54,362 nt of DNA from Cytophagales bacterium Ga0077538 (lineage in GTDB: Bacteria > Bacteroidota > Bacteroidia > Cytophagales > Cyclobacteriaceae), in assembly GCA_001464155.1 (NCBI GenBank), contig LNEN01000305.1:92297-146658 (forward strand). Reading direction: 5' to 3'. Positions 1 to 54,362 of this stretch are shown here, one piece after another. The position numbers were made by a program, and so were the translations under genes. A model generated the notes under the pieces. The model ran no database searches, had not been told where the DNA came from, and saw nothing but the letters and a program-made list of their open reading frames with translations. Positions within the stretch are counted from its first letter, which is position 1. The number at the start of each line of letters is the position of its first letter.

Positions 1-382
1 TACTTCCTTGATCACTCCAAACGAGACCAACAGACTCAGCAAGGCTAGGATTGGCGGGATAGTATGGCTTGTCGTAAAAGATTGTTGATGCTCCGTGCCG
101 TTTAAATGAATACATAGCAGATGCGAGGGCTTGCTTAGCTCCATTGCACACAACAATTTTAGCATCATACTTCTCCTCTAATATCTTTACTAAATCAGGC
201 TTACCTGCTGCAGGTTGATATTCCCATTTAGGAAGATCATGTATTGTTGGCATTTTAAATGGATCGCCAAATCTATTTAATTGACGAAACAAAGCGCTCA
301 TTACAACTTTAGGTTCACCAAAGCTTAAATCAATCCAATCAGGTCCTAATAACAATTTTTGTAGTTTTGCATCATTACTCAC
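1..382 (-). CDS. PLP-dependent aminotransferase (class I/II-like), N-terminal part, runs off the window
   Basis: About 127 residues read leftward from a GTG start at 382 and leave the window at position 1. The sequence has the N-terminal hallmarks of fold-type I aminotransferases: an LSFGEP segment, then KWEYQPAAGKPDLVKILEEK (the usual Y-x-x-x-x-G-x-x-x-L-R stretch), CNGAKQAL (the glycine-rich turn before the cofactor helix) and YDKPYYPA. The PLP lysine would lie outside the window. The family transfers amino groups from amino acids to keto acids; the substrate here cannot be read. The GTG overlaps the end of the upstream small gene by 8 nt, suggesting translational coupling. An aminotransferase is unusual cargo for a phage. 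Confidence 0.8.
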   Translation of the reverse strand, partial: MSNDAKLQKLLLGPDWIDLSFGEPKVVMSALFRQLNRFGDPFKMPTIHDLPKWEYQPAAGKPDLVKILEEKYDAKIVVCNGAKQALASAMYSFKRHGASTIFYDKPYYPANPSLAESVGLVWSDQGS

Positions 383-566
383 AATGAGTTTTTACCCATC
401 TTTCGCAAAAGACTTTGATATCACGAGTACTAATGTAAATCTTATCTTTTTCTTTTCGCATTGGGCGAGAGATGTGATTACATATACCAAAGCGAGTTAA
501 CAAAATAATTAGCGCAGTTGTTGCACTTTCTTTTTTAAGAAACTCTACTAAAAGTGGATCGCGCAT
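375..566 (-). CDS. small protein of unknown function (63 aa)
   Basis: I start it at MRDPLL because an AAGGATC Shine-Dalgarno-like sequence lies just upstream and the longer reading would run back into the tRNA gene. It is basic and has a leucine-rich helix, TALIILLTRFGIC, that loosely resembles the LxxLLxKLGI core of the microprotein family seen elsewhere in the window. It lies between the initiator tRNA and the aminotransferase gene and overlaps the latter by 8 nt. Function unknown. Confidence 0.7.
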   Translation of the reverse strand: MRDPLLVEFLKKESATTALIILLTRFGICNHISRPMRKEKDKIYISTRDIKVFCERWVKTHCE

Positions 567-584
567 TTTGATCCTTAAGAAAAG

Positions 585-662
585 TGGTTGCGGGGGCGAG
601 ACTTGCACTCGCATCTATCTAGGTTATGAGCCTAGTCTGGCACTACTTCCAGTCACCCCGCG
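585..662 (-). tRNA. tRNA-fMet (CAT), initiator type
   Basis: The RNA folds as a tRNA with anticodon loop CTCATAA on the stem CTAGG/CCTAG. The acceptor begins CGCGGGG and ends CCCCCGCAACCA. This gives the unpaired C1-A72 that marks bacterial initiator tRNA, and the CCA end is encoded. The T arm is GCGAG TGCAAGT CTCGC. Two oddities are seen. The anticodon stem has only two of the three G-C pairs typical of initiators (the third is A-T). The D arm is also irregular, with a CTGG/CCAG stem and one extra base after the acceptor. It is probably cotranscribed with its minus-strand neighbours. Confidence 0.93.
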
Positions 663-670
663 AATTTATA

Positions 671-1096
671 TTATACTAATGTTTTAGCAAATTCTTTAAG
701 CTCTTCTGTTAAGAGCTCAGGATTTACACCCTTGGGAGCAAGAAGGACTTTAGTCCTAATAGTGCGAGGCTTAACAGCGCTTGTGTTTTGCTCTTCAATA
801 TCGCCAGTTGAAGCTGTTGGAGCTGCTTTATACACATGACCACCATTAAGCTCTTTAGCCTTTTTAAGATGATTCATAACCATGCTGCGACCATAAGTTC
901 GCACTTCTGCGGCATTGGTAACATCTTTGCTGTATTCAATATTGCCAGCTAGAATACCAGAAACAACAGCAGACTTTACTGCTTCTAATTGTGCATTAGA
1001 CAGCAATAAAATCGCATTATCTGTTCCTTTAACGAAATTAGGGAGTTGTGCAATTACTTCTGCAACTACTGCTTCTTTTTGACCGATCTTGCTCAT
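671..1096 (-). CDS. QKEAV-family phage protein, divergent member (141 aa)
   Basis: It starts MSKIGQKEAV after a strong AGGAGG, like three other proteins in this window (17390-17875, 25170-25631, 29900-30364). It shares the order of features: QKEAV helix, a region ending in a G-x-I-x-(Y/L) helix, then a lysine-rich KKAKELNGGHVYKA segment corresponding to KDKRLNGGxxYxAKNPGSR in the others. The N-terminal half is clearly related; the C-terminal half differs. The basic LNGG region could contact nucleic acid, but this is a guess. It is the first gene upstream of the tRNA. Confidence 0.85.
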   Translation of the reverse strand: MSKIGQKEAVVAEVIAQLPNFVKGTDNAILLLSNAQLEAVKSAVVSGILAGNIEYSKDVTNAAEVRTYGRSMVMNHLKKAKELNGGHVYKAAPTASTGDIEEQNTSAVKPRTIRTKVLLAPKGVNPELLTEELKEFAKTLV

Positions 1097-1105
1097 CCGA
1101 GCCTC

Positions 1106-1303
1106 CTATAAATATTTTGACTTAATGTATTTAGTTACTTTTTCAAAACCAATAGCTTCAATTAAAGCTTCCCATTCTTTGCGATTCTCACCAGAGAGGT
1201 TATCTCCTACTACTTCTTCAACACCATCTAATTCATCACCTAATTCTTGCGCATGTGCTTGAATATCTTGACGAATTGCTTTACTAAGATTGTCTGAAAA
1301 CAT
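1106..1303 (-). CDS. small acidic protein (65 aa)
   Basis: Acidic, predicted helical and soluble, with a short hydrophobic C-terminal segment (WEALIEAIGFEKVTKYIKSKYL). Its GGAGG ribosome site lies within the last codons of the upstream gene and the ATG follows that gene's TAA directly, so the two are translationally linked. No family recognised. Confidence 0.75.
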   Translation of the reverse strand: MFSDNLSKAIRQDIQAHAQELGDELDGVEEVVGDNLSGENRKEWEALIEAIGFEKVTKYIKSKYL

Positions 1304-1600
1304 TTAGCCTCCATGGAATACAAAGTTTTTACTATTCATTTCGGTAATGATTGTTATATCTATATTTTCAACCGGTAAAACACTCCACTCATATTGGAGT
1401 AATTGTAGTTTACCTCTAATTTGAAGATCTCTTAAAATCGTCTCAACTTCCTTAGGATGATCTGCGGACAGTTTAATCGACTTTAATTGATTATCATCTA
1501 CAAGACCTTCTATTTTCAGGAATTGAAGTATATCATCTAGTTGACCGGTCATATTTTGAAGTCGCTCTAAACAAAGAATTTGATTTGCCTTTTTACTCAC
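1304..1600 (-). CDS. hypothetical protein (98 aa), GTG start
   Basis: It opens MSKKANQILCLERL from a GTG at 1600 that overlaps the TGA of the exonuclease gene by 3 nt. A helix DDILQFLKIEGLVDD has the spacing of the window's microprotein signature (two leucine pairs, then a short turn), but the KLGIKSA core is not present, so membership is doubtful. The C-terminal half is predicted beta-rich. Function unknown. Confidence 0.75.
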   Translation of the reverse strand: MSKKANQILCLERLQNMTGQLDDILQFLKIEGLVDDNQLKSIKLSADHPKEVETILRDLQIRGKLQLLQYEWSVLPVENIDITIITEMNSKNFVFHGG

Positions 1601-2169
1601 AACATCTCCAAAAGCTTTTTATACACAAGTATGGTGACCTGTGTATCGTATTTAGCTTCATGAGCTTTACCATCAAGTAGATCGTACACTTTGTAATACT
1701 GAGCCAATGATGTTAAAGAAAGAGACATATCAGCTGGAAGCTTTCCAATAATTTGGAGACTCATTGCTAAGCCAGTAATATCAATTTGTCTATAAGACAC
1801 AAACTTTTCCATATTTAGCTTAGATAGTAAATGCTTTTGCAAGCCACCTACATCAAACTGAACATTCTTTCCTAAAGGAATAAGTTTAATCTTGCCGTCT
1901 TGAGAGTTCTTTTTTAAGAACTGAAATAGCTTTTGCCCTGCTTCTGAATAAGAGATAGCAATCTTATCATGTTCAACTAGGTTGATTAAGTTAACGGCTA
2001 GTCCACCTGCTTCAACACTATAAACACCATTGTTAGGTTTTACATAGAGTTCTAAAGAATCAACTACATTAAACTTTTCATCAATAACTTCAAGATAAGT
2101 AGATAGAAGACATACGTCTTCATGTAATCCACCAGTTTCATTATCCATAGCAAGATATAGTCTACTCAT
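1597..2169 (-). CDS. DnaQ-like (DEDDh) 3'-5' exonuclease
   Basis: About 190 aa. The first motif is AMDNETGG (D9-x-E11), the second is around GKNVQFDVGGL, and the third is HEAKYDTQ (H-x4-D). This is the arrangement of DEDDh exonucleases such as RNase T and the polymerase III epsilon subunit, which remove nucleotides from 3' ends using two metal ions. I start at MSRLYL (2169), preceded by GGAGATG; a longer reading would run far into the upstream gene. The ATG overlaps the upstream stop by 8 nt. It is a stand-alone nuclease with no polymerase attached, so trimming of nucleic acid in repair or host DNA turnover is plausible. Confidence 0.9.
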   Translation of the reverse strand: MSRLYLAMDNETGGLHEDVCLLSTYLEVIDEKFNVVDSLELYVKPNNGVYSVEAGGLAVNLINLVEHDKIAISYSEAGQKLFQFLKKNSQDGKIKLIPLGKNVQFDVGGLQKHLLSKLNMEKFVSYRQIDITGLAMSLQIIGKLPADMSLSLTSLAQYYKVYDLLDGKAHEAKYDTQVTILVYKKLLEML

Positions 2170-2467
2170 TATCATCTCCAAGTAATACTTTTTCAACAGC
2201 CAATTGCTCTTCCAATTGCTCAATGCGTTCAATAAGTTTAGGAAGATAGTTCATTGCTGCCGCAGCATATCTGGCATCATCTGCCGCAGATCCACAGTAT
2301 TTTTTATGTTCATCAGCAACTTCAGTAACATTAAACCAACGATTAAATGGTCCTCTGACTTGTCCACCGTGCTCAGCATACCAAGCAACTACTTGAGTTG
2401 ATTTCTTTTCAAGTTCTTTTAGTTTTTGAAGATCTTCATAAGTGATTTTAGTTACCATTTGACTCAT
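2162..2467 (-). CDS. hypothetical protein, possibly Ea22-like (101 aa)
   Basis: The middle has AADDARYAAAAMNYLPKLIE, reminiscent of the alanine-rich helix of phage Ea22-like proteins, followed by a coiled coil (RIEQLEEQLAVEKVLL). No catalytic motif seen. It overlaps both neighbours by a few bases (ATGA at the 5' end, ATGAGTAG at the 3' end), so it belongs to the ligase-exonuclease translation unit. Confidence 0.75.
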   Translation of the reverse strand: MSQMVTKITYEDLQKLKELEKKSTQVVAWYAEHGGQVRGPFNRWFNVTEVADEHKKYCGSAADDARYAAAAMNYLPKLIERIEQLEEQLAVEKVLLGDDNE

Positions 2468-2718
2468 ATATCTTCTCCAGCTGCTTCTTCTGCAAGAGCT
2501 TGAATTTCTTCATTAAGCTTTTTATTTTCTTCTACTAATTTAGCTAAGTTTCTTAGTAGAAAGCGTTCAACTTTTCTACCTCTATTATCAGAGCATCTGC
2601 ATCCACCATTTGTTGCCATGCCAGTGGGTTTAACATATTGACATGAGTTGTCGCCACAACCTAAACCATGAATAACTGGATCTTCTAGCCATGTAAAGCC
2701 TTGAATAGGTGATCTCAT
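2464..2718 (-). CDS. Cys-rich small protein with coiled-coil tail (84 aa)
   Basis: The N-terminal half carries four cysteines in CGDNSC and GGCRC, which could bind zinc. A basic patch (RGRKVERFLLRNL) and a helix with heptads (VEENKKLNEEIQALAEEA) follow. It overlaps the ligase stop by 4 nt (ATGA) and the next start by 4 nt. Unknown function. Confidence 0.75.
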   Translation of the reverse strand: MRSPIQGFTWLEDPVIHGLGCGDNSCQYVKPTGMATNGGCRCSDNRGRKVERFLLRNLAKLVEENKKLNEEIQALAEEAAGEDI

Positions 2719-3644
2719 GACATATCTCTTTCATCTCTAAAGCCTTGGAATGAAGGAATTCGTGGCAAATCTTTTGTGCCAACAAATTGGTATTGGTATT
2801 TAATAATTTTACCTAAGTACTTATCTCGGTTGTCCCAGATCTCTTGCAGATCCTCTTTCTTCAAACCTTTATAAGTACCTATCCCAAATTCTCTACCATC
2901 TTTGACATCACGAACAAGTAAAGTGCCAAGTGTTCCGGCGGGAACGAGGCCAGCTTTAGCGCTACTGCGTTTAGTATGTCCAAGCTCATCTGTTTCAGCT
3001 TCGTTTTCATTGCGTAATTTCTCCTCAAATCCTAAAATTATTGCTTCACTATCTACAAACCTTTTAATTTTAATTAAATCTTGAGACTTAAATGTAGCAC
3101 GACCACATTTATATCCTCCACCTAAGGCACGAGTCATAATACCCTCATGACCATCAGCAATTGCTTGCTCTTCAAAAGCCAATAGTTCTGCTTCATTGTT
3201 AATGATAGTCGGAAGAATTAGTTGGCAAAAATCTGTTAATTGACCATCTTGCCATAAAGCTTTTAAATCTAAAATACGCTTAATGTATTGCTTATTCAGA
3301 TCATCTTTAACATAGTCAAAGATTTCAAATTTAAAATTAGGCTCACCGTCTTCACGCATAACATCACCTTGTACTTCATTGAATGTACGACAAGATCCGT
3401 CAGCATTATATGTAACAAGCTCACCATCCAATGTCAGAGATGGATCGATTATTGCCATTTGAGCTTGAATATACTTATTAGGAATTGGTTTGAATGATCT
3501 TGAGAGAGTTTTACCGTCAACACGGAGACATCGAATACCATCTAACTTAATAGATGCGCCCAATGGATAAGTAAGATCTTTGAATTCCATCGGCTCGCCT
3601 TTACTATTTTCCATAGAAGCGGCAAGCATAGGCTTTTTAATCAT
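2715..3644 (-). CDS. ATP-dependent DNA ligase
   Basis: 309 aa, close to the size of small phage ligases such as T7's. Motif I is SIKLDGIR, with the AMP-accepting lysine at K33. Motif Ia is around SRSFKPIPNKYI, motif III LDGELV, motif IIIa FEIFDYV, motif IV HEGIMTR, motif V LIKIKRF. An OB-like C-terminal part follows, ending in RIPSFQGFRDERD. The enzyme joins nicks in duplex DNA through an enzyme-AMP intermediate during replication and repair. Its own -10-like TATAAT and a hairpin that covers the GGGAG ribosome site lie just upstream (separate entry). Confidence 0.97.
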   Translation of the reverse strand: MIKKPMLAASMENSKGEPMEFKDLTYPLGASIKLDGIRCLRVDGKTLSRSFKPIPNKYIQAQMAIIDPSLTLDGELVTYNADGSCRTFNEVQGDVMREDGEPNFKFEIFDYVKDDLNKQYIKRILDLKALWQDGQLTDFCQLILPTIINNEAELLAFEEQAIADGHEGIMTRALGGGYKCGRATFKSQDLIKIKRFVDSEAIILGFEEKLRNENEAETDELGHTKRSSAKAGLVPAGTLGTLLVRDVKDGREFGIGTYKGLKKEDLQEIWDNRDKYLGKIIKYQYQFVGTKDLPRIPSFQGFRDERDMS

Positions 3645-3649
3645 ATAAA

Positions 3650-3676
3650 TCTCCCTGGTTTTCCAGAGAGATTATA
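3650..3676 (-). promoter_or_regulatory. ligase promoter embedded in a hairpin that covers the ribosome site
   Basis: On the minus strand TATAAT (3671-3676) is followed by TCTCTCTGG-AAAA-CCAGGGAGA, a 9-bp stem with one G-U pair whose 3' arm holds the GGGAG of the ligase gene. A transcript reading through from the protease gene would contain the whole hairpin and hide the site. A transcript begun about 6-7 nt after the TATAAT would lack part of the 5' arm and leave it free. T4 uses this arrangement at several late genes; its use here is inference. Confidence 0.55.
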
Positions 3677-3689
3677 CGATCAGATAAAA

Positions 3690-4565
3690 TTAATAGTTTT
3701 TAAGGAATTTAATGACGTCTTTATGGGAGACATCTATGCCCCAACCGGCAGAATCCATAGCGAATACAACGCCAACAACGTTACCCCAGAAATTAACAAC
3801 TGGAGATCCACTGTTGCCACCTTGTACTAACATATTTGTTCTATATGCGTCTTCAACAACTACTGCGCACATTTTGTATTTAATAACAAAGAAACCAAAA
3901 TTTTGAACTTGCTCTACTTGTCGGTGCTTTTTTAAAGAACATTCTTTTGCAGAAATTCCACCGAATTCTGGTGGAGCTAATTGCTCTTTGCCATCAGGTC
4001 CTATAGCAGAAATTGGACCCATAATGATAGTTGTATCTTCTTTAGTAATTATCTCTCCTCTAGAGAGAGTGATTGGCATTAAGGCAGGATGACCGACAGC
4101 AGCAACAATTTGCCCAATCATTGGCTCTGAACCCATAGACAATCCTTCAACACCTGGAATACCTTCTATAAGGCATAAGTCAGTAAAGTCTGACTTAGAT
4201 AGTATTCTTCGTTGCATGCTTAATCCAGACTCATTTTCAATTAAAACATTTTCACCATCACTGGATACAGAACATACGTGATCATTAGTAAGGATATAAG
4301 AGTTGCCACTTGGTGCTTTAATAGCAAATCCAGTTCCTCCACCACGATTTCTTATATCTTTAATTGTATAGACTTTTGAGCCTACTGAGTGGCGAAGCCA
4401 ATGACCATGAAATTCAGGTCCACGAACAGCTAAATAAAGCGATGCACCAATTACTGTTAAAATCAAGAAAGTATCAATAGCATAACTAAGTATTTTTTTA
4501 CTTAGTGCAATAGACTTGTTAAACAAGCTCATAACTTTTTCATTGATTTTGATTTTGAATTTCAA
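3690..4565 (-). CDS. membrane-anchored trypsin-like serine protease
   Basis: 291 aa. A membrane segment at about residues 28-47 (ILSYAIDTFLILTVIGASLYLAV) is followed by a chymotrypsin-fold domain. The triad is His96 (TNDHVC), Asp129 (FTDLCLIE) and Ser252 (QGGNSGSP). This layout resembles single-pass DegS/HtrA-type proteases without a PDZ domain, with the protease probably on the periplasmic side. It starts after TTGGAGAAG. The next upstream gene is a lipoprotein subtilase, so two surface proteases are adjacent. Candidate roles are superinfection control or processing of envelope proteins; neither is shown. Confidence 0.88.
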   Translation of the reverse strand: MKFKIKINEKVMSLFNKSIALSKKILSYAIDTFLILTVIGASLYLAVRGPEFHGHWLRHSVGSKVYTIKDIRNRGGGTGFAIKAPSGNSYILTNDHVCSVSSDGENVLIENESGLSMQRRILSKSDFTDLCLIEGIPGVEGLSMGSEPMIGQIVAAVGHPALMPITLSRGEIITKEDTTIIMGPISAIGPDGKEQLAPPEFGGISAKECSLKKHRQVEQVQNFGFFVIKYKMCAVVVEDAYRTNMLVQGGNSGSPVVNFWGNVVGVVFAMDSAGWGIDVSHKDVIKFLKNY

Positions 4566-4613
4566 AACTTCTCCAAGTTTATTCTTATATTTTACCTTGG
4601 CTCCAAGTTGGAA

Positions 4614-5456
4614 CTACCTATTAAGTAGCATTTCTCTCACTAATTTGCCACTTTTTACGGCAGTTGCTTGTGATGTGCCTGTCATAAATCCAAAAGTTTG
4701 ATTAGGAAGACGAGAGAAGATGTTTGTGCCAATTTCATAAGTGTTGATAGATACACCATAGTTAGAAGTTGCTGCAATATTTCTCTTAACAGTTTCTGTA
4801 GTGATTATGGCTCCATGTAGTCCTACAGATTTAGTAACTGTTTTTTCAACTTTGTTGTCGACTAAGTTTGCAACTATGAAAATACGAGAGTCATACATAG
4901 CAGGATAGTATTTATGCTTGTCAATATCAGACCTTTCATTGCCCGCTGCTGCAACTACCTTAATTCCTTTATTTAGAGCTTCCATAACGACATCATGCTC
5001 TTCTTGAGAGAATTCTGTACCGCCACCAGAATAATTAATAATATCTACTTTAGAATCAATCGCCCAACGAAAAGCCTTAATAGTGGACTTTAAATTATCA
5101 TTATATTCAGCAGTTGGATCAATGTATTTTAAAATGATTTGACAATAATCAACTGCAACTTCATCTATTTTAGATGGAACTTTGCCGGATTTTGTTAGAA
5201 ATATGAAGTTTTTTGCGTATTGATCTATGATGCCACTAATATGAGTGCCATGTCCATGTCTATCTTTTAGACCTGTGCCAGTAAAGTCACGATGACCTTT
5301 ATCGCACATAAAATTCTTTTTCATTAGTGCTTCATCAATGCCGGTATCGATAACAGCAACTACAATTTGTTTGTTTTTAACTACTTTTTTATCAGAGCTG
5401 TTAGCAGTACAGCTAATTACAATTAGTAAATTAAGTATCGCTAAACTTTTTATCAT
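4614..5456 (-). CDS. subtilisin-like serine protease (S8), predicted lipoprotein
   Basis: About 280 aa. The signal peptide MIKSLAILNLLIVISC has a lipobox-like end, with the candidate lipidated cysteine at 16. The S8 triad is complete: Asp37 (VIDTGID), His69 (HGHGTHISG) and Ser in GFMTGTSQATA. The oxyanion Asn is in AAAGNE. There is no clear propeptide: the catalytic domain starts about 15 residues after the lipobox. I prefer ATG 5456 to the GTG nine bases upstream because of the AAGGG spacing. It probably acts at the inner or outer membrane facing the periplasm. Confidence 0.93.
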   Translation of the reverse strand: MIKSLAILNLLIVISCTANSSDKKVVKNKQIVVAVIDTGIDEALMKKNFMCDKGHRDFTGTGLKDRHGHGTHISGIIDQYAKNFIFLTKSGKVPSKIDEVAVDYCQIILKYIDPTAEYNDNLKSTIKAFRWAIDSKVDIINYSGGGTEFSQEEHDVVMEALNKGIKVVAAAGNERSDIDKHKYYPAMYDSRIFIVANLVDNKVEKTVTKSVGLHGAIITTETVKRNIAATSNYGVSINTYEIGTNIFSRLPNQTFGFMTGTSQATAVKSGKLVREMLLNR

Positions 5457-5658
5457 TTTCCACACCCTTTACAATAGATATCAATCTACTGTAAATCTCG
5501 TTTCGGACAGAGCAGGTTGTGGTTGATAAAGCAAATTCGGCATATTTTTTAATATATGCCTCATCATAGCCGAAAGCTTTTAAGTCTTCGAAGAGTTTAT
5601 ACGCTTCGTTAGAGGTTTGATTTTTGGTTCTAATTCTGTCGTCTTCTGAGAATCCCAT
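5431..5658 (-). CDS. small hypothetical protein (75 aa)
   Basis: Charged and helical, with no recognised motif. Its ATG has a good AGGAG site although it lies 79 nt inside the upstream gene in another frame, and its end overlaps the subtilase start by about 26 nt. Such long overlaps are uncommon, so either the upstream gene's tail or this start could be wrong; the ribosome site argues that this one is real. Confidence 0.65.
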   Translation of the reverse strand: MGFSEDDRIRTKNQTSNEAYKLFEDLKAFGYDEAYIKKYAEFALSTTTCSVRNEIYSRLISIVKGVENDKKFSDT

Positions 5659-6167
5659 AGCTCTCGCTCCTGTCGTTTTCTCTTTTGCTCTTCAATATAC
5701 TCATAATGTTCTCTAACAAGTCTTTCGCATTCTTCTCTAGGCATTGGAGGATATTGCACTCTTTCCATAGTTTCCGCCTGCTTAGGTGGAGCTTTAGATG
5801 CTGCTAATAAAGCAGCAGTTTGCTCTCTTGTATATGTTGAGTAACCGTTATATTTCTCTGGATCCGCCGCTTGCTTATTTTTTTTAAAATCAACATAAGG
5901 ATCGTACGTTGGTTCTTCAAACTTCTCTGGATGCGATTCGCGAAGCTCAATCTCTTCTTCTTGAGAAGGAGTTAATTGACGCTCATTAATAATAGCGGTC
6001 ATCGCTCTTTCAATATCTTTAAACGTAGTCCCTAGAATTTTATGACAGATAGCTTGCTTTAACTCAGTACTATTTAATATCTCGTGTGCCCTAGATACTT
6101 TTTCTTCTCTTTCAAGTTCATCAAAGCCACATAATTCCTGGATTCGACGCTTAAGTTTTTTGCTCAG
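5580..6167 (-). CDS. hypothetical protein with a probable CTG start (195 aa)
   Basis: The frame opens with CTG at 6167, read as MSKKLKRRIQELCGFDELE, six bases after GGGAG and 21 bases after a TATAAT box. The first in-frame ATG is 165 nt further on (6002) and has only a weak site, while the extra 55 residues look like normal protein. The rest is acidic, proline- and glutamate-rich (EEEIELRESHPEKFEEPTYD) with a coiled-coil-like basic tail. Function unknown. If CTG is not used, the gene is 5580-6002. Confidence 0.65.
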   Translation of the reverse strand: MSKKLKRRIQELCGFDELEREEKVSRAHEILNSTELKQAICHKILGTTFKDIERAMTAIINERQLTPSQEEEIELRESHPEKFEEPTYDPYVDFKKNKQAADPEKYNGYSTYTREQTAALLAASKAPPKQAETMERVQYPPMPREECERLVREHYEYIEEQKRKRQERELWDSQKTTELEPKIKPLTKRINSSKT

Positions 6168-6188
6168 ATTAAACTCCCGGTTGACTTA

Positions 6189-6194
6189 ATTATA
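6189..6194 (-). promoter_or_regulatory. TATAAT box before the CTG-start gene
   Basis: TATAAT on the minus strand, with GGGAG 11 nt downstream and the CTG after that. No -35 hexamer is evident, as with the other TATAAT boxes here. Confidence 0.5.
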
Positions 6195-6246
6195 TCACCT
6201 AGACCACTAAGGGTATAAGCTTAATTGACGCCTATTAACGGTATAT

Positions 6247-6567
6247 TTATTCTTTTACTGAGACTTCAGCTTCAAAATCCTTATCAAATTCCATATCAAA
6301 AGTGGCACTTTCACACTCTTCTGTAATACGCTTAAACATTTCATCTTTAAAGGCCTCATGATCTGTTGTCGATATTGCTTTACATACTTCAAGTTTTACT
6401 AACTCTTGATTCTCAATAGAAGGATTAGAAGAGAAGGCAGCTAATGCCACATCTAAACTATTTGGAATAGGAATATTGAAGTGCTTCCAAAAATCAATTG
6501 CAGCCATACAGTCTTCAGGGCTAATAACAACTTCTTTTTTCTTTTCTTGTCCAGTTTTATCCGACAT
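6247..6567 (-). CDS. acidic hypothetical protein (106 aa)
   Basis: Predicted mostly helical and acidic with a lysine-rich start. No domain recognised. It begins 14 nt after the ClpP-like gene, behind AGGAG, and a TCTGAAACTAAG box overlaps the end of that gene, so it may have its own transcript end. Confidence 0.75.
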   Translation of the reverse strand: MSDKTGQEKKKEVVISPEDCMAAIDFWKHFNIPIPNSLDVALAAFSSNPSIENQELVKLEVCKAISTTDHEAFKDEMFKRITEECESATFDMEFDKDFEAEVSVKE

Positions 6568-6581
6568 GAGGTCTCCTCTGA

Positions 6582-7271
6582 TTAACGTTTCTTAGTTTCA
6601 GATTTTTTAGTTTTATTGGTAGATTTCTTTTTAGATTTTACATTCTTAATGAGAGACTGCCTATTTCTACGAGAAAATGGAGCTCGCACATGTTGTTTAC
6701 CTACTTCAAATTGCATCCGACCAGTTATCTTAGGTAATCCAATAGCATCTACAATGCCAAATTCTAAAGCTTGTTCACCCACTAAATAACGCTCTCTACC
6801 ATCTTGCTCTTTAATAACAGAGCGCAATTCAGCGTAGTTTGCAAAGCCACAATTACGAGCCAATAATCCCATAAAATGCTCATTTAATCTGACAGTTTCC
6901 TTTACATCATCTTTCATATCCTGGACGTTCCCAACGGTCCCAGATGATACTTCATGGATCATGACACGCGAATGCCTGCCCAAGAAACGGACGTCCCCGT
7001 GTGACAATAGCATCGCACCGCAACTCATTGCTTTGCCCATGCAGCAAGTAACTACTGGATTAGGAATTTCGTCTAAGGTTTCAATCATTTTGGCTAATGC
7101 GTCTACATACCCACCATAAGAATCGATATAGACTATAATAGGTCGAGTTGGATCGCCAGATGCAGCTTCCATGACTTGGAGGCGGAATTTTTGGGCATGT
7201 TCTTCATCAAACTTAGTTACCCAGATTTCTTTTTCTTTTTTAAGGATGTGCATAATGTCTTCTTCCATCAT
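6582..7271 (-). CDS. clpP: ClpP-like serine protease (S14)
   Basis: 229 aa. The crotonase-type ClpP fold is clear: PIIVYIDSYGG, then the nucleophile elbow AMSCGA (Ser83), then MIHEVS (His106) 23 residues later. Where bacterial ClpP has ERDRFL with the triad Asp, this protein has GRERYLVGEQALEFGIVD, so the aligned residue is Glu. The C-terminus has an extra basic tail (KNVKSKKKSTNKTKKSETKKR). Phage ClpP-like enzymes can be prohead proteases, but the gene is not beside capsid genes here. It could act alone or with a host Clp ATPase. Confidence 0.9.
   Translation of the reverse strand: MMEEDIMHILKKEKEIWVTKFDEEHAQKFRLQVMEAASGDPTRPIIVYIDSYGGYVDALAKMIETLDEIPNPVVTCCMGKAMSCGAMLLSHGDVRFLGRHSRVMIHEVSSGTVGNVQDMKDDVKETVRLNEHFMGLLARNCGFANYAELRSVIKEQDGRERYLVGEQALEFGIVDAIGLPKITGRMQFEVGKQHVRAPFSRRNRQSLIKNVKSKKKSTNKTKKSETKKR
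6593..6601 (-). promoter_or_regulatory. CTGAAACTA junction box
   Basis: The minus strand reads TCTGAAACTAAG. It lies in the last codons of the ClpP-like gene, about 26 nt before the ATG of the next gene, and is one of a recurring set of boxes at minus-strand gene junctions. Confidence 0.5.
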
Positions 7272-7332
7272 TTATTACCGCCTTTTTCATAATTCTACTT
7301 TCTTGATATTGATTGCAACTAAGTTAGTGTGG

Positions 7333-7338
7333 TAAAAT
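7333..7338 (+). promoter_or_regulatory. TAAAAT -10-like box for the FlgM-like gene
   Basis: TAAAAT lies 19 nt before the ATG at 7358, and AGAGG precedes the ATG. It is in the divergent gap between the ClpP-like gene and the FlgM-like gene. Confidence 0.45.
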
Positions 7339-7357
7339 ATCTAAATAAAGAGGTTTT

Positions 7358-8155
7358 ATGGACATTTTAGAACAATTGATCAAATCACTTGAAGACACTA
7401 AAACTGAGTTAGAAAAAGCTGCCTCTAAAGCCCCTTCATCATCACCAGTTGTTGGTATTCCTGCCGCACAAGTTAAAGATACAAAGATTAAAAATTTACA
7501 AAGTCAAATTGATAGTGGTACATATAAACCAGATTCTAAAAAAATTGCAGACAAGATGTTAAAAGAAGAAATGTTATCTTGTGGTGAAAATGGCCAATGG
7601 GATATTAAAAAGTGGAATATGGAAAAAAGATGTTGGGAAGGATACGAGCCAACACCTGGTAAAAAAGCATATTCAGATGATTCATGCAGACCTATTAAAA
7701 AAGAAGAAGCAGAAGTTGCTCCCAAAGGTTCTAATAATAAGAAAACATTTGAAGAGTCTTTTGCAAAATCAGAAGAATTAGCAGACAATGAGTTTGAAAT
7801 AACTGAATGGGATAATGGTGACATTGATATTGCTGCTGGCCAAGCTGTCCCAGAAGATGACTTTAATTTTCTTTGTAAATCAGTTTGCGAAAAAGCTGAT
7901 TGCGAAGAAATGGATAAGAAAGAATGGTCACCAAAAGCAGAACATAAGTCTGAAAAAGGTGGATTAACTGCAGCTGGTAGAGAGTCATATAATAATGCTA
8001 CTGGCGGTAATCTTAAAGCGCCTCAACCTAAAGGCGGACCAAGAAAGAAATCTTTCTGCGCAAGAAATGCAGGTCAAATTAAAATGCACAATATTGATTG
8101 CAAAGCTGATCCAGACAAACGAGCCTGTAAAGCTCGTCGTCGTTGGAAATGTTAA
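7358..8155 (+). CDS. FlgM-like segment joined to a Cys-rich phage domain (265 aa)
   Basis: Residues about 41-72 (IKNLQSQIDSGTYKPDSKK then IADKMLKEEM) match the C-terminal sigma-binding region of the anti-sigma-28 factor FlgM. A lysine- and glutamate-rich linker with scattered cysteines follows. The C-terminus (LTAAGRESYNNATGGNLK, then SFCARNAGQ and ARRRWKC) is the widespread short phage domain ending in RRWKC. FlgM holds flagellar sigma factor inactive, so this protein might bind a host sigma factor. That is inference; the coupled phage domain could equally be a virion or DNA-bound part. It is an isolated plus-strand gene. Confidence 0.8.
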   Translation: MDILEQLIKSLEDTKTELEKAASKAPSSSPVVGIPAAQVKDTKIKNLQSQIDSGTYKPDSKKIADKMLKEEMLSCGENGQWDIKKWNMEKRCWEGYEPTPGKKAYSDDSCRPIKKEEAEVAPKGSNNKKTFEESFAKSEELADNEFEITEWDNGDIDIAAGQAVPEDDFNFLCKSVCEKADCEEMDKKEWSPKAEHKSEKGGLTAAGRESYNNATGGNLKAPQPKGGPRKKSFCARNAGQIKMHNIDCKADPDKRACKARRRWKC

Positions 8156-8835
8156 GTCCAATTAAGAGCTGCAGCAACGCCTGGTAATTCTTTCTTAAAA
8201 ATATCTTTGCAAGCAATAGCAATATCCATGTGTTCTTGTTGAGTTCCATTTGATGCACGCAGTTCAATATAATGAATCCAACTTCTGATTGAACCACTCA
8301 TATATAAAGTTGTTCCACAGCCCAATGGAAGAATAAAACGAGCACATTCTTTTGCTATTCCGTTGTCAAGCGCCCAAGTATAATGTTCAAATGCTTGCTT
8401 CCAATTTTCGCTCTGGCGCTTATGCCACTCTTGCTTTACTTCATCTGTTAGATCGTCTATTGAGTTCTGACGATTCTTTGCATCCTGACGTCGCGCAGCA
8501 TATAGCACAACTCCGCCTTCATCTACAGCTGCGTATCGCTGCGAAAACTCTTGAAAAGTAAATGATCTATGTCTAAGGATTTGAGGAGAAATGCCTCTGG
8601 ATGTCTTAATTTGGATGGTCATGTGGGCCATCTCAAATGGTGACCAATGTTGATTCTTAATGAGATAAGAAATTAATTTTGCAGAATTGTTAAAATTAAG
8701 TTGATTGTTTGGATTAGATACCCTAGCACAATAAGATATTACCTCTTCAGCACCTGGCGTTACCGATAATAGCTCTACTAAATTTTGACTTTTAGAAATT
8801 TCTTCAAGTTGCGAAATTGCATCATTTGTTTGCAC
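8152..8835 (-). CDS. thyX: flavin-dependent thymidylate synthase
   Basis: 227 aa with the ThyX signature RHRSFTFQEFSQRYA, plus the helix SPFEMAHMTIQIKTSRG and the C-terminal LPLGCGTTLYMSGSIRSWIHYIELR. ThyX makes dTMP from dUMP using FAD, NADPH and methylene-tetrahydrofolate. A GTG start at 8835 sits behind AAGGAGAGG. It is divergent from nrdB and convergent with the FlgM-like gene (4-nt overlap). Together with NrdAB it supplies deoxynucleotides for phage DNA. Confidence 0.97.
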   Translation of the reverse strand: MQTNDAISQLEEISKSQNLVELLSVTPGAEEVISYCARVSNPNNQLNFNNSAKLISYLIKNQHWSPFEMAHMTIQIKTSRGISPQILRHRSFTFQEFSQRYAAVDEGGVVLYAARRQDAKNRQNSIDDLTDEVKQEWHKRQSENWKQAFEHYTWALDNGIAKECARFILPLGCGTTLYMSGSIRSWIHYIELRASNGTQQEHMDIAIACKDIFKKELPGVAAALNWT

Positions 8836-8985
8836 GTTTCTACCTCTCCTTATGTTAAAATTGATTCTACCGATGACAATGACAACTTACATTGAAATTT
8901 TAAGAAACAAAGCTGTTGCAGAAACATCGGTAAAATCTATAACAGAAACGTCACAATACACATACTAATTAGGGAGGCATCGCTG

Positions 8986-9975
8986 ATGGGTTTGATGAAA
9001 CCTAGGTTAGTTTATTTTCCGTTTGAATATCCTCAAGCATACGAGTTTTGGTTGCAGCAACAACAAGTTCATTGGTTGCACACTGAAATTTCTATGGCAC
9101 GGGACATCACGGATTGGAACACAAACCTAACAGAACAAGAAAAACAAGTAATCGGTGGAGTTCTCAAAAGCTTTACACAATTAGAAATTGTTGTAGGCAA
9201 CGATTATTGGCTAGGAAAAGTACACAATTGGTTTAAAAAGCCAGAAATCCAAATGATGGCTGCAGCGTTTGCTAATATGGAGACTATCCATACAAAGTCA
9301 TACGCATATTTGAATGAGTCACTGGGCTTAGATGACTTTGCTGCATTCCTTGAAGATCCAGCAGGAAAAGCAAAGATAGATCATTTAATAGAGACAGACG
9401 GTAAGAGTATTCGCGACAAAGCTAGATCATTAGCTGTATTTAGTGGGTTTGCTGAAGGTGTTCAGTTATTTTCTTCATTTGCAATCTTATTAAACTATTC
9501 AAGACACAATAAAATGAAAGGCGTGGGAGAGATTATTACGTTCTCTATTAGAGATGAATCTTTACATTCCACTGCAGGTTGTTGGTTGTTTCGTCAATTG
9601 ATTGCTGAATATCCAGAAATTTGGGATGATGAGCTTAAAAAAGAAATCTTTCAAGCAGCTAGAGATGCAGTTAAATTAGAAGTAAAGTTTATCGATTCTG
9701 TCTTCAAAGATGGTCAACCTATATTAGGCTTAGATCCTGAAGATTTAAAACAATTTATTAAGTATCGCGCTAATACTAAATTACAAGACTTAGGTCTTAA
9801 GTCAAATTGGACAAATCTAGATAAAGATGCGGTTGCACGTTTAGATTGGTTTGATTATATGACTGTAGGTGAAGCTCACCAAGATTTCTTTGCTGGTCGA
9901 GTTTCAGACTATTCTAAAGGAGTAGTTGACTGGAGTGATGAATCGGTATTTCGCGATGAGGTTAAGAATGATTAA
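8986..9975 (+). CDS. nrdB: class I ribonucleotide reductase, beta subunit
   Basis: 329 aa. Metal ligands of the ferritin-like fold are visible: Glu67 (FTQLEIVV), Glu99 and His102 (NMETIHTKSY) with the radical-tyrosine position at Tyr106, Glu in GFAEGVQL, and the Glu and His of RDESLHS. It houses the metal-tyrosyl radical used to start reduction of ribonucleotides. GGAGG precedes the ATG. The gene ends overlapping nrdA by ATGATTAA, so the two subunits are translationally coupled. The beta gene lies upstream of alpha, the reverse of E. coli. Confidence 0.97.
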   Translation: MGLMKPRLVYFPFEYPQAYEFWLQQQQVHWLHTEISMARDITDWNTNLTEQEKQVIGGVLKSFTQLEIVVGNDYWLGKVHNWFKKPEIQMMAAAFANMETIHTKSYAYLNESLGLDDFAAFLEDPAGKAKIDHLIETDGKSIRDKARSLAVFSGFAEGVQLFSSFAILLNYSRHNKMKGVGEIITFSIRDESLHSTAGCWLFRQLIAEYPEIWDDELKKEIFQAARDAVKLEVKFIDSVFKDGQPILGLDPEDLKQFIKYRANTKLQDLGLKSNWTNLDKDAVARLDWFDYMTVGEAHQDFFAGRVSDYSKGVVDWSDESVFRDEVKND

Positions 9976-11677
9976 AGGCATTGACTATCCAGAATGGCTT
10001 ACAGAAGCTGGATTAAAGACTCTTAAAAATGGTTACATGTTAGCGGGCGAAAACGTATTTGGTATGTATCGCCGCATTGCTCATGCTGCAGCTTCAAGAG
10101 TAAATAGATTAGATTTAGAAGATAAGTTTTATGAAGCTATGGCTAAGAACTGGCTTTGTCCTGCTACACCTGTTGCAGCTAATATGGGCACAGATAGAGG
10201 TCTTCCAATCTCTTGCTTTGGACTTGCAGTTCCTGACTCTGTTGATGGCATATATAAATCAGTACATGAAATGGCAATGCTTTCCAAACATGGCGGTGGA
10301 GTTGGTATTGGTATGTCTAGAGTTCGTGGACGTGGAGCTAAGATTAAAAATGGAATCAACGGAGCATCTGAGGGCGTAGTACCTTGGGCTAAAGTATTTG
10401 ATTCAGCTACAATTGCAACATCACAAGGAAATGTAAGGCGCGGCGCAAGCTCTGTCAACTTACATGTTGACCATATTGATGTTGAAGAGTTTCTTAGAAT
10501 TCGTAGACAAACAGGAGATGTAAATCGCCAATGTCTTAATTTAAACCAGTGCATTATCATATCTGATAGCTTCATGCATAAGGTTGAAGCCAAAGATCCT
10601 GCAGCTAGAAAGCTATGGATTGAAATCCTTAAGACTAGACTTGAAACTGGTGAACCATATCTTTTATTTGAAGATACAGTTAATAAAGCTAATCCCCAAG
10701 CATATATCAATAATAATCTTAAAGTAGAGATGACTAATATATGCTCTGAAATCACCTTACACACAGATGATGACCATAGCTTTGTTTGTTGTTTGTCTTC
10801 ATTGAATGCTGCTCGCTGGGATGAATGGAAAGACACAGATCTCGCAGAGATAGCTGTATATTTCCTTGATGGAGTTATAGAAGAGTTTATCAGCAAAGCC
10901 AAAGACATTCCTGGATTTGAGCGCTCTATTAGATTTGCTAGAAAATCTAGAGCTATTGGCATTGGTGTATTAGGTTGGCATACTCTTTTACAATCCAAGA
11001 TGATCCCCTTTGATTCATTTCAAGCAATGATGTTAAACGCTTCTATATTCCGCTCTATTAAAGAAAAAGCTGAAGCTGCTAGCAAAGCCATGGCTATTAG
11101 TCATGGCGAGCCTGAGTGGTGTGTAGGAACTGGTATGCGTCATACTCATCTTATGGCTATTGCCCCTACTAGATCTAACTCTATTATCAGTGGCGAAGTT
11201 AGTTACGGTATTGAGCCTATTCCAGCTAATGCCTATGCAGATAAGACTTCTAAAGGAGTATTCTTGGTTAAGAACCCTACATTGGAAGCATTACTTAAAT
11301 CTAAAGACCTAGATGATCCTGTAATCTGGAAATCTATTGTTGTTAATGGTGGATCAGTTCAACACTTAGCAGAACTAACTGAAGACGAAAAGAAAGTGTT
11401 TTTAACAGCTCGAGAGATAAATCAAATGGCTTTGATTCGCCAAGCTAGTCAACGTCAGAAGTTTATAGATCAGGCTCAATCGCTAAATCTATTTTTTCCA
11501 GTTAATTGCGATCCTAATTGGTTTCATCAGGTTCACATGGAAGCATGGAAGAGTGGAGTTAAAACACTTTATTATTGCAGATCATCGAGCGTATTAAAAG
11601 CTGACTCTTCATCTAGACAAGCAGTTGAAAAACCAAAGACACAGTCCAAAGATGAGTGTGCGGCTTGTGAAGGTTAA
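9968..11677 (+). CDS. nrdA: class I ribonucleotide reductase, alpha subunit
   Basis: 569 aa, much shorter than E. coli NrdA (761), and without an N-terminal ATP-cone, so overall dATP inhibition is unlikely. Redox cysteines lie in LPISCFGL and in FVCCLSSLN, the radical-transfer tyrosines in TLYYCRSS, and a C-terminal CAACEG provides the thioredoxin-reactive pair. I start at ATG 9968 (MIKGIDYPEW) behind GAGG, overlapping the nrdB stop. Codons before it in the frame are inside nrdB. Confidence 0.96.
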   Translation: MIKGIDYPEWLTEAGLKTLKNGYMLAGENVFGMYRRIAHAAASRVNRLDLEDKFYEAMAKNWLCPATPVAANMGTDRGLPISCFGLAVPDSVDGIYKSVHEMAMLSKHGGGVGIGMSRVRGRGAKIKNGINGASEGVVPWAKVFDSATIATSQGNVRRGASSVNLHVDHIDVEEFLRIRRQTGDVNRQCLNLNQCIIISDSFMHKVEAKDPAARKLWIEILKTRLETGEPYLLFEDTVNKANPQAYINNNLKVEMTNICSEITLHTDDDHSFVCCLSSLNAARWDEWKDTDLAEIAVYFLDGVIEEFISKAKDIPGFERSIRFARKSRAIGIGVLGWHTLLQSKMIPFDSFQAMMLNASIFRSIKEKAEAASKAMAISHGEPEWCVGTGMRHTHLMAIAPTRSNSIISGEVSYGIEPIPANAYADKTSKGVFLVKNPTLEALLKSKDLDDPVIWKSIVVNGGSVQHLAELTEDEKKVFLTAREINQMALIRQASQRQKFIDQAQSLNLFFPVNCDPNWFHQVHMEAWKSGVKTLYYCRSSSVLKADSSSRQAVEKPKTQSKDECAACEG

Positions 11678-11994
11678 GTGCGTTTACCTTTAGCGTTTGA
11701 TGCGCCAACTGTAACCACACATCGACCTTCACCTTTAGTGTTGTAACTTACTTTGAGATTATTACCTAAATTAGAACCTTTGTTTTGCAGCTTTGTTGCT
11801 TTTGTAATATAAGCTGTAAGACCAGGATCTGAGTTGATTTGAATACTGCAACCAGTTTTATGGTCATAAATCATATTGCCTGTTAATTTGACTGTAGATT
11901 CTTCAGCACAATCATTACATTCGGTTACTTTACCTGGCTTGTTTTTACGAGTAGAATCACAATACTCTGCATCACACTTAAAGCATGTACGCAT
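11674..11994 (-). CDS. zinc-ribbon-like small protein (106 aa)
   Basis: CFKCDAEYCDSTRKNK followed by CNDC gives a probable four-cysteine zinc knuckle at the N-terminus. The remainder is predicted beta-rich, ending in a basic GKRT. It begins behind GGAGG about 20 nt after the tRNA end. Its stop overlaps the nrdA stop on the other strand. Function unknown. Confidence 0.8.
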   Translation of the reverse strand: MRTCFKCDAEYCDSTRKNKPGKVTECNDCAEESTVKLTGNMIYDHKTGCSIQINSDPGLTAYITKATKLQNKGSNLGNNLKVSYNTKGEGRCVVTVGASNAKGKRT

Positions 11995-12014
11995 AAAACC
12001 TCCAAAGTAAAAAA

Positions 12015-12086
12015 CGAGATGGTGGGATTTGAACCCACGACCTCGCGGCGGTTAGCCGCGCGCTCTGACCACTAAGCTACATCTCT
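12015..12086 (-). tRNA. tRNA-like gene, apparent anticodon AAC (Val), atypical
   Basis: A cloverleaf can be drawn: acceptor GAGATG/CATCTC (6 pairs plus an A-G apposition), D stem GCTT/GAGC, anticodon stem CGCGG/CCGCG, T arm GTGGG TTCAAAT CCCAC. With T33 fixed, the loop CTAACCG gives anticodon AAC. C37 and G38 are unusual, and C32 can pair with G38 to close the loop to five bases. CCA is not encoded; a T6 run follows. The first composite hairpin element lies 66 nt upstream. It may be a true tRNA-Val or a tRNA-shaped RNA with another role. Confidence 0.75.
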
Positions 12087-12152
12087 AGCAATTTAACTTA
12101 CAGAGTATTACAGCTGATATCACTCTTTGTCGTACCATTACGTATTTGTTTA

Positions 12153-12222
12153 TAGTATCGGGATGGAGTGGCCCGGCGTAGCAGTGTCAGTTGGCGCTGT
12201 ACTTGTAAACACGCTTGCAGTG
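12153..12222. repeat. composite hairpin element, copy 1
   Basis: On the plus strand: TAGTATC, a stem TCGGG/CCCGG, the core GCGTAGCAGTGTC (12176-12188), then a weaker stem GGCGCTG/CAGTGCT with two G-U pairs. On the minus strand it precedes the tRNA-like gene. The minus-strand TGA in CTGACACTGC serves as the stop codon of the upstream microprotein gene. Confidence 0.75.
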
Positions 12223-12354
12223 CTGTGCAGTATCAGGAAGGCTAGTTCGGCAAGCAGCAGATTTAATACCTAATTTTTGAAGGAAGAATAAGAATTGACG
12301 TAAAGTTTTAATATCTTTAATTAAACTATGTCTTATCGGATGGAATGACTGCAT
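12187..12354 (-). CDS. LGIKSA microprotein (55 aa)
   Basis: MQSFHPIRHSLIKDIKTLRQ then FLFFLQKLGIKSAACRTS, a clear member of the microprotein family, and nearly the same as the member at 33958-34140 (FLFFLRDLGIKSAVQPS). It overlaps the upstream member by 29 nt in another frame. Its stop codon is part of the composite element core. GCGGAAAA precedes the ATG. Confidence 0.65.
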   Translation of the reverse strand: MQSFHPIRHSLIKDIKTLRQFLFFLQKLGIKSAACRTSLPDTAQHCKRVYKYSAN

Positions 12355-12505
12355 ATTTTTCCGCAAATATCCTTAATGCTCGCATGTGATTGCCTTCAAA
12401 TTGCGCTTTAATTCCTAGTTTACGAAGTAAACGAAAAAGCTTTTGAGTAGAAGACATCTGATTAAGAAGTTTATCTAAACTAATTTGAGTCGATAATGAG
12501 CTCAT
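12326..12505 (-). CDS. LGIKA microprotein (59 aa)
   Basis: The core is KLFRLLRKLGIKAQFEGNH, followed by RALRIFAEKYAVIPSDKT. The start could be the ATG at 12505, which overlaps the upstream gene, or ATG 12457 (43 aa); neither has a strong ribosome site. It has the family layout of a leucine-rich helix, the KLGIKA turn and a short tail. Confidence 0.6.
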   Translation of the reverse strand: MSSLSTQISLDKLLNQMSSTQKLFRLLRKLGIKAQFEGNHMRALRIFAEKYAVIPSDKT

Positions 12506-12785
12506 CTATATCCATTCCTAAAAGGATGTAATCTATAGATCTATCTTCATGCCACTTTTTAAATTCTTGTTGAATAGAACCTTGAATATAAGAGTGACTG
12601 CCATCTTTACTTTTCATATAAAGATTTACTTCGCCATTCTTTTCTTTTACAGCGGTAATTTTGCCAAATGAAGTTTCAGATGAAGATGTAGCACGAACCC
12701 ACTCAGGTGCCCACCAATATGGAACTCCACGTTTACTTTTATGATCTGGATCTCGCAGAGGTCTTTCTACTTTTTTCTTGCTCAT
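12480..12785 (-). CDS. hypothetical protein with YWWAPEWVR motif (101 aa)
   Basis: A basic start (MSKKKVERPLRDPDHKSKRG) leads to the aromatic YWWAPEWVRATSSSETSFGKI, then a beta-rich half and an acidic end. GTGAGG precedes the ATG. It overlaps the upstream gene by 46 nt. No function recognised. Confidence 0.75.
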   Translation of the reverse strand: MSKKKVERPLRDPDHKSKRGVPYWWAPEWVRATSSSETSFGKITAVKEKNGEVNLYMKSKDGSHSYIQGSIQQEFKKWHEDRSIDYILLGMDIDELIIDSN

Positions 12786-13038
12786 GTTTCCTCACTCGTT
12801 CTCGATAGCATCTATATTGCCACTCTTCGTGATCATGCCAATCTGTTTGAATAACACATGCATCTTTGTCGATAACACTTAATCGTTTCAGAAAGGATTC
12901 AAGTGTTTTAATGATGCGCATACCTTCTGTAATGTCGTAACGTTCTTCAAGGTATTGTTGTTGTGACAATTCCCGTAATTCCTTTTCCTTCACGCGCTGC
13001 TTTAGCCAATTTATCACAGCCTTCATTATGCTCATCAC
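12739..13038 (-). CDS. small protein related to the microprotein family (about 99 aa)
   Basis: Contains IIKTLESFLKRLSVIDKDAC followed by VIQTDWHDHEEW, which keeps the leucine-pair helix but has lost the KLGIKSA core. The 'V-I-x-x-D-W' tail resembles FQDWCNW in the 22716-23078 protein. The start (13038, 13035 or 13026) lies inside the RNase H gene in another frame, a 92-nt overlap for the longest reading. Confidence 0.65.
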   Translation of the reverse strand: MMSIMKAVINWLKQRVKEKELRELSQQQYLEERYDITEGMRIIKTLESFLKRLSVIDKDACVIQTDWHDHEEWQYRCYRERVRKHEQEKSRKTSARSRS

Positions 13039-13411
13039 CGGAGTGTCCTTTCACCCAACGTGTACTTGCTCCAATAGTTTGGTATATTCTTCTAAGTTGT
13101 ATATAAAGCGGGGCAAGGTGGATAGCTTTACATTGATAGGCACCATTTGCATATCCGAGTACAAGCTGTGAGTCAGAGATAAGCACGACTTGGAAAGGAC
13201 CCTGTGATTGTATTTCTGGACGGTTGATATAGGCGGAAGCCTCTTCAAGACCTTTGATTGCGGCAGTAATTTCTGCAACGTTGTTAGTAGCGCTAGACAG
13301 ATATCCGTTCCCCTCACCAAGCAAGGCACCGTTAACGACGAGTCTCCATCCATAGCCGCCATCAGAGTTAAATGTATTCCCGGAGCCATCTGCATATATT
13401 TCTACTTTCAC
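12947..13411 (-). CDS. rnhA: ribonuclease H (type I)
   Basis: 154 aa. The catalytic carboxylates are in order: Asp in YADGSGNT, Glu in NNVAEITAAI, Asp in ISDSQLVLGY, and the final Asp in HNEGCDKLAKAA after the WVKGHSG loop. The enzyme cuts RNA in RNA-DNA hybrids and would remove primers with the ligase and nuclease encoded further left. It overlaps the upstream microprotein stop by 4 nt. Confidence 0.96.
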   Translation of the reverse strand: MKVEIYADGSGNTFNSDGGYGWRLVVNGALLGEGNGYLSSATNNVAEITAAIKGLEEASAYINRPEIQSQGPFQVVLISDSQLVLGYANGAYQCKAIHLAPLYIQLRRIYQTIGASTRWVKGHSGDEHNEGCDKLAKAAREGKGITGIVTTTIP

Positions 13412-13596
13412 TTAGTAATCCTTAATTTAAACTCTTTTGCTTGTTGAATTAAATCATCACCTATTAATATAGGTGACCATGATGCTGGTGGATTAAGTCT
13501 ATTAAGAAATAATTCACTCTTTAAGCCTAATTTAATTAGAAACAATTGAAGCGCTGCTAATACTTTAGCGTCAGCATCATGTGGACTAGTTATCAT
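13408..13596 (-). CDS. LGLKS microprotein (62 aa)
   Basis: MITSPHDADAKVLAALQLF then LIKLGLKSELFLNRL, a family member with Leu for Ile in the core. Its ATG follows directly on a TATACT-like sequence in the divergent 37-bp gap shared with 13634-13900, and there is no clear ribosome site. Its end overlaps RNase H by 4 nt. Confidence 0.7.
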   Translation of the reverse strand: MITSPHDADAKVLAALQLFLIKLGLKSELFLNRLNPPASWSPILIGDDLIQQAKEFKLRITK

Positions 13597-13598
13597 AG

Positions 13599-13604
13599 TA
13601 TAAT
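13599..13604 (+). promoter_or_regulatory. TATAAT box
   Basis: TATAAT, then AAGGAG, then the ATG at 13634. It lies in a very short divergent gap. Confidence 0.5.
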
Positions 13605-13633
13605 GATCCTATCTTATTAAGGAGATTATACTT

Positions 13634-13900
13634 ATGGCAATGGCACCTGCAGCACTCAAATCTAAGATGAAAGAGACTATCTATAATGGTCTCAAAGCTC
13701 AGTTTGGTTCATCTGCATCGCAAGGCCAACAGTATTCTCCTATCGCTGACGAACAATGGCAAAAGATGGCTGAAGCTATCTCTGGTATTGCAGCTGATAT
13801 TGTTATGGAAATAACTCAGAATGCTCAGGTCTTACCTGGTATTCCTACTGCTGGTGGTCCAACAAATCAAGCTACTGTTGCACCAGGTAAAATTCTTTAA
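13634..13900 (+). CDS. small phage protein (88 aa)
   Basis: MAMAPAALKSKMKETIYNG opens a helical protein whose centre, WQKMAEAISGIAADIVMEI, is followed by a low-complexity tail rich in Pro, Gly and Thr. This layout recurs in small virion-associated phage proteins. It stands alone on the plus strand with its own TATAAT and a strong AAGGAG. It may be a minor structural component expressed with the late genes. Confidence 0.75.
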   Translation: MAMAPAALKSKMKETIYNGLKAQFGSSASQGQQYSPIADEQWQKMAEAISGIAADIVMEITQNAQVLPGIPTAGGPTNQATVAPGKIL

Positions 13901-14178
13901 TACTTGCTTTTAATTTTAAATGATTCTATCTTATTAGCACGAGGCTCTTGCTTTTCACTAGCAGGATAGATTTCTACGGTCATAGTTTGAACTGTATCTT
14001 CTTCTGTTGGTGTTTTAATACACTTTAAAGTAAGACAATTAACCATAACACCACTACCAGGATCTTCTTGTGTTATGCCGATTTCAACCTCAAAATCTTT
14101 TTCATCATTGCTGTAACCAATCATGGTGTATTTAAGTTTATTAAGAACCATGTCTAGTTGTCTACCACTGATTTTCAT
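13897..14178 (-). CDS. hypothetical protein (93 aa)
   Basis: Predicted alpha/beta, soluble, basic at the C-terminus. It starts after AAGG and meets the plus-strand gene end to end with a 4-nt overlap. No family recognised. Confidence 0.7.
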   Translation of the reverse strand: MKISGRQLDMVLNKLKYTMIGYSNDEKDFEVEIGITQEDPGSGVMVNCLTLKCIKTPTEEDTVQTMTVEIYPASEKQEPRANKIESFKIKSKY

Positions 14179-14381
14179 TACTTACCTTTTTGTTTAAAAG
14201 TTGCTCTTGCTGTATTAGCAAAATCTTTAAACTCTTCTAAGTGATTAGATAAAGCAATTGCTTTCTTAGAACCTAAAGAGAATAAAGGATAGTCACCGAC
14301 CTTATTACCTTGGTCATCAACTTCCCATACTGCAAACATTTTATTACCCTTAAACTCTTCAAAAAATACTTTCGTCTTCAT
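14178..14381 (-). CDS. hypothetical protein (67 aa)
   Basis: MKTKVFFEEFKGNKMFAVWE then VDDQGNKVGDYPLFSLGSKKA. This is a compact beta-alpha phage protein with a KKA-x-ALxxH helix. I start at 14381 behind AAGGGATGG rather than at the further upstream ATG, which lies in the neighbouring gene. Function unknown. Confidence 0.75.
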   Translation of the reverse strand: MKTKVFFEEFKGNKMFAVWEVDDQGNKVGDYPLFSLGSKKAIALSNHLEEFKDFANTARATFKQKGK

Positions 14382-14706
14382 AAACCATCCCTTTTCCACG
14401 ATAATTTCTCGGTTCAGAATCAAAGCCACCTTTGATAAAGCGCATTTCAAGACAATCAATGATGTTTAGAGCTTGATCAATAGCCATATTGAAAGCTCGC
14501 TTTTCTTCTAATCTAGAATTAAACATTTTTTTAGGAAAATTAAATTCAATTTCAGTTCTAAGACCTTCAATTTTAGTTTTAATAATATCTAAGTTCTCAA
14601 GTCCAGATGAAGCAATACCAATACAATCTTTCATTGCAAGGCGATAAGCATCTTTATTCTCTTGAGATCCTAATCTGCTATATACATAGTTACCTGTCGA
14701 TCTCAT
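14359..14706 (-). CDS. hypothetical helical protein (115 aa)
   Basis: Starts MRSTGNYVYSRLGSQENKDA at 14706, overlapping the metzincin stop. All-helical with no catalytic motif. Overlaps the next gene by 23 nt. Confidence 0.7.
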   Translation of the reverse strand: MRSTGNYVYSRLGSQENKDAYRLAMKDCIGIASSGLENLDIIKTKIEGLRTEIEFNFPKKMFNSRLEEKRAFNMAIDQALNIIDCLEMRFIKGGFDSEPRNYRGKGMVYEDESIF

Positions 14707-15208
14707 TAGTAAGATTATTGTTTCCAACACACTCAGGACTGATGTTGAAGAGCTCATCAACTAGTTCCTCCCTATTAGACTTATAATAGTCGGCATCTAA
14801 AGACAATGGATGCATGATAGATATTGGCCCATATTCATTTAATTTTATACAATGTTCTCTACCCATAAGACAATGGCCAAGTTCATGAAACATTAATTCT
14901 TCTCTTTCATGTATGCTCATTTCATACCAAGTTGGTTTATGTATTTTAATAAAAACACCATACAAAGGACTTACGTAACAATAGCCAATTGCTGTGTCTT
15001 CCGCTTTTAATCTTAAATTTGCAAACTGTATATTCACATTAAGTAAGCTAACTGAGTGTCCACGAAATTCAGCCTCATACATAAATGATTGCAATACAAG
15101 ACTAAATTCAGGATCAATTGGGTTATATAAAGTATCTTTTTCAACTTTATTAAAAGTGATGGTACAACTAATTAATAAGATTATTAAAAAGATCACAAAC
15201 GTTCTCAT
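14690..15208 (-). CDS. metzincin-type zinc protease, predicted lipoprotein
   Basis: 172 aa. The signal peptide MRTFVIFLIILLISC carries a lipobox-like end with Cys15. The zinc site is FHELGHCLMGREH, the extended HExxHxxGxxH-type consensus with Met-Gly before the third ligand, and the Met-turn is SIMHP. It would be held in the envelope and act in the periplasm or on the surface. A second enzyme of the same design is at 21693-22193; apart from the active site they are quite different. Substrate unknown. Confidence 0.85.
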   Translation of the reverse strand: MRTFVIFLIILLISCTITFNKVEKDTLYNPIDPEFSLVLQSFMYEAEFRGHSVSLLNVNIQFANLRLKAEDTAIGYCYVSPLYGVFIKIHKPTWYEMSIHEREELMFHELGHCLMGREHCIKLNEYGPISIMHPLSLDADYYKSNREELVDELFNISPECVGNNNLTNEIDR

Positions 15209-15223
15209 AACCATTCTCCACTA

Positions 15224-15229
15224 TATAAT
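15224..15229 (+). promoter_or_regulatory. TATAAT box, 6 nt before an ATG (leaderless)
   Basis: TATAAT, six bases, ATG at 15236. No Shine-Dalgarno sequence is possible in a transcript begun there. The region also reads as TATATTATA toward the minus-strand metzincin gene. Confidence 0.5.
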
Positions 15230-15235
15230 ATAACT

Positions 15236-15505
15236 ATGAACTGCAAAATCTGTATTTTAGCTCACATGTTACAACATTCTGAACTTCTTTTTTGGGTTAA
15301 ATGCCCAACATGCGGATATACAGAATTTGTACCAGAAGCTCATGCTCGCTATAAGAATGCATGCAAATATGCTACAAACTCTCTAGTGCAGAAGAGGAAA
15401 TGTAGCTCAGAAGAACAATGCGATTGTCCCATCGTTTCACATACGGAACAGCAGATTCAGGCGCTTCAATGTCGAAAACCTTACCCTCCTGCGGCTGAAG
15501 AGTAA
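15236..15505 (+). CDS. Cys-rich zinc-ribbon-like protein (89 aa), antisense overlap at the end
   Basis: MNCKICILAHMLQHSELLFW followed by CPTCGYTEF gives two CxxC pairs, as in a zinc ribbon. The 3' 134 nt run antisense to the convincing gene at 15372-15584, and the C-terminal part looks less like protein, so the true coding part may be shorter. The ATG is six bases after a TATAAT box with no ribosome site. Confidence 0.5.
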   Translation: MNCKICILAHMLQHSELLFWVKCPTCGYTEFVPEAHARYKNACKYATNSLVQKRKCSSEEQCDCPIVSHTEQQIQALQCRKPYPPAAEE

Positions 15506-15584
15506 TCAAAATATTATCTCCATTTTTAGATATTAGTCTAATTTGAATTGGAGATGATTCGTCATTTATGTAATAGATTTTCAT
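15372..15584 (-). CDS. hypothetical beta-rich protein (70 aa)
   Basis: MKIYYINDESSPIQIRLISK, then ITLQPQEGKVFDIEAPESAV and PYVKRWDNRIVLLSYI. Predicted all-beta with the look of small phage proteins seen beside virion genes. Its ATG overlaps the upstream stop (TAATG), so it is translated by coupling. No function assigned. Confidence 0.8.
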   Translation of the reverse strand: MKIYYINDESSPIQIRLISKNGDNILITLQPQEGKVFDIEAPESAVPYVKRWDNRIVLLSYISSSALESL

Positions 15585-15868
15585 TAGTAATTCCATTGCA
15601 ATGCTAATGCATTGCCTTTAGGATCAATGTTTAAATTTAAGTTCTTATGAAGTTTAAATACGGCAGGCTTACCTACTGCAATAGCATAAACAGGAGTGAG
15701 GGTGTAGACTATATACTCGTGACCTTTAATTAATCTTTGACCTATTTCTTCGGCATTTTTAACTGCTTCTTGCAATTGCTTATTTGATTGATAATAAGCG
15801 GCACTAGCTTGATTACAGCCTGTTTGACCAACAATACAAGTTGTAGCTACTAATGCCTCTAATAACAT
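15584..15868 (-). CDS. hypothetical protein with hydrophobic N-terminus (94 aa)
   Basis: MLLEALVATTCIVGQTGC could be a weak signal peptide. An AAYYQSNKQLQEAVKNAEEIG helix and a beta-rich half follow. Function unknown. Confidence 0.7.
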   Translation of the reverse strand: MLLEALVATTCIVGQTGCNQASAAYYQSNKQLQEAVKNAEEIGQRLIKGHEYIVYTLTPVYAIAVGKPAVFKLHKNLNLNIDPKGNALALQWNY

Positions 15869-16096
15869 TTAGAATTCCTCTGAATGAGAATAGCCTTCAT
15901 CTGTGAATATTGCTCTATTATGATTATAAGCAAGCATTTCACATAAAGCGTAATCAATGTCTTCATCTTTAACACCAAGAGCTTCCATAAGAATAGAAGC
16001 TTTTTCAATAGAATCAAACTTATCATGAACAATAGTTCTAGTAACTACATGTGTAACTATCCATTCATTGCTTTTCTTTACTAAATTAACATTCAT
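15869..16096 (-). CDS. hypothetical protein (75 aa)
   Basis: Short alpha/beta protein with the helix FDSIEKASILMEALGVKDED. AAGG precedes the ATG. It abuts the next gene. Unknown function. Confidence 0.7.
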   Translation of the reverse strand: MNVNLVKKSNEWIVTHVVTRTIVHDKFDSIEKASILMEALGVKDEDIDYALCEMLAYNHNRAIFTDEGYSHSEEF

Positions 16097-16105
16097 ATTA
16101 ACCTT

Positions 16106-16339
16106 TCAGTCTTCATAAGAAGCACCATCATCATACTCTGCCATATAGCGAACATCGTTACAACCACAATCATCATTATGATTTTCACAATACTCACAAA
16201 AATCCTCTGATTGTGTATCAGTTAATTCAGATAATTTTTCTTCTGCTGAGTTAATACCAATTGATAGTAAAAAACTCATTAACCCAATGGTAATAGTAAC
16301 ATCTTCTAAGCTATATAGACTAATCTTCTTGGACTTCAT
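16106..16339 (-). CDS. LGIKSA-related protein with Cys-rich acidic tail (77 aa)
   Basis: ITIGLMSFLLSIGINSAEEKL keeps the family spacing (LL, GI, SA) with INSA for IKSA. The tail FCEYCENHNDDCGC is cysteine-rich and could bind a metal. It differs from the other members in having this tail. Confidence 0.65.
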   Translation of the reverse strand: MKSKKISLYSLEDVTITIGLMSFLLSIGINSAEEKLSELTDTQSEDFCEYCENHNDDCGCNDVRYMAEYDDGASYED

Positions 16340-16472
16340 GAAGTTTAACCTTATTGTTTCGCTTATAGTCTTTAATAGACTTATGGCGTTTGTTAGAAGG
16401 AAGCGAAAGACGGGTTACCGGCTTACTAAGCTTAATTTTCTCTTTAAGTTTCTTTCGCTTTTGTTTATTCAT
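16320..16472 (-). CDS. basic microprotein (50 aa)
   Basis: MNKQKRKKLKEKIKLSKPVT then RLSLPSNKRHKSIKDYKRNN. About one third Lys or Arg, so probably nucleic-acid or membrane associating. It overlaps the next gene by 20 nt. The ribosome site is weak, which lowers confidence. Confidence 0.5.
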   Translation of the reverse strand: MNKQKRKKLKEKIKLSKPVTRLSLPSNKRHKSIKDYKRNNKVKLHEVQED

Positions 16473-16474
16473 AA

Positions 16475-16669
16475 CTACTCGTTAAAGTATTTTTGTTGTA
16501 AAGCTTTCGGTAAGAGATCTACTTCAATCTCAACAACCTTTTCTTTAGGTTGAGAAGAGCGTTGACCTCGTGGTTTTTGAGCTTGTACTTTCTTGATTTC
16601 ATTTCCTTGGCTTAAGAACACAGCCATACCAGCTTCTAACTGTTGACGCATATTTTGTTTTGATTTCAT
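16475..16669 (-). CDS. small phage protein (64 aa)
   Basis: MKSKQNMRQQLEAGMAVFLS followed by QGNEIKKVQAQKPRGQR. This short helix-then-basic-tail layout (a helix ending 'AVFLxxGxxIKKV') is common in phages without known function. AGGAG precedes the ATG. Confidence 0.75.
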   Translation of the reverse strand: MKSKQNMRQQLEAGMAVFLSQGNEIKKVQAQKPRGQRSSQPKEKVVEIEVDLLPKALQQKYFNE

Positions 16670-16681
16670 ATTAGTTCTCCT

Positions 16682-16972
16682 TTAGAAATATATTGGTTCA
16701 GGAACAGTTTTGGCGCAACCTTCTGATTCACGCTCAATAGCAATCTTTACCATTTTAGCTGTATTAAGTTTCAAATTACCAGCCATTTGCTTATTAAATT
16801 GCTCATCAGTCATTTTAAAGAATGTATCGCATTTATTGATTTTAATGCGAATCATGTGATGTTTACCATATACTGAACTCGGCATATCTACTTCATATTC
16901 AAATGCTTCAGAGCATTGAGGCATTAATAGTAAACTTAAAGCTAAAACATATATTCCAAATGCAATTCTCAT
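16682..16972 (-). CDS. secreted small protein (96 aa)
   Basis: MRIAFGIYVLALSLLLMPQC followed by SEAFEYEV is a typical signal peptide with cleavage probably after SEA. The mature part holds two cysteines that could form a disulphide. AAGGAG precedes the ATG at 16972. Function unknown; it adds to the exported proteins in this segment. Confidence 0.8.
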   Translation of the reverse strand: MRIAFGIYVLALSLLLMPQCSEAFEYEVDMPSSVYGKHHMIRIKINKCDTFFKMTDEQFNKQMAGNLKLNTAKMVKIAIERESEGCAKTVPEPIYF

Positions 16973-16973
16973 A

Positions 16974-17291
16974 TTATCTCCTTGTTTGGTTGTCAGTTTC
17001 AACCGCATGCCTAATTCTTCCTAAATCACCTTCGATATTAGAACTATTAGAGCTATATGGTCTATTAATAACTAATCCAAGCATTCCAAAGAAAAACATC
17101 GGAAGGCCAGGAATAAATATCAGTATGAATAGAATCGTCGATAGTGGCATAATTGCTTGATGCGCTGTAAAGATCATATCTATTACAAACGGCAGTGATA
17201 AGCAAAAGCCAACTATAGCAAATATAGCTGCGTTAAGCTTTCTTAACACCATTGTTTGCCTATTATTTCTAATTTGTGTAGTTTTTCTCAT
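16974..17291 (-). CDS. two-helix membrane protein (105 aa)
   Basis: Basic N-terminus, then hydrophobic segments at about 20-42 and 50-77 (ILFILIFIPGLPMFFFGMLG), then a soluble charged tail. A TCTGAAACTAA box lies just before its start. Unknown function; a holin-like topology is possible but nothing else supports it. Confidence 0.75.
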   Translation of the reverse strand: MRKTTQIRNNRQTMVLRKLNAAIFAIVGFCLSLPFVIDMIFTAHQAIMPLSTILFILIFIPGLPMFFFGMLGLVINRPYSSNSSNIEGDLGRIRHAVETDNQTRR

Positions 17292-17300
17292 AATGTATTT

Positions 17301-17309
17301 TAGTTTCAG
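17301..17309 (-). promoter_or_regulatory. CTGAAACTA junction box
   Basis: The minus strand reads TCTGAAACTAAAATAC, 10 nt before the ATG of the two-helix membrane protein and directly after a rho-independent terminator. Confidence 0.55.
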
Positions 17310-17312
17310 ATA

Positions 17313-17348
17313 AAAGAAATAAAGATGGGAAGATTATTAGTCTTCCCA
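17313..17348 (-). terminator. rho-independent terminator
   Basis: Minus strand TGGGAAGA-CTAATAA-TCTTCCCA followed by TCTTTATTTCTTTT. It ends the transcript of the QKEAV-family gene 17390-17875. Confidence 0.75.
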
Positions 17349-17389
17349 CCTGCGCTTATTTAATTTGCAACGCTGTGACGCTTCAGCAA

Positions 17390-17875
17390 TTACTTAATCA
17401 TTGATTGTAATGCAGCTGGCAATACAGAAGCATCAATCACAGTCTTCTTAACTTTAGAAGCTTGGATTTCGCTAACTCGATTGTCAATTGCAGTTTGCAC
17501 TTCAGCTTTATCAGCATCAGTCGTAAGTGTGGTCAATAGAGCTCGCATTGCTTTAAGCGAAGGATCAGAAGATCCGATGCGTGATCCAGGGTTTTTAGCA
17601 GAGTATTTAGCTCCACCATTAAGACGTTTGTCTTTGCGCAACCAGTTTGATTGCAAACCAGAGACATAAGCCTTAAGATCTGAGTCAGCATACTGACGAT
17701 CTAATTCTACAGATCCACTACGAAATCCTTCGAATAAGACTTGGTTTACCTGTGAACGTAATTCACGGGTCATCAACGTCGAAACATCTGTACCTTCTGA
17801 TACTGTGATGTTGTTCTCATTGAGAACAGACGTGACTGCATTATAAACAGCTTCTTTCTGAGACATTTTGGACAT
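17390..17875 (-). CDS. QKEAV-family phage protein (161 aa)
   Basis: MSKMSQKEAVYNAVTSVL begins a helical N-terminus. A conserved middle follows (LFEGFRSGSVELDRQYADSD then SGLQSNWLRKDKRLNGG and YSAKNPGSRIGSSDPSLKAM), with a helical tail. Three close copies and one distant copy occur in the window. The NWLRKDKRLNGG and KNPGSR stretches are basic and invariant, suggesting nucleic-acid or ligand contact. The gene lies between two terminators, with AGGAGG before its ATG, so it is a single-gene unit. Confidence 0.9.
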   Translation of the reverse strand: MSKMSQKEAVYNAVTSVLNENNITVSEGTDVSTLMTRELRSQVNQVLFEGFRSGSVELDRQYADSDLKAYVSGLQSNWLRKDKRLNGGAKYSAKNPGSRIGSSDPSLKAMRALLTTLTTDADKAEVQTAIDNRVSEIQASKVKKTVIDASVLPAALQSMIK

Positions 17876-17891
17876 AAAATTGTCCTCCTAT

Positions 17892-17920
17892 AAAAAAAGG
17901 AATAGCGGAATTGCTATTCC
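17892..17920 (-). terminator. rho-independent terminator just ahead of a gene
   Basis: Minus strand GGAATAGC-AATTCC-GCTATTCC then TTTTTTT. It sits only 16 nt before the ATG of the QKEAV gene, so no promoter fits between them. Confidence 0.75.
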
Positions 17921-17940
17921 AAAATTAACTTTATTTCGGA

Positions 17941-18141
17941 TTAATACTCATCGTCTTCTTCATAGGGATCATAAGAGCCATCTTCGTCATCTTCGTCACC
18001 AGGGTATTCATCGTCAGATAAAGTTTCAGTTTGTTTAACATACTCTTCATCTTCGTCTTCAAAGACATCTTCTTGTTCAATTTGTTCTTCATCGTCCAAT
18101 AGATATTCGTCGTTTTCCCATTTTGTATTCAGCTTATTCAT
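17941..18141 (-). CDS. highly acidic small protein (66 aa)
   Basis: More than half of the residues are Asp or Glu (for example EQEDVFEDEDEEYVKQTE and YPGDEDDEDGSYDPYEEDD). Such proteins can mimic DNA or bind basic partners; no specific family is recognised. It is followed by a terminator. Confidence 0.75.
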   Translation of the reverse strand: MNKLNTKWENDEYLLDDEEQIEQEDVFEDEDEEYVKQTETLSDDEYPGDEDDEDGSYDPYEEDDEY

Positions 18142-18142
18142 A

Positions 18143-18397
18143 TTATTTCCCTTCGTTTATTGCTTGTTTTAATGCGCTAATAATGTCATCTATTTGCATA
18201 GAACAGCTATATGTAGCAAGAATGCCAGGACGAGATTTAAACACGACTACGTAATCATAACCAACTTGGATATAGATTGACTCAGTAATCCATATAGCTG
18301 GATCTGTCATTTCTGTGCCTTTATCTACCATTATAGGCTTTATTCCTCTTGCTAGTAGTTTTCTTGCTATTGAGTTTACTTTTTGATTTACGTCCAT
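18143..18397 (-). CDS. hypothetical protein (84 aa)
   Basis: Alpha/beta protein opening MDVNQKVNSIARKLLARGIK. The ARKLLARGIKPIM helix-turn is only vaguely like the microprotein core. It overlaps the upstream gene by 77 nt in another frame, with GGGG before its ATG. Confidence 0.65.
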   Translation of the reverse strand: MDVNQKVNSIARKLLARGIKPIMVDKGTEMTDPAIWITESIYIQVGYDYVVVFKSRPGILATYSCSMQIDDIISALKQAINEGK

Positions 18398-18809
18398 CCA
18401 CTACCCCGTTATTAGATATAAGATCGGATTGATTACTATCATCAAGAATAGATCTGCGAGCTAATTCGCTTAAAATAGTATTAATAGTGCGACCAGTTCG
18501 TTTAAGAGCTCCACTTTCATGGACCTCTAATATTTCTTGAAGTTGCTTAGTTGACAACTCTGATATTTTTTGTTGATAAAGATTGTCAACAGATTCTTTA
18601 GCTTGCAGCATTTCTTTAAGCTCATCTGTGTCATAAATATCTGAGTACAGTCGAGCATGACGAATTATATCCATGCCATTATGTAAGTCTTCTTCTGACC
18701 AATCAGGTGTCCCAAGAACTTCACGTATGCATTGTTCAAAGATTTTAGAAGTACATTCACTGGATCTTTTTATTTTGACTTTGCTTAACTTTTTTTGCAT
18801 AAATTTCAA
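18321..18809 (-). CDS. hypothetical helical protein with basic tail (162 aa)
   Basis: Helical throughout, ending in the lysine- and serine-rich GRKSKSKLNSKKTTSKRNK. A GGAG site precedes the ATG. The basic tail suggests nucleic-acid contact. No family recognised. Confidence 0.75.
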   Translation of the reverse strand: MKFMQKKLSKVKIKRSSECTSKIFEQCIREVLGTPDWSEEDLHNGMDIIRHARLYSDIYDTDELKEMLQAKESVDNLYQQKISELSTKQLQEILEVHESGALKRTGRTINTILSELARRSILDDSNQSDLISNNGVVDGRKSKSKLNSKKTTSKRNKAYNGR

Positions 18810-18889
18810 ACTCCGTCATACTCATTCGATCATCGAAAGGAACTTTTAGATTATAAAGAAGTCTTATTAAACATAAATAAGCACTGAAA

Positions 18890-19165
18890 CTATTCAACTT
18901 GCTTGCGACGTGCATCAATTAACTCCATTTGCTTATCTAAATCATCTAAAGTGTCTTTAAAGTTGTTAGCGTTATTTGTACACTTATCTATTGACTCGTC
19001 TGTTAATGGCTTAGATATTAACTGACAACCATACATGTGAGCACTACGCATATCTTCAGAGTTAAATGGAGCTTCATTCATTAGATGCAATAGAAACAAT
19101 ATAGTTGTAGTCATAGCACCAATGCAACTATACATTCCTACTCTGTAAAGAATAGGATGTTTCAT
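18890..19165 (-). CDS. small membrane protein with coiled-coil end (91 aa)
   Basis: One membrane segment near residues 11-28 (MYSCIGAMTTTILFLLHLM), then a soluble part with two cysteines and a helix KDTLDDLDKQMELIDARR. It overlaps the upstream gene by ATGA. Confidence 0.7.
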   Translation of the reverse strand: MKHPILYRVGMYSCIGAMTTTILFLLHLMNEAPFNSEDMRSAHMYGCQLISKPLTDESIDKCTNNANNFKDTLDDLDKQMELIDARRKQVE

Positions 19166-19389
19166 ATAGAACTCTTAAAAAGAAACTCTTTAGGATTTGA
19201 TTTAACAACTCGCACTATTGAATATATTATACAAATTGAACCTGTGAGGCCAATTGTGGGTGTTACATCATACATAAATGAGAATTCACTAAATGCTAAT
19301 ACAAAGCCTGCAGCAGCGCAACCAAGCCATATAACTACCATGCAGAACAGCAACCAAGTAATGATTAATGTTTTAATAAGTGCGTTCAT
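19162..19389 (-). CDS. two-helix membrane protein (75 aa)
   Basis: Segments TLIITWLLFCMVVIWLGCAA and PTIGLTGSICIIYSIVRV would span the membrane. GGGAG precedes the ATG. It is coupled to the next gene. Unknown function. Confidence 0.7.
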   Translation of the reverse strand: MNALIKTLIITWLLFCMVVIWLGCAAAGFVLAFSEFSFMYDVTPTIGLTGSICIIYSIVRVVKSNPKEFLFKSSI

Positions 19390-19660
19390 AATTATGCTCC
19401 CAAATTTGCTTATTTAATTCGCCTTTAGCTTTTATAGTTTCAGCATGAGCAGCGTCTTTTCTCATTGTGATTTGAGAGTTGATATATGAAGCAGCTGCAT
19501 TCATAGCATCAATGGGGTGATTTGCTTCACCAATAACAGGTCTTTGATTTTCTTCTTTAACAATCCACATCCATTTACCTTTAGTCAAATAAACCTCAGG
19601 AATCATTGTTGTGCTGTCTTTAGATGTCCAAACCATTTTAGCCTTAGTGAACCATACCAT
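19373..19660 (-). CDS. hypothetical protein (95 aa)
   Basis: Begins MVWFTKAKMVWTSKDSTT behind GGGAGG (start 19660 chosen on that basis), with a repeated W-x-K beta hairpin (KGKWMWIVKEE) and a helix DAMNAAASYINSQI. First gene after composite element copy 2. Confidence 0.75.
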   Translation of the reverse strand: MVWFTKAKMVWTSKDSTTMIPEVYLTKGKWMWIVKEENQRPVIGEANHPIDAMNAAASYINSQITMRKDAAHAETIKAKGELNKQIWEHNYERTY

Positions 19661-19684
19661 ACGACCTCCCATTATAGATATGTT

Positions 19685-19749
19685 GTATCGGCGGGAGTAC
19701 CCGAGCAAGGGCGCCGGCGTAGCAGTGTCAGCACTTAGTGGGGTGCTGA
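19685..19749. repeat. composite hairpin element, copy 2
   Basis: Plus strand: TATCGGCG/CGCCGGC stem, core GCGTAGCAGTGTC (19717-19729), then TCAGCAC/GTGCTGA stem. It lies between a terminator and the gene 19373-19660 on the minus strand. Confidence 0.8.
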
Positions 19750-19756
19750 GTAGGGA

Positions 19757-19788
19757 AATAGAAAACGGACCGCATTGCTGCAGTCCGT
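19757..19788 (-). terminator. rho-independent terminator
   Basis: Minus strand ACGGACTGC-AGCAAT-GCGGTCCGT followed by TTTTCTATTT. It closes the OmpA-like gene transcript, immediately before composite element copy 2. Confidence 0.75.
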
Positions 19789-19818
19789 AAAGGAGATACC
19801 GTCCGTGGATGTATGAAC

Positions 19819-20505
19819 TTAGAACTCGTAACCAACACCAAAGTTTAATTTAGGACTTCGTTTAATATCTATACCAATCATAGGAACTATTCCATTGTCG
19901 AATTGGTATTGATACATTGCAGCAGGAATGTAATTCTCTTCGATTGCAGCTTCACCAATAGCTTTAGATCCTGAAGTATAAGACTTAGTCTCATTGTTTA
20001 CTACACCTTGATGAACAAACACAGACACAATATGTTTCTTAATCTTAGTTTTCTCAACTACTTTTTCAACGACTTTTTCTTTCTCTTCACACTTCTTTGC
20101 TTCAGATATAACAGCAGTTGTAGTTCCAGCTTTTGATTTTACAATCACTACAACACGTCTGTTCTTTGCATATTCTTCATCAGTAGTTCCAGTAGTTAAC
20201 AGCTCAGACTTACCTTTACCAACAGATGTAATCTTAGATTTGTCAGCGCCAAACTTAACTAATATGTTTACTGCTGATTTTGCTCTAGCTTCAGAGAGCT
20301 TTTGATTATAAGCAACTGAAGCTCTTTGATCTGTATGTCCTTCAACAGATATACTAATCACTTCTTTATCTTTAATTTGTTCGTTATAAACCTTTTCTAA
20401 TTCTTTGATTAGCTCAGGCATAGGAACATCGCTTGCAGTCTTAAAATGCTGGCCAGCATTTGCAATACTAGCCATCATTATGATTAACATTAATAGATAT
20501 TTCAT
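19819..20505 (-). CDS. OmpA-domain protein with signal peptide (228 aa)
   Basis: The signal peptide MKYLLMLIIMMASIANA is followed by an OmpA C-terminal domain (ISVEGHTDQRASVAYNQKLS, then SEARAKSAVNILVKFGADK, and AKNRRVVVIV). That domain binds peptidoglycan diaminopimelate non-covalently. A lysine- and glutamate-rich linker follows, and a C-terminal segment ending NFGVGYEF looks like the last strands of an outer-membrane protein. The order is the reverse of classical OmpA, where the barrel comes first. It fits remodelling or tethering of the host envelope. Confidence 0.88.
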   Translation of the reverse strand: MKYLLMLIIMMASIANAGQHFKTASDVPMPELIKELEKVYNEQIKDKEVISISVEGHTDQRASVAYNQKLSEARAKSAVNILVKFGADKSKITSVGKGKSELLTTGTTDEEYAKNRRVVVIVKSKAGTTTAVISEAKKCEEKEKVVEKVVEKTKIKKHIVSVFVHQGVVNNETKSYTSGSKAIGEAAIEENYIPAAMYQYQFDNGIVPMIGIDIKRSPKLNFGVGYEF

Positions 20506-20515
20506 GTTATGTCCT

Positions 20516-21646
20516 TTAGTTGTGTGTTACTTCGTAAATTTTAAGAGCAGAGTTAACACCATTTACTGTATACATTTTTCTTCCAATCCAACAGACATGA
20601 CTGTGTCCATGAGAATCATATTGAGCAACTTCAGAACAGAATATGAATTCATCATTTGAACCATGATAACAATCACTTCTCATTTTAAATGTTACATTTG
20701 AACCTGTATTCCAAACATATACACCAGGAACAAGTAGATGACAAGTGTTTTTAGGAATATTTGAAAAGATTACTAAATTAGATGCGTTCACGCCAGCAGG
20801 ACCTTGTGGACCAACAGGACCTTGCGGACCAGCAACGCCATTTGCTCCGTTAGAACCATTTGCACCTGCAGCACCAGTTGCACCAGTATCGCCCTTGTCA
20901 CCTTTAGGTCCGATCAATCCAGCAACGCCTTGAATACCTTGAAGACCTTGAATTCCCTGAATACCTTGCGTACCTGTATCACCTTTGTCACCTTTGTCAC
21001 CTTTAGCACCAGTTGCCCCTGTCGCACCAGTCAATCCAGTTGAGCCTTGAATACCTTGCGCACCAGTTGCACCAGTTGCACCTTTAAGGTTAGAAATTAA
21101 AGTCCATGTACCAGATATTTTCTTATAAAGATTATAAGTAACAATATCGTAATACAATTCATTATCAGTTCCTTGAGTGGAAATTGGTACACCTGAGCCT
21201 GAAAGGAAATTTAATCCATTCGAGCCATTAGTGCCTTTAATATTGCCTTGCAATACCCACACTCCAGATAACTTTTTATAAATGTTAAGAGTAGTTTTAT
21301 CTAAGTAAATTTCATTTTCAACACCAAATGAATTAGCAGGTAAACCCGTATTAAAGAAAAAGTTTAATCCATTTGTGCCATTTGTACCATTTAAACCATT
21401 CGAACCATTAGCACCTTTAGCTCCGGTTGCACCAGTTGCGCCAACAGCTCCGGTTGCACCAGTATCACCCTTGTCGCCTTTATCACCTTTATCACCCTTG
21501 TCGCCTTTGTTTCCATCAACACCATTTGTACCATTTGTACCGTTGATGCCGTTTTTTCCGTCTTGACCGACAACAGTCGTTTCTGTTTTTTCTGGTGCAC
21601 AGGCACTGAGACCTAGAACAACCAGAACTAGTAAAAGCTTTTTCAT
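20516..21646 (-). CDS. collagen-like lipoprotein (376 aa)
   Basis: The signal MKKLLLVLVVLGLSAC has a canonical lipobox. Three blocks of Gly-x-y repeats follow (NGTNGTNGVDGNKGDKGDKG and relatives), separated by two copies of a non-collagen unit with FGVENEIYLDKTTLNIYKKL and QGTDNELYYDIVTYNLYKKI. A C-terminal 75-residue domain with four cysteines ends the protein. This is the layout of a trimeric fibre anchored to the outer membrane. On an infected cell it could mask receptors or present a new surface. A smaller relative is at 29306-29797. Confidence 0.9.
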   Translation of the reverse strand: MKKLLLVLVVLGLSACAPEKTETTVVGQDGKNGINGTNGTNGVDGNKGDKGDKGDKGDKGDTGATGAVGATGATGAKGANGSNGLNGTNGTNGLNFFFNTGLPANSFGVENEIYLDKTTLNIYKKLSGVWVLQGNIKGTNGSNGLNFLSGSGVPISTQGTDNELYYDIVTYNLYKKISGTWTLISNLKGATGATGAQGIQGSTGLTGATGATGAKGDKGDKGDTGTQGIQGIQGLQGIQGVAGLIGPKGDKGDTGATGAAGANGSNGANGVAGPQGPVGPQGPAGVNASNLVIFSNIPKNTCHLLVPGVYVWNTGSNVTFKMRSDCYHGSNDEFIFCSEVAQYDSHGHSHVCWIGRKMYTVNGVNSALKIYEVTHN

Positions 21647-21692
21647 TAACACTCCTTTTTTATTATAATTAAAACTATCTTCAGAATAAGTT

Positions 21693-22193
21693 TTATTTTA
21701 CTTCTATATTTTCAACACATGTTTTTGATGTCAATGGCATTGAAGCAACAATGTTTTGCAAAGAGAAATTAAAGAGTTCATTCATATAATACGAAGTGTT
21801 GTACGAGTTTAAACTAAAAATATAAGGATCCATAATGGATGTTGGAGGGTATTTATGCTCAACATGATCTCTGTTTAAATCACAATGACCAAGCTCATGA
21901 GCTATTAGTTGATATCTAGATCCTTCATCCAAATTATCCCAGTAAGAAGGATCAATTACTATTTGTCTTTCGCCGGAAGACCATCGAGTGCATAAACCAA
22001 CAGTTGAGCCATCTAAGTCTTTAAACTGAATAGGTATATCTCGATGTAAATTAGAGCCTTTAACTAAAACATAATAGTTAATATACTTATAAAACACAGA
22101 ATTAGTTCCGCTAATAGTTCTCGGATCTTTGTTTAAAAAGTTTTGACCACAAGCTGTCAATAACAAAAACGATAGCGGTAATAAGTGTCTCAT
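21693..22193 (-). CDS. metzincin-type zinc protease, lipoprotein
   Basis: 166 aa. Signal MRHLLPLSFLLLTAC with a good lipobox, zinc site HELGHCDLNRDH and Met-turn SIMDP. It has the same design as 14690-15208 with little other similarity, so the two may have different targets. It lies next to the collagen-like lipoprotein, which may be a partner or substrate (inference). Confidence 0.88.
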   Translation of the reverse strand: MRHLLPLSFLLLTACGQNFLNKDPRTISGTNSVFYKYINYYVLVKGSNLHRDIPIQFKDLDGSTVGLCTRWSSGERQIVIDPSYWDNLDEGSRYQLIAHELGHCDLNRDHVEHKYPPTSIMDPYIFSLNSYNTSYYMNELFNFSLQNIVASMPLTSKTCVENIEVK

Positions 22194-22429
22194 GCTACAT
22201 CCTTGAATAAATCAAGTTGTACTTCTATTACTTGAGTTACTTCAAGAGCTTCTAATCTTCTTCTTTCTTTTTCTATATGGTAGGCTTCTAATCGAATACT
22301 TGGCTCAAGAACTATTTCATTGATAAGTTCCATTACCAATCCATCCGAGTGATAAAACCCAACTGAATGGGTATCAAAGTATACTCGACCATCTTTTTTA
22401 TCTGAGCTTATAACAATTTTATACAACAT
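22190..22429 (-). CDS. hypothetical protein (79 aa)
   Basis: A beta-rich start (MLYKIVISSDKKDGRVYFDT) is followed by a long charged helix. GGGAGG precedes ATG 22429. It overlaps the metzincin start by ATGA. Confidence 0.75.
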   Translation of the reverse strand: MLYKIVISSDKKDGRVYFDTHSVGFYHSDGLVMELINEIVLEPSIRLEAYHIEKERRRLEALEVTQVIEVQLDLFKDVA

Positions 22430-22449
22430 ACGTCCCTCCCAGAACAATG

Positions 22450-22719
22450 TTAATCCACAGTCTCCTTATTTAAAGGATAAAGCTTAGGTTTTTCACGAAC
22501 TTCATGCCACATTGGCGTTTGAGTATTATTACGAACCGCTTTATGATAAGCCAACATATATCTTTCAAGTAATTCGACTTGTTCTTTCATAGATTTATAT
22601 GTTTCTTCATTCATATAGTATATGTTTCCACCACTTTCAGCATCTTGTGCTTTATCAACTTCACATTGAAGTAATAAAGACATATTTGCTACACCATTTA
22701 ACTCTAATATTCTTTTCAT
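22450..22719 (-). CDS. hypothetical protein (89 aa)
   Basis: Helical, with MNEETYKSMKEQVELLERYM in the centre. It overlaps the upstream stop by ATGA. No family recognised. Confidence 0.7.
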   Translation of the reverse strand: MKRILELNGVANMSLLLQCEVDKAQDAESGGNIYYMNEETYKSMKEQVELLERYMLAYHKAVRNNTQTPMWHEVREKPKLYPLNKETVD

Positions 22720-23078
22720 AACTTAATCCTTTTTGTAAAGAACCAACCATAATGTATCTCAATTGGAATGTGATATTGCTTATCGTGTTTTTTCATCTCT
22801 TTCATAATTGCTTTAAGAGATTTAGTTTCAGAATAAGTATAGAAACAAGATGGTGAATAGCTGCTATATTTTGGGTAACCATGAGATTTGTAAGCAACTT
22901 TACACTTACCATCAGAAGTAATTACTCTACGTCTATAATCATTACCCATTGCTTGAGACCAATTACACCAATCTTGAAAGATGACACGAATTTTGCCATG
23001 CTTTTCAAGAAGCATATTCATCAATTTATAAGCTTTATATATGTGATTGGAATAGTTTTTACGCTTTATCTTTGCCAC
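22716..23078 (-). CDS. basic hypothetical protein (120 aa), GTG start
   Basis: Starts from GTG as MAKIKRKNYSNHIYKAYKLM behind AAGGA. An LMNMLLEKHGKIRVIFQDWC segment has the leucine-helix-then-strand layout of the microprotein family. The rest is Tyr- and Lys-rich. Function unknown. Confidence 0.7.
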   Translation of the reverse strand: MAKIKRKNYSNHIYKAYKLMNMLLEKHGKIRVIFQDWCNWSQAMGNDYRRRVITSDGKCKVAYKSHGYPKYSSYSPSCFYTYSETKSLKAIMKEMKKHDKQYHIPIEIHYGWFFTKRIKL

Positions 23079-23079
23079 A

Positions 23080-23259
23080 CTATTTTCCTTTAATAATAGG
23101 ACAAACACTATTCATTACATCTTGTAATTTAAGTCTTAATGCTTTCATTTCAGAGTCGATAAACTCTACAGATCTATTGTTTATTCTTGCTTCTTCTCTA
23201 TCTGCTTCTAATGAAGCTAATCTAGAGTAGATTTGCTGTAATAATTTAAGTCTATCCAT
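23080..23259 (-). CDS. small coiled-coil protein (59 aa)
   Basis: MDRLKLLQQIYSRLASLEAD continues as one long heptad-patterned helix to the C-terminus (SEMKALRLKLQDVMNSV). AGGAGAATAGTA precedes the ATG. Short but well supported by ribosome site, coupling to 23252-23344 and amphipathic pattern. Confidence 0.7.
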   Translation of the reverse strand: MDRLKLLQQIYSRLASLEADREEARINNRSVEFIDSEMKALRLKLQDVMNSVCPIIKGK

Positions 23260-23344
23260 TACTATTCTCCTCAGGCATAGGATAACTTGGCTCTAAGCTA
23301 TCTAACCATTCTTCATATTCTTTGTTAATTGTATTTTCTTCCAT
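23252..23344 (-). CDS. acidic microprotein (30 aa)
   Basis: MEENTINKEYEEWLDSLEPS followed by a proline-rich tail. A TCTGAAACTAAAG box lies 10 nt upstream, and the end overlaps the next gene as ATGGATAG. No Shine-Dalgarno sequence is obvious, so this is tentative. Confidence 0.4.
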   Translation of the reverse strand: MEENTINKEYEEWLDSLEPSYPMPEENSNG

Positions 23345-23345
23345 G

Positions 23346-23570
23346 TTATTCTTTAGTTTCAGATTTAAGTTTTGAAGTAATACGTTGTGCCATTTGCATG
23401 GCTTCAGTTTGAGAAATAGATTCTTGAGACTTCATGTTAAATTTATGCATCATTCTAAAAATTCTAGCTAATAGGAAAAATGTTGTTGCGGCTGGATCAG
23501 TGCGCGTTGCATGAGAATCAACAGGTCTAAATAATGCTTTTTCAACTGGTTTATATAGTTTATTGTTCAT
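23346..23570 (-). CDS. hypothetical protein (74 aa)
   Basis: MNNKLYKPVEKALFRPVDSH, then an RTDPAATTFFLLARIFRM helix and a glutamine-rich helix. It starts at 23570, overlapping the upstream stop. Its final SETKE codons contain a CTGAAACTA box. Confidence 0.7.
   Translation of the reverse strand: MNNKLYKPVEKALFRPVDSHATRTDPAATTFFLLARIFRMMHKFNMKSQESISQTEAMQMAQRITSKLKSETKE
23354..23362 (-). promoter_or_regulatory. CTGAAACTA junction box
   Basis: Minus strand TCTGAAACTAAAG, inside the last codons of 23346-23570 and 10 nt before the next ATG. Confidence 0.5.
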
Positions 23571-23976
23571 CTGGGTTATAGGCAAAGTCACATTGACGAA
23601 CAAAATGATCATAGTTTTTATAACTAATTAATTGTAAGAACTTTTTATGAGCTTGTTTTTCTGTTTTATATGGTCCCCATTCTTTTTCATAGTCAGGACC
23701 ACGAGCGATAGAGTAAACCATTGAGCCACTAACTTTATAAAGCTTTTTAGCTTTATCCATCCATTCTTCGTATGTGATTCCAGTAATATGCTTTTTATGA
23801 TAATTAGCATACATAGTTTCGATTTCAGCTAATTGCTCATTATCGAAGATCTTTTGTTCTTCCGCCATAATGCGAGATATTTCTGAGTCCCAACGAGAAT
23901 CTCGTTTAGGTAATGGAGTGCCATTACGAATAAAGTTGCGACATTCATGTCTAATGTTATCAAGCATGATACTCAT
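23560..23976 (-). CDS. hypothetical protein (138 aa)
   Basis: Mostly helical, aromatic-rich C-terminal half (GPDYEKEWGPYKTEKQAHKK). No motif recognised. It overlaps both neighbours by a few bases. Confidence 0.75.
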   Translation of the reverse strand: MSIMLDNIRHECRNFIRNGTPLPKRDSRWDSEISRIMAEEQKIFDNEQLAEIETMYANYHKKHITGITYEEWMDKAKKLYKVSGSMVYSIARGPDYEKEWGPYKTEKQAHKKFLQLISYKNYDHFVRQCDFAYNPDEQ

Positions 23977-24185
23977 TTAAGTCCTCCTCGTTTATCTGGC
24001 GGAGTGTGTTTATTTACCCACTTTTTCCAACCTTTGTAATCAACTTTAATCTCACCCATCTCACCTGTATACCAAGGATGAGAGATCATTAACTTATCTA
24101 ATAGATCAAAGAGTTTACGCAATGCTGCGTAACTCTCTTCTCTAGCTTTAGAACTCGGTTTGTCTCTAAGAGCTTTTACGGCCAT
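23973..24185 (-). CDS. hypothetical protein (70 aa)
   Basis: ESYAALRKLFDLLDKLMISHP followed by EIKVDYKGWKKW. The helix-then-strand-then-W layout resembles the larger microprotein family members, without the LGIKSA core. Coupled to both neighbours. Confidence 0.7.
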   Translation of the reverse strand: MAVKALRDKPSSKAREESYAALRKLFDLLDKLMISHPWYTGEMGEIKVDYKGWKKWVNKHTPPDKRGGLK

Positions 24186-24336
24186 AAATAAAATACTTAT
24201 GAATCAATACAGCAAATAAAGTAGACATCATGAAACTACTTGTTGTTAGTCCACCAACTATTCCTGAAAGTATTAACCATACAATAGAGTTAAATACTAA
24301 ATAAATACCTAAAGATTGCAAGTAAGCCTTGTTCAT
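24166..24336 (-). CDS. small membrane protein (56 aa)
   Basis: MNKAYLQSLGIYLVFNSIVW with two hydrophobic stretches (LILSGIVGGL and FMMSTLFAVLI). AAGGAG precedes ATG 24336. Confidence 0.7.
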   Translation of the reverse strand: MNKAYLQSLGIYLVFNSIVWLILSGIVGGLTTSSFMMSTLFAVLIHKYFIYGRKSS

Positions 24337-24344
24337 GTAACTCC

Positions 24345-24542
24345 TTATCCAACTTGTGGAATATCTTTCCAAACTAATTCATTTTGAGGATCTGCAATAA
24401 TCTCTGCTTCTTGGTCAGTACCAGAGCGATATACTTTACCGCCTTTGTTTTCCTGCAAGAAAGCAATCACCATTTCAGAGTTCATCCATTGTCTTTTTAA
24501 TTCTAGTTTTGCTGTAATTGTTAATGCCCAAAACTTATTCAT
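24345..24542 (-). CDS. hypothetical protein (65 aa)
   Basis: MNKFWALTITAKLELKRQWM opens a small alpha/beta protein. GGAGG precedes the ATG. A CTGAAACTA box lies 24 nt upstream. Confidence 0.7.
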   Translation of the reverse strand: MNKFWALTITAKLELKRQWMNSEMVIAFLQENKGGKVYRSGTDQEAEIIADPQNELVWKDIPQVG

Positions 24543-24566
24543 ACAATACCTCCAGATGGTTGTTTT

Positions 24567-24575
24567 TAGTTTCAG
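24567..24575 (-). promoter_or_regulatory. CTGAAACTA junction box that includes a stop codon
   Basis: Minus strand ATCCTGAAACTAAAAAC. The TGA in the box is the stop codon of 24572-24952. The next ATG (24542) is 24 nt downstream. Confidence 0.6.
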
Positions 24576-24952
24576 GATTTAAGTCCAAGAATAATTTGTT
24601 CAAATGGTTTACCAACTTTTGCATATTCAATTTGATTTTTAACCCAAGACTTAAAAGCATCAATGTCACCTTTATGGTTACCACCTATATTAACTATTGT
24701 TTCTTTATCTTGTGTGCGAAGTTGCTCAACAGACATTAAACCACTACCATACAGTCGAGTCTTTTTCCAGTCATATAGTGTAAATGTAATATCGGCCTCG
24801 TCATCATGGAACACCCATTCACCACTTACTTTGTGACCATCACTCTCCATTGGCTCACCAAATGCTAATATAAGATCTTTATATACAACACTTATCTCAC
24901 CCATTCGACTAGTTCCATTGACAGAATGCGAGTCATTACATACTTTAAACAT
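24572..24952 (-). CDS. conserved-looking hypothetical protein (126 aa)
   Basis: FGEPMESDGHKVSGEWVF followed by ITFTLYDWKKTRLYGSGLM gives a compact beta-rich fold, then KGDIDAFKSWVKNQIEY. The 'GEP-x-DG-K-EW-x-T-x-YDWK' layout recurs in small phage proteins without known role. It is the first gene after composite element copy 3. Confidence 0.75.
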   Translation of the reverse strand: MFKVCNDSHSVNGTSRMGEISVVYKDLILAFGEPMESDGHKVSGEWVFHDDEADITFTLYDWKKTRLYGSGLMSVEQLRTQDKETIVNIGGNHKGDIDAFKSWVKNQIEYAKVGKPFEQIILGLKS

Positions 24953-24973
24953 ATATTCTCCGATGTTTGTTTT

Positions 24974-25040
24974 TAGTTTCAGGATACAGTGCTGGGACTA
25001 TGAGCTCCCGGCGTAGCAGTGTCAGTTGCCCATGGGCAAA
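24974..25040. repeat. composite hairpin element, copy 3
   Basis: Plus strand: TAGTTTCAG box, stem GCTGGGA/TCCCGGC (7 pairs including one G-U), core GCGTAGCAGTGTC (25011-25023), stem TTGCC/GGCAA. It lies between a terminator-like hairpin and gene 24572-24952. Confidence 0.8.
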
Positions 25041-25075
25041 TGAAGATACCAAGCCCCGCTTAACAGGCTTGGTAT
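25041..25075 (-). terminator. terminator-like hairpin
   Basis: Minus strand ATACCAAGCC-TGTTAAGCGG-GGCTTGGTAT then CTTCATTT; ten perfect pairs but only a modest T run. A second hairpin, AAGCGGGA/TCCCGCTT at 25142-25163, sits right after the QKEAV stop. Confidence 0.6.
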
Positions 25076-25169
25076 AGGTGTTGGGTTATGCGCCACTTTT
25101 GGTACGACTTGCGTCGTTAGATTTTATTAGAATGTGGGGATAAGCGGGACTTGCATCCCGCTTAATAAA

Positions 25170-25631
25170 TTACTTTTGGAATTTAGCTGCAAGGTCAGCA
25201 GGCAAAGCTGAGAAATCAACAGGCTTAGCTTTAACTTTGCTAGCATTGATCTCTTGGATGCGAGCGTCGATGTAACCTTGAACTTCTGATTTTTCTTCTT
25301 CAGTAGTCAAAGTTGTTAACAATGCACGCATTGCTTTCAACGATGCATCGCCAGAACCAGCTCGTGAACCTGGGTTTTTAGCTACGTAGCTAACTCCACC
25401 GTTCAATCGCTTGTCTTTGCGCAACCAGTTTGACTGAAGTCCTGATACATACGACTTCAAGTCTGTATCAGAAAACTCACGATCAAGTTCGATAGTTCCA
25501 CTGCGGAAACCTTCAAACAGAATCGCGTTCACTTGAGCGCGCTGCTCTTTTGATGGTGTGTAAGAGTCTTGCTCTCCACATACATTCTTTACGGCCTGGA
25601 AAACTGCTTCTTTCTGAGAAATCTTAGTCAT
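25170..25631 (-). CDS. QKEAV-family phage protein (153 aa)
   Basis: MTKISQKEAVFQAVKNVCGE, then LFEGFRSGTIELDREFSDTD, SGLQSNWLRKDKRLNGG and YVAKNPGSRAGSGDASLKAM. Very close to 17390-17875 and 29900-30364. I start at the ATG behind GGGAGGTT, not at the longer frame. It is flanked by hairpins, again a single-gene unit. Confidence 0.9.
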   Translation of the reverse strand: MTKISQKEAVFQAVKNVCGEQDSYTPSKEQRAQVNAILFEGFRSGTIELDREFSDTDLKSYVSGLQSNWLRKDKRLNGGVSYVAKNPGSRAGSGDASLKAMRALLTTLTTEEEKSEVQGYIDARIQEINASKVKAKPVDFSALPADLAAKFQK

Positions 25632-25701
25632 ATTAACCTCCCGAGGTTTGACTATTAATTTTCTTGATGAACCATTCACCAAGTTTTTTGTTACTTCATT
25701 C

Positions 25702-25710
25702 TAGTTTCAG
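25702..25710 (-). promoter_or_regulatory. CTGAAACTA junction box that includes a stop codon
   Basis: Minus strand ATCCTGAAACTAGAA. Its TGA ends the gene 25707-26042. The QKEAV gene start is about 70 nt downstream. Confidence 0.55.
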
Positions 25711-26042
25711 GATTTATTGGGTTTCACAATTTTAGTTTGTGCATTGTTAATTAGTTGATTTATATCAACATGAACACCCATATCTACAAGAGCAAGCATT
25801 AAAGCTTTAGTCTTTGCAGGACTAATAAATCCTCTTTTCTTTCTTTTAGGTTTATATTCTTTCATTCCATTAGCTGCAGAACATAATCCATGATTGTGAT
25901 ATAGTTGATCACCATTTTTCATGCCAAATTCTTCGGCCAAAACAGAAGGGACATTTTGCCAAACCATACCTGGGCGATTATATACTTCAATTGCTTTTAA
26001 GACAACTTCTTGTGGGTAATTTTTATAGTTACCAATAGACAT
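25707..26042 (-). CDS. hypothetical basic protein (111 aa)
   Basis: YPQEVVLKAIEVYNRPGMVW then PSVLAEEFGMKNGDQLYHNH suggests a helix-turn-helix-like N-terminal half, followed by the basic KEYKPKRKKRG linker. DNA binding is possible. AGGAGG precedes the ATG. Confidence 0.7.
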   Translation of the reverse strand: MSIGNYKNYPQEVVLKAIEVYNRPGMVWQNVPSVLAEEFGMKNGDQLYHNHGLCSAANGMKEYKPKRKKRGFISPAKTKALMLALVDMGVHVDINQLINNAQTKIVKPNKS

Positions 26043-26066
26043 AGATCCTCCTTTTATAAGGGATTT

Positions 26067-26075
26067 TAGTTTCGG
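26067..26075 (-). promoter_or_regulatory. CTGAAACTA-type junction box (CCGAAACTA)
   Basis: Minus strand TCCGAAACTAAAATCC, about 25 nt before ATG 26042. Confidence 0.5.
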
Positions 26076-26083
26076 ATAACAAC

Positions 26084-26284
26084 CTAGTGAAGGTTGTCGC
26101 TATCGCCATTGTCCTCTTCCATAAGCTCATCCATGTCCATGTCTTGAACAGCAGAGTTAAGGATAACAGCTCCATCATAGTCTTCGCTTTGTACTTCCAT
26201 AGCTAATTGCAATTCTTCAATCTGAGAAGCACTCAGATCAGATACATCAATCGACACAGTAAGTACTTTAAGCTTCTCGTTCAT
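26084..26284 (-). CDS. acidic hypothetical protein (66 aa)
   Basis: A beta-alpha start (LKVLTVSIDVSDLSASQIEE) and an acidic tail (DMDMDELMEEDNGDSD). AAGGA precedes the ATG. Unknown function. Confidence 0.7.
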   Translation of the reverse strand: MNEKLKVLTVSIDVSDLSASQIEELQLAMEVQSEDYDGAVILNSAVQDMDMDELMEEDNGDSDNLH

Positions 26285-26286
26285 GT

Positions 26287-26622
26287 TTAATCCTTTGTAA
26301 ATAAAGTCATTTCAAACAACTCTGAATCATAAAACTTCTTAAAATCTTTCATGCGAATACGTTGCTTCGTACTAAGCACTTCAATTGCTTCTATATGCCC
26401 ACTCCAATTCCATATAAACCTAACACCCATAGCAAGTCGCATTTGTCTCATTTCATGAGTCATCGCTTTCATGTTTTGTTTAGCTTTTCTATAGCCATTT
26501 ATAGCTTCTCGCTTACTAATATGGTCAGAACAACCATTATCGATATAGTAATGAAACCTACGTCTACGTCTATTTAATTCATTCTTTAAATGGCATAAAT
26601 ATATGAGTCTTTGTAAGTCCAT
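26287..26622 (-). CDS. basic helical hypothetical protein (111 aa)
   Basis: Arg-rich (LKNELNRRRRRFHYYIDNG), helical, then an aromatic WNWSGHIEAIEVL strand. It overlaps the upstream stop by one base. No family recognised. Confidence 0.7.
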   Translation of the reverse strand: MDLQRLIYLCHLKNELNRRRRRFHYYIDNGCSDHISKREAINGYRKAKQNMKAMTHEMRQMRLAMGVRFIWNWSGHIEAIEVLSTKQRIRMKDFKKFYDSELFEMTLFTKD

Positions 26623-27137
26623 TATTTTCCTTTTGTTTGGTTAATAAAACTCAAACCAATCATGTTAATTACTTCTAATGTCAGATCAGTTTTTCTATCC
26701 ATAGATAGAGAGTCATATTGAGGAAGACGACGATCAATAACCCATTCAGGTGCATTGAAACCTAAGTAATTAGCTATAAGCATAGCAAATGTATCAGCTC
26801 TAAACTCTTCCTCAGTCATTAAGTTCTTAAAGTCAGCTTGTATTTCCGAGTGCTTATTAGCTTTAACTAGTGTATGAATACCATGCTCTAATGAATAGCT
26901 AAGGAAGTGACCAAACTCATGAGCTAATACATAGTCTTCACTACCTTTAGGGCAATTACTCTCAAAAAAGAAGATAGAAGAGGCATCAGCTTGAGAGCTA
27001 TAAAGTCCATAAGCACCATGCATTGTGGCTTTAAACCAAGTACCTATATGGAGTTTCTGTAACTCTGAGTCCGGCTTAATAACACACCCATTATCACTAA
27101 TAAGTGCCAATAGTTTATTACTCACTGTCTTTCCCAT
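26622..27137 (-). CDS. ImmA/IrrE-like zinc peptidase (171 aa)
   Basis: The metal site is VLAHEFGHFLSYSLEHG, with a downstream EEFRADTFAMLIANYLG helix that can supply the third (acidic) ligand and the typical A-x-x-FA pattern of ImmA/IrrE peptidases. Members of that group cut repressors in mobile elements and phages. No signal peptide, so it acts in the cytoplasm, unlike the two metzincins. No repressor gene is seen beside it. Confidence 0.75.
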   Translation of the reverse strand: MGKTVSNKLLALISDNGCVIKPDSELQKLHIGTWFKATMHGAYGLYSSQADASSIFFFESNCPKGSEDYVLAHEFGHFLSYSLEHGIHTLVKANKHSEIQADFKNLMTEEEFRADTFAMLIANYLGFNAPEWVIDRRLPQYDSLSMDRKTDLTLEVINMIGLSFINQTKGK

Positions 27138-27140
27138 ACA

Positions 27141-27599
27141 CTAATCCTTCTTATCTTTTAAAGATGGAAGACCAATTAAGTCAGCTGCTTCAACATTGGC
27201 TAAAGGTAAGTCACCACAACCTAGCATTCGCTCAATACCCAACTCAGCACAAGCTCTCATATAAAGCTCAGTATTGTCAGCTTCAGACTCTTCAAAGTCA
27301 ATATATGGTTCAAGTGCTTCAACAAGCTCTTCATCAGTCATTTCTGCAAAGCCTTTACACCCATTGATAAGTAAATCCTCTATAATTTCTGTATCTAAGT
27401 TGTCACTAGTCATATCAGCTAAATAGACGTGGATTTCTTCACGAGTCTTATCACTCAGCTTAGGAGTTGGAATCTCTACTATGTCAAACTTAAACTCACC
27501 AACACCATAAGTGGCAAAAGCCTTCATTACAAGTTCACACTCAGCCCTAGTGCCTTCATGGATAAAGCTCCCAAAAGTATGTCTTACAGCATATTTCAT
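27141..27599 (-). CDS. acidic hypothetical protein (152 aa)
   Basis: A beta-strand start (MKYAVRHTFGSFIHEGTRAE), then acidic helices (DLDTEIIEDLLINGCKGFAE type pattern). GGAGG precedes the ATG. No motif recognised. Confidence 0.75.
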   Translation of the reverse strand: MKYAVRHTFGSFIHEGTRAECELVMKAFATYGVGEFKFDIVEIPTPKLSDKTREEIHVYLADMTSDNLDTEIIEDLLINGCKGFAEMTDEELVEALEPYIDFEESEADNTELYMRACAELGIERMLGCGDLPLANVEAADLIGLPSLKDKKD

Positions 27600-27601
27600 G
27601 G

Positions 27602-27745
27602 CTATTCCTCCACTATTACGTTATTGAGCATTTTCTCAATATTAGGTTGAACAGTAGCGAGCTCATCAAATAGAGTCTTAAACCCATATCCAACTACACC
27701 ACCAATAAAGCAGAATAGTAGCACTGTAAATAACATCTCTTTCAT
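27602..27745 (-). CDS. small membrane or exported protein (47 aa)
   Basis: MKEMLFTVLLFCFIGGVVGY then a short soluble tail ending NNVIVEE. One membrane segment. AAGGAG precedes the ATG, and a CTGAAACTA box lies further upstream. Confidence 0.7.
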   Translation of the reverse strand: MKEMLFTVLLFCFIGGVVGYGFKTLFDELATVQPNIEKMLNNVIVEE

Positions 27746-27772
27746 ACACTATCTCCTTGTTATATCGTTATG

Positions 27773-27781
27773 TAGTTTCAG
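27773..27781 (-). promoter_or_regulatory. CTGAAACTA junction box
   Basis: Minus strand TTTCTGAAACTACATAAC followed by GATATAACAAGGAG and the ATG at 27745. It lies 4 nt after the stop of 27785-27973. Confidence 0.55.
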
Positions 27782-27784
27782 AAA

Positions 27785-27973
27785 TTACTTAAGAACTGAG
27801 TCATCATCTGTTACTTGGCTAATATCTGCACGGTGCACTCTAAAAGAAATGCCATGTCCGTTAGTACACCAAATAACATCACCTTTCATGCTTATGACTT
27901 CACACCAATACGGATCACTACCATATTCGCATACTAGGACTAAAGAACCAACTGTTATATTAATGTCGTTCAT
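27785..27973 (-). CDS. small SH3-like hypothetical protein (62 aa)
   Basis: MNDINITVGSLVLVCEYGSD then YWCEVISMKGDVIWCTNG: an all-beta barrel-like pattern with three cysteines. AAGGA precedes the ATG. Confidence 0.7.
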   Translation of the reverse strand: MNDINITVGSLVLVCEYGSDPYWCEVISMKGDVIWCTNGHGISFRVHRADISQVTDDDSVLK

Positions 27974-27974
27974 A

Positions 27975-28342
27975 TCATTCCTTTGTTATATCTAGGCATA
28001 GTATCGGATCATCACTTCATCTAGTTCACCCACAACTAATAGGCCACTTCTAGCATCCACCTATAGCACTTATAGGATATAGCCTAGACTAAACCTAAGC
28101 CATACCTAGTTTTGTTATAGGGAGATATGAGAAGGAGAGCTAAACTGCTGAAAAGACTAGCTAGGATATAGTGAGGGCCTGGGGGCTGAGCGACGCCCAC
28201 CCTGAGTTGGCTTTCCCTATACATTTATCCTTGGCCTGTCTAAGCCTGTTCTTTCCCTATCTCTTATCCCCTCGTTATATCTAGGCATAGATTCAGGCTT
28301 GCTTTACATCTACCCGAGGCATTACCCGAGGGGTTTATCATG
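27975..28342 (-). other. gene-free stretch downstream of composite element copy 4
   Basis: No convincing reading frame. It holds two copies of a leader-like segment, minus strand CTATGCCTAGATATAAC (at about 27984-28000 and 28273-28289), each joined to a box variant (CCGATACTA at 27999-28007, CCTGAATCTA at 28288-28296). It is unusually rich in CTAG and CCTA. The rightmost part contains the run CCTCGGGTAATGCCTCGGG, an imperfect repeat. Because a composite element sits immediately upstream on the minus strand, it may encode an untranslated RNA. Confidence 0.45.
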
Positions 28343-28422
28343 TAGTATCGGGATGATTAGCCGAACCCAGAGCTCCTGGCGTAGCAGTGTCAGGTCCTGC
28401 CCGAGAAGGATCAGGACCTATA
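28343..28422. repeat. composite hairpin element, copy 4
   Basis: Plus strand: TAGTATCGGG, a region with stem CCAG/CTGG, core GCGTAGCAGTGTC (28379-28391), stem AGGTCCTG/CAGGACCT (8 pairs). On the minus strand the last stem begins about 14 nt after the stop of 28437-28610. Confidence 0.8.
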
Positions 28423-28436
28423 GGTAGATTGTCGGG

Positions 28437-28610
28437 TTATATTGTGACTGCTGTATTGGAGTATAGAGTAGCGGATGTATATAGACCAGATAAAAGTCCG
28501 TCTTCTCCTAGATGGATTAGGAATAATAGGTTGTCGGAAGAGTGTTCGTGCTCAGATCCATCTTTGTAAGTGACGGCCATTGTATACTTGAAGTCTTGCC
28601 AATCGATCAT
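28437..28610 (-). CDS. small hypothetical protein (57 aa)
   Basis: MIDWQDFKYTMAVTYKDGSE continues beta-rich to LYTSATLYSNTAVTI. AGGAGG precedes the ATG. Unknown function. Confidence 0.65.
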   Translation of the reverse strand: MIDWQDFKYTMAVTYKDGSEHEHSSDNLLFLIHLGEDGLLSGLYTSATLYSNTAVTI

Positions 28611-28694
28611 CTTATCCTCCTAGTGTTATGGACAGAATTTGAATCAGGTAGAAGAGTGAGTATAGCACGGTTGCAGATACAGCTAAGCCTTCCA

Positions 28695-28850
28695 TTAATT
28701 ACCTGCCATGTTGAAGTAATAAGCCTGTAGTTGCTGGTCAGTGCAGAAGTCGAAGCAGATGAAAGGATAGTCGTTGATGTCCATGCCAGACTTGCGGTAG
28801 GCTTCGTTTTGTAGGGCAAACAATAGCTTGATAAGTTCTTGACGGCTCAT
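28695..28850 (-). CDS. small hypothetical protein (51 aa)
   Basis: MSRQELIKLLFALQNEAYRK, with later cysteines in FICFDFCTDQQ. The ELIKLLFALQ helix is followed by no LGIKSA core. It overlaps the upstream gene by 4 nt (ATGA), which supports it. Confidence 0.65.
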   Translation of the reverse strand: MSRQELIKLLFALQNEAYRKSGMDINDYPFICFDFCTDQQLQAYYFNMAGN

Positions 28851-29029
28851 ATAGCTTCCTCCATATTAAAGCAAAGTTCTAAATCATCATTATTCATAGC
28901 CATAGCTGGAATACCTAAATCATGGGCTTTCTCTTCTTTAGCCATTGCTTCAGCTTTAGTTAAATTTCTAACTAATATTTCATCGGTTTCAAGATTAACT
29001 AAGTTCCAGCACTTCATGTTCTTACTCAT
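28847..29029 (-). CDS. small hypothetical protein (60 aa)
   Basis: CWNLVNLETDEILVRNLTKA then AEAMAKEEKAHDLG: strand-strand-helix. AAGGAG precedes the ATG. Coupled at both ends. Confidence 0.7.
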   Translation of the reverse strand: MSKNMKCWNLVNLETDEILVRNLTKAEAMAKEEKAHDLGIPAMAMNNDDLELCFNMEEAI

Positions 29030-29178
29030 ATACTCTCCTTTAGGTAATGTGGTTCATAGTTAGCAAGGAAATACTCGATCTCATCTAAGGTCCATCCATC
29101 GCATGTATCTACTACATCGGTATAGCCTGCATCTCTCATCTTCTGTAGTATCAGATTGCATTTATCTTGGTCGGTCAT
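29026..29178 (-). CDS. small hypothetical protein (50 aa)
   Basis: MTDQDKCNLILQKMRDAGYT then DGWTLDEIEYFLANYE. GGAGG lies 5 nt before ATG 29178. First gene after composite element copy 5. Unknown function. Confidence 0.65.
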   Translation of the reverse strand: MTDQDKCNLILQKMRDAGYTDVVDTCDGWTLDEIEYFLANYEPHYLKESI

Positions 29179-29204
29179 CATATCCTCCGTTGTTGTGATG
29201 GTGT

Positions 29205-29287
29205 GTAGGTTCAGGTATTGCCTCATAGTGGGGCTGAGCGTAGCAGTGTCGGCTGACGACCTGGGTTTCTAGCCCGTCGTCAGCCGA
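29205..29287. repeat. composite hairpin element, copy 5
   Basis: Plus strand: TAGGTTCAG box, stem GCCTCA/TGAGC, core GCGTAGCAGTGTC (29238-29250), then TCGGCTGACGAC/GTCGTCAGCCGA, 12 perfect pairs. The long stem begins 19 nt after the stop of the collagen-like lipoprotein gene on the minus strand. Confidence 0.8.
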
Positions 29288-29305
29288 TTAGGTTGGGTTG
29301 TATTA

Positions 29306-29797
29306 CTACCGTTCAATCTCACAGTTAGGCTTAACAGTGAATGAACAAGAGCTATTCACACCATTAGAGCTATATCTTCCTGGAGGGATAAGAGCCATGA
29401 ATCCGCCGTTAGTGCTATATACAGCATACAGCTGATTGCCTACACAGAATCCCACTTCATTGAACTTAGCAGGATAGCTTGTAACACCTGGACAGAATTG
29501 GATGGATGTAATTACCGTTCCATCTTGCCCGTCTTTCCCATCGGCACCATCATTGCCGTCATTTCCATTCGACCCATTTAGTATCAAGTTATTCGTTCCG
29601 TCAGTGCATGAGATAAGAGCTCCACCATTTGGAGCAGCAGGGTTAGCAGCGACAGAGCTTGCAGAGCAGCTTGATCCATCCTTGCCATCAGATCCGTCCT
29701 TACCGTCTTTGCCATTCAGTCCATCTTTAGGTTGAGCACAGCCAGAGAGAAGAGTGATTACTACAAGTGCACCAAATATAATTACGTTCTTATTCAT
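29306..29797 (-). CDS. short collagen-like lipoprotein (163 aa)
   Basis: Signal MNKNVIIFGALVVITLLSGC with a canonical lipobox, then Gly-x-y runs (DGLNGKDGKDGSDGKDG), a short interruption, a second run (NGSNGNDGNDGADGKDGQDG) and a C-terminal domain with four cysteines. Built like the larger protein at 20516-21646. GAAGGAG precedes the ATG. First gene after composite element copy 6. Confidence 0.88.
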   Translation of the reverse strand: MNKNVIIFGALVVITLLSGCAQPKDGLNGKDGKDGSDGKDGSSCSASSVAANPAAPNGGALISCTDGTNNLILNGSNGNDGNDGADGKDGQDGTVITSIQFCPGVTSYPAKFNEVGFCVGNQLYAVYSTNGGFMALIPPGRYSSNGVNSSCSFTVKPNCEIER

Positions 29798-29823
29798 TGT
29801 TTTCTCCTTCGTTATAATTAAGT

Positions 29824-29888
29824 ATAGGATCGGGCACTGAGCTCCCAAGCGTAGCAGTGTCATGCGCTGGTGTATTACCCAGCGCACA
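29824..29888. repeat. composite hairpin element, copy 6
   Basis: Plus strand: TAGGATCGG box, stem GGG/CCC round CACTGAGCT, core GCGTAGCAGTGTC (29849-29861), stem TGCGCTGG/CCAGCGCA. It lies 11 nt after the QKEAV stop on the minus strand. Confidence 0.8.
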
Positions 29889-29899
29889 ACCCACATTCA

Positions 29900-36175: not shown

Positions 36176-37708
36176 ATGCCACAAGCTGTATCACGCAAGC
36201 AATATCGTCTGATGCAAGCCATTCTTCACGGAAAGGTTGATGCATCGAAGTCATCAGGCCGTGGCACGCCTCCAAAATCAGTTGCTGCCAAATACTCTAG
36301 TCCTGGAAAAGATGCTCCAGAAACTCATGGTGAAAACCGCGGTGGTTCTTGGGGTGAAAAACATCACGCTAAAGCTAAAGCCAAAGTAAAAGAAGAACGC
36401 GAAAAGCGTAAGAAGTCTAAAAAAGAACTTAAGAAGTCTTTTGAAGACCATTATTCTGGACATGCAGCTGCAGCACTTGTAATGAATGATAACAACCAAA
36501 TTCTTCTTGGTCGACACAGCACTGGCGGAATGGCTTTTGCTGGCGGACACATGGATTTAGCAGATGGCGATAAAGCTACTTGTGCACTCCGTGAATTAAA
36601 AGAAGAAATGGGAATTGTTGGTCGTAATCCTCAGAAAATCTGGTCAGGTAAACTGAACGGAAATGAGTGCGACGTATTTCTTATTGAATCATTTACTGGC
36701 GAACCTAAATCTACAGATGAATTAAAAAACCCACGTTGGTTTGACGCAGAAGATATCCCTTGGGACGATATGCGTGATTGCTGCCATAAACCTTTAGAAG
36801 AATTTATCCGCACTAAGCTTGGTAAGTCTCTTCAAGGTATGTTATCAATTGAAAAATTAGAAAAGAATGTTATTCGCTCTAGAGGTGATGCTGTTCTTGA
36901 AGTTACACACGGTGACGCTTTGCGTCTTGTTGGTAACGGTATGTTCCGTAAGCTTCGTGAAGAAGTTAAGGATATGAATGATGAAGATTTTAAAGATATT
37001 CAAATTGATACATATAAAATCTCTATTCGTAAACACATGAATGATATGTATTCTGGTCGCGTTGAAGATGGTCACAAAATGATCTATCAATGGACTAATA
37101 AATCACTTCCTGAGCTCACTGCAGCATTAATGTCTGTATTTGAATGGTATCTCCCTGAAGATGAAGACTTTATGAATGACCTTCATGATGATTCATTGGA
37201 TGACGATGTTATTCATGGTGGAGTTCAAACTCTTGTTGAAAATTACAAGCGTCACAATATTGGAAATATTTATCAAGAGATGGAAACAATCCGCGAACAG
37301 ATCCGCAATGGAACTGCAGTGGACTTGCAACAAGTTGAAGCTCGCATTATGAAACTCTTTGATAAACTTGAAGAGACCATTCACACTGTATCTGATAAAC
37401 ACAATCAATTAGCTCAACTTGCAGGAAAAGAAATTGATGATTTAGAAGCTAAACTTCGTGATCTACAAAGCAAAGTCGATGACATGGGTAGAGGTCCTGA
37501 AACTGTGACTGCTGTTAGCTCTCACAAGACTAATCCTATGCGCATTCATGACGAGAATTATCCATACCTTCCGCGTCCTCAAGTTGAGATCTCTCCTAAT
37601 GGAGCTATTAAGATCACTTTCGGTTCTGATTGGACTGACCTTGAGAAACAGAATTTCTTGCATGATATGCGAGCAAAAGCTGTGAAGCGCGAGAAGTCTA
37701 ATGGTTAA
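36176..37708 (+). CDS. virion-type protein with an embedded Nudix domain (510 aa)
   Basis: The N-terminus (AVSRKQYRLMQAILHGK then GRGTPPKSVAAKYSSPGKDA) is a segment that recurs at the start of phage structural proteins, followed by a highly basic KAKVKEEREKRKKSKKELKK stretch. Residues about 90-225 are a Nudix domain with GGHMDLADGDKATCALRELK then EEMGI, a Nudix box one residue longer than standard and with Asp or Gly at the first Glu position. The C-terminal half has coiled coils and a beta-rich end. Nudix enzymes hydrolyse nucleoside diphosphates joined to other groups; activity here is uncertain. Confidence 0.8.
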   Translation: MPQAVSRKQYRLMQAILHGKVDASKSSGRGTPPKSVAAKYSSPGKDAPETHGENRGGSWGEKHHAKAKAKVKEEREKRKKSKKELKKSFEDHYSGHAAAALVMNDNNQILLGRHSTGGMAFAGGHMDLADGDKATCALRELKEEMGIVGRNPQKIWSGKLNGNECDVFLIESFTGEPKSTDELKNPRWFDAEDIPWDDMRDCCHKPLEEFIRTKLGKSLQGMLSIEKLEKNVIRSRGDAVLEVTHGDALRLVGNGMFRKLREEVKDMNDEDFKDIQIDTYKISIRKHMNDMYSGRVEDGHKMIYQWTNKSLPELTAALMSVFEWYLPEDEDFMNDLHDDSLDDDVIHGGVQTLVENYKRHNIGNIYQEMETIREQIRNGTAVDLQQVEARIMKLFDKLEETIHTVSDKHNQLAQLAGKEIDDLEAKLRDLQSKVDDMGRGPETVTAVSSHKTNPMRIHDENYPYLPRPQVEISPNGAIKITFGSDWTDLEKQNFLHDMRAKAVKREKSNG

Positions 37709-38345
37709 TGTATTCCTTGAATTAGAACGCCTTAAAACACATCTACGAGCCCGCGGGATTGAAGAAGATCACGTAGAGGTGATTGCATCAAAAGCAAATC
37801 AAGAGATTGCCCTTGCCATTCGAGAGCGTTTAGATAACGCAATGGAATTGGCGATTCAATCCGGTGTTCAAAAAGATTCACCAGATTTTATTAATGCTTT
37901 ACGCCCTAGACCTGATGCTTTCATATTAGAAACTGACTCAGGAATAACTGATTTCACTGAACCTCCTATGCCAATGCTAGATAGATTATTAGCTAAGGGA
38001 GCAAAGCCAATGAAAGACGGTAGCGGTGTCTATAAAGTTATTCCAGTTGGTAAATCTAGTAATAATCCAAAGCCACCTATTCATACTAATATATTTGATG
38101 CTCAAAAAGCAATTGCAGCAGAACGCTATGAAACTGCAGTTTCACAGTATAATAGAGTTGTGCCAAAAGGATCTAAGGTTGAATTTAGAACGGCAACGAG
38201 TAAACAAAATCGTGCAACCCAATGGGTTATGCCAGAGAAGCCTAAAGACTTCACTGAAGATTTAGCAGAGATTAATAATCTACTAAATCAAGAGTATGAT
38301 GAAGTTGTTCTTGGGATTATTCGTAGTTATGAGGAAGGTTTCTAA
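37701..38345 (+). CDS. virion structural protein candidate (214 aa)
   Basis: N-terminal helices (MVNVFLELERLKTHLRARGI), a proline-rich middle and a basic segment. It overlaps the previous gene by 8 nt and the next by one base, in the tail operon. No family recognised. Confidence 0.7.
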   Translation: MVNVFLELERLKTHLRARGIEEDHVEVIASKANQEIALAIRERLDNAMELAIQSGVQKDSPDFINALRPRPDAFILETDSGITDFTEPPMPMLDRLLAKGAKPMKDGSGVYKVIPVGKSSNNPKPPIHTNIFDAQKAIAAERYETAVSQYNRVVPKGSKVEFRTATSKQNRATQWVMPEKPKDFTEDLAEINNLLNQEYDEVVLGIIRSYEEGF

Positions 38346-39088
38346 TGTCATTTGTAATGCCTGAAATTGTAGTACAGAAAGTTATCAGTCATGGACTGAA
38401 ACAACTTCGTTCTAATAAGGCGGAGTTCTATGACTTATTTCACCAATACTCTCAAGATGAACTTAGTGATGACTATGGAACTAAATATATTGATGACTTA
38501 TGGGCTTGGTTCTCAACAACCAAGATTCCTGTAGTTAAAGCTTGGTCATTCAATGCTCAAGTTATGCCTTGTATTTCTATTCACTTAGCTAATGAAACCG
38601 AAGATGAAGCAAAAGCTTCTATTGGAGATATAGCTGGTATCTTTGATGCAGACGGTGAAACAGGAACTGGTGTTTTTACGGCTATGGTGGATATTGGCAT
38701 CCATGCTAATAAAGCAGGCGATTATGTTCTGTGGATGTACTATATAGTTGCTTATATTCTTTTTAAGCATAAGCTAATGGCTCATCGCTTAGGATTAAAG
38801 TTGCATACGTTTAGTGCTAGTGATTACAATAAAGATAATAATAAGATGGCTGAGAATATCTGGACCCGCTGGGTTAGATTTCGCTGTACCACTCAAAACT
38901 TCTGGGACGCTGAACGATTTCAAGAAGTTATGGATCTTAATGTGGATCCTGCAGTTGGCTTAGAGCCAGCTAGTGATATAGCCGCCTCGTTAGATGTAGA
39001 TATAAATGAAGTCGATACAACAGCTAATAACGGATTAATTGCCAGTAGAATCGGTGATGACGACGGGGACGACGACTTAAATATTTAA
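38345..39088 (+). CDS. tail-terminator or neck-type protein candidate (247 aa)
   Basis: Mixed alpha/beta with MPCISIHLANETEDEAKASI and an acidic end (RIGDDDGDDDLNI). Placed between connector-type genes and the sheath, where tail-completion proteins are usually encoded. Assignment is by position only. Confidence 0.65.
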   Translation: MSFVMPEIVVQKVISHGLKQLRSNKAEFYDLFHQYSQDELSDDYGTKYIDDLWAWFSTTKIPVVKAWSFNAQVMPCISIHLANETEDEAKASIGDIAGIFDADGETGTGVFTAMVDIGIHANKAGDYVLWMYYIVAYILFKHKLMAHRLGLKLHTFSASDYNKDNNKMAENIWTRWVRFRCTTQNFWDAERFQEVMDLNVDPAVGLEPASDIAASLDVDINEVDTTANNGLIASRIGDDDGDDDLNI

Positions 39089-39102
39089 GTACCCCAGGCT
39101 GT

Positions 39103-39108
39103 TAAAAT
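39103..39108 (+). promoter_or_regulatory. TAAAAT box
   Basis: TAAAAT followed by AAAGGAG and ATG 39127. Confidence 0.45.
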
Positions 39109-39126
39109 ATAGTAAAAGGAGCCAAC

Positions 39127-39411
39127 ATGGCGAAAAAGAATAGACAAGCAAAAGAGATGGAGCTTGACGTAACTGAAGAAGTTATGGAAGCGGCTCCTCA
39201 AGAAGAGATCGCAGCAGAAGAACCTAAAAAAAGAGCAGAAGCTCCTCAGGTTCATTTTGATGGATGGTACGCAGCAAGAGCTGCAGCTATTCCTGCGATC
39301 CACAAGAAAGAAATCATTAAAGCTGATTTTAAGGGCCGCAAGGTTCCTATGATCGCAACAATGAAAGAATTCGACGAAGCGTTAAAAATGTATGGGGTCA
39401 AGCTAGCATAA
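39127..39411 (+). CDS. small virion-block protein (94 aa)
   Basis: Acidic-basic start (MAKKNRQAKEMELDVTEEVM), then APQVHFDGWYAARAAAIPAI and a basic C-terminal domain. Its own -10 box and AGGAG suggest strong expression. Function unknown. Confidence 0.7.
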   Translation: MAKKNRQAKEMELDVTEEVMEAAPQEEIAAEEPKKRAEAPQVHFDGWYAARAAAIPAIHKKEIIKADFKGRKVPMIATMKEFDEALKMYGVKLA

Positions 39412-39430
39412 CCTAGCCCGACACTCATGT

Positions 39431-39436
39431 TATAAT
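39431..39436 (+). promoter_or_regulatory. TATAAT box, sheath promoter
   Basis: TATAAT with a 33-nt leader holding AGGAG before ATG 39470. Confidence 0.55.
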
Positions 39437-39469
39437 TAGGTCAGAAACTTGACTCAGGAGACTTAACAC

Positions 39470-41692
39470 ATGGCAATAAATGTAAGCTTTAATGGTGCAA
39501 CCATTTTCAAACCAGGTGCTTACTCTAAGACCACAATCGATCTTGGCGGAGGATTTCCTCTATCGCCAACTGGAATTGTTGCGATCTTTGGAGAAGCAGA
39601 TGCGGGTGCTCCTGGCTCCGCGGAAACGAATATCGCTAATAACGTATTCGGTCCAGACCAACTAGTTCAAATCAGAGAAAAATACGGACGCGGTAACATC
39701 GTTGATGCTGCAAGCTTCTTGTTTTCTCCTGGTGCAGACGGTGCGATCCCAGGTGGAGCGCAAGCTGTTTATATCTACAAAACGAATTCATCAGTTCGAG
39801 CAATGCTTGATCCTGTTGAAGCTGGTGCAACTGATTTCGGTCGTTTGCGCGCTCGTCAGTGGGGAACTTCTGGTAACCAAATAACTTTCAAAAATACTCT
39901 TACTCCGGAGACTGCTGCAACTGTAACTGGTTCTGCACTTACTCTTCCGGTTGTAATCACTACTGCTTCAAACGATGTTATTAACTATCGCTTGAATGGT
40001 GGAAACGCTGCAGTTGCAACTATCGCTGCTGGGTCATACGCAACTGCTGCTTTGTTAGCTGCTGCTGTTGACACCGCTTTGGGTGGAGCAATTGAAGTTG
40101 ATGCTGCTGGATTGACTGCATTACAGTTAACTCAAGGTGCAGGATCAAATTTACATCGCAACGGTTCTGGTCGATCTTTCGAGATCTTAGCTGGTACTGC
40201 AAATTCATCATTAGGACTTAGCGCAGGAATTTCTGTTGCTGGTTCTGAACCAATGGCAACATTAATGGTTCGTAATCCTGTTACTACTCTTGAAGAGAGT
40301 GCAACAATCGGTGGCGAAATCTTGTTAAAACTTGGTCGCGATAATTCTGGTGGATGTACTGCTGCAACTGTATCGATCAATGCTTCTTCAATCACACTTG
40401 CTCAAACAAGTGCGACACCTGCTTCTATCGTTTTAAACAAAGCGGATTTCCCTAACATTCAAGCAATCGTTGATTATGTCAACACACTTGCTGGATGGTC
40501 TGCATCTGCTGGTTCGATTGCTTTGGGACAATTATCTCCAAGCATTCTTGATCAAGTTTCTGCAATTGGCGCTTTCCACGCTGCTTCAGGAGCTCAACCT
40601 GCAAGAATCAAACGTGACGCAAGTCAAGTTGCTGAATTTTTTGCATTGTCTTCACAAGTTGAATTGATTCCTCTTGCATCACAAGCTGATGTTAAGAAGG
40701 TTGGTCTTCCTGATCAACAAGGAATTCCAAATGCTCTTTACTTGAGCGGCGGTTCTAAAGGAGCAACAGCTTCTTCAGATATCGTAGTTGCGTTAAGCAA
40801 GTTTGAAAAGTTCCGCGTTAACAGCGTGATCCCTCTTTTCTCTCGTGATGCTACTGCAGATATCGCTGATCAGTTAACTGATGCAGGATCTACATACACT
40901 ATCGACGGTATCCACCAAGCTGTGAAAACTCACTTAAGCTTGATGTCTACTACTAAGAAAAAGTCTGAGCGTCAAGGTTACTTGTCGTTCAAGGGTTCTT
41001 ATGCTGATGCTAAGACTCAAATTGCAACCATGGCTGCTGCACGCATCCAAATGGTTATCCAAGACGTTCGTCAAGCGGACTCTGAAGGTAACATCAAGTG
41101 GTTCCAACCTTGGGCTGGCGCTGCTCTTCTTGCAGGAGCACGTGGCGGTTCGCCAATCGGTAACCCAATGACTTTCAAATATTTCAACATGTCTGGTATC
41201 CGCCACACAGCTCAACCAATGTCTACTCCAGAGCAAGACGTTGTAGTTGAATTTGATCCGGATACTATGTATGATGATGCTATCCAAAACGCAGTAACGT
41301 TCTGGGAAGCTCCTCAAACTGGCGGATTCCGCTTGGTTGTTGATAACACTACCTACAACAAAGACGGTAACTGGGTTTTCAACCGTGGTAACGTTCTTTA
41401 TGCGGCTGACGTATTAGCTTACGACTTCCGTAACCAACTTGAGAATATCTATGTTGGATTAAAGAATACCGTTTCTGCTGCTGAGATTAAGTCTACTTGT
41501 GAGGCTATCCTTGCAACTTACTTAGCTCAAGGTATTACTGTTAGTACGTCTGATGCTAAAAACGGTTTCAAACAGTTGGTTGTTCAAATCAACGGCAACA
41601 CAGTAAATGTGTCTGTTATCGTGAAATTAGTTGAAGGTATCGACTTCGTGTTAGCAGATATCACTCTGCAACGCGCAAGCCAAACCGCTTAA
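39470..41692 (+). CDS. contractile tail sheath protein
   Basis: 740 aa. The N-terminus (NVSFNGATIFKPGAYSKTTI and SPTGIVAIFGEADAGAPGSA) and the C-terminal domain (FRLVVDNTTYNKDGNWVFNR, then VLAYDFRNQLENIYVGLKN) have the pattern of phage tail sheath proteins. A long central insertion accounts for the size above that of T4 gp18. The sheath contracts to drive the tube through the envelope. It ends at a strong bidirectional terminator, so it is a single-gene transcript. Confidence 0.93.
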   Translation: MAINVSFNGATIFKPGAYSKTTIDLGGGFPLSPTGIVAIFGEADAGAPGSAETNIANNVFGPDQLVQIREKYGRGNIVDAASFLFSPGADGAIPGGAQAVYIYKTNSSVRAMLDPVEAGATDFGRLRARQWGTSGNQITFKNTLTPETAATVTGSALTLPVVITTASNDVINYRLNGGNAAVATIAAGSYATAALLAAAVDTALGGAIEVDAAGLTALQLTQGAGSNLHRNGSGRSFEILAGTANSSLGLSAGISVAGSEPMATLMVRNPVTTLEESATIGGEILLKLGRDNSGGCTAATVSINASSITLAQTSATPASIVLNKADFPNIQAIVDYVNTLAGWSASAGSIALGQLSPSILDQVSAIGAFHAASGAQPARIKRDASQVAEFFALSSQVELIPLASQADVKKVGLPDQQGIPNALYLSGGSKGATASSDIVVALSKFEKFRVNSVIPLFSRDATADIADQLTDAGSTYTIDGIHQAVKTHLSLMSTTKKKSERQGYLSFKGSYADAKTQIATMAAARIQMVIQDVRQADSEGNIKWFQPWAGAALLAGARGGSPIGNPMTFKYFNMSGIRHTAQPMSTPEQDVVVEFDPDTMYDDAIQNAVTFWEAPQTGGFRLVVDNTTYNKDGNWVFNRGNVLYAADVLAYDFRNQLENIYVGLKNTVSAAEIKSTCEAILATYLAQGITVSTSDAKNGFKQLVVQINGNTVNVSVIVKLVEGIDFVLADITLQRASQTA

Positions 41693-41718
41693 TAACGGAT
41701 TAGTCATCCTGAGTTTCT

Positions 41719-41754
41719 AAAAAGGCCTAGCAGAAATGCTAGGCCTTTTCTTTT
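41719..41754. terminator. bidirectional rho-independent terminator
   Basis: AAAAGGCCTAGCA-GAAA-TGCTAGGCCTTTT, then CTTTT on the plus strand and a T-rich run on the minus strand. It ends both the sheath gene and the convergent gene 41760-42041. Confidence 0.9.
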
Positions 41755-41759
41755 CCCGA

Positions 41760-42041
41760 TTACTTATTAAAGAAATTCTTATAAAGTGATCCAAGGATTG
41801 AATGTAATCCTGAGACTTTTTTGATAGTCATGGTTGCATCGCCTGGTTCGATTTCGATGTCGACATCGACGTACATTTCCATAGTAACTTTCGTTACTCT
41901 TCTTGAATGAAATTCAAGCTTTAAGAAAGATAGAGTTGATAACTTTTTACCATCTAACTCTACTTCTGTGTTAGCTCCAGTACTTATAGTTCCTGGGTTT
42001 TTGTTTCGTACTTTAAGTACGGGATATTTGGTCTGGCTCAT
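41760..42041 (-). CDS. hypothetical protein inside the tail block (93 aa)
   Basis: MSQTKYPVLKVRNKNPGTIS then VELDGKKLSTLSFLKLEFHS and EMYVDVDIEIEPGDATMTIK: all-beta. I start at 42041 behind AGGAGAGG. It is the only minus-strand gene within the tail block. Unknown; possibly a small tail accessory protein. Confidence 0.75.
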   Translation of the reverse strand: MSQTKYPVLKVRNKNPGTISTGANTEVELDGKKLSTLSFLKLEFHSRRVTKVTMEMYVDVDIEIEPGDATMTIKKVSGLHSILGSLYKNFFNK

Positions 42042-42110
42042 GGGCCTCTCCTTTGTTGTTGCCACCTTATAGTGGTAGGCCTATTGTACAGTGATTAACT
42101 TAAAGTGGGG

Positions 42111-42116
42111 TATAGT
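42111..42116 (+). promoter_or_regulatory. TATAGT box before the tube genes
   Basis: TATAGT about 77 nt before ATG 42193, in the divergent gap. Confidence 0.4.
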
Positions 42117-42192
42117 AACTATAAATGGGTTGCATAGTGCGGCCTAAAAAAATGGATGGTAAGGTCAACCACAAGACCAAAAGGATAATAAG

Positions 42193-42756
42193 ATGGCAGC
42201 AAAGAAGCCCTCATTTATAACAGGTGCGAACGCTAAGATTAAAGTAGGCGGTAAAACGTTTGCTTACGCTTCAGACGTTTCATACCAAATTTCAGTAGAC
42301 ACGATTCCTATCGAAACAATGGGTCGTTACGAAGCAGTTACCAATGAACCGGTAAACTACTCTGTAGCTGGCGAATTGTCTGTTGTTCGATACACTGGTA
42401 TCGCGAAACAAAACAATATGCCTGGAACAAACACAGGTGGTAACGGTCTCGGTAAAGTCGATTACACAACTGGTGGAAACGGCGCTAACGAAATCAACCC
42501 TGGTAACATGCTTATTTCTCAAACTTGGGATTTAGCTGTTTATCAAAAAGAACAAACTGGCCTTACAGCTGCTGGTGGTACTGCGCAAGTAACTGACTCT
42601 GTTGAGTTCATTACTATCAAAGATTGCCGCTTCACACGTAAGAGCGCTTCGTTGAATAAACGTGGTATCTTAGTTGATCGTTTGGCTTTCGTTGGTATCG
42701 TTGCGGATGATGAGTCTTTCGACGCTTCATTCTCTGGCGACACAGACCTTACGTAA
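42193..42756 (+). CDS. tail tube protein 1 (187 aa)
   Basis: FITGANAKIKVGGKTFAYAS then VDTIPIETMGRYEAVTNEPV, SVAGELSVVRYTGI, and a final strand set KDCRFTRKSASLNKRG. This is the beta-sandwich pattern of contractile-tail tube proteins, and the place directly after the sheath fits. Shares its opening and layout with the next two genes. Confidence 0.85.
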   Translation: MAAKKPSFITGANAKIKVGGKTFAYASDVSYQISVDTIPIETMGRYEAVTNEPVNYSVAGELSVVRYTGIAKQNNMPGTNTGGNGLGKVDYTTGGNGANEINPGNMLISQTWDLAVYQKEQTGLTAAGGTAQVTDSVEFITIKDCRFTRKSASLNKRGILVDRLAFVGIVADDESFDASFSGDTDLT

Positions 42757-42780
42757 TCAGAAAATTAGGAATCAATACAG

Positions 42781-43380
42781 ATGGCTGGCATTCGTCCAAC
42801 ATTTATTACCGGCGCTAATGCCAAAGTAAGAGTTAACGACAAAACGCTAGCTTTCTGTACTGATTTATCCTATTCAGTTCAAGTTCTCACTCAAACTCCT
42901 AAAATTTTAGGCATGTATGAAGGTTCCAGTGTTGAGCCATTAGGCTACACAGTCTCAGGAAGTTTCTCCGTCATACGTTATGCAAAAGATATTAAGAGTA
43001 ATGCTGGTGGCAAAACTGCTCCTGGTTTATCTGGTAATGATGCTGGTAACGGCGTTGGAAACTGGGGCGGAGTATGGGGCGGAACTCTAGGTGATTTTTT
43101 AGCTCGTAACGGAGTAGGAAATGATGGTCGTGCAAACGAAGCATTAGATCCTTCTAAGTTTCAAAACGGTGTTACATTCGATATTCAAGTTTATCAAAAG
43201 ACAGCTACAGGAGATATTGGTGTTGCAAATATTCGCAATGTTCGTATCACTCAAGCTGACTTTAATTTAACTAAAAAAGGCGCTGCTGTTCAGCGCTTTA
43301 ATTTTGTTGCTCTATACGTAGACGAAGATAGTTTCGTTGCAGATTTTTCTGGTATTGGTCAACAGTTTAATGGTGGATAA
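42781..43380 (+). CDS. tail tube-like protein 2 (199 aa)
   Basis: Begins MAGIRPTFITGANAKVRVND and follows the first tube protein through LGMYEGSSVEPLGYTVSGSF and NVRITQADFNLTKKG, with a glycine- and asparagine-rich insertion. It may be a tube initiator, terminator or decoration. It abuts the next gene with a one-base overlap. Confidence 0.8.
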   Translation: MAGIRPTFITGANAKVRVNDKTLAFCTDLSYSVQVLTQTPKILGMYEGSSVEPLGYTVSGSFSVIRYAKDIKSNAGGKTAPGLSGNDAGNGVGNWGGVWGGTLGDFLARNGVGNDGRANEALDPSKFQNGVTFDIQVYQKTATGDIGVANIRNVRITQADFNLTKKGAAVQRFNFVALYVDEDSFVADFSGIGQQFNGG

Positions 43381-44009
43381 TGTCAGGTTTTAATAACAGA
43401 CCAGGTGTAGGACAAAGGTTAACAGATAACGTTGCAAGCAACGCTGCTGGTATCTTTTCTACTAAGCAGTCTGCTAAATATGCTTCTGGCGCTCGCACCA
43501 CAATGAAAATCAATGGCAAAATTACAGGTTTTGCATTTGGTATTTCTTGGAGAATTAATACAGCAGTAACAGAGATTAATACAATCGATGATTACTTTCC
43601 TGCAGAACTTGCACCTCAAAGAATTTCTGTTGAAGGTACTATTTCTGCACTTCATATTCCTGGTCAATCAGCAGGAACTGAGTTATGGCAACCTGATGCA
43701 CTTAATTTTCTGTTTCAACAATACATCACTATTGAAGTGAGAGATTCAGCAACAGATCAACTTTTATTCTATACAAGCAAGGCTATGATTACATCTAGAA
43801 GTGAAGACATACGTGTCGACTCTTTAGCTAATGTAACTCTTCAATGGAGAGCTATTGGTTTTCAAGATGAGCGCAAGCCTGAGTTAGCAGACGGAGCTAA
43901 GTCTACGTCAGCCACTCCAGCCTCAGGTTCTGGCCCAACCTCTCCTCAAAGCCGACTACAAGAAGTAGCTGGTCAAGTAGCAAATAAATTAAGAAACTTC
44001 GGATTCTAA
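43380..44009 (+). CDS. tail tube-like protein 3 (209 aa)
   Basis: Starts with an extra segment, then YASGARTTMKINGKITGFAF, and continues with VEGTISALHIPGQSAGTELW in the tube-like register. The extra Ser/Pro-rich C-terminus ends LQEVAGQVANKLRNFGF. More divergent than the first two. Possibly a tube-baseplate adaptor. Confidence 0.75.
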   Translation: MSGFNNRPGVGQRLTDNVASNAAGIFSTKQSAKYASGARTTMKINGKITGFAFGISWRINTAVTEINTIDDYFPAELAPQRISVEGTISALHIPGQSAGTELWQPDALNFLFQQYITIEVRDSATDQLLFYTSKAMITSRSEDIRVDSLANVTLQWRAIGFQDERKPELADGAKSTSATPASGSGPTSPQSRLQEVAGQVANKLRNFGF

Positions 44010-44028
44010 GCCTCTACTGTTCTATAGG

Positions 44029-44034
44029 TATAAT
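44029..44034 (+). promoter_or_regulatory. TATAAT box
   Basis: TATAAT with AAGGAG before ATG 44057, at the head of the chaperone-tape measure unit. Confidence 0.55.
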
Positions 44035-44056
44035 AACTTCTGATTAAGGAGTTACA

Positions 44057-44443
44057 ATGGATCTACCAAGCAAAGAAAAGACTTTCGATTTTGAACATGT
44101 CGGTGAAGATACTGGCCGAAAATACGATGGCCGTTTCACAGTGCTATGTACTCTTACAGTTGGGCAGAAACACGCCCTTGCATTAGAGAAGACACGTCTT
44201 CTTGGAAATTATGCTAACCCTACAGATGATCTTGCTGGTCTAGCAATCATCCTTGCAAACCTACGCGCTAAAATTGTTGAAGCACCTGAATGGTGGAAAC
44301 AGTCTGGTGGCGGTAATGGTATTGAAGATGAATCCGCTTTAGTTGTGCTATATCGTAAGGTTCAGGAGGCTGAGTTCGAATGGAAAGAAGAGCTAAAGAA
44401 AAAGACTCAGAAGCCGGATCCATCTCAACCGTCGACGCCATAA
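44057..44443 (+). CDS. tail assembly chaperone 1 (128 aa)
   Basis: Small, charged, helical protein (VGQKHALALEKTRLLGNYAN, then LAIILANLRAKIVEAPEWW) immediately before an overlapping second frame and the tape measure gene, the classic position of G/GT-type chaperones that coat the tape measure. Assignment rests on position and size. Confidence 0.75.
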   Translation: MDLPSKEKTFDFEHVGEDTGRKYDGRFTVLCTLTVGQKHALALEKTRLLGNYANPTDDLAGLAIILANLRAKIVEAPEWWKQSGGGNGIEDESALVVLYRKVQEAEFEWKEELKKKTQKPDPSQPSTP

Positions 44444-44883
44444 GAGAAATTGCTACCCGCAATGCCAGAGCCGATTTAGATACGGAAGAGCAGCTATTGC
44501 TTTTCCTTAAATCATGGTGGTCTCGTACTTATAATCGCCCATTAAAAGATCCCTTACTTGAAAACTATACGATAGAAGAACTCTTATATGAGTTTTATGA
44601 CCGTATTGAACGTCTAAAGGCAGAGCAAGAACGGCTTGAGCAAGAAGATGTTAAGATGGAAGAGGATAAAGATAAGCAAGCCGAAGATTGGGCTGAAAAG
44701 ATGGAGCGTGAAGAGCGTGAAGCTGAAATGCGTTCATCTGCTGCCAAATCTGAAGAAAAACCTGCTATTGATCCTGCCAAAGATCCTGAGAATATTAAGT
44801 GGATGGAGCAACAACTCCAGCAAGCTAAGCAGGTCTATGGTGATACATTTGGTGAAGACATAGAAGAGAATTTTGAAGAGTAG
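44380..44883 (+). CDS. tail assembly chaperone 2 (167 aa)
   Basis: Starts within the first chaperone frame (-1 relative to it, 64-nt overlap). A GGAGG 10 nt before its ATG supports independent initiation. The overlap also holds AAGAAAAAG, which could permit a -1 shift, but it is not the standard slippery heptamer. Helical with a highly acidic coiled coil (ERLKAEQERLEQEDVKMEED). Confidence 0.7.
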   Translation: MERRAKEKDSEAGSISTVDAIREIATRNARADLDTEEQLLLFLKSWWSRTYNRPLKDPLLENYTIEELLYEFYDRIERLKAEQERLEQEDVKMEEDKDKQAEDWAEKMEREEREAEMRSSAAKSEEKPAIDPAKDPENIKWMEQQLQQAKQVYGDTFGEDIEENFEE

Positions 44884-44888
44884 GGTAA

Positions 44889-47774
44889 ATGGCAGATCAA
44901 AACCAGTCTAACAAAAAAGGCATGAATACATTTGCGGACGATATCGACCGCAGTAGTACTCTTTCTGAATTAGAACGCATTGGTCAACGTGCACAACGCA
45001 AAGGTTTTCAACGTACACAACTTGAAGATCGAATTAAAAGTGAAGGTAAATTACTCAACTCTTTAATAGATCAAGGTCGTACAACACCTGAATTCCGTGA
45101 CTCTCCTTTTTATCAAGAGCAAACAGGTAGTTTGCGCGATAGCATCAAAGGTCTTCGCACTAAGATGAATTCAATGGATACCACAGCTCGTACAAGAGCT
45201 GAGTCCGAAGCATCTACTTATATTGGTCGTCAATTTGCATCAACAACTATTAATGCTCAAGCTTCAGGAATACAGCGTGAGTCTGCTATTCAAAATCGTG
45301 CATTCTCAATGTCTGGTCAAAGTTATGATGAACTATCTGCTAAACGTGAAGATGTTTTAGCTGAGATAAGAGTTCGTGAGCGTAATGCTCAAAATGAAGT
45401 TAAAGGGATGTTCGAAAAACGAGGAACAGTTAATCCAGAAAAATCTGCCGCACTTGGCGTTATGATGGGTGGAACTAGAGAACAAATCCGAGAGCTTGCT
45501 ACTATTAATGCTGCTCAAACTTTACAAAAAGCTAATGGCTCTGATCCTAATGCTAAGATTAGAAATCTTGCTGAAATGGGTGGAGTTGCTAATAATATCC
45601 TTTCTGCAGAATCAATTGCGAAAGAGGTTGCTGGTGGTTCAGTTAACATCTCTCAAGGCGGGAAGACGAGATCTATTGCTAATGAAGATATTAATAAAGA
45701 AGTTTTAAATCAAGCTCGTGCTTTAGCTAACGCATTAAAAGAATTAAGTGAAGGCGTAGGAAAGACGGATGATGAACTTTCTAAGTTAAGAGCTACTGCA
45801 GACGAGTCTGCAGAAAATTTCAAGAAATTGCAAGACGCTCAAAAAGCTGGTGCTGGTGGCGGTGGAATAAACTATTCTAGTATTGCAAGTGCTGCTGCTG
45901 GAGGCTTTAATGCTCTTGGTGGCGCTGCACAAGCTATTATGGTTAATCAACGTATGCAACAAATGTCTAATGTTGGTGGCTTTGCTAATGTAGCTAATCA
46001 ACAATATGATATGTATCAAAAAGCACGCGGTGGAGATATTGCTTCACAGTTGGCATTAGGTCAAACACAAGATGCTAGCATGTTTGGCACTGAAATGTAT
46101 CGCGCAACAAACACTGTTACTGGTTTAGGTGTTGCTGCTGGAGCTGCACAAGCTACAGCTGGTGGATTTCAAGTTGCTGAAGGCTTAAAAGACAAAGGTG
46201 CTGGTTTTATCGGTGGAAGTTTAGCAGGGACATCTGGAATTGCTACACAACAGATTATTAATGGTGGCCAGAATGTTCTTCAAGGTACATCTCAAATGGC
46301 AATTGGTGTATCTGATTTAGCTCGCGAAACTTCTGCTGGAGCTGCTCAACTTACTGGTTATCAAGCCAATATGCAAGCTCGTCAAGCTATAAATGCTATT
46401 GGCGCTTCGCAAGCACAAGGTCTTCGTAATTTCTATACTGACTTAGATATTGCTGGTCAGGAAATGGGTGGACGTGCAAGTTCATTTATTCAAAACTCTA
46501 TATCTGGCGATAATTTATCTAAGATGCAACAAGCTAGACTTTCTCCCGAACAATTTGCTAAATTGTCAGCACAAGGTGCTCAGACAATGGGAAGCACATT
46601 TGAAGGAGATCAAGTATTTGGCGCTCGTAATTTAGAGCGCGGTGGCTTTGGTAGTGCTCAAACTAATATTGCTAGAATGGCTCAATTATCTCAAGCAGGA
46701 GGAAATAATCCTGCTGCATCTATGCAAGGTGTTCTTGAAGCTGCATTCTCTAAATCCTTAGATTCCTCAAAAGCTCTTAGCATGATGGTTGAAAATACTG
46801 CAGCAATGGCACAAAATACAAGTGCAGCTGCTTCCGGTATTGATGTCACTGGAGCTACTGCTACTATGTTAGCCGCTGGAACAAATCCAAATATGGCTAA
46901 TAAAGAAGCTGCTTTTTCACAAGCAGTTACTGCAGCCCAACTTACTCAACAAATTACAACGGATCGCAGTGCTACATTTAGCGGCATGGTTAATACTGCA
47001 GCTATCACTCAAAAAACTGGAGTATCTGGAGTTGAAGCTATTATTGCTCAAGGATTGACTATTCAAGAATATAAAGCGATGCAAGGTGCTGGTCCTCAAA
47101 AAGCATCTGAGTTTTATAAAAATCAAGGTATTAACATTAGTCCTGAAAAAGCTGATCAATTTACTAATGAAATGTTAAGGCAAAAACAAGTTCAAGTTGC
47201 TAGAGATAAAATGATGGCACTTGGAGTTAATGATATTCCGGGGATTGTAAATAGATTAAATGAAGGTAAGACTACAGAAAAAGATGAATTTAATTTAGCA
47301 CAAGCTGCAAGTTTAGGTGGCTATAAAGGCGGCGGAAGCGAAATTAAACGTCAAATTCTTGGTATAACTGCGACAAATTCTCAAGCTGGAGTTGATGAAG
47401 CTTCAGATGCTATGGGCGGTGGCGGACCTGAGGACATGAAGAAGCAAATGGATAATCTACGAACTAGTGGATTCCAGCAGCTTTCACAGGCAGCGGCAAC
47501 TGCCTCAGATAACTTACAAAAATTTGGTGGAGCACTTAAAGTATTTACTGATCTTCAGAATAAGTTTGAGAAAGATGGAATGAACAACGAGAAAGAATTC
47601 TCGGGTATGAGTGAGAAGTTTGCTAAAGATTTTATAACCTCAACCAATACATTTCAAACTTCAGTAGGAACCTTTGATAAATCTGTGAAGATATTAGCTG
47701 AGAAACTTGGGGTACAAAGTAATGGTAACCCAATTAGACCGGACGTATTAGATACAAAAAAGGGCACTAATTAA
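44889..47774 (+). CDS. tape measure protein
   Basis: 961 aa, by far the longest frame, placed between the tail chaperones and baseplate hub genes. Long helical segments rich in Ala, Gln and Gly, a hydrophobic glycine-rich stretch in the middle (SIASAAAGGFNALGGAAQAI and TVTGLGVAAGAAQATAGGFQ) and charged coiled-coil ends. At roughly 1.5 angstrom per residue it predicts a tail near 140 nm. No lysozyme or peptidase motif recognised. Confidence 0.88.
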   Translation: MADQNQSNKKGMNTFADDIDRSSTLSELERIGQRAQRKGFQRTQLEDRIKSEGKLLNSLIDQGRTTPEFRDSPFYQEQTGSLRDSIKGLRTKMNSMDTTARTRAESEASTYIGRQFASTTINAQASGIQRESAIQNRAFSMSGQSYDELSAKREDVLAEIRVRERNAQNEVKGMFEKRGTVNPEKSAALGVMMGGTREQIRELATINAAQTLQKANGSDPNAKIRNLAEMGGVANNILSAESIAKEVAGGSVNISQGGKTRSIANEDINKEVLNQARALANALKELSEGVGKTDDELSKLRATADESAENFKKLQDAQKAGAGGGGINYSSIASAAAGGFNALGGAAQAIMVNQRMQQMSNVGGFANVANQQYDMYQKARGGDIASQLALGQTQDASMFGTEMYRATNTVTGLGVAAGAAQATAGGFQVAEGLKDKGAGFIGGSLAGTSGIATQQIINGGQNVLQGTSQMAIGVSDLARETSAGAAQLTGYQANMQARQAINAIGASQAQGLRNFYTDLDIAGQEMGGRASSFIQNSISGDNLSKMQQARLSPEQFAKLSAQGAQTMGSTFEGDQVFGARNLERGGFGSAQTNIARMAQLSQAGGNNPAASMQGVLEAAFSKSLDSSKALSMMVENTAAMAQNTSAAASGIDVTGATATMLAAGTNPNMANKEAAFSQAVTAAQLTQQITTDRSATFSGMVNTAAITQKTGVSGVEAIIAQGLTIQEYKAMQGAGPQKASEFYKNQGINISPEKADQFTNEMLRQKQVQVARDKMMALGVNDIPGIVNRLNEGKTTEKDEFNLAQAASLGGYKGGGSEIKRQILGITATNSQAGVDEASDAMGGGGPEDMKKQMDNLRTSGFQQLSQAAATASDNLQKFGGALKVFTDLQNKFEKDGMNNEKEFSGMSEKFAKDFITSTNTFQTSVGTFDKSVKILAEKLGVQSNGNPIRPDVLDTKKGTN

Positions 47775-49501
47775 TGGCAGCTAACTTTAAAATTAAAACA
47801 CCACATGCTGCCGTTTTAGTTTGGAACTATAATGACAGAGTTGGAGTCCCAACTGGAGATTATAGATCTACCGGAGTAAAGGATCCTCAAGGTACAGAGA
47901 AGGACGTTCTTCCTGTTATCGTTAGTACGCTTTCGTGTGTTTCAATTCAAACTAATAAAGCTAAGGGACAACCAGAGGGTTCATTTAACTTAGTGCTAGC
48001 GCCATTTAAAAACTGGACTTCAACACTTACGCCTGGAAGCTGGTGCGTTATATTGATGTCTAATAAACCAATTACTGAACAAGATTTAAAGCAAGCAAAT
48101 AAAGATCATGTAAAGATGCTTGGTCGAATTGAAACTGTTCGTTGTGAAACCACAGTTAATGATGAAGGTGCTCGTCAAACTCTATACTATGTTAGTGGAG
48201 TCGATTGGGGTCACATATTCAATGCTCAACTCTATATTGACAATTTAATTGCAGGACCTAATGATCCTATATCTCAAGGTAACTCTGCTGCTGTGGCTAT
48301 TCGCAATGCTTTATTTGGAAATAAGAACTCTCCTCAAAGTTTTACTGTTGCTCAAAATCTAACTAACTTGTTGGATGTCATGGGAAAAAATACTGCTGGC
48401 TATACAGAAGCAGGAAAAGAAATCGGTAGGCTTTCAAACTCTATATATGAATTTGAAATTCCAACTGAATTAGCTAAATATTTTAAATTCACTGATGCTA
48501 AGAACAAAAAAGTATCAGCTAAATCTATTAATAAAATGATCTCTTTAATTACTGGTTCTTTAAAATCGCCAGATACTTATAAAGATATGGCTGAAGCTGT
48601 AGGTTTTATTGATCCTTTTAGTTTACAAGGCACTCACTCTATATGGCAAATCCTTATGGAGAATAGCAACCCAGTATTAAATGAAATGTTCACTGATTTC
48701 CGTTGGAACAATGATAGTACAGTTCAATTAGCTTTATATAATAGAATTAGACCATTTGCTTACAAAGATTTTAATCCTAAGCCAGGTGGCTCTAATAGCT
48801 TAAAGTCTTTCTTTCAAAATGTTAAAACACATGAACTAGTGGCTGATGAAGTTATATCAGTTAATGCAGGAACCAACTGGAGAGATAAGTTTAATTTTAT
48901 TGAGATTAAACCTCAATTCCAAGAGTTCGCTATTGTGGCCAATTGGTATAAACAAAAGTCTCAAGTATTTGATGAAGAATCTTTTAAGCGAGAAGGTTTC
49001 CGACCTTTAATTTTTGAAACAAAACAATTCCCTTCTGGTAAAGAAAAAGGTGGATTACCAAATGATGTTGGGGTTGATTGGGATCAATTAGTTGTTTGGT
49101 GTAATCTTTTGCGTGAATGGTACTTTGGTACTCATAGAATGCTAAATGGAACAATTACAATCCATGGAACAACTGAATATATTGCAGTTGGTAATAATAT
49201 TAGATTCGATGCTGGGTTGATTAATCCAACTCCAAATATAAATGCTAAAACAAGACAAGATGGTGTTAATCATTATATTCTTGCCCATGTCGAAGCAGTG
49301 TCGCATCAATTCTCAGTTACACCAGATGGCGCTCGTCAATATAGAACAACTATACAGTTTGTTCGTGGAATCATTGTTAATAAGAATAACATTAATATTG
49401 GCGAAGGAATGTTGGATCAAGACGCTACTAAGCTGAGTCAATCTGCTGATAGAAACACAGTTAATGTAAACAGCACATCAGTTCCTGAAGATCCAACTTA
49501 A
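47774..49501 (+). CDS. baseplate hub-type protein (575 aa)
   Basis: Beta-rich N-terminal third (VSIQTNKAKGQPEGSFNLVL, WTSTLTPGSWCVILMSNKPI) with a T4 gp27/phage D-like pattern, then a helical insertion and a C-terminal domain containing ITIHGTTEYIAVGNNIRFDA. It overlaps the tape measure by one base and the spike gene by one base. Proteins at this position form the trimeric hub that holds the spike. Confidence 0.75.
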   Translation: MAANFKIKTPHAAVLVWNYNDRVGVPTGDYRSTGVKDPQGTEKDVLPVIVSTLSCVSIQTNKAKGQPEGSFNLVLAPFKNWTSTLTPGSWCVILMSNKPITEQDLKQANKDHVKMLGRIETVRCETTVNDEGARQTLYYVSGVDWGHIFNAQLYIDNLIAGPNDPISQGNSAAVAIRNALFGNKNSPQSFTVAQNLTNLLDVMGKNTAGYTEAGKEIGRLSNSIYEFEIPTELAKYFKFTDAKNKKVSAKSINKMISLITGSLKSPDTYKDMAEAVGFIDPFSLQGTHSIWQILMENSNPVLNEMFTDFRWNNDSTVQLALYNRIRPFAYKDFNPKPGGSNSLKSFFQNVKTHELVADEVISVNAGTNWRDKFNFIEIKPQFQEFAIVANWYKQKSQVFDEESFKREGFRPLIFETKQFPSGKEKGGLPNDVGVDWDQLVVWCNLLREWYFGTHRMLNGTITIHGTTEYIAVGNNIRFDAGLINPTPNINAKTRQDGVNHYILAHVEAVSHQFSVTPDGARQYRTTIQFVRGIIVNKNNINIGEGMLDQDATKLSQSADRNTVNVNSTSVPEDPT

Positions 49502-50511
49502 TGAGCAATAATCCATTTGATATTGTTAAGGATAGCTCTATATGGCAAAACAGTAAGTCATTTTCTGCTGTAGATAAACAAGATCCATATCTTAGAATTG
49601 GTATTGTTAAGAAAGTCTTTAGAGAAGAAAGAACTACTGATATTAAATATCTTGTTGAAGTTCAAGATAGAAATGACTCTATTGAAGTTAATGCTCGTCT
49701 ATTGCGCCGCTTTGGTGGTGTTTACAATTACGAAGACGTTATAGATCATGGTTATAAATTTGATGATAAGCCAGATCCAACTAGAAACTTTGAAGCTAAA
49801 GCTGGTGATGCAGTATTAGTTGCATTCCTTAATGGACAAGCTCGTGAGGCTGTTATTCTTGGTGGTTTAATACATCCAGCTCGCAAGTCTACACTTGATA
49901 TTACTAAAGGACCTCAGTATCAATCTGAATTCAATGGTATTGAAACTAAGATAAATGAGTTTGGTGAATACACCATGACATTTAAAGCAGTTCCAACTAA
50001 CGCCAAAGATTTAGATAATAAGCCTAGTAAAGCTATTGCACCCCCTAAATACGATGATAAAATCGGTGGATCATTCTTTCAATTTGATAAAACTGGAAGT
50101 ATTGAAGTTAATGATAAAGATAAAGAAGGAATTCAGAATTTAAGAATTGATAAGCCTAAAGGTACTATCACTATTAACTCTGGAAAGATTAAGCTCACTA
50201 TGACTAAAAAAGAAGAAAAAGTTGAGCTTAAATGTAAAGTATTAGATATTGTATCTGACGATAAAATCAATGGTAAAACTAAAGAGTTTAAACTTGAGGC
50301 ATCAAAGTCTGTAAAGATTAATAGCCCTAAAGTTGCCATTGGTAAAGAAGGTATTGAATTATTAGATCAATTGTTTCAAATGATTGAAGCTTTAGCCAAA
50401 GTGATTCCTATTTCTCCAGTTGGGCCTTGCTCTGCAATTGGCTCAAGTCCGCAATGGCCTGGCGTAGTAAGTGTTCAACAAAAGATAAAGGAGATCACTG
50501 GTAGCCTCTAA
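49501..50511 (+). CDS. baseplate spike / OB-fold protein (336 aa)
   Basis: An OB-fold core (YLRIGIVKKVFREERTTDIK then AGDAVLVAFLNGQAREAVIL and GGLIHPARKS) is the gp5/gpV spike pattern, followed by a beta-rich stalk with charged strands and a C-terminal GPCSAIGSSPQW segment. No lysozyme domain is present. It pierces the outer membrane in contractile tails. Confidence 0.82.
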   Translation: MSNNPFDIVKDSSIWQNSKSFSAVDKQDPYLRIGIVKKVFREERTTDIKYLVEVQDRNDSIEVNARLLRRFGGVYNYEDVIDHGYKFDDKPDPTRNFEAKAGDAVLVAFLNGQAREAVILGGLIHPARKSTLDITKGPQYQSEFNGIETKINEFGEYTMTFKAVPTNAKDLDNKPSKAIAPPKYDDKIGGSFFQFDKTGSIEVNDKDKEGIQNLRIDKPKGTITINSGKIKLTMTKKEEKVELKCKVLDIVSDDKINGKTKEFKLEASKSVKINSPKVAIGKEGIELLDQLFQMIEALAKVIPISPVGPCSAIGSSPQWPGVVSVQQKIKEITGSL

Positions 50512-50523
50512 CCAAGGTTGCTA

Positions 50524-50529
50524 TATAAT
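50524..50529 (+). promoter_or_regulatory. TATAAT box, 6 nt before an ATG (leaderless)
   Basis: TATAAT, six bases, ATG at 50536; no Shine-Dalgarno sequence, although the gene lies inside the baseplate operon. Confidence 0.55.
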
Positions 50530-50535
50530 TAACTC

Positions 50536-51483
50536 ATGGGTTTTAGCATAAGTGATATTAAGAATATTTTTGATCGTCCAAAGCCATCAAATGCACCTTC
50601 TCAAAAAGAGCCAGGAGCTGGTGATCTTCCTAAAAAAATGGATGAGAGTTATAGAGTTGAACTTAATAATTGGTATTCAGCTAAGCCTTATGGCTTTAAG
50701 ATGATGACGCGCAACGGTGGAACATTTACCATGTTCCTACCTATTAATCCTTCTAATTTAAGTATTAATACTCCATTTGCCACAAACATAGTAACCACCT
50801 TATATGGGACTGTAGAAGAGCACTCTGATGTTCGTTATTATGATATAACGATCGAAGGTACTACTGGTATTGCGCCTAAGTTTGTTCGACCAGGCGAAGG
50901 ACAAGATTCATCTATTCTTTATAGTCAATTGCGTAGAAGTGGACGCACTACAACACCTATTGCGTCGAGTATTGCTGCTGGCGGTTTCTTTGCTAAAACC
51001 CTTGGCGTTGTTAACCAAATTAAAAATAAAGCTGCTGATCTATTAGATGGTGGCGTAAAAGCCAAAACAGGTATTACTCCTGAAAATTCTGGCTATGTGG
51101 CATTCCACAATCTTTACAGATTTCTTCTTCAATATAAGAAAGATGCTGCTGGAACTGGTGGAAGCACACAAGGACGTCAAACTCATCCTTTGACTTTCTT
51201 TAACTATAAAGATAACAATCAATATGACGTTGTTGTTCGTGGATTCACTATGCGTAGATCTGCTGACAATCCAATGCTTTATTATTACTCAATTCAACTT
51301 CGTGGATATAACTTAAGACCTATCGCTGCTCCAGTAAACGAGTCTTTAACTCAAAGACTTGCAAATCTTGGTTTAAATGGCGTTGATGGATCTTCTGTAC
51401 TTGGAGATATTAAATCTCTTTCTAGCCAGGCCAAAGGAATTATAGGTTCTTTTGTTGGTGGAATTAACGTGTTAGGTAGATAA
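50536..51483 (+). CDS. baseplate protein (315 aa)
   Basis: WYSAKPYGFKMMTRNGGTFT then FLPINPSNLSINTPFATNIV and HSDVRYYDITIEGTTGIAPK: a beta-rich structural protein of the hub or wedge, with LYRFLLQYKKDAAGTGGSTQ later. The start has no ribosome site but a TATAAT six bases upstream. It overlaps the next gene by one base. Confidence 0.72.
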   Translation: MGFSISDIKNIFDRPKPSNAPSQKEPGAGDLPKKMDESYRVELNNWYSAKPYGFKMMTRNGGTFTMFLPINPSNLSINTPFATNIVTTLYGTVEEHSDVRYYDITIEGTTGIAPKFVRPGEGQDSSILYSQLRRSGRTTTPIASSIAAGGFFAKTLGVVNQIKNKAADLLDGGVKAKTGITPENSGYVAFHNLYRFLLQYKKDAAGTGGSTQGRQTHPLTFFNYKDNNQYDVVVRGFTMRRSADNPMLYYYSIQLRGYNLRPIAAPVNESLTQRLANLGLNGVDGSSVLGDIKSLSSQAKGIIGSFVGGINVLGR

Positions 51484-53084
51484 TGGCAACAATTAATGAC
51501 GCATATAAAAGTATAGCTGATGTCAATCTCTGGTTAAAAATCAGAGGTGGCGACGATATGTCTTTGGCTGATATGCCTTCTATTATTCCGCTTCGTTGGC
51601 CATACTTTAGAGATTCTTGGGAATTCATTAAGCCGGATCTTATTCAGAGTATGTCTAAGACTCCTAATCCAGATTTCTTAAATCAACAGATTGAAGATTT
51701 CTCTAAATACATTGAGTCTCAAAGAACTAGTGCCGCTCGATTAAATCCTTTCCAGGATGCGAGTACGTTTTTTCGTTTCTATGCTATTTTTGATAATGTT
51801 CAAATTCAGGCTATCAATCTCACTAATCAAGAGACTGAAATCATGGAGAGTGAAGTTGCCAGAATTAATGCTTTTTCTAAGAATAATTTTGTAATTGCAA
51901 AAAGAAACATTATTGAGTACCGTGACCGTGTTGCGGATACTTCTGGATTAAGTGACCCTGATTATAATAAGGCTTTTAATAAAAGCTCTATCCCTGCTCA
52001 GATTAATGCCACAATTGTAGAAGCTAACTTTTTATTAACTTTAGAATCTACTATCAAGACAGTAGATTTTATACTGGCAAACTTATTTGCAGTAGATACA
52101 GCAATTGATCCATTTGCGTTGGCTAGAGCTAATGCAAACAACCCTGATGTAAATATTGGTCAGTATGTTTCTGGTAAATTAGTTAAAATTAACTATGGTG
52201 AATCTCTAGAAAGCTTAGCAACTAGATACTTAGGTGATCCAAATAAATGGATTGATATCGCCATTGCTAATGGTTTAAAGCCACCATATATCGATGAAGT
52301 TGGAGTAAGAATTCCACTTTTATCAAATGGTTCTAGTAATCAAATCAATTTAGCAGGAACAGATATTAATGGTAATTTAAACATTGATAAGCTTTATATA
52401 AATCAGCCTGTTTTCTTGCAAAGTAATTCTCAAGTTGTAGTTGATCAAAGAACAATTATTAGTTTAAGAGAAGTCCCTGTTTCTGGTGAGATTATTCTTG
52501 AATTAGATGGCGACAGAAACATGGATATTTATAAGACATCTGAAAATGCTTATATTCGAGTTTTTGCACCAAACACAATCAATTCTTCTTTCTACGTTTT
52601 AATTCCTTCGCAGGATCCATTGCCAGATGATAGAGCCGATGAGGTTCCTTGGTTCTTAGCAAAGTCTGCTGAGGATGAGAAGCGAGCAAAGATTGATTTG
52701 GCCATTGATGATAGCGGAGATTTAACATTTACTACAAATGGCGATGTTAAGCTAAGTTACGGAATTGACAATGCAATTCAGGCCATTAAGCTTAAAATTG
52801 TTACAGAATTGGGCTCCCTTCGTTATCACCCTACTTTTGGGTTAGTTAATGTTATTGGAACTCGCAACTCGAACATAGATGATATTCGAGAATTATTAAC
52901 ACAATCAGTCCTTTCGCAGGTTGAAGCTGACAGTAGGTTCGATAGAGTAGAAGACCTTGCAGTCGACTATTTAGTCAATAACCAAACTGGGCAGGGCGTC
53001 GGAGCAATGGCCATTAGTATGTCTGTTAGGTTAGCTGGGGGCACCCAAGTTATCCCAATCAGCTTTACAGTCAATAACTCATGA
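51483..53084 (+). CDS. baseplate wedge protein with LysM-like and gp25-like parts (533 aa)
   Basis: Helical N-terminal half, then a LysM-like module (VKINYGESLESLATRYLGDP then NKWIDIAIANGL), a beta part, and a C-terminal gp25/W-like wedge domain (DLTFTTNGDVKLSYGIDNAI then KIVTELGSLRYHPTFGLVNV and QVEADSRFDRVEDLAVDYLV). The LysM-gp25 combination in one chain joins functions that are often separate genes. No catalytic lysozyme Glu is evident. Confidence 0.85.
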   Translation: MATINDAYKSIADVNLWLKIRGGDDMSLADMPSIIPLRWPYFRDSWEFIKPDLIQSMSKTPNPDFLNQQIEDFSKYIESQRTSAARLNPFQDASTFFRFYAIFDNVQIQAINLTNQETEIMESEVARINAFSKNNFVIAKRNIIEYRDRVADTSGLSDPDYNKAFNKSSIPAQINATIVEANFLLTLESTIKTVDFILANLFAVDTAIDPFALARANANNPDVNIGQYVSGKLVKINYGESLESLATRYLGDPNKWIDIAIANGLKPPYIDEVGVRIPLLSNGSSNQINLAGTDINGNLNIDKLYINQPVFLQSNSQVVVDQRTIISLREVPVSGEIILELDGDRNMDIYKTSENAYIRVFAPNTINSSFYVLIPSQDPLPDDRADEVPWFLAKSAEDEKRAKIDLAIDDSGDLTFTTNGDVKLSYGIDNAIQAIKLKIVTELGSLRYHPTFGLVNVIGTRNSNIDDIRELLTQSVLSQVEADSRFDRVEDLAVDYLVNNQTGQGVGAMAISMSVRLAGGTQVIPISFTVNNS

Positions 53085-53106
53085 CTTCACTAACCGCGTA
53101 GTACAA

Positions 53107-53112
53107 TATAGT
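53107..53112 (+). promoter_or_regulatory. TATAGT box
   Basis: TATAGT with GGGTGAG before ATG 53124. Confidence 0.4.
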
Positions 53113-53123
53113 ACGGGTGAGCA

Positions 53124-54362
53124 ATGGCTATACAAATTAAGAGTTTTAATCAAATCCTAGGTGACATGATCCGTAAAATTATTGCGGAAACTGCCCTTAA
53201 TGACTTAAACGCAGGTTCTGTTCTTTTAACTTTGTTGGAAGCAGCTGCTGCTAACGACTTTGAGAACAATACAGCAATCCTCAATGTTCTTGAATTATTG
53301 AATATTGATGCGATAAAGAATAATGACTTAGATGCAAAGGCTGGAGACTTTGGTCTTACTCGCAGAGCTAGTATTAAGTCATCTGGATTAGTAACGATTT
53401 TAAACACAAATATTACTAAGAGATCTACTGGTCTTTATGTTATTAAACCTGCCCCAATTGCAGGACAAACTAAGCTTTATGTAAACAATACTACAGGTTG
53501 GGCCGCTTCTGGTAACTTGTATATTGGTCGTGGAACTGATTCGTTCGAAGGACCTATTGCTTACACTTCTATTACACAATTTCCTACATATTCGCAAATC
53601 AATCTAGCTTCTGCATTGCAGAAAGATCATTTGCTTTCTGATATCGTTATTGATTCTCAGGGTGAGCCAGATCGATTGATTTCTGCTGGTACGGTTGTTA
53701 AGATCCCTGCGAATAATCAGAATCCTGAGATCCAATACGTAACTTTAAGAGATGCTGTTATCCCTTCTGGAGAAGACAATATCACTGGAGTTCAAGTTAT
53801 CGCTTTAGTTGCTGGTAGCCTTGGAAATGCAGGAATCAATACAATTACTGCTTTTGACGTTGCTCCTTTTACTGGAGCAGGTGTTACAAACACGGTTGCC
53901 TTTTCCAATGGTAAGGATATTGAGACAGATGTCGAATTAAGAAATCGACTTAAGTCTTATGCTATTACTCTTGCCCGCGGTACTGCACCCAGCATCATTG
54001 CCTCTGTAATCGGTGTCTCTGACCCGGATGATGCGAACCAAGTTGCGTCTGCAGTTATTACTGAACCTGTCAAGGTCGGTGACCCTTCTATTCTTTATAT
54101 CGATGATGGATCTGGTTTCCAACCTTCATTTGCTGGTCAATCTGTTGACATCATGTTACAAAATGCAACTGGTAAAGAAGAGTATTTACAACTTGCAAAC
54201 TATCCAGTTCCACGTCCTCAAGTTATTAACGTTGAAGAAGGTCCATTTACTTTAAAGGATGGAAGCTTTGTAAGGGTTATTGTTGATGGGAATGAAGAGA
54301 CAATATTCTTTAGTTCAAATCAATTTTTGAATATTTCTGCTGCAACTTTATCAGAAGTTATT
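53124..54362 (+). CDS. baseplate J-like protein, N-terminal part, runs off the window
   Basis: 413 codons are present and open to the end. MAIQIKSFNQILGDMIRKII then DLNAGSVLLTLLEAAAANDF and AKAGDFGLTRRASIKSSGLV, followed by RLISAGTVVKIPANNQNPEI, ALVAGSLGNAGINTITAFD and FSNGKDIETDVELRNRLKSY. This is the J/gp47/gp6-type baseplate wedge signature. The C-terminal trimerisation part lies beyond the window. Confidence 0.9.
   Translation, partial: MAIQIKSFNQILGDMIRKIIAETALNDLNAGSVLLTLLEAAAANDFENNTAILNVLELLNIDAIKNNDLDAKAGDFGLTRRASIKSSGLVTILNTNITKRSTGLYVIKPAPIAGQTKLYVNNTTGWAASGNLYIGRGTDSFEGPIAYTSITQFPTYSQINLASALQKDHLLSDIVIDSQGEPDRLISAGTVVKIPANNQNPEIQYVTLRDAVIPSGEDNITGVQVIALVAGSLGNAGINTITAFDVAPFTGAGVTNTVAFSNGKDIETDVELRNRLKSYAITLARGTAPSIIASVIGVSDPDDANQVASAVITEPVKVGDPSILYIDDGSGFQPSFAGQSVDIMLQNATGKEEYLQLANYPVPRPQVINVEEGPFTLKDGSFVRVIVDGNEETIFFSSNQFLNISAATLSEVI

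Follow-up and report, generated by a model that had tools for sequence, protein, structure and literature searches.

Junction elements in the window

The window, by which we mean the whole stretch of 54,362 nucleotides analysed here, belongs to a phage contig in the assembly of Cytophagales bacterium Ga0077538. It carries six copies of an element whose fixed part is a 14-base core, TGACACTGCTACGC, read on the minus strand and thus in sense relative to the adjoining genes. The six exact cores GCGTAGCAGTGTC that a sequence-only reading had placed at 12176, 19717, 25011, 28379, 29238 and 29849 were recovered in a single shared orientation, and the 13-mer continues with TCA in five copies and with TCG in copy 5, as that reading had it. 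Likewise, ORF calls set all six cores between two minus-strand genes, and copy 1 precedes a minus-strand tRNA. Each core adjoins a hairpin on its upstream side (hairpin A) and, across a spacer, a promoter-like box with the minus-strand motif CYGANNCKA. The features are as follows.

12176 to 12189, minus strand: copy 1 core TGACACTGCTACGC, spacer 14 nt
12153 to 12161, minus strand: copy 1 box CCGATACTA, upstream of tRNA-Val (12014-12086, minus strand)
12194 to 12214, minus strand: copy 1 weak bulged hairpin, drawn by eye; folding for minimum energy gives another structure, with TGAC unpaired
19717 to 19730, minus strand: copy 2 core, spacer 25 nt
19728 to 19749, minus strand: copy 2 hairpin A, takes in core TGA
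19683 to 19691, minus strand: copy 2 box CCGATACAA, a variant
19671 to 19676, minus strand: copy 2 TATAAT, 6 nt past the box
25011 to 25024, minus strand: copy 3 core, spacer 28 nt
25022 to 25043, minus strand: copy 3 hairpin A, takes in core TGA, one internal mismatch
25047 to 25074, minus strand: terminator-like hairpin immediately upstream of copy 3
24974 to 24982, minus strand: copy 3 box CTGAAACTA
28379 to 28392, minus strand: copy 4 core, spacer 27 nt
28391 to 28420, minus strand: copy 4 hairpin A
28343 to 28351, minus strand: copy 4 box CCGATACTA, precedes a gene-free stretch
29238 to 29251, minus strand: copy 5 core CGACACTGCTACGC (the CGACAC variant), spacer 23 nt
29249 to 29287, minus strand: copy 5 hairpin A, core C1 paired with G
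29206 to 29214, minus strand: copy 5 box CTGAACCTA
29849 to 29862, minus strand: copy 6 core, spacer 15 nt
29859 to 29890, minus strand: copy 6 hairpin A, 12 pairs including two G·U, takes in core TGAC
29825 to 29833, minus strand: copy 6 box CCGATCCTA
29811 to 29816, minus strand: copy 6 TATAAC, 8 nt past the box
27998 to 28007, minus strand: core-less box CCGATACTAT, upstream of a minus-strand gene
26066 to 26075, minus strand: core-less box CCGAAACTAA, upstream of a minus-strand gene
24566 to 24575, minus strand: core-less box CTGAAACTAA, upstream of a minus-strand gene

In the window, an evident −10 is lacking at copies 3 and 5.

Conservation and spread of the core

The host assembly holds no further exact 13-mer, and the remaining 92 kb of the phage contig contain three one-mismatch sites, which are coding-like and without a box. 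The multi-copy occurrence of core and hairpin at junctions extends to related phages: the 14-mer is present in 30 virus records, 26 of them with 3–7 copies each, on one strand throughout, all of these records having been retrieved through the exact core, so that members with an altered core would escape. Among 11 genome regions the core is exact in 51 of 55 copies and one base off in four, and the credible substitutions, at positions 1, 7 and 9, exchange one pyrimidine for the other. The core may have 9 nt of complementarity to 16S rRNA, a point that was set aside.

The clade consists of myoviruses, the tail sheath of 16 other records being 52–70% identical to that of the window. The nearest cultured relative found via the tail sheath, Myxococcus phage Mx1 (33% identity), lacks the core, its best match being one site with two mismatches. 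Neither 251 bases around copy 3 nor window positions 35000–54362 had a DNA relative by BLAST against the phage collection, and literature searches gave no paper for the core letters themselves and none on this junction element among those listed.

Gene orientation was counted with ribosome-site-aware callers, the crude ORF caller being too noisy. In the 11 genome regions a same-strand ORF (about 30 aa or longer, its ribosome site weak or better) ends within 260 nt upstream of 49 of the 55 cores and none does for the other six. With another gene caller the nearest upstream gene lies on the opposite strand at 8/55 cores and the nearest downstream gene at 3/55, some of these neighbours probably being spurious ORFs. 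In the 11 regions one or more same-strand genes precede the first core.

Base pairing beside the core

Hairpin A was compared with shuffled sequences in 108 elements, reached from 222 13-mer matches with enough flank via 172 distinct and 156 below 85% identity; an element was kept if its locus had at least two copies or a box followed, and box presence is thus partly a selection rule. The mean z is −2.57, with z below −1 in 71% of the 108 and a weak or absent hairpin in the remaining 29%. In the window the longer hairpin described beside the core was found again, with 12 perfect outer pairs in copy 5 and 12 pairs with two G·U in copy 6, but it is weak in copy 1.

The stem often embraces the TGA(C) of the core, and G·U pairs there fall on the core strand only. 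Partners of the core T are A or G in 39 of 46 cases, those of the core A are T in 23 of 46, and in copy 5 the change from T to C at core position 1 is matched by a G in the partner arm. Wobbles number 31/50 on the core strand against one third expected, and 13/53 on the opposite strand, not above one third. We interpret this as an indication that a hairpin of variable sequence stays paired beside a fixed core and that selection acts on this pairing, also where core bases take part, as had been proposed for the structure. On the strand, gene context had been read as favouring the minus strand and G·U pairs in three copies as favouring the plus (template) strand; across the family the wobbles agree with the minus (core) strand, not with the plus strand. 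A hairpin promoter of the N4 type is not supported. Promoters of the N4 virion RNA polymerase contain a short template-strand hairpin and resemble the present element in having a hairpin close to a phage promoter; in contrast, template-strand wobbles are not enriched here, the wobbles agree with the non-template strand alone, and the hairpins are of very different sizes.

The two-hairpin composite likewise does not hold for the family. In 52 elements with a spacer of at least 14 nt the core-to-box spacer has a mean z of −0.34 against shuffled spacers, with 27% below −1, and many are without structure. As these spacers are indistinct from shuffles, the second hairpin (hairpin B) was dropped as a general feature.

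Like an intrinsic (Rho-independent) terminator, hairpin A stands at the end of the upstream unit, and the stable G+C hairpin expected of such terminators is found in the 71% with z below −1. U-tract terminators, with a T-rich stretch running to the core, directly abut it in L014, L079 and L162. In contrast to intrinsic terminators, the 3′ arm often enters the core, and at least five T among the last 10 nt before the core occur in 13/102 elements only, so that the majority of these hairpins do not qualify as textbook terminators.

The box and its phasing with the core

The box had been described as TAGTWTCRG and as a component of the core element. It is strict in copies 1, 3 and 4, while the other three copies have near variants; it adjoins cores but also occurs without any, and for that reason we treat it as a separate element. 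Core-less boxes ahead of a ribosome site and start codon number 68 on the core strand and one on the opposite strand, which has fewer genes there. Core-less boxes, too, can come after hairpins, as at 17300 and 26066 in the window. Conversely, a strict box lies within about 90 nt downstream of 39 of the 55 cores in the 11 genome regions and is absent in 16. Among records that were found via the exact core, the box diverged between lineages and the core did not.

Spacing was analysed in 102 elements with a box score of at least 11, taken from 200 distinct matches via 176 below 75% identity. The 74 left out are, judged from the list, largely chance 14-mers outside the clade and also include some true elements with variant boxes, e.g., CCGATCTTA; a few of the 102, e.g., L023, may themselves be chance matches. 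A TATAAT (at least 5/6) lies 8 nt past the box in 14/102 elements against 2.0 in shuffles, and a second peak lies at 2 nt (10 against 1.8). Most of the 102 are without a strong TATAAT match.

Core-to-box spacings cluster at about 7, 15–16 and 26 nt and exceed 29 nt in 13/102. They recur with the period of B-DNA (at 10.5 bp, R=0.416 for the 102 elements), an R as high being reached in 0/5000 null resamplings, although the elements are related by descent and the p-values therefore optimistic. The periodicity is found in both box lineages (R=0.42, n=49; 0.43, n=45), with one element per locus (mean R 0.39, n=54), and next to strong hairpins A (0.48, n=51) as well as weak ones with z above −1 (0.40, n=38, p=0.0018). 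None of 300 permuted box matrices attains the observed nR² of 17.7, the maximum being 8.3, and the 13 permuted matrices with at least 30 matches give a top R of 0.425, at smaller n. The distance from core to promoter-like box is thus confined to one helix face, as in a phased activator site. This phasing argues that the core acts in one capacity or more as double-stranded DNA, and it upholds the earlier opinion that the element concerns transcription.

Search for a cognate factor

Paralogous small proteins are encoded next to some cores and were considered as a candidate for the cognate factor. The four copies in the window belong to no PHROG family, 55 members of the small-protein family gave stray weak matches only in NCBIfam and Pfam, and tblastn found no relative of the family in the phage collection. 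The predicted model is mostly helical and locally of good confidence (pLDDT 90, pTM 0.62), and fold comparison returned nothing informative save one uncharacterised phage protein. A search for phage sigma factors gave Sigma70_r2 matches (E<=1) in five of ten records, in four of them above the family cut-off, with no match in the phage of the window. PF00940 (single-subunit RNA polymerase) had no match in the assembly, nor in any control genome.

Function of the junction element

Recurrence, orientation, near-invariance, phasing, base pairing and TATAAT enrichment are the support, all of it by sequence. We consider it somewhat better than an even chance that these junctions are boundaries of transcription units, the terminator or 3′ hairpin touching or partly covering an upstream promoter element that would act on a phage promoter from one face of the helix. 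On the sense strand, the gene end would be followed by hairpin A, the 13–14-bp core, the spacer, the box and, in some copies, TATAAT, and beyond these by a ribosome site and then the next gene, a tRNA or an apparently noncoding stretch. Hairpin A, whose 3′ arm often has TGA(C) in common with the core, would terminate the previous unit as an intrinsic terminator or a 3′-end hairpin. Because core-box distances match whole helix turns, the core is probably the docking site of a putative transcription factor: a sequence-specific protein, probably phage-encoded, would bind it as DNA and contact RNA polymerase at the box, C[CT]GANNC[TG]A, on one helix face. If the −10 is the TATAAT, the core centre would lie near −43, −52 or −62.

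Known phage and bacterial promoters offer partial parallels. T4 middle promoters have their box at −30, 12±1 bp from TATAAT (PMC2988021). The resemblance to these promoters (MotA box plus TATAAT) is that a phage box would stand in for the −35 ahead of a TATAAT-like −10, before many small genes; by contrast, the box sequence here is different, the distance from box to TATAAT is 8 nt and not 12±1 where the latter is present, and an extra near-invariant element, the core, lies farther upstream. CRP sites at −41.5 or −61.5 (class I/II; PMC2859248) are likewise upstream elements spaced by helical turns, comparable to the positions near −43, −52 and −62 deduced above. A difference is that CRP works poorly from near −50 at class I and II promoters. 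The core also differs from CRP sites in being 14 bp long, non-palindromic, near-invariant and in a single orientation, and its factor is putative. Near-invariance of this degree (51 exact and four one-base variants in 55) is unusual for an activator site.

It is possible, though we hold it to be unlikely, that the element is an RNA 3′-end signal consisting of hairpin A and a single-stranded core ACUGCUACGC, either a terminator to which a phage factor binds or a site cut by an endonuclease, which would make the 3′ end of the upstream unit, with a merely adjacent promoter downstream. The inclusion of core TGA(C) in the stem, the core-strand enrichment of G·U pairs, the compensated substitution in copy 5, the restriction of believable substitutions to pyrimidine transitions, and the same-strand gene before the first core in the 11 genome regions all agree with such a signal. 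However, under this reading core and box should not be phased on the helix, and the 38 of 102 elements with weak or no hairpin A remain phased; moreover, the distance from hairpin to core ranges from overlap to 7 nt (8 nt were searched).

A dual use of the core has, in our view, a rather low probability. The same 13–14 nt would be read as RNA, where they would close the terminator or 3′-end hairpin, and as a phased promoter element in duplex DNA, thereby coupling termination and initiation at a single site that a putative factor would recognise throughout this clade of uncultured myoviruses. A stricter version, in which polymerase released at hairpin A would be held by the core-bound factor and restart at the phased box, seems to us distinctly improbable. 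It unites RNA pairing with DNA phasing, and two constraints on the core would account for its near-invariance, yet core-less boxes follow hairpins as well.

Site-specific recombination at cassette boundaries, with attC-like hairpin sites between small genes, has very little to recommend it. The core is all-or-none, uniformly oriented and adjoined by a hairpin, small genes lie between copies, and paralogous genes stand beside some cores. But in attC sites conserved boxes flank the hairpin left and right, whereas the strictly conserved letters here lie only on its 3′ side, and a phased promoter box does not fit such sites. A self-cleaving ribozyme or known regulatory RNA is the least credible of all. 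A short constant strand next to a helix that varies does recall ribozyme anatomy, but Rfam at gathering score matched only the tRNA in the window, lax searches covering four loci and the stretch at copy 4 yielded nothing but matches below threshold, and conservation is seen for just one of the two helices.

If the boundary reading holds, these large myoviruses, a clade represented here by assemblies alone, gain a readable map of their transcription units, in which the box would mark starts, the hairpin ends and the core a special class of boundary. It is odd that the core is near-invariant while the box beside it diverges, and this points to a factor subject to two simultaneous constraints. 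The dual reading of the core, if true, would make these junctions a compact example in which re-initiation is coupled to termination at one site.

Distribution of the core

The sequence-only reading had placed a 13-base core at six sites, and a search of the window for GCGTAGCAGTGTC bore this out at the same positions, with all six copies in a single orientation. On the minus strand, the sense strand of the neighbouring genes, the core reads [T/C]GACACTGCTACGC. The six copies are the only exact ones in the whole assembly. In the remaining 92 kb of the contig (C305) there is none, and three one-mismatch sites found there are coding-like and lack the promoter-like box described below. The contig is that of a myovirus, with matches to tail sheath, baseplate, portal and ribonucleotide reductase.

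C305 92297–146658: the window, within an assembly of 3.96 Mb

The 14-mer occurs in at least 120 stretches of IMG/VR, many of which carry 2–5 copies; from the match list, we judge many of the others to be isolated chance hits within unrelated coding sequence. Thirty virus records picked for holding the 14-mer were each searched whole at up to one mismatch, and 26 of them contain 3–7 cores, counting exact copies and named variants of the T>C/C>T type. Exact cores in these 26 lie on one strand throughout, mostly inside about 22 kb, and one or two are found in each of the other four records (G004, G014, G027 and G028); the remaining one-mismatch matches fall on both strands and resemble chance or coding matches. 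With the tail sheath of the window as query, a relative was found in 17 of 18 records, the window's own included, at 52–70% identity in the other 16. The eighteenth, G004, has no tail sheath relative, and its single core match is probably due to chance. Among cultured phages, Myxococcus phage Mx1 comes closest by tail sheath, at 33% identity, and it lacks the core. A core-plus-box match also lies on a bacterial MAG contig with the label Oligoflexales; as this contig encodes two proteins of the small-protein family treated under genomic context, it probably derives from a phage in the clade of the window's phage.

Across 270 kb of sequence, made up of 11 genome regions from the window and from ten virus records, with 55 cores in all, the core strand holds 51 exact, four one-mismatch, one two-mismatch and six three-mismatch sites, and the opposite strand has no match under three mismatches. 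None of the two- and three-mismatch places looks like an element, save a G012 site that carries a three-base insertion. The core thus appears nearly all-or-none in records that were all found through its exact form, so that relatives with an altered core would escape detection. Among all element-bearing loci, positions 1 and 7 show believable T>C substitutions and position 9 a C>T substitution; loci L040 and L151 combine them, and L108 has a core with a different middle, followed by a box.

The box and its phasing with the core

The minus-strand form of the box is C[CT]GANNC[TG]A, which appears as CYGAWACTA or near it in the window lineage and is CCGANTCGA-like in G007 and G008. Boxes that lack a core and precede a ribosome site with its start codon number 68 on the core strand, at least three of them in each of the 11 regions, and one on the other strand, which holds fewer genes in those regions. 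Of 102 core elements, 14 have TATAAT (at least 5 matches) 8 nt 3' of the box, where 2.0 would be expected; another peak, of 10 elements where 1.8 would be expected, stands at 2 nt. Box and TATAAT together resemble a phage promoter, the closest case in the literature examined being the T4 middle promoters, for which the passages of PMC2988021 consulted give a box centred at −30, 12±1 bp from TATAAT. Sigma70 region-2 matches (E<=1) occur in five of ten clade records (G002, G007, G008, G009 and G010), over the cut-off in all of these except G010, and such a match was not found in the window's phage; these proteins are a possible reader of the box.

Core-to-box distances cluster at 4–8 (19 of 102 elements), 13–18 (37) and 24–29 (22), separated by troughs of 4 and 7 elements, and 13 exceed 29. 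The elements give a Rayleigh R of 0.416 at 10.5 bp (n=102), a value reached in 0 of 5000 smoothed resamplings. The phasing is present in each box lineage (n=49 and n=45), with strong (n=51) and weak (n=38) hairpins, and with one element per locus (mean R 0.39, n=54); the two lineages, with their differing boxes, agree in phase. When the box matrix was permuted, 0 of 300 trials attained the observed nR², and among permuted matrices with at least 30 matches one of 13 gave R=0.425, at smaller n. An earlier, smaller set of 69 elements gave p=0.0008. The p-values for phasing are optimistic because the elements share descent. In our view the phasing speaks for a core that works as duplex DNA, jointly with the promoter.

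The hairpins

Hairpin A, upstream of the core, is more stable than its shuffles (mean z −2.57; z < −1 in 71% of 108 elements, folding the 40 nt 5' of the core plus GAC). The same elements yield 46 distinct stems of at least 4 Watson–Crick pairs ending directly before the core. In these, the T of the core is partnered by A or G in 39, its G by C or T in 34, its A by T in 23 and its C by G in 16, the last not being significant. Wobbles on the core strand are enriched (31 of 50 non-Watson–Crick partners against an expected third, p=3e-5) and those on the opposite strand are not (13 of 53), so that selection for pairing acts on the core strand, whether in the form of RNA or of single-stranded DNA. 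This strand preference would suit a core read only as RNA, which the phasing with the box makes unlikely. A T-rich stretch of standard-terminator style lies directly 5' of the core in 13 of 102 elements, and hairpin A is weak or absent in 38.

A second hairpin between core and box, proposed from the sequence as part of the composite, proved to be no family feature, because spacers of at least 14 nt differ little from their shuffles (mean z −0.34, 52 elements) and many lack structure; it is present in single copies such as L030 and L031.

Genomic context

The first core in each of the 11 regions is preceded by at least one same-strand gene. For 49 of the 55 cores, an ORF on the same strand, with a ribosome site that is at least weak, ends no more than 260 nt upstream; six have no such ORF within that distance. 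A strict box lies within about 90 nt downstream of 39 cores. A second gene caller puts the nearest gene on the opposite strand upstream of eight cores and downstream of three; some of these genes are probably spurious ORFs.

Close core pairs at L014, L031, L040, L054, L075 and L112 enclose 169–283 nt without evident gene (a 23-codon ORF at L040), and because of these stretches some core-bounded units may be small RNAs. Three share TCCGG(n)GG...CCTAAAATG, possibly a conserved small RNA, and gave no Rfam match at the gathering score:

L112 1194-1393, minus: inter-core stretch
L031 5074-5357, minus: inter-core stretch
L075, minus: inter-core stretch, cores 219 nt apart

Another possible conserved RNA is the gene-free stretch after copy 4, whose motif recurs after cores in G001, G012, G017 and G008:

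Window 28191-28200, minus: GGGCGTCG motif

Other features of the contig are:

Window 671-1096, 17390-17875, 25170-25682 and 29900-30364, minus: four paralogous small proteins of about 140-170 aa
Window 30450-30800: C-rich divergent region between minus- and plus-strand genes, containing CCTATTAGG and CCTAATAGG
Window 36176-37708, plus: NUDIX-like stretch in a protein that also matches portal and scaffold weakly
L144 4459-4534 and L147, C305 outside the window: CUA-anticodon tRNA and tRNA set (ARAGORN)

The small-protein family (YVSGLxSNWLRKDKRLNGG...KNPGSR) has 82 distinct members across the loci examined, the window's four included, and no Pfam, PHROG or NCBIfam family; its model is predicted to be mostly helical, without an informative fold match. 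In the 11 regions 13 of 31 of its genes are followed by a core, against a rough chance of about 12% that assumes 40 genes per region. The divergent region may be an early promoter region. ARAGORN labels the CUA-anticodon tRNA tRNA-Pyl and lists a set of 17 tRNAs on this contig; reading of stop codons by the phage is possible.

Interpretation of the composite

No transcription data for these phages were found in the literature searched. Should TATAAT be the −10, our arithmetic puts the centre of the core near −43, −52 or −62, positions similar, not identical, to the −41.5 and −61.5 of CRP sites in the passages of PMC2859248 consulted. An activator site alone can hardly account for the near-invariance of the core; the RNA hairpin, where it overlaps the core, may constrain TGAC further, not the other bases. 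Elements stand before genes, before a tRNA and before apparently noncoding stretches, which fits a role in transcription. Coupling of termination to restart seems to us improbable as the mechanism. Our reading of the composite is a transcription-unit boundary, in which hairpin A would terminate the upstream unit, the core would be an upstream promoter element bound by a putative protein, and the box with its −10 would be the promoter of the next unit.
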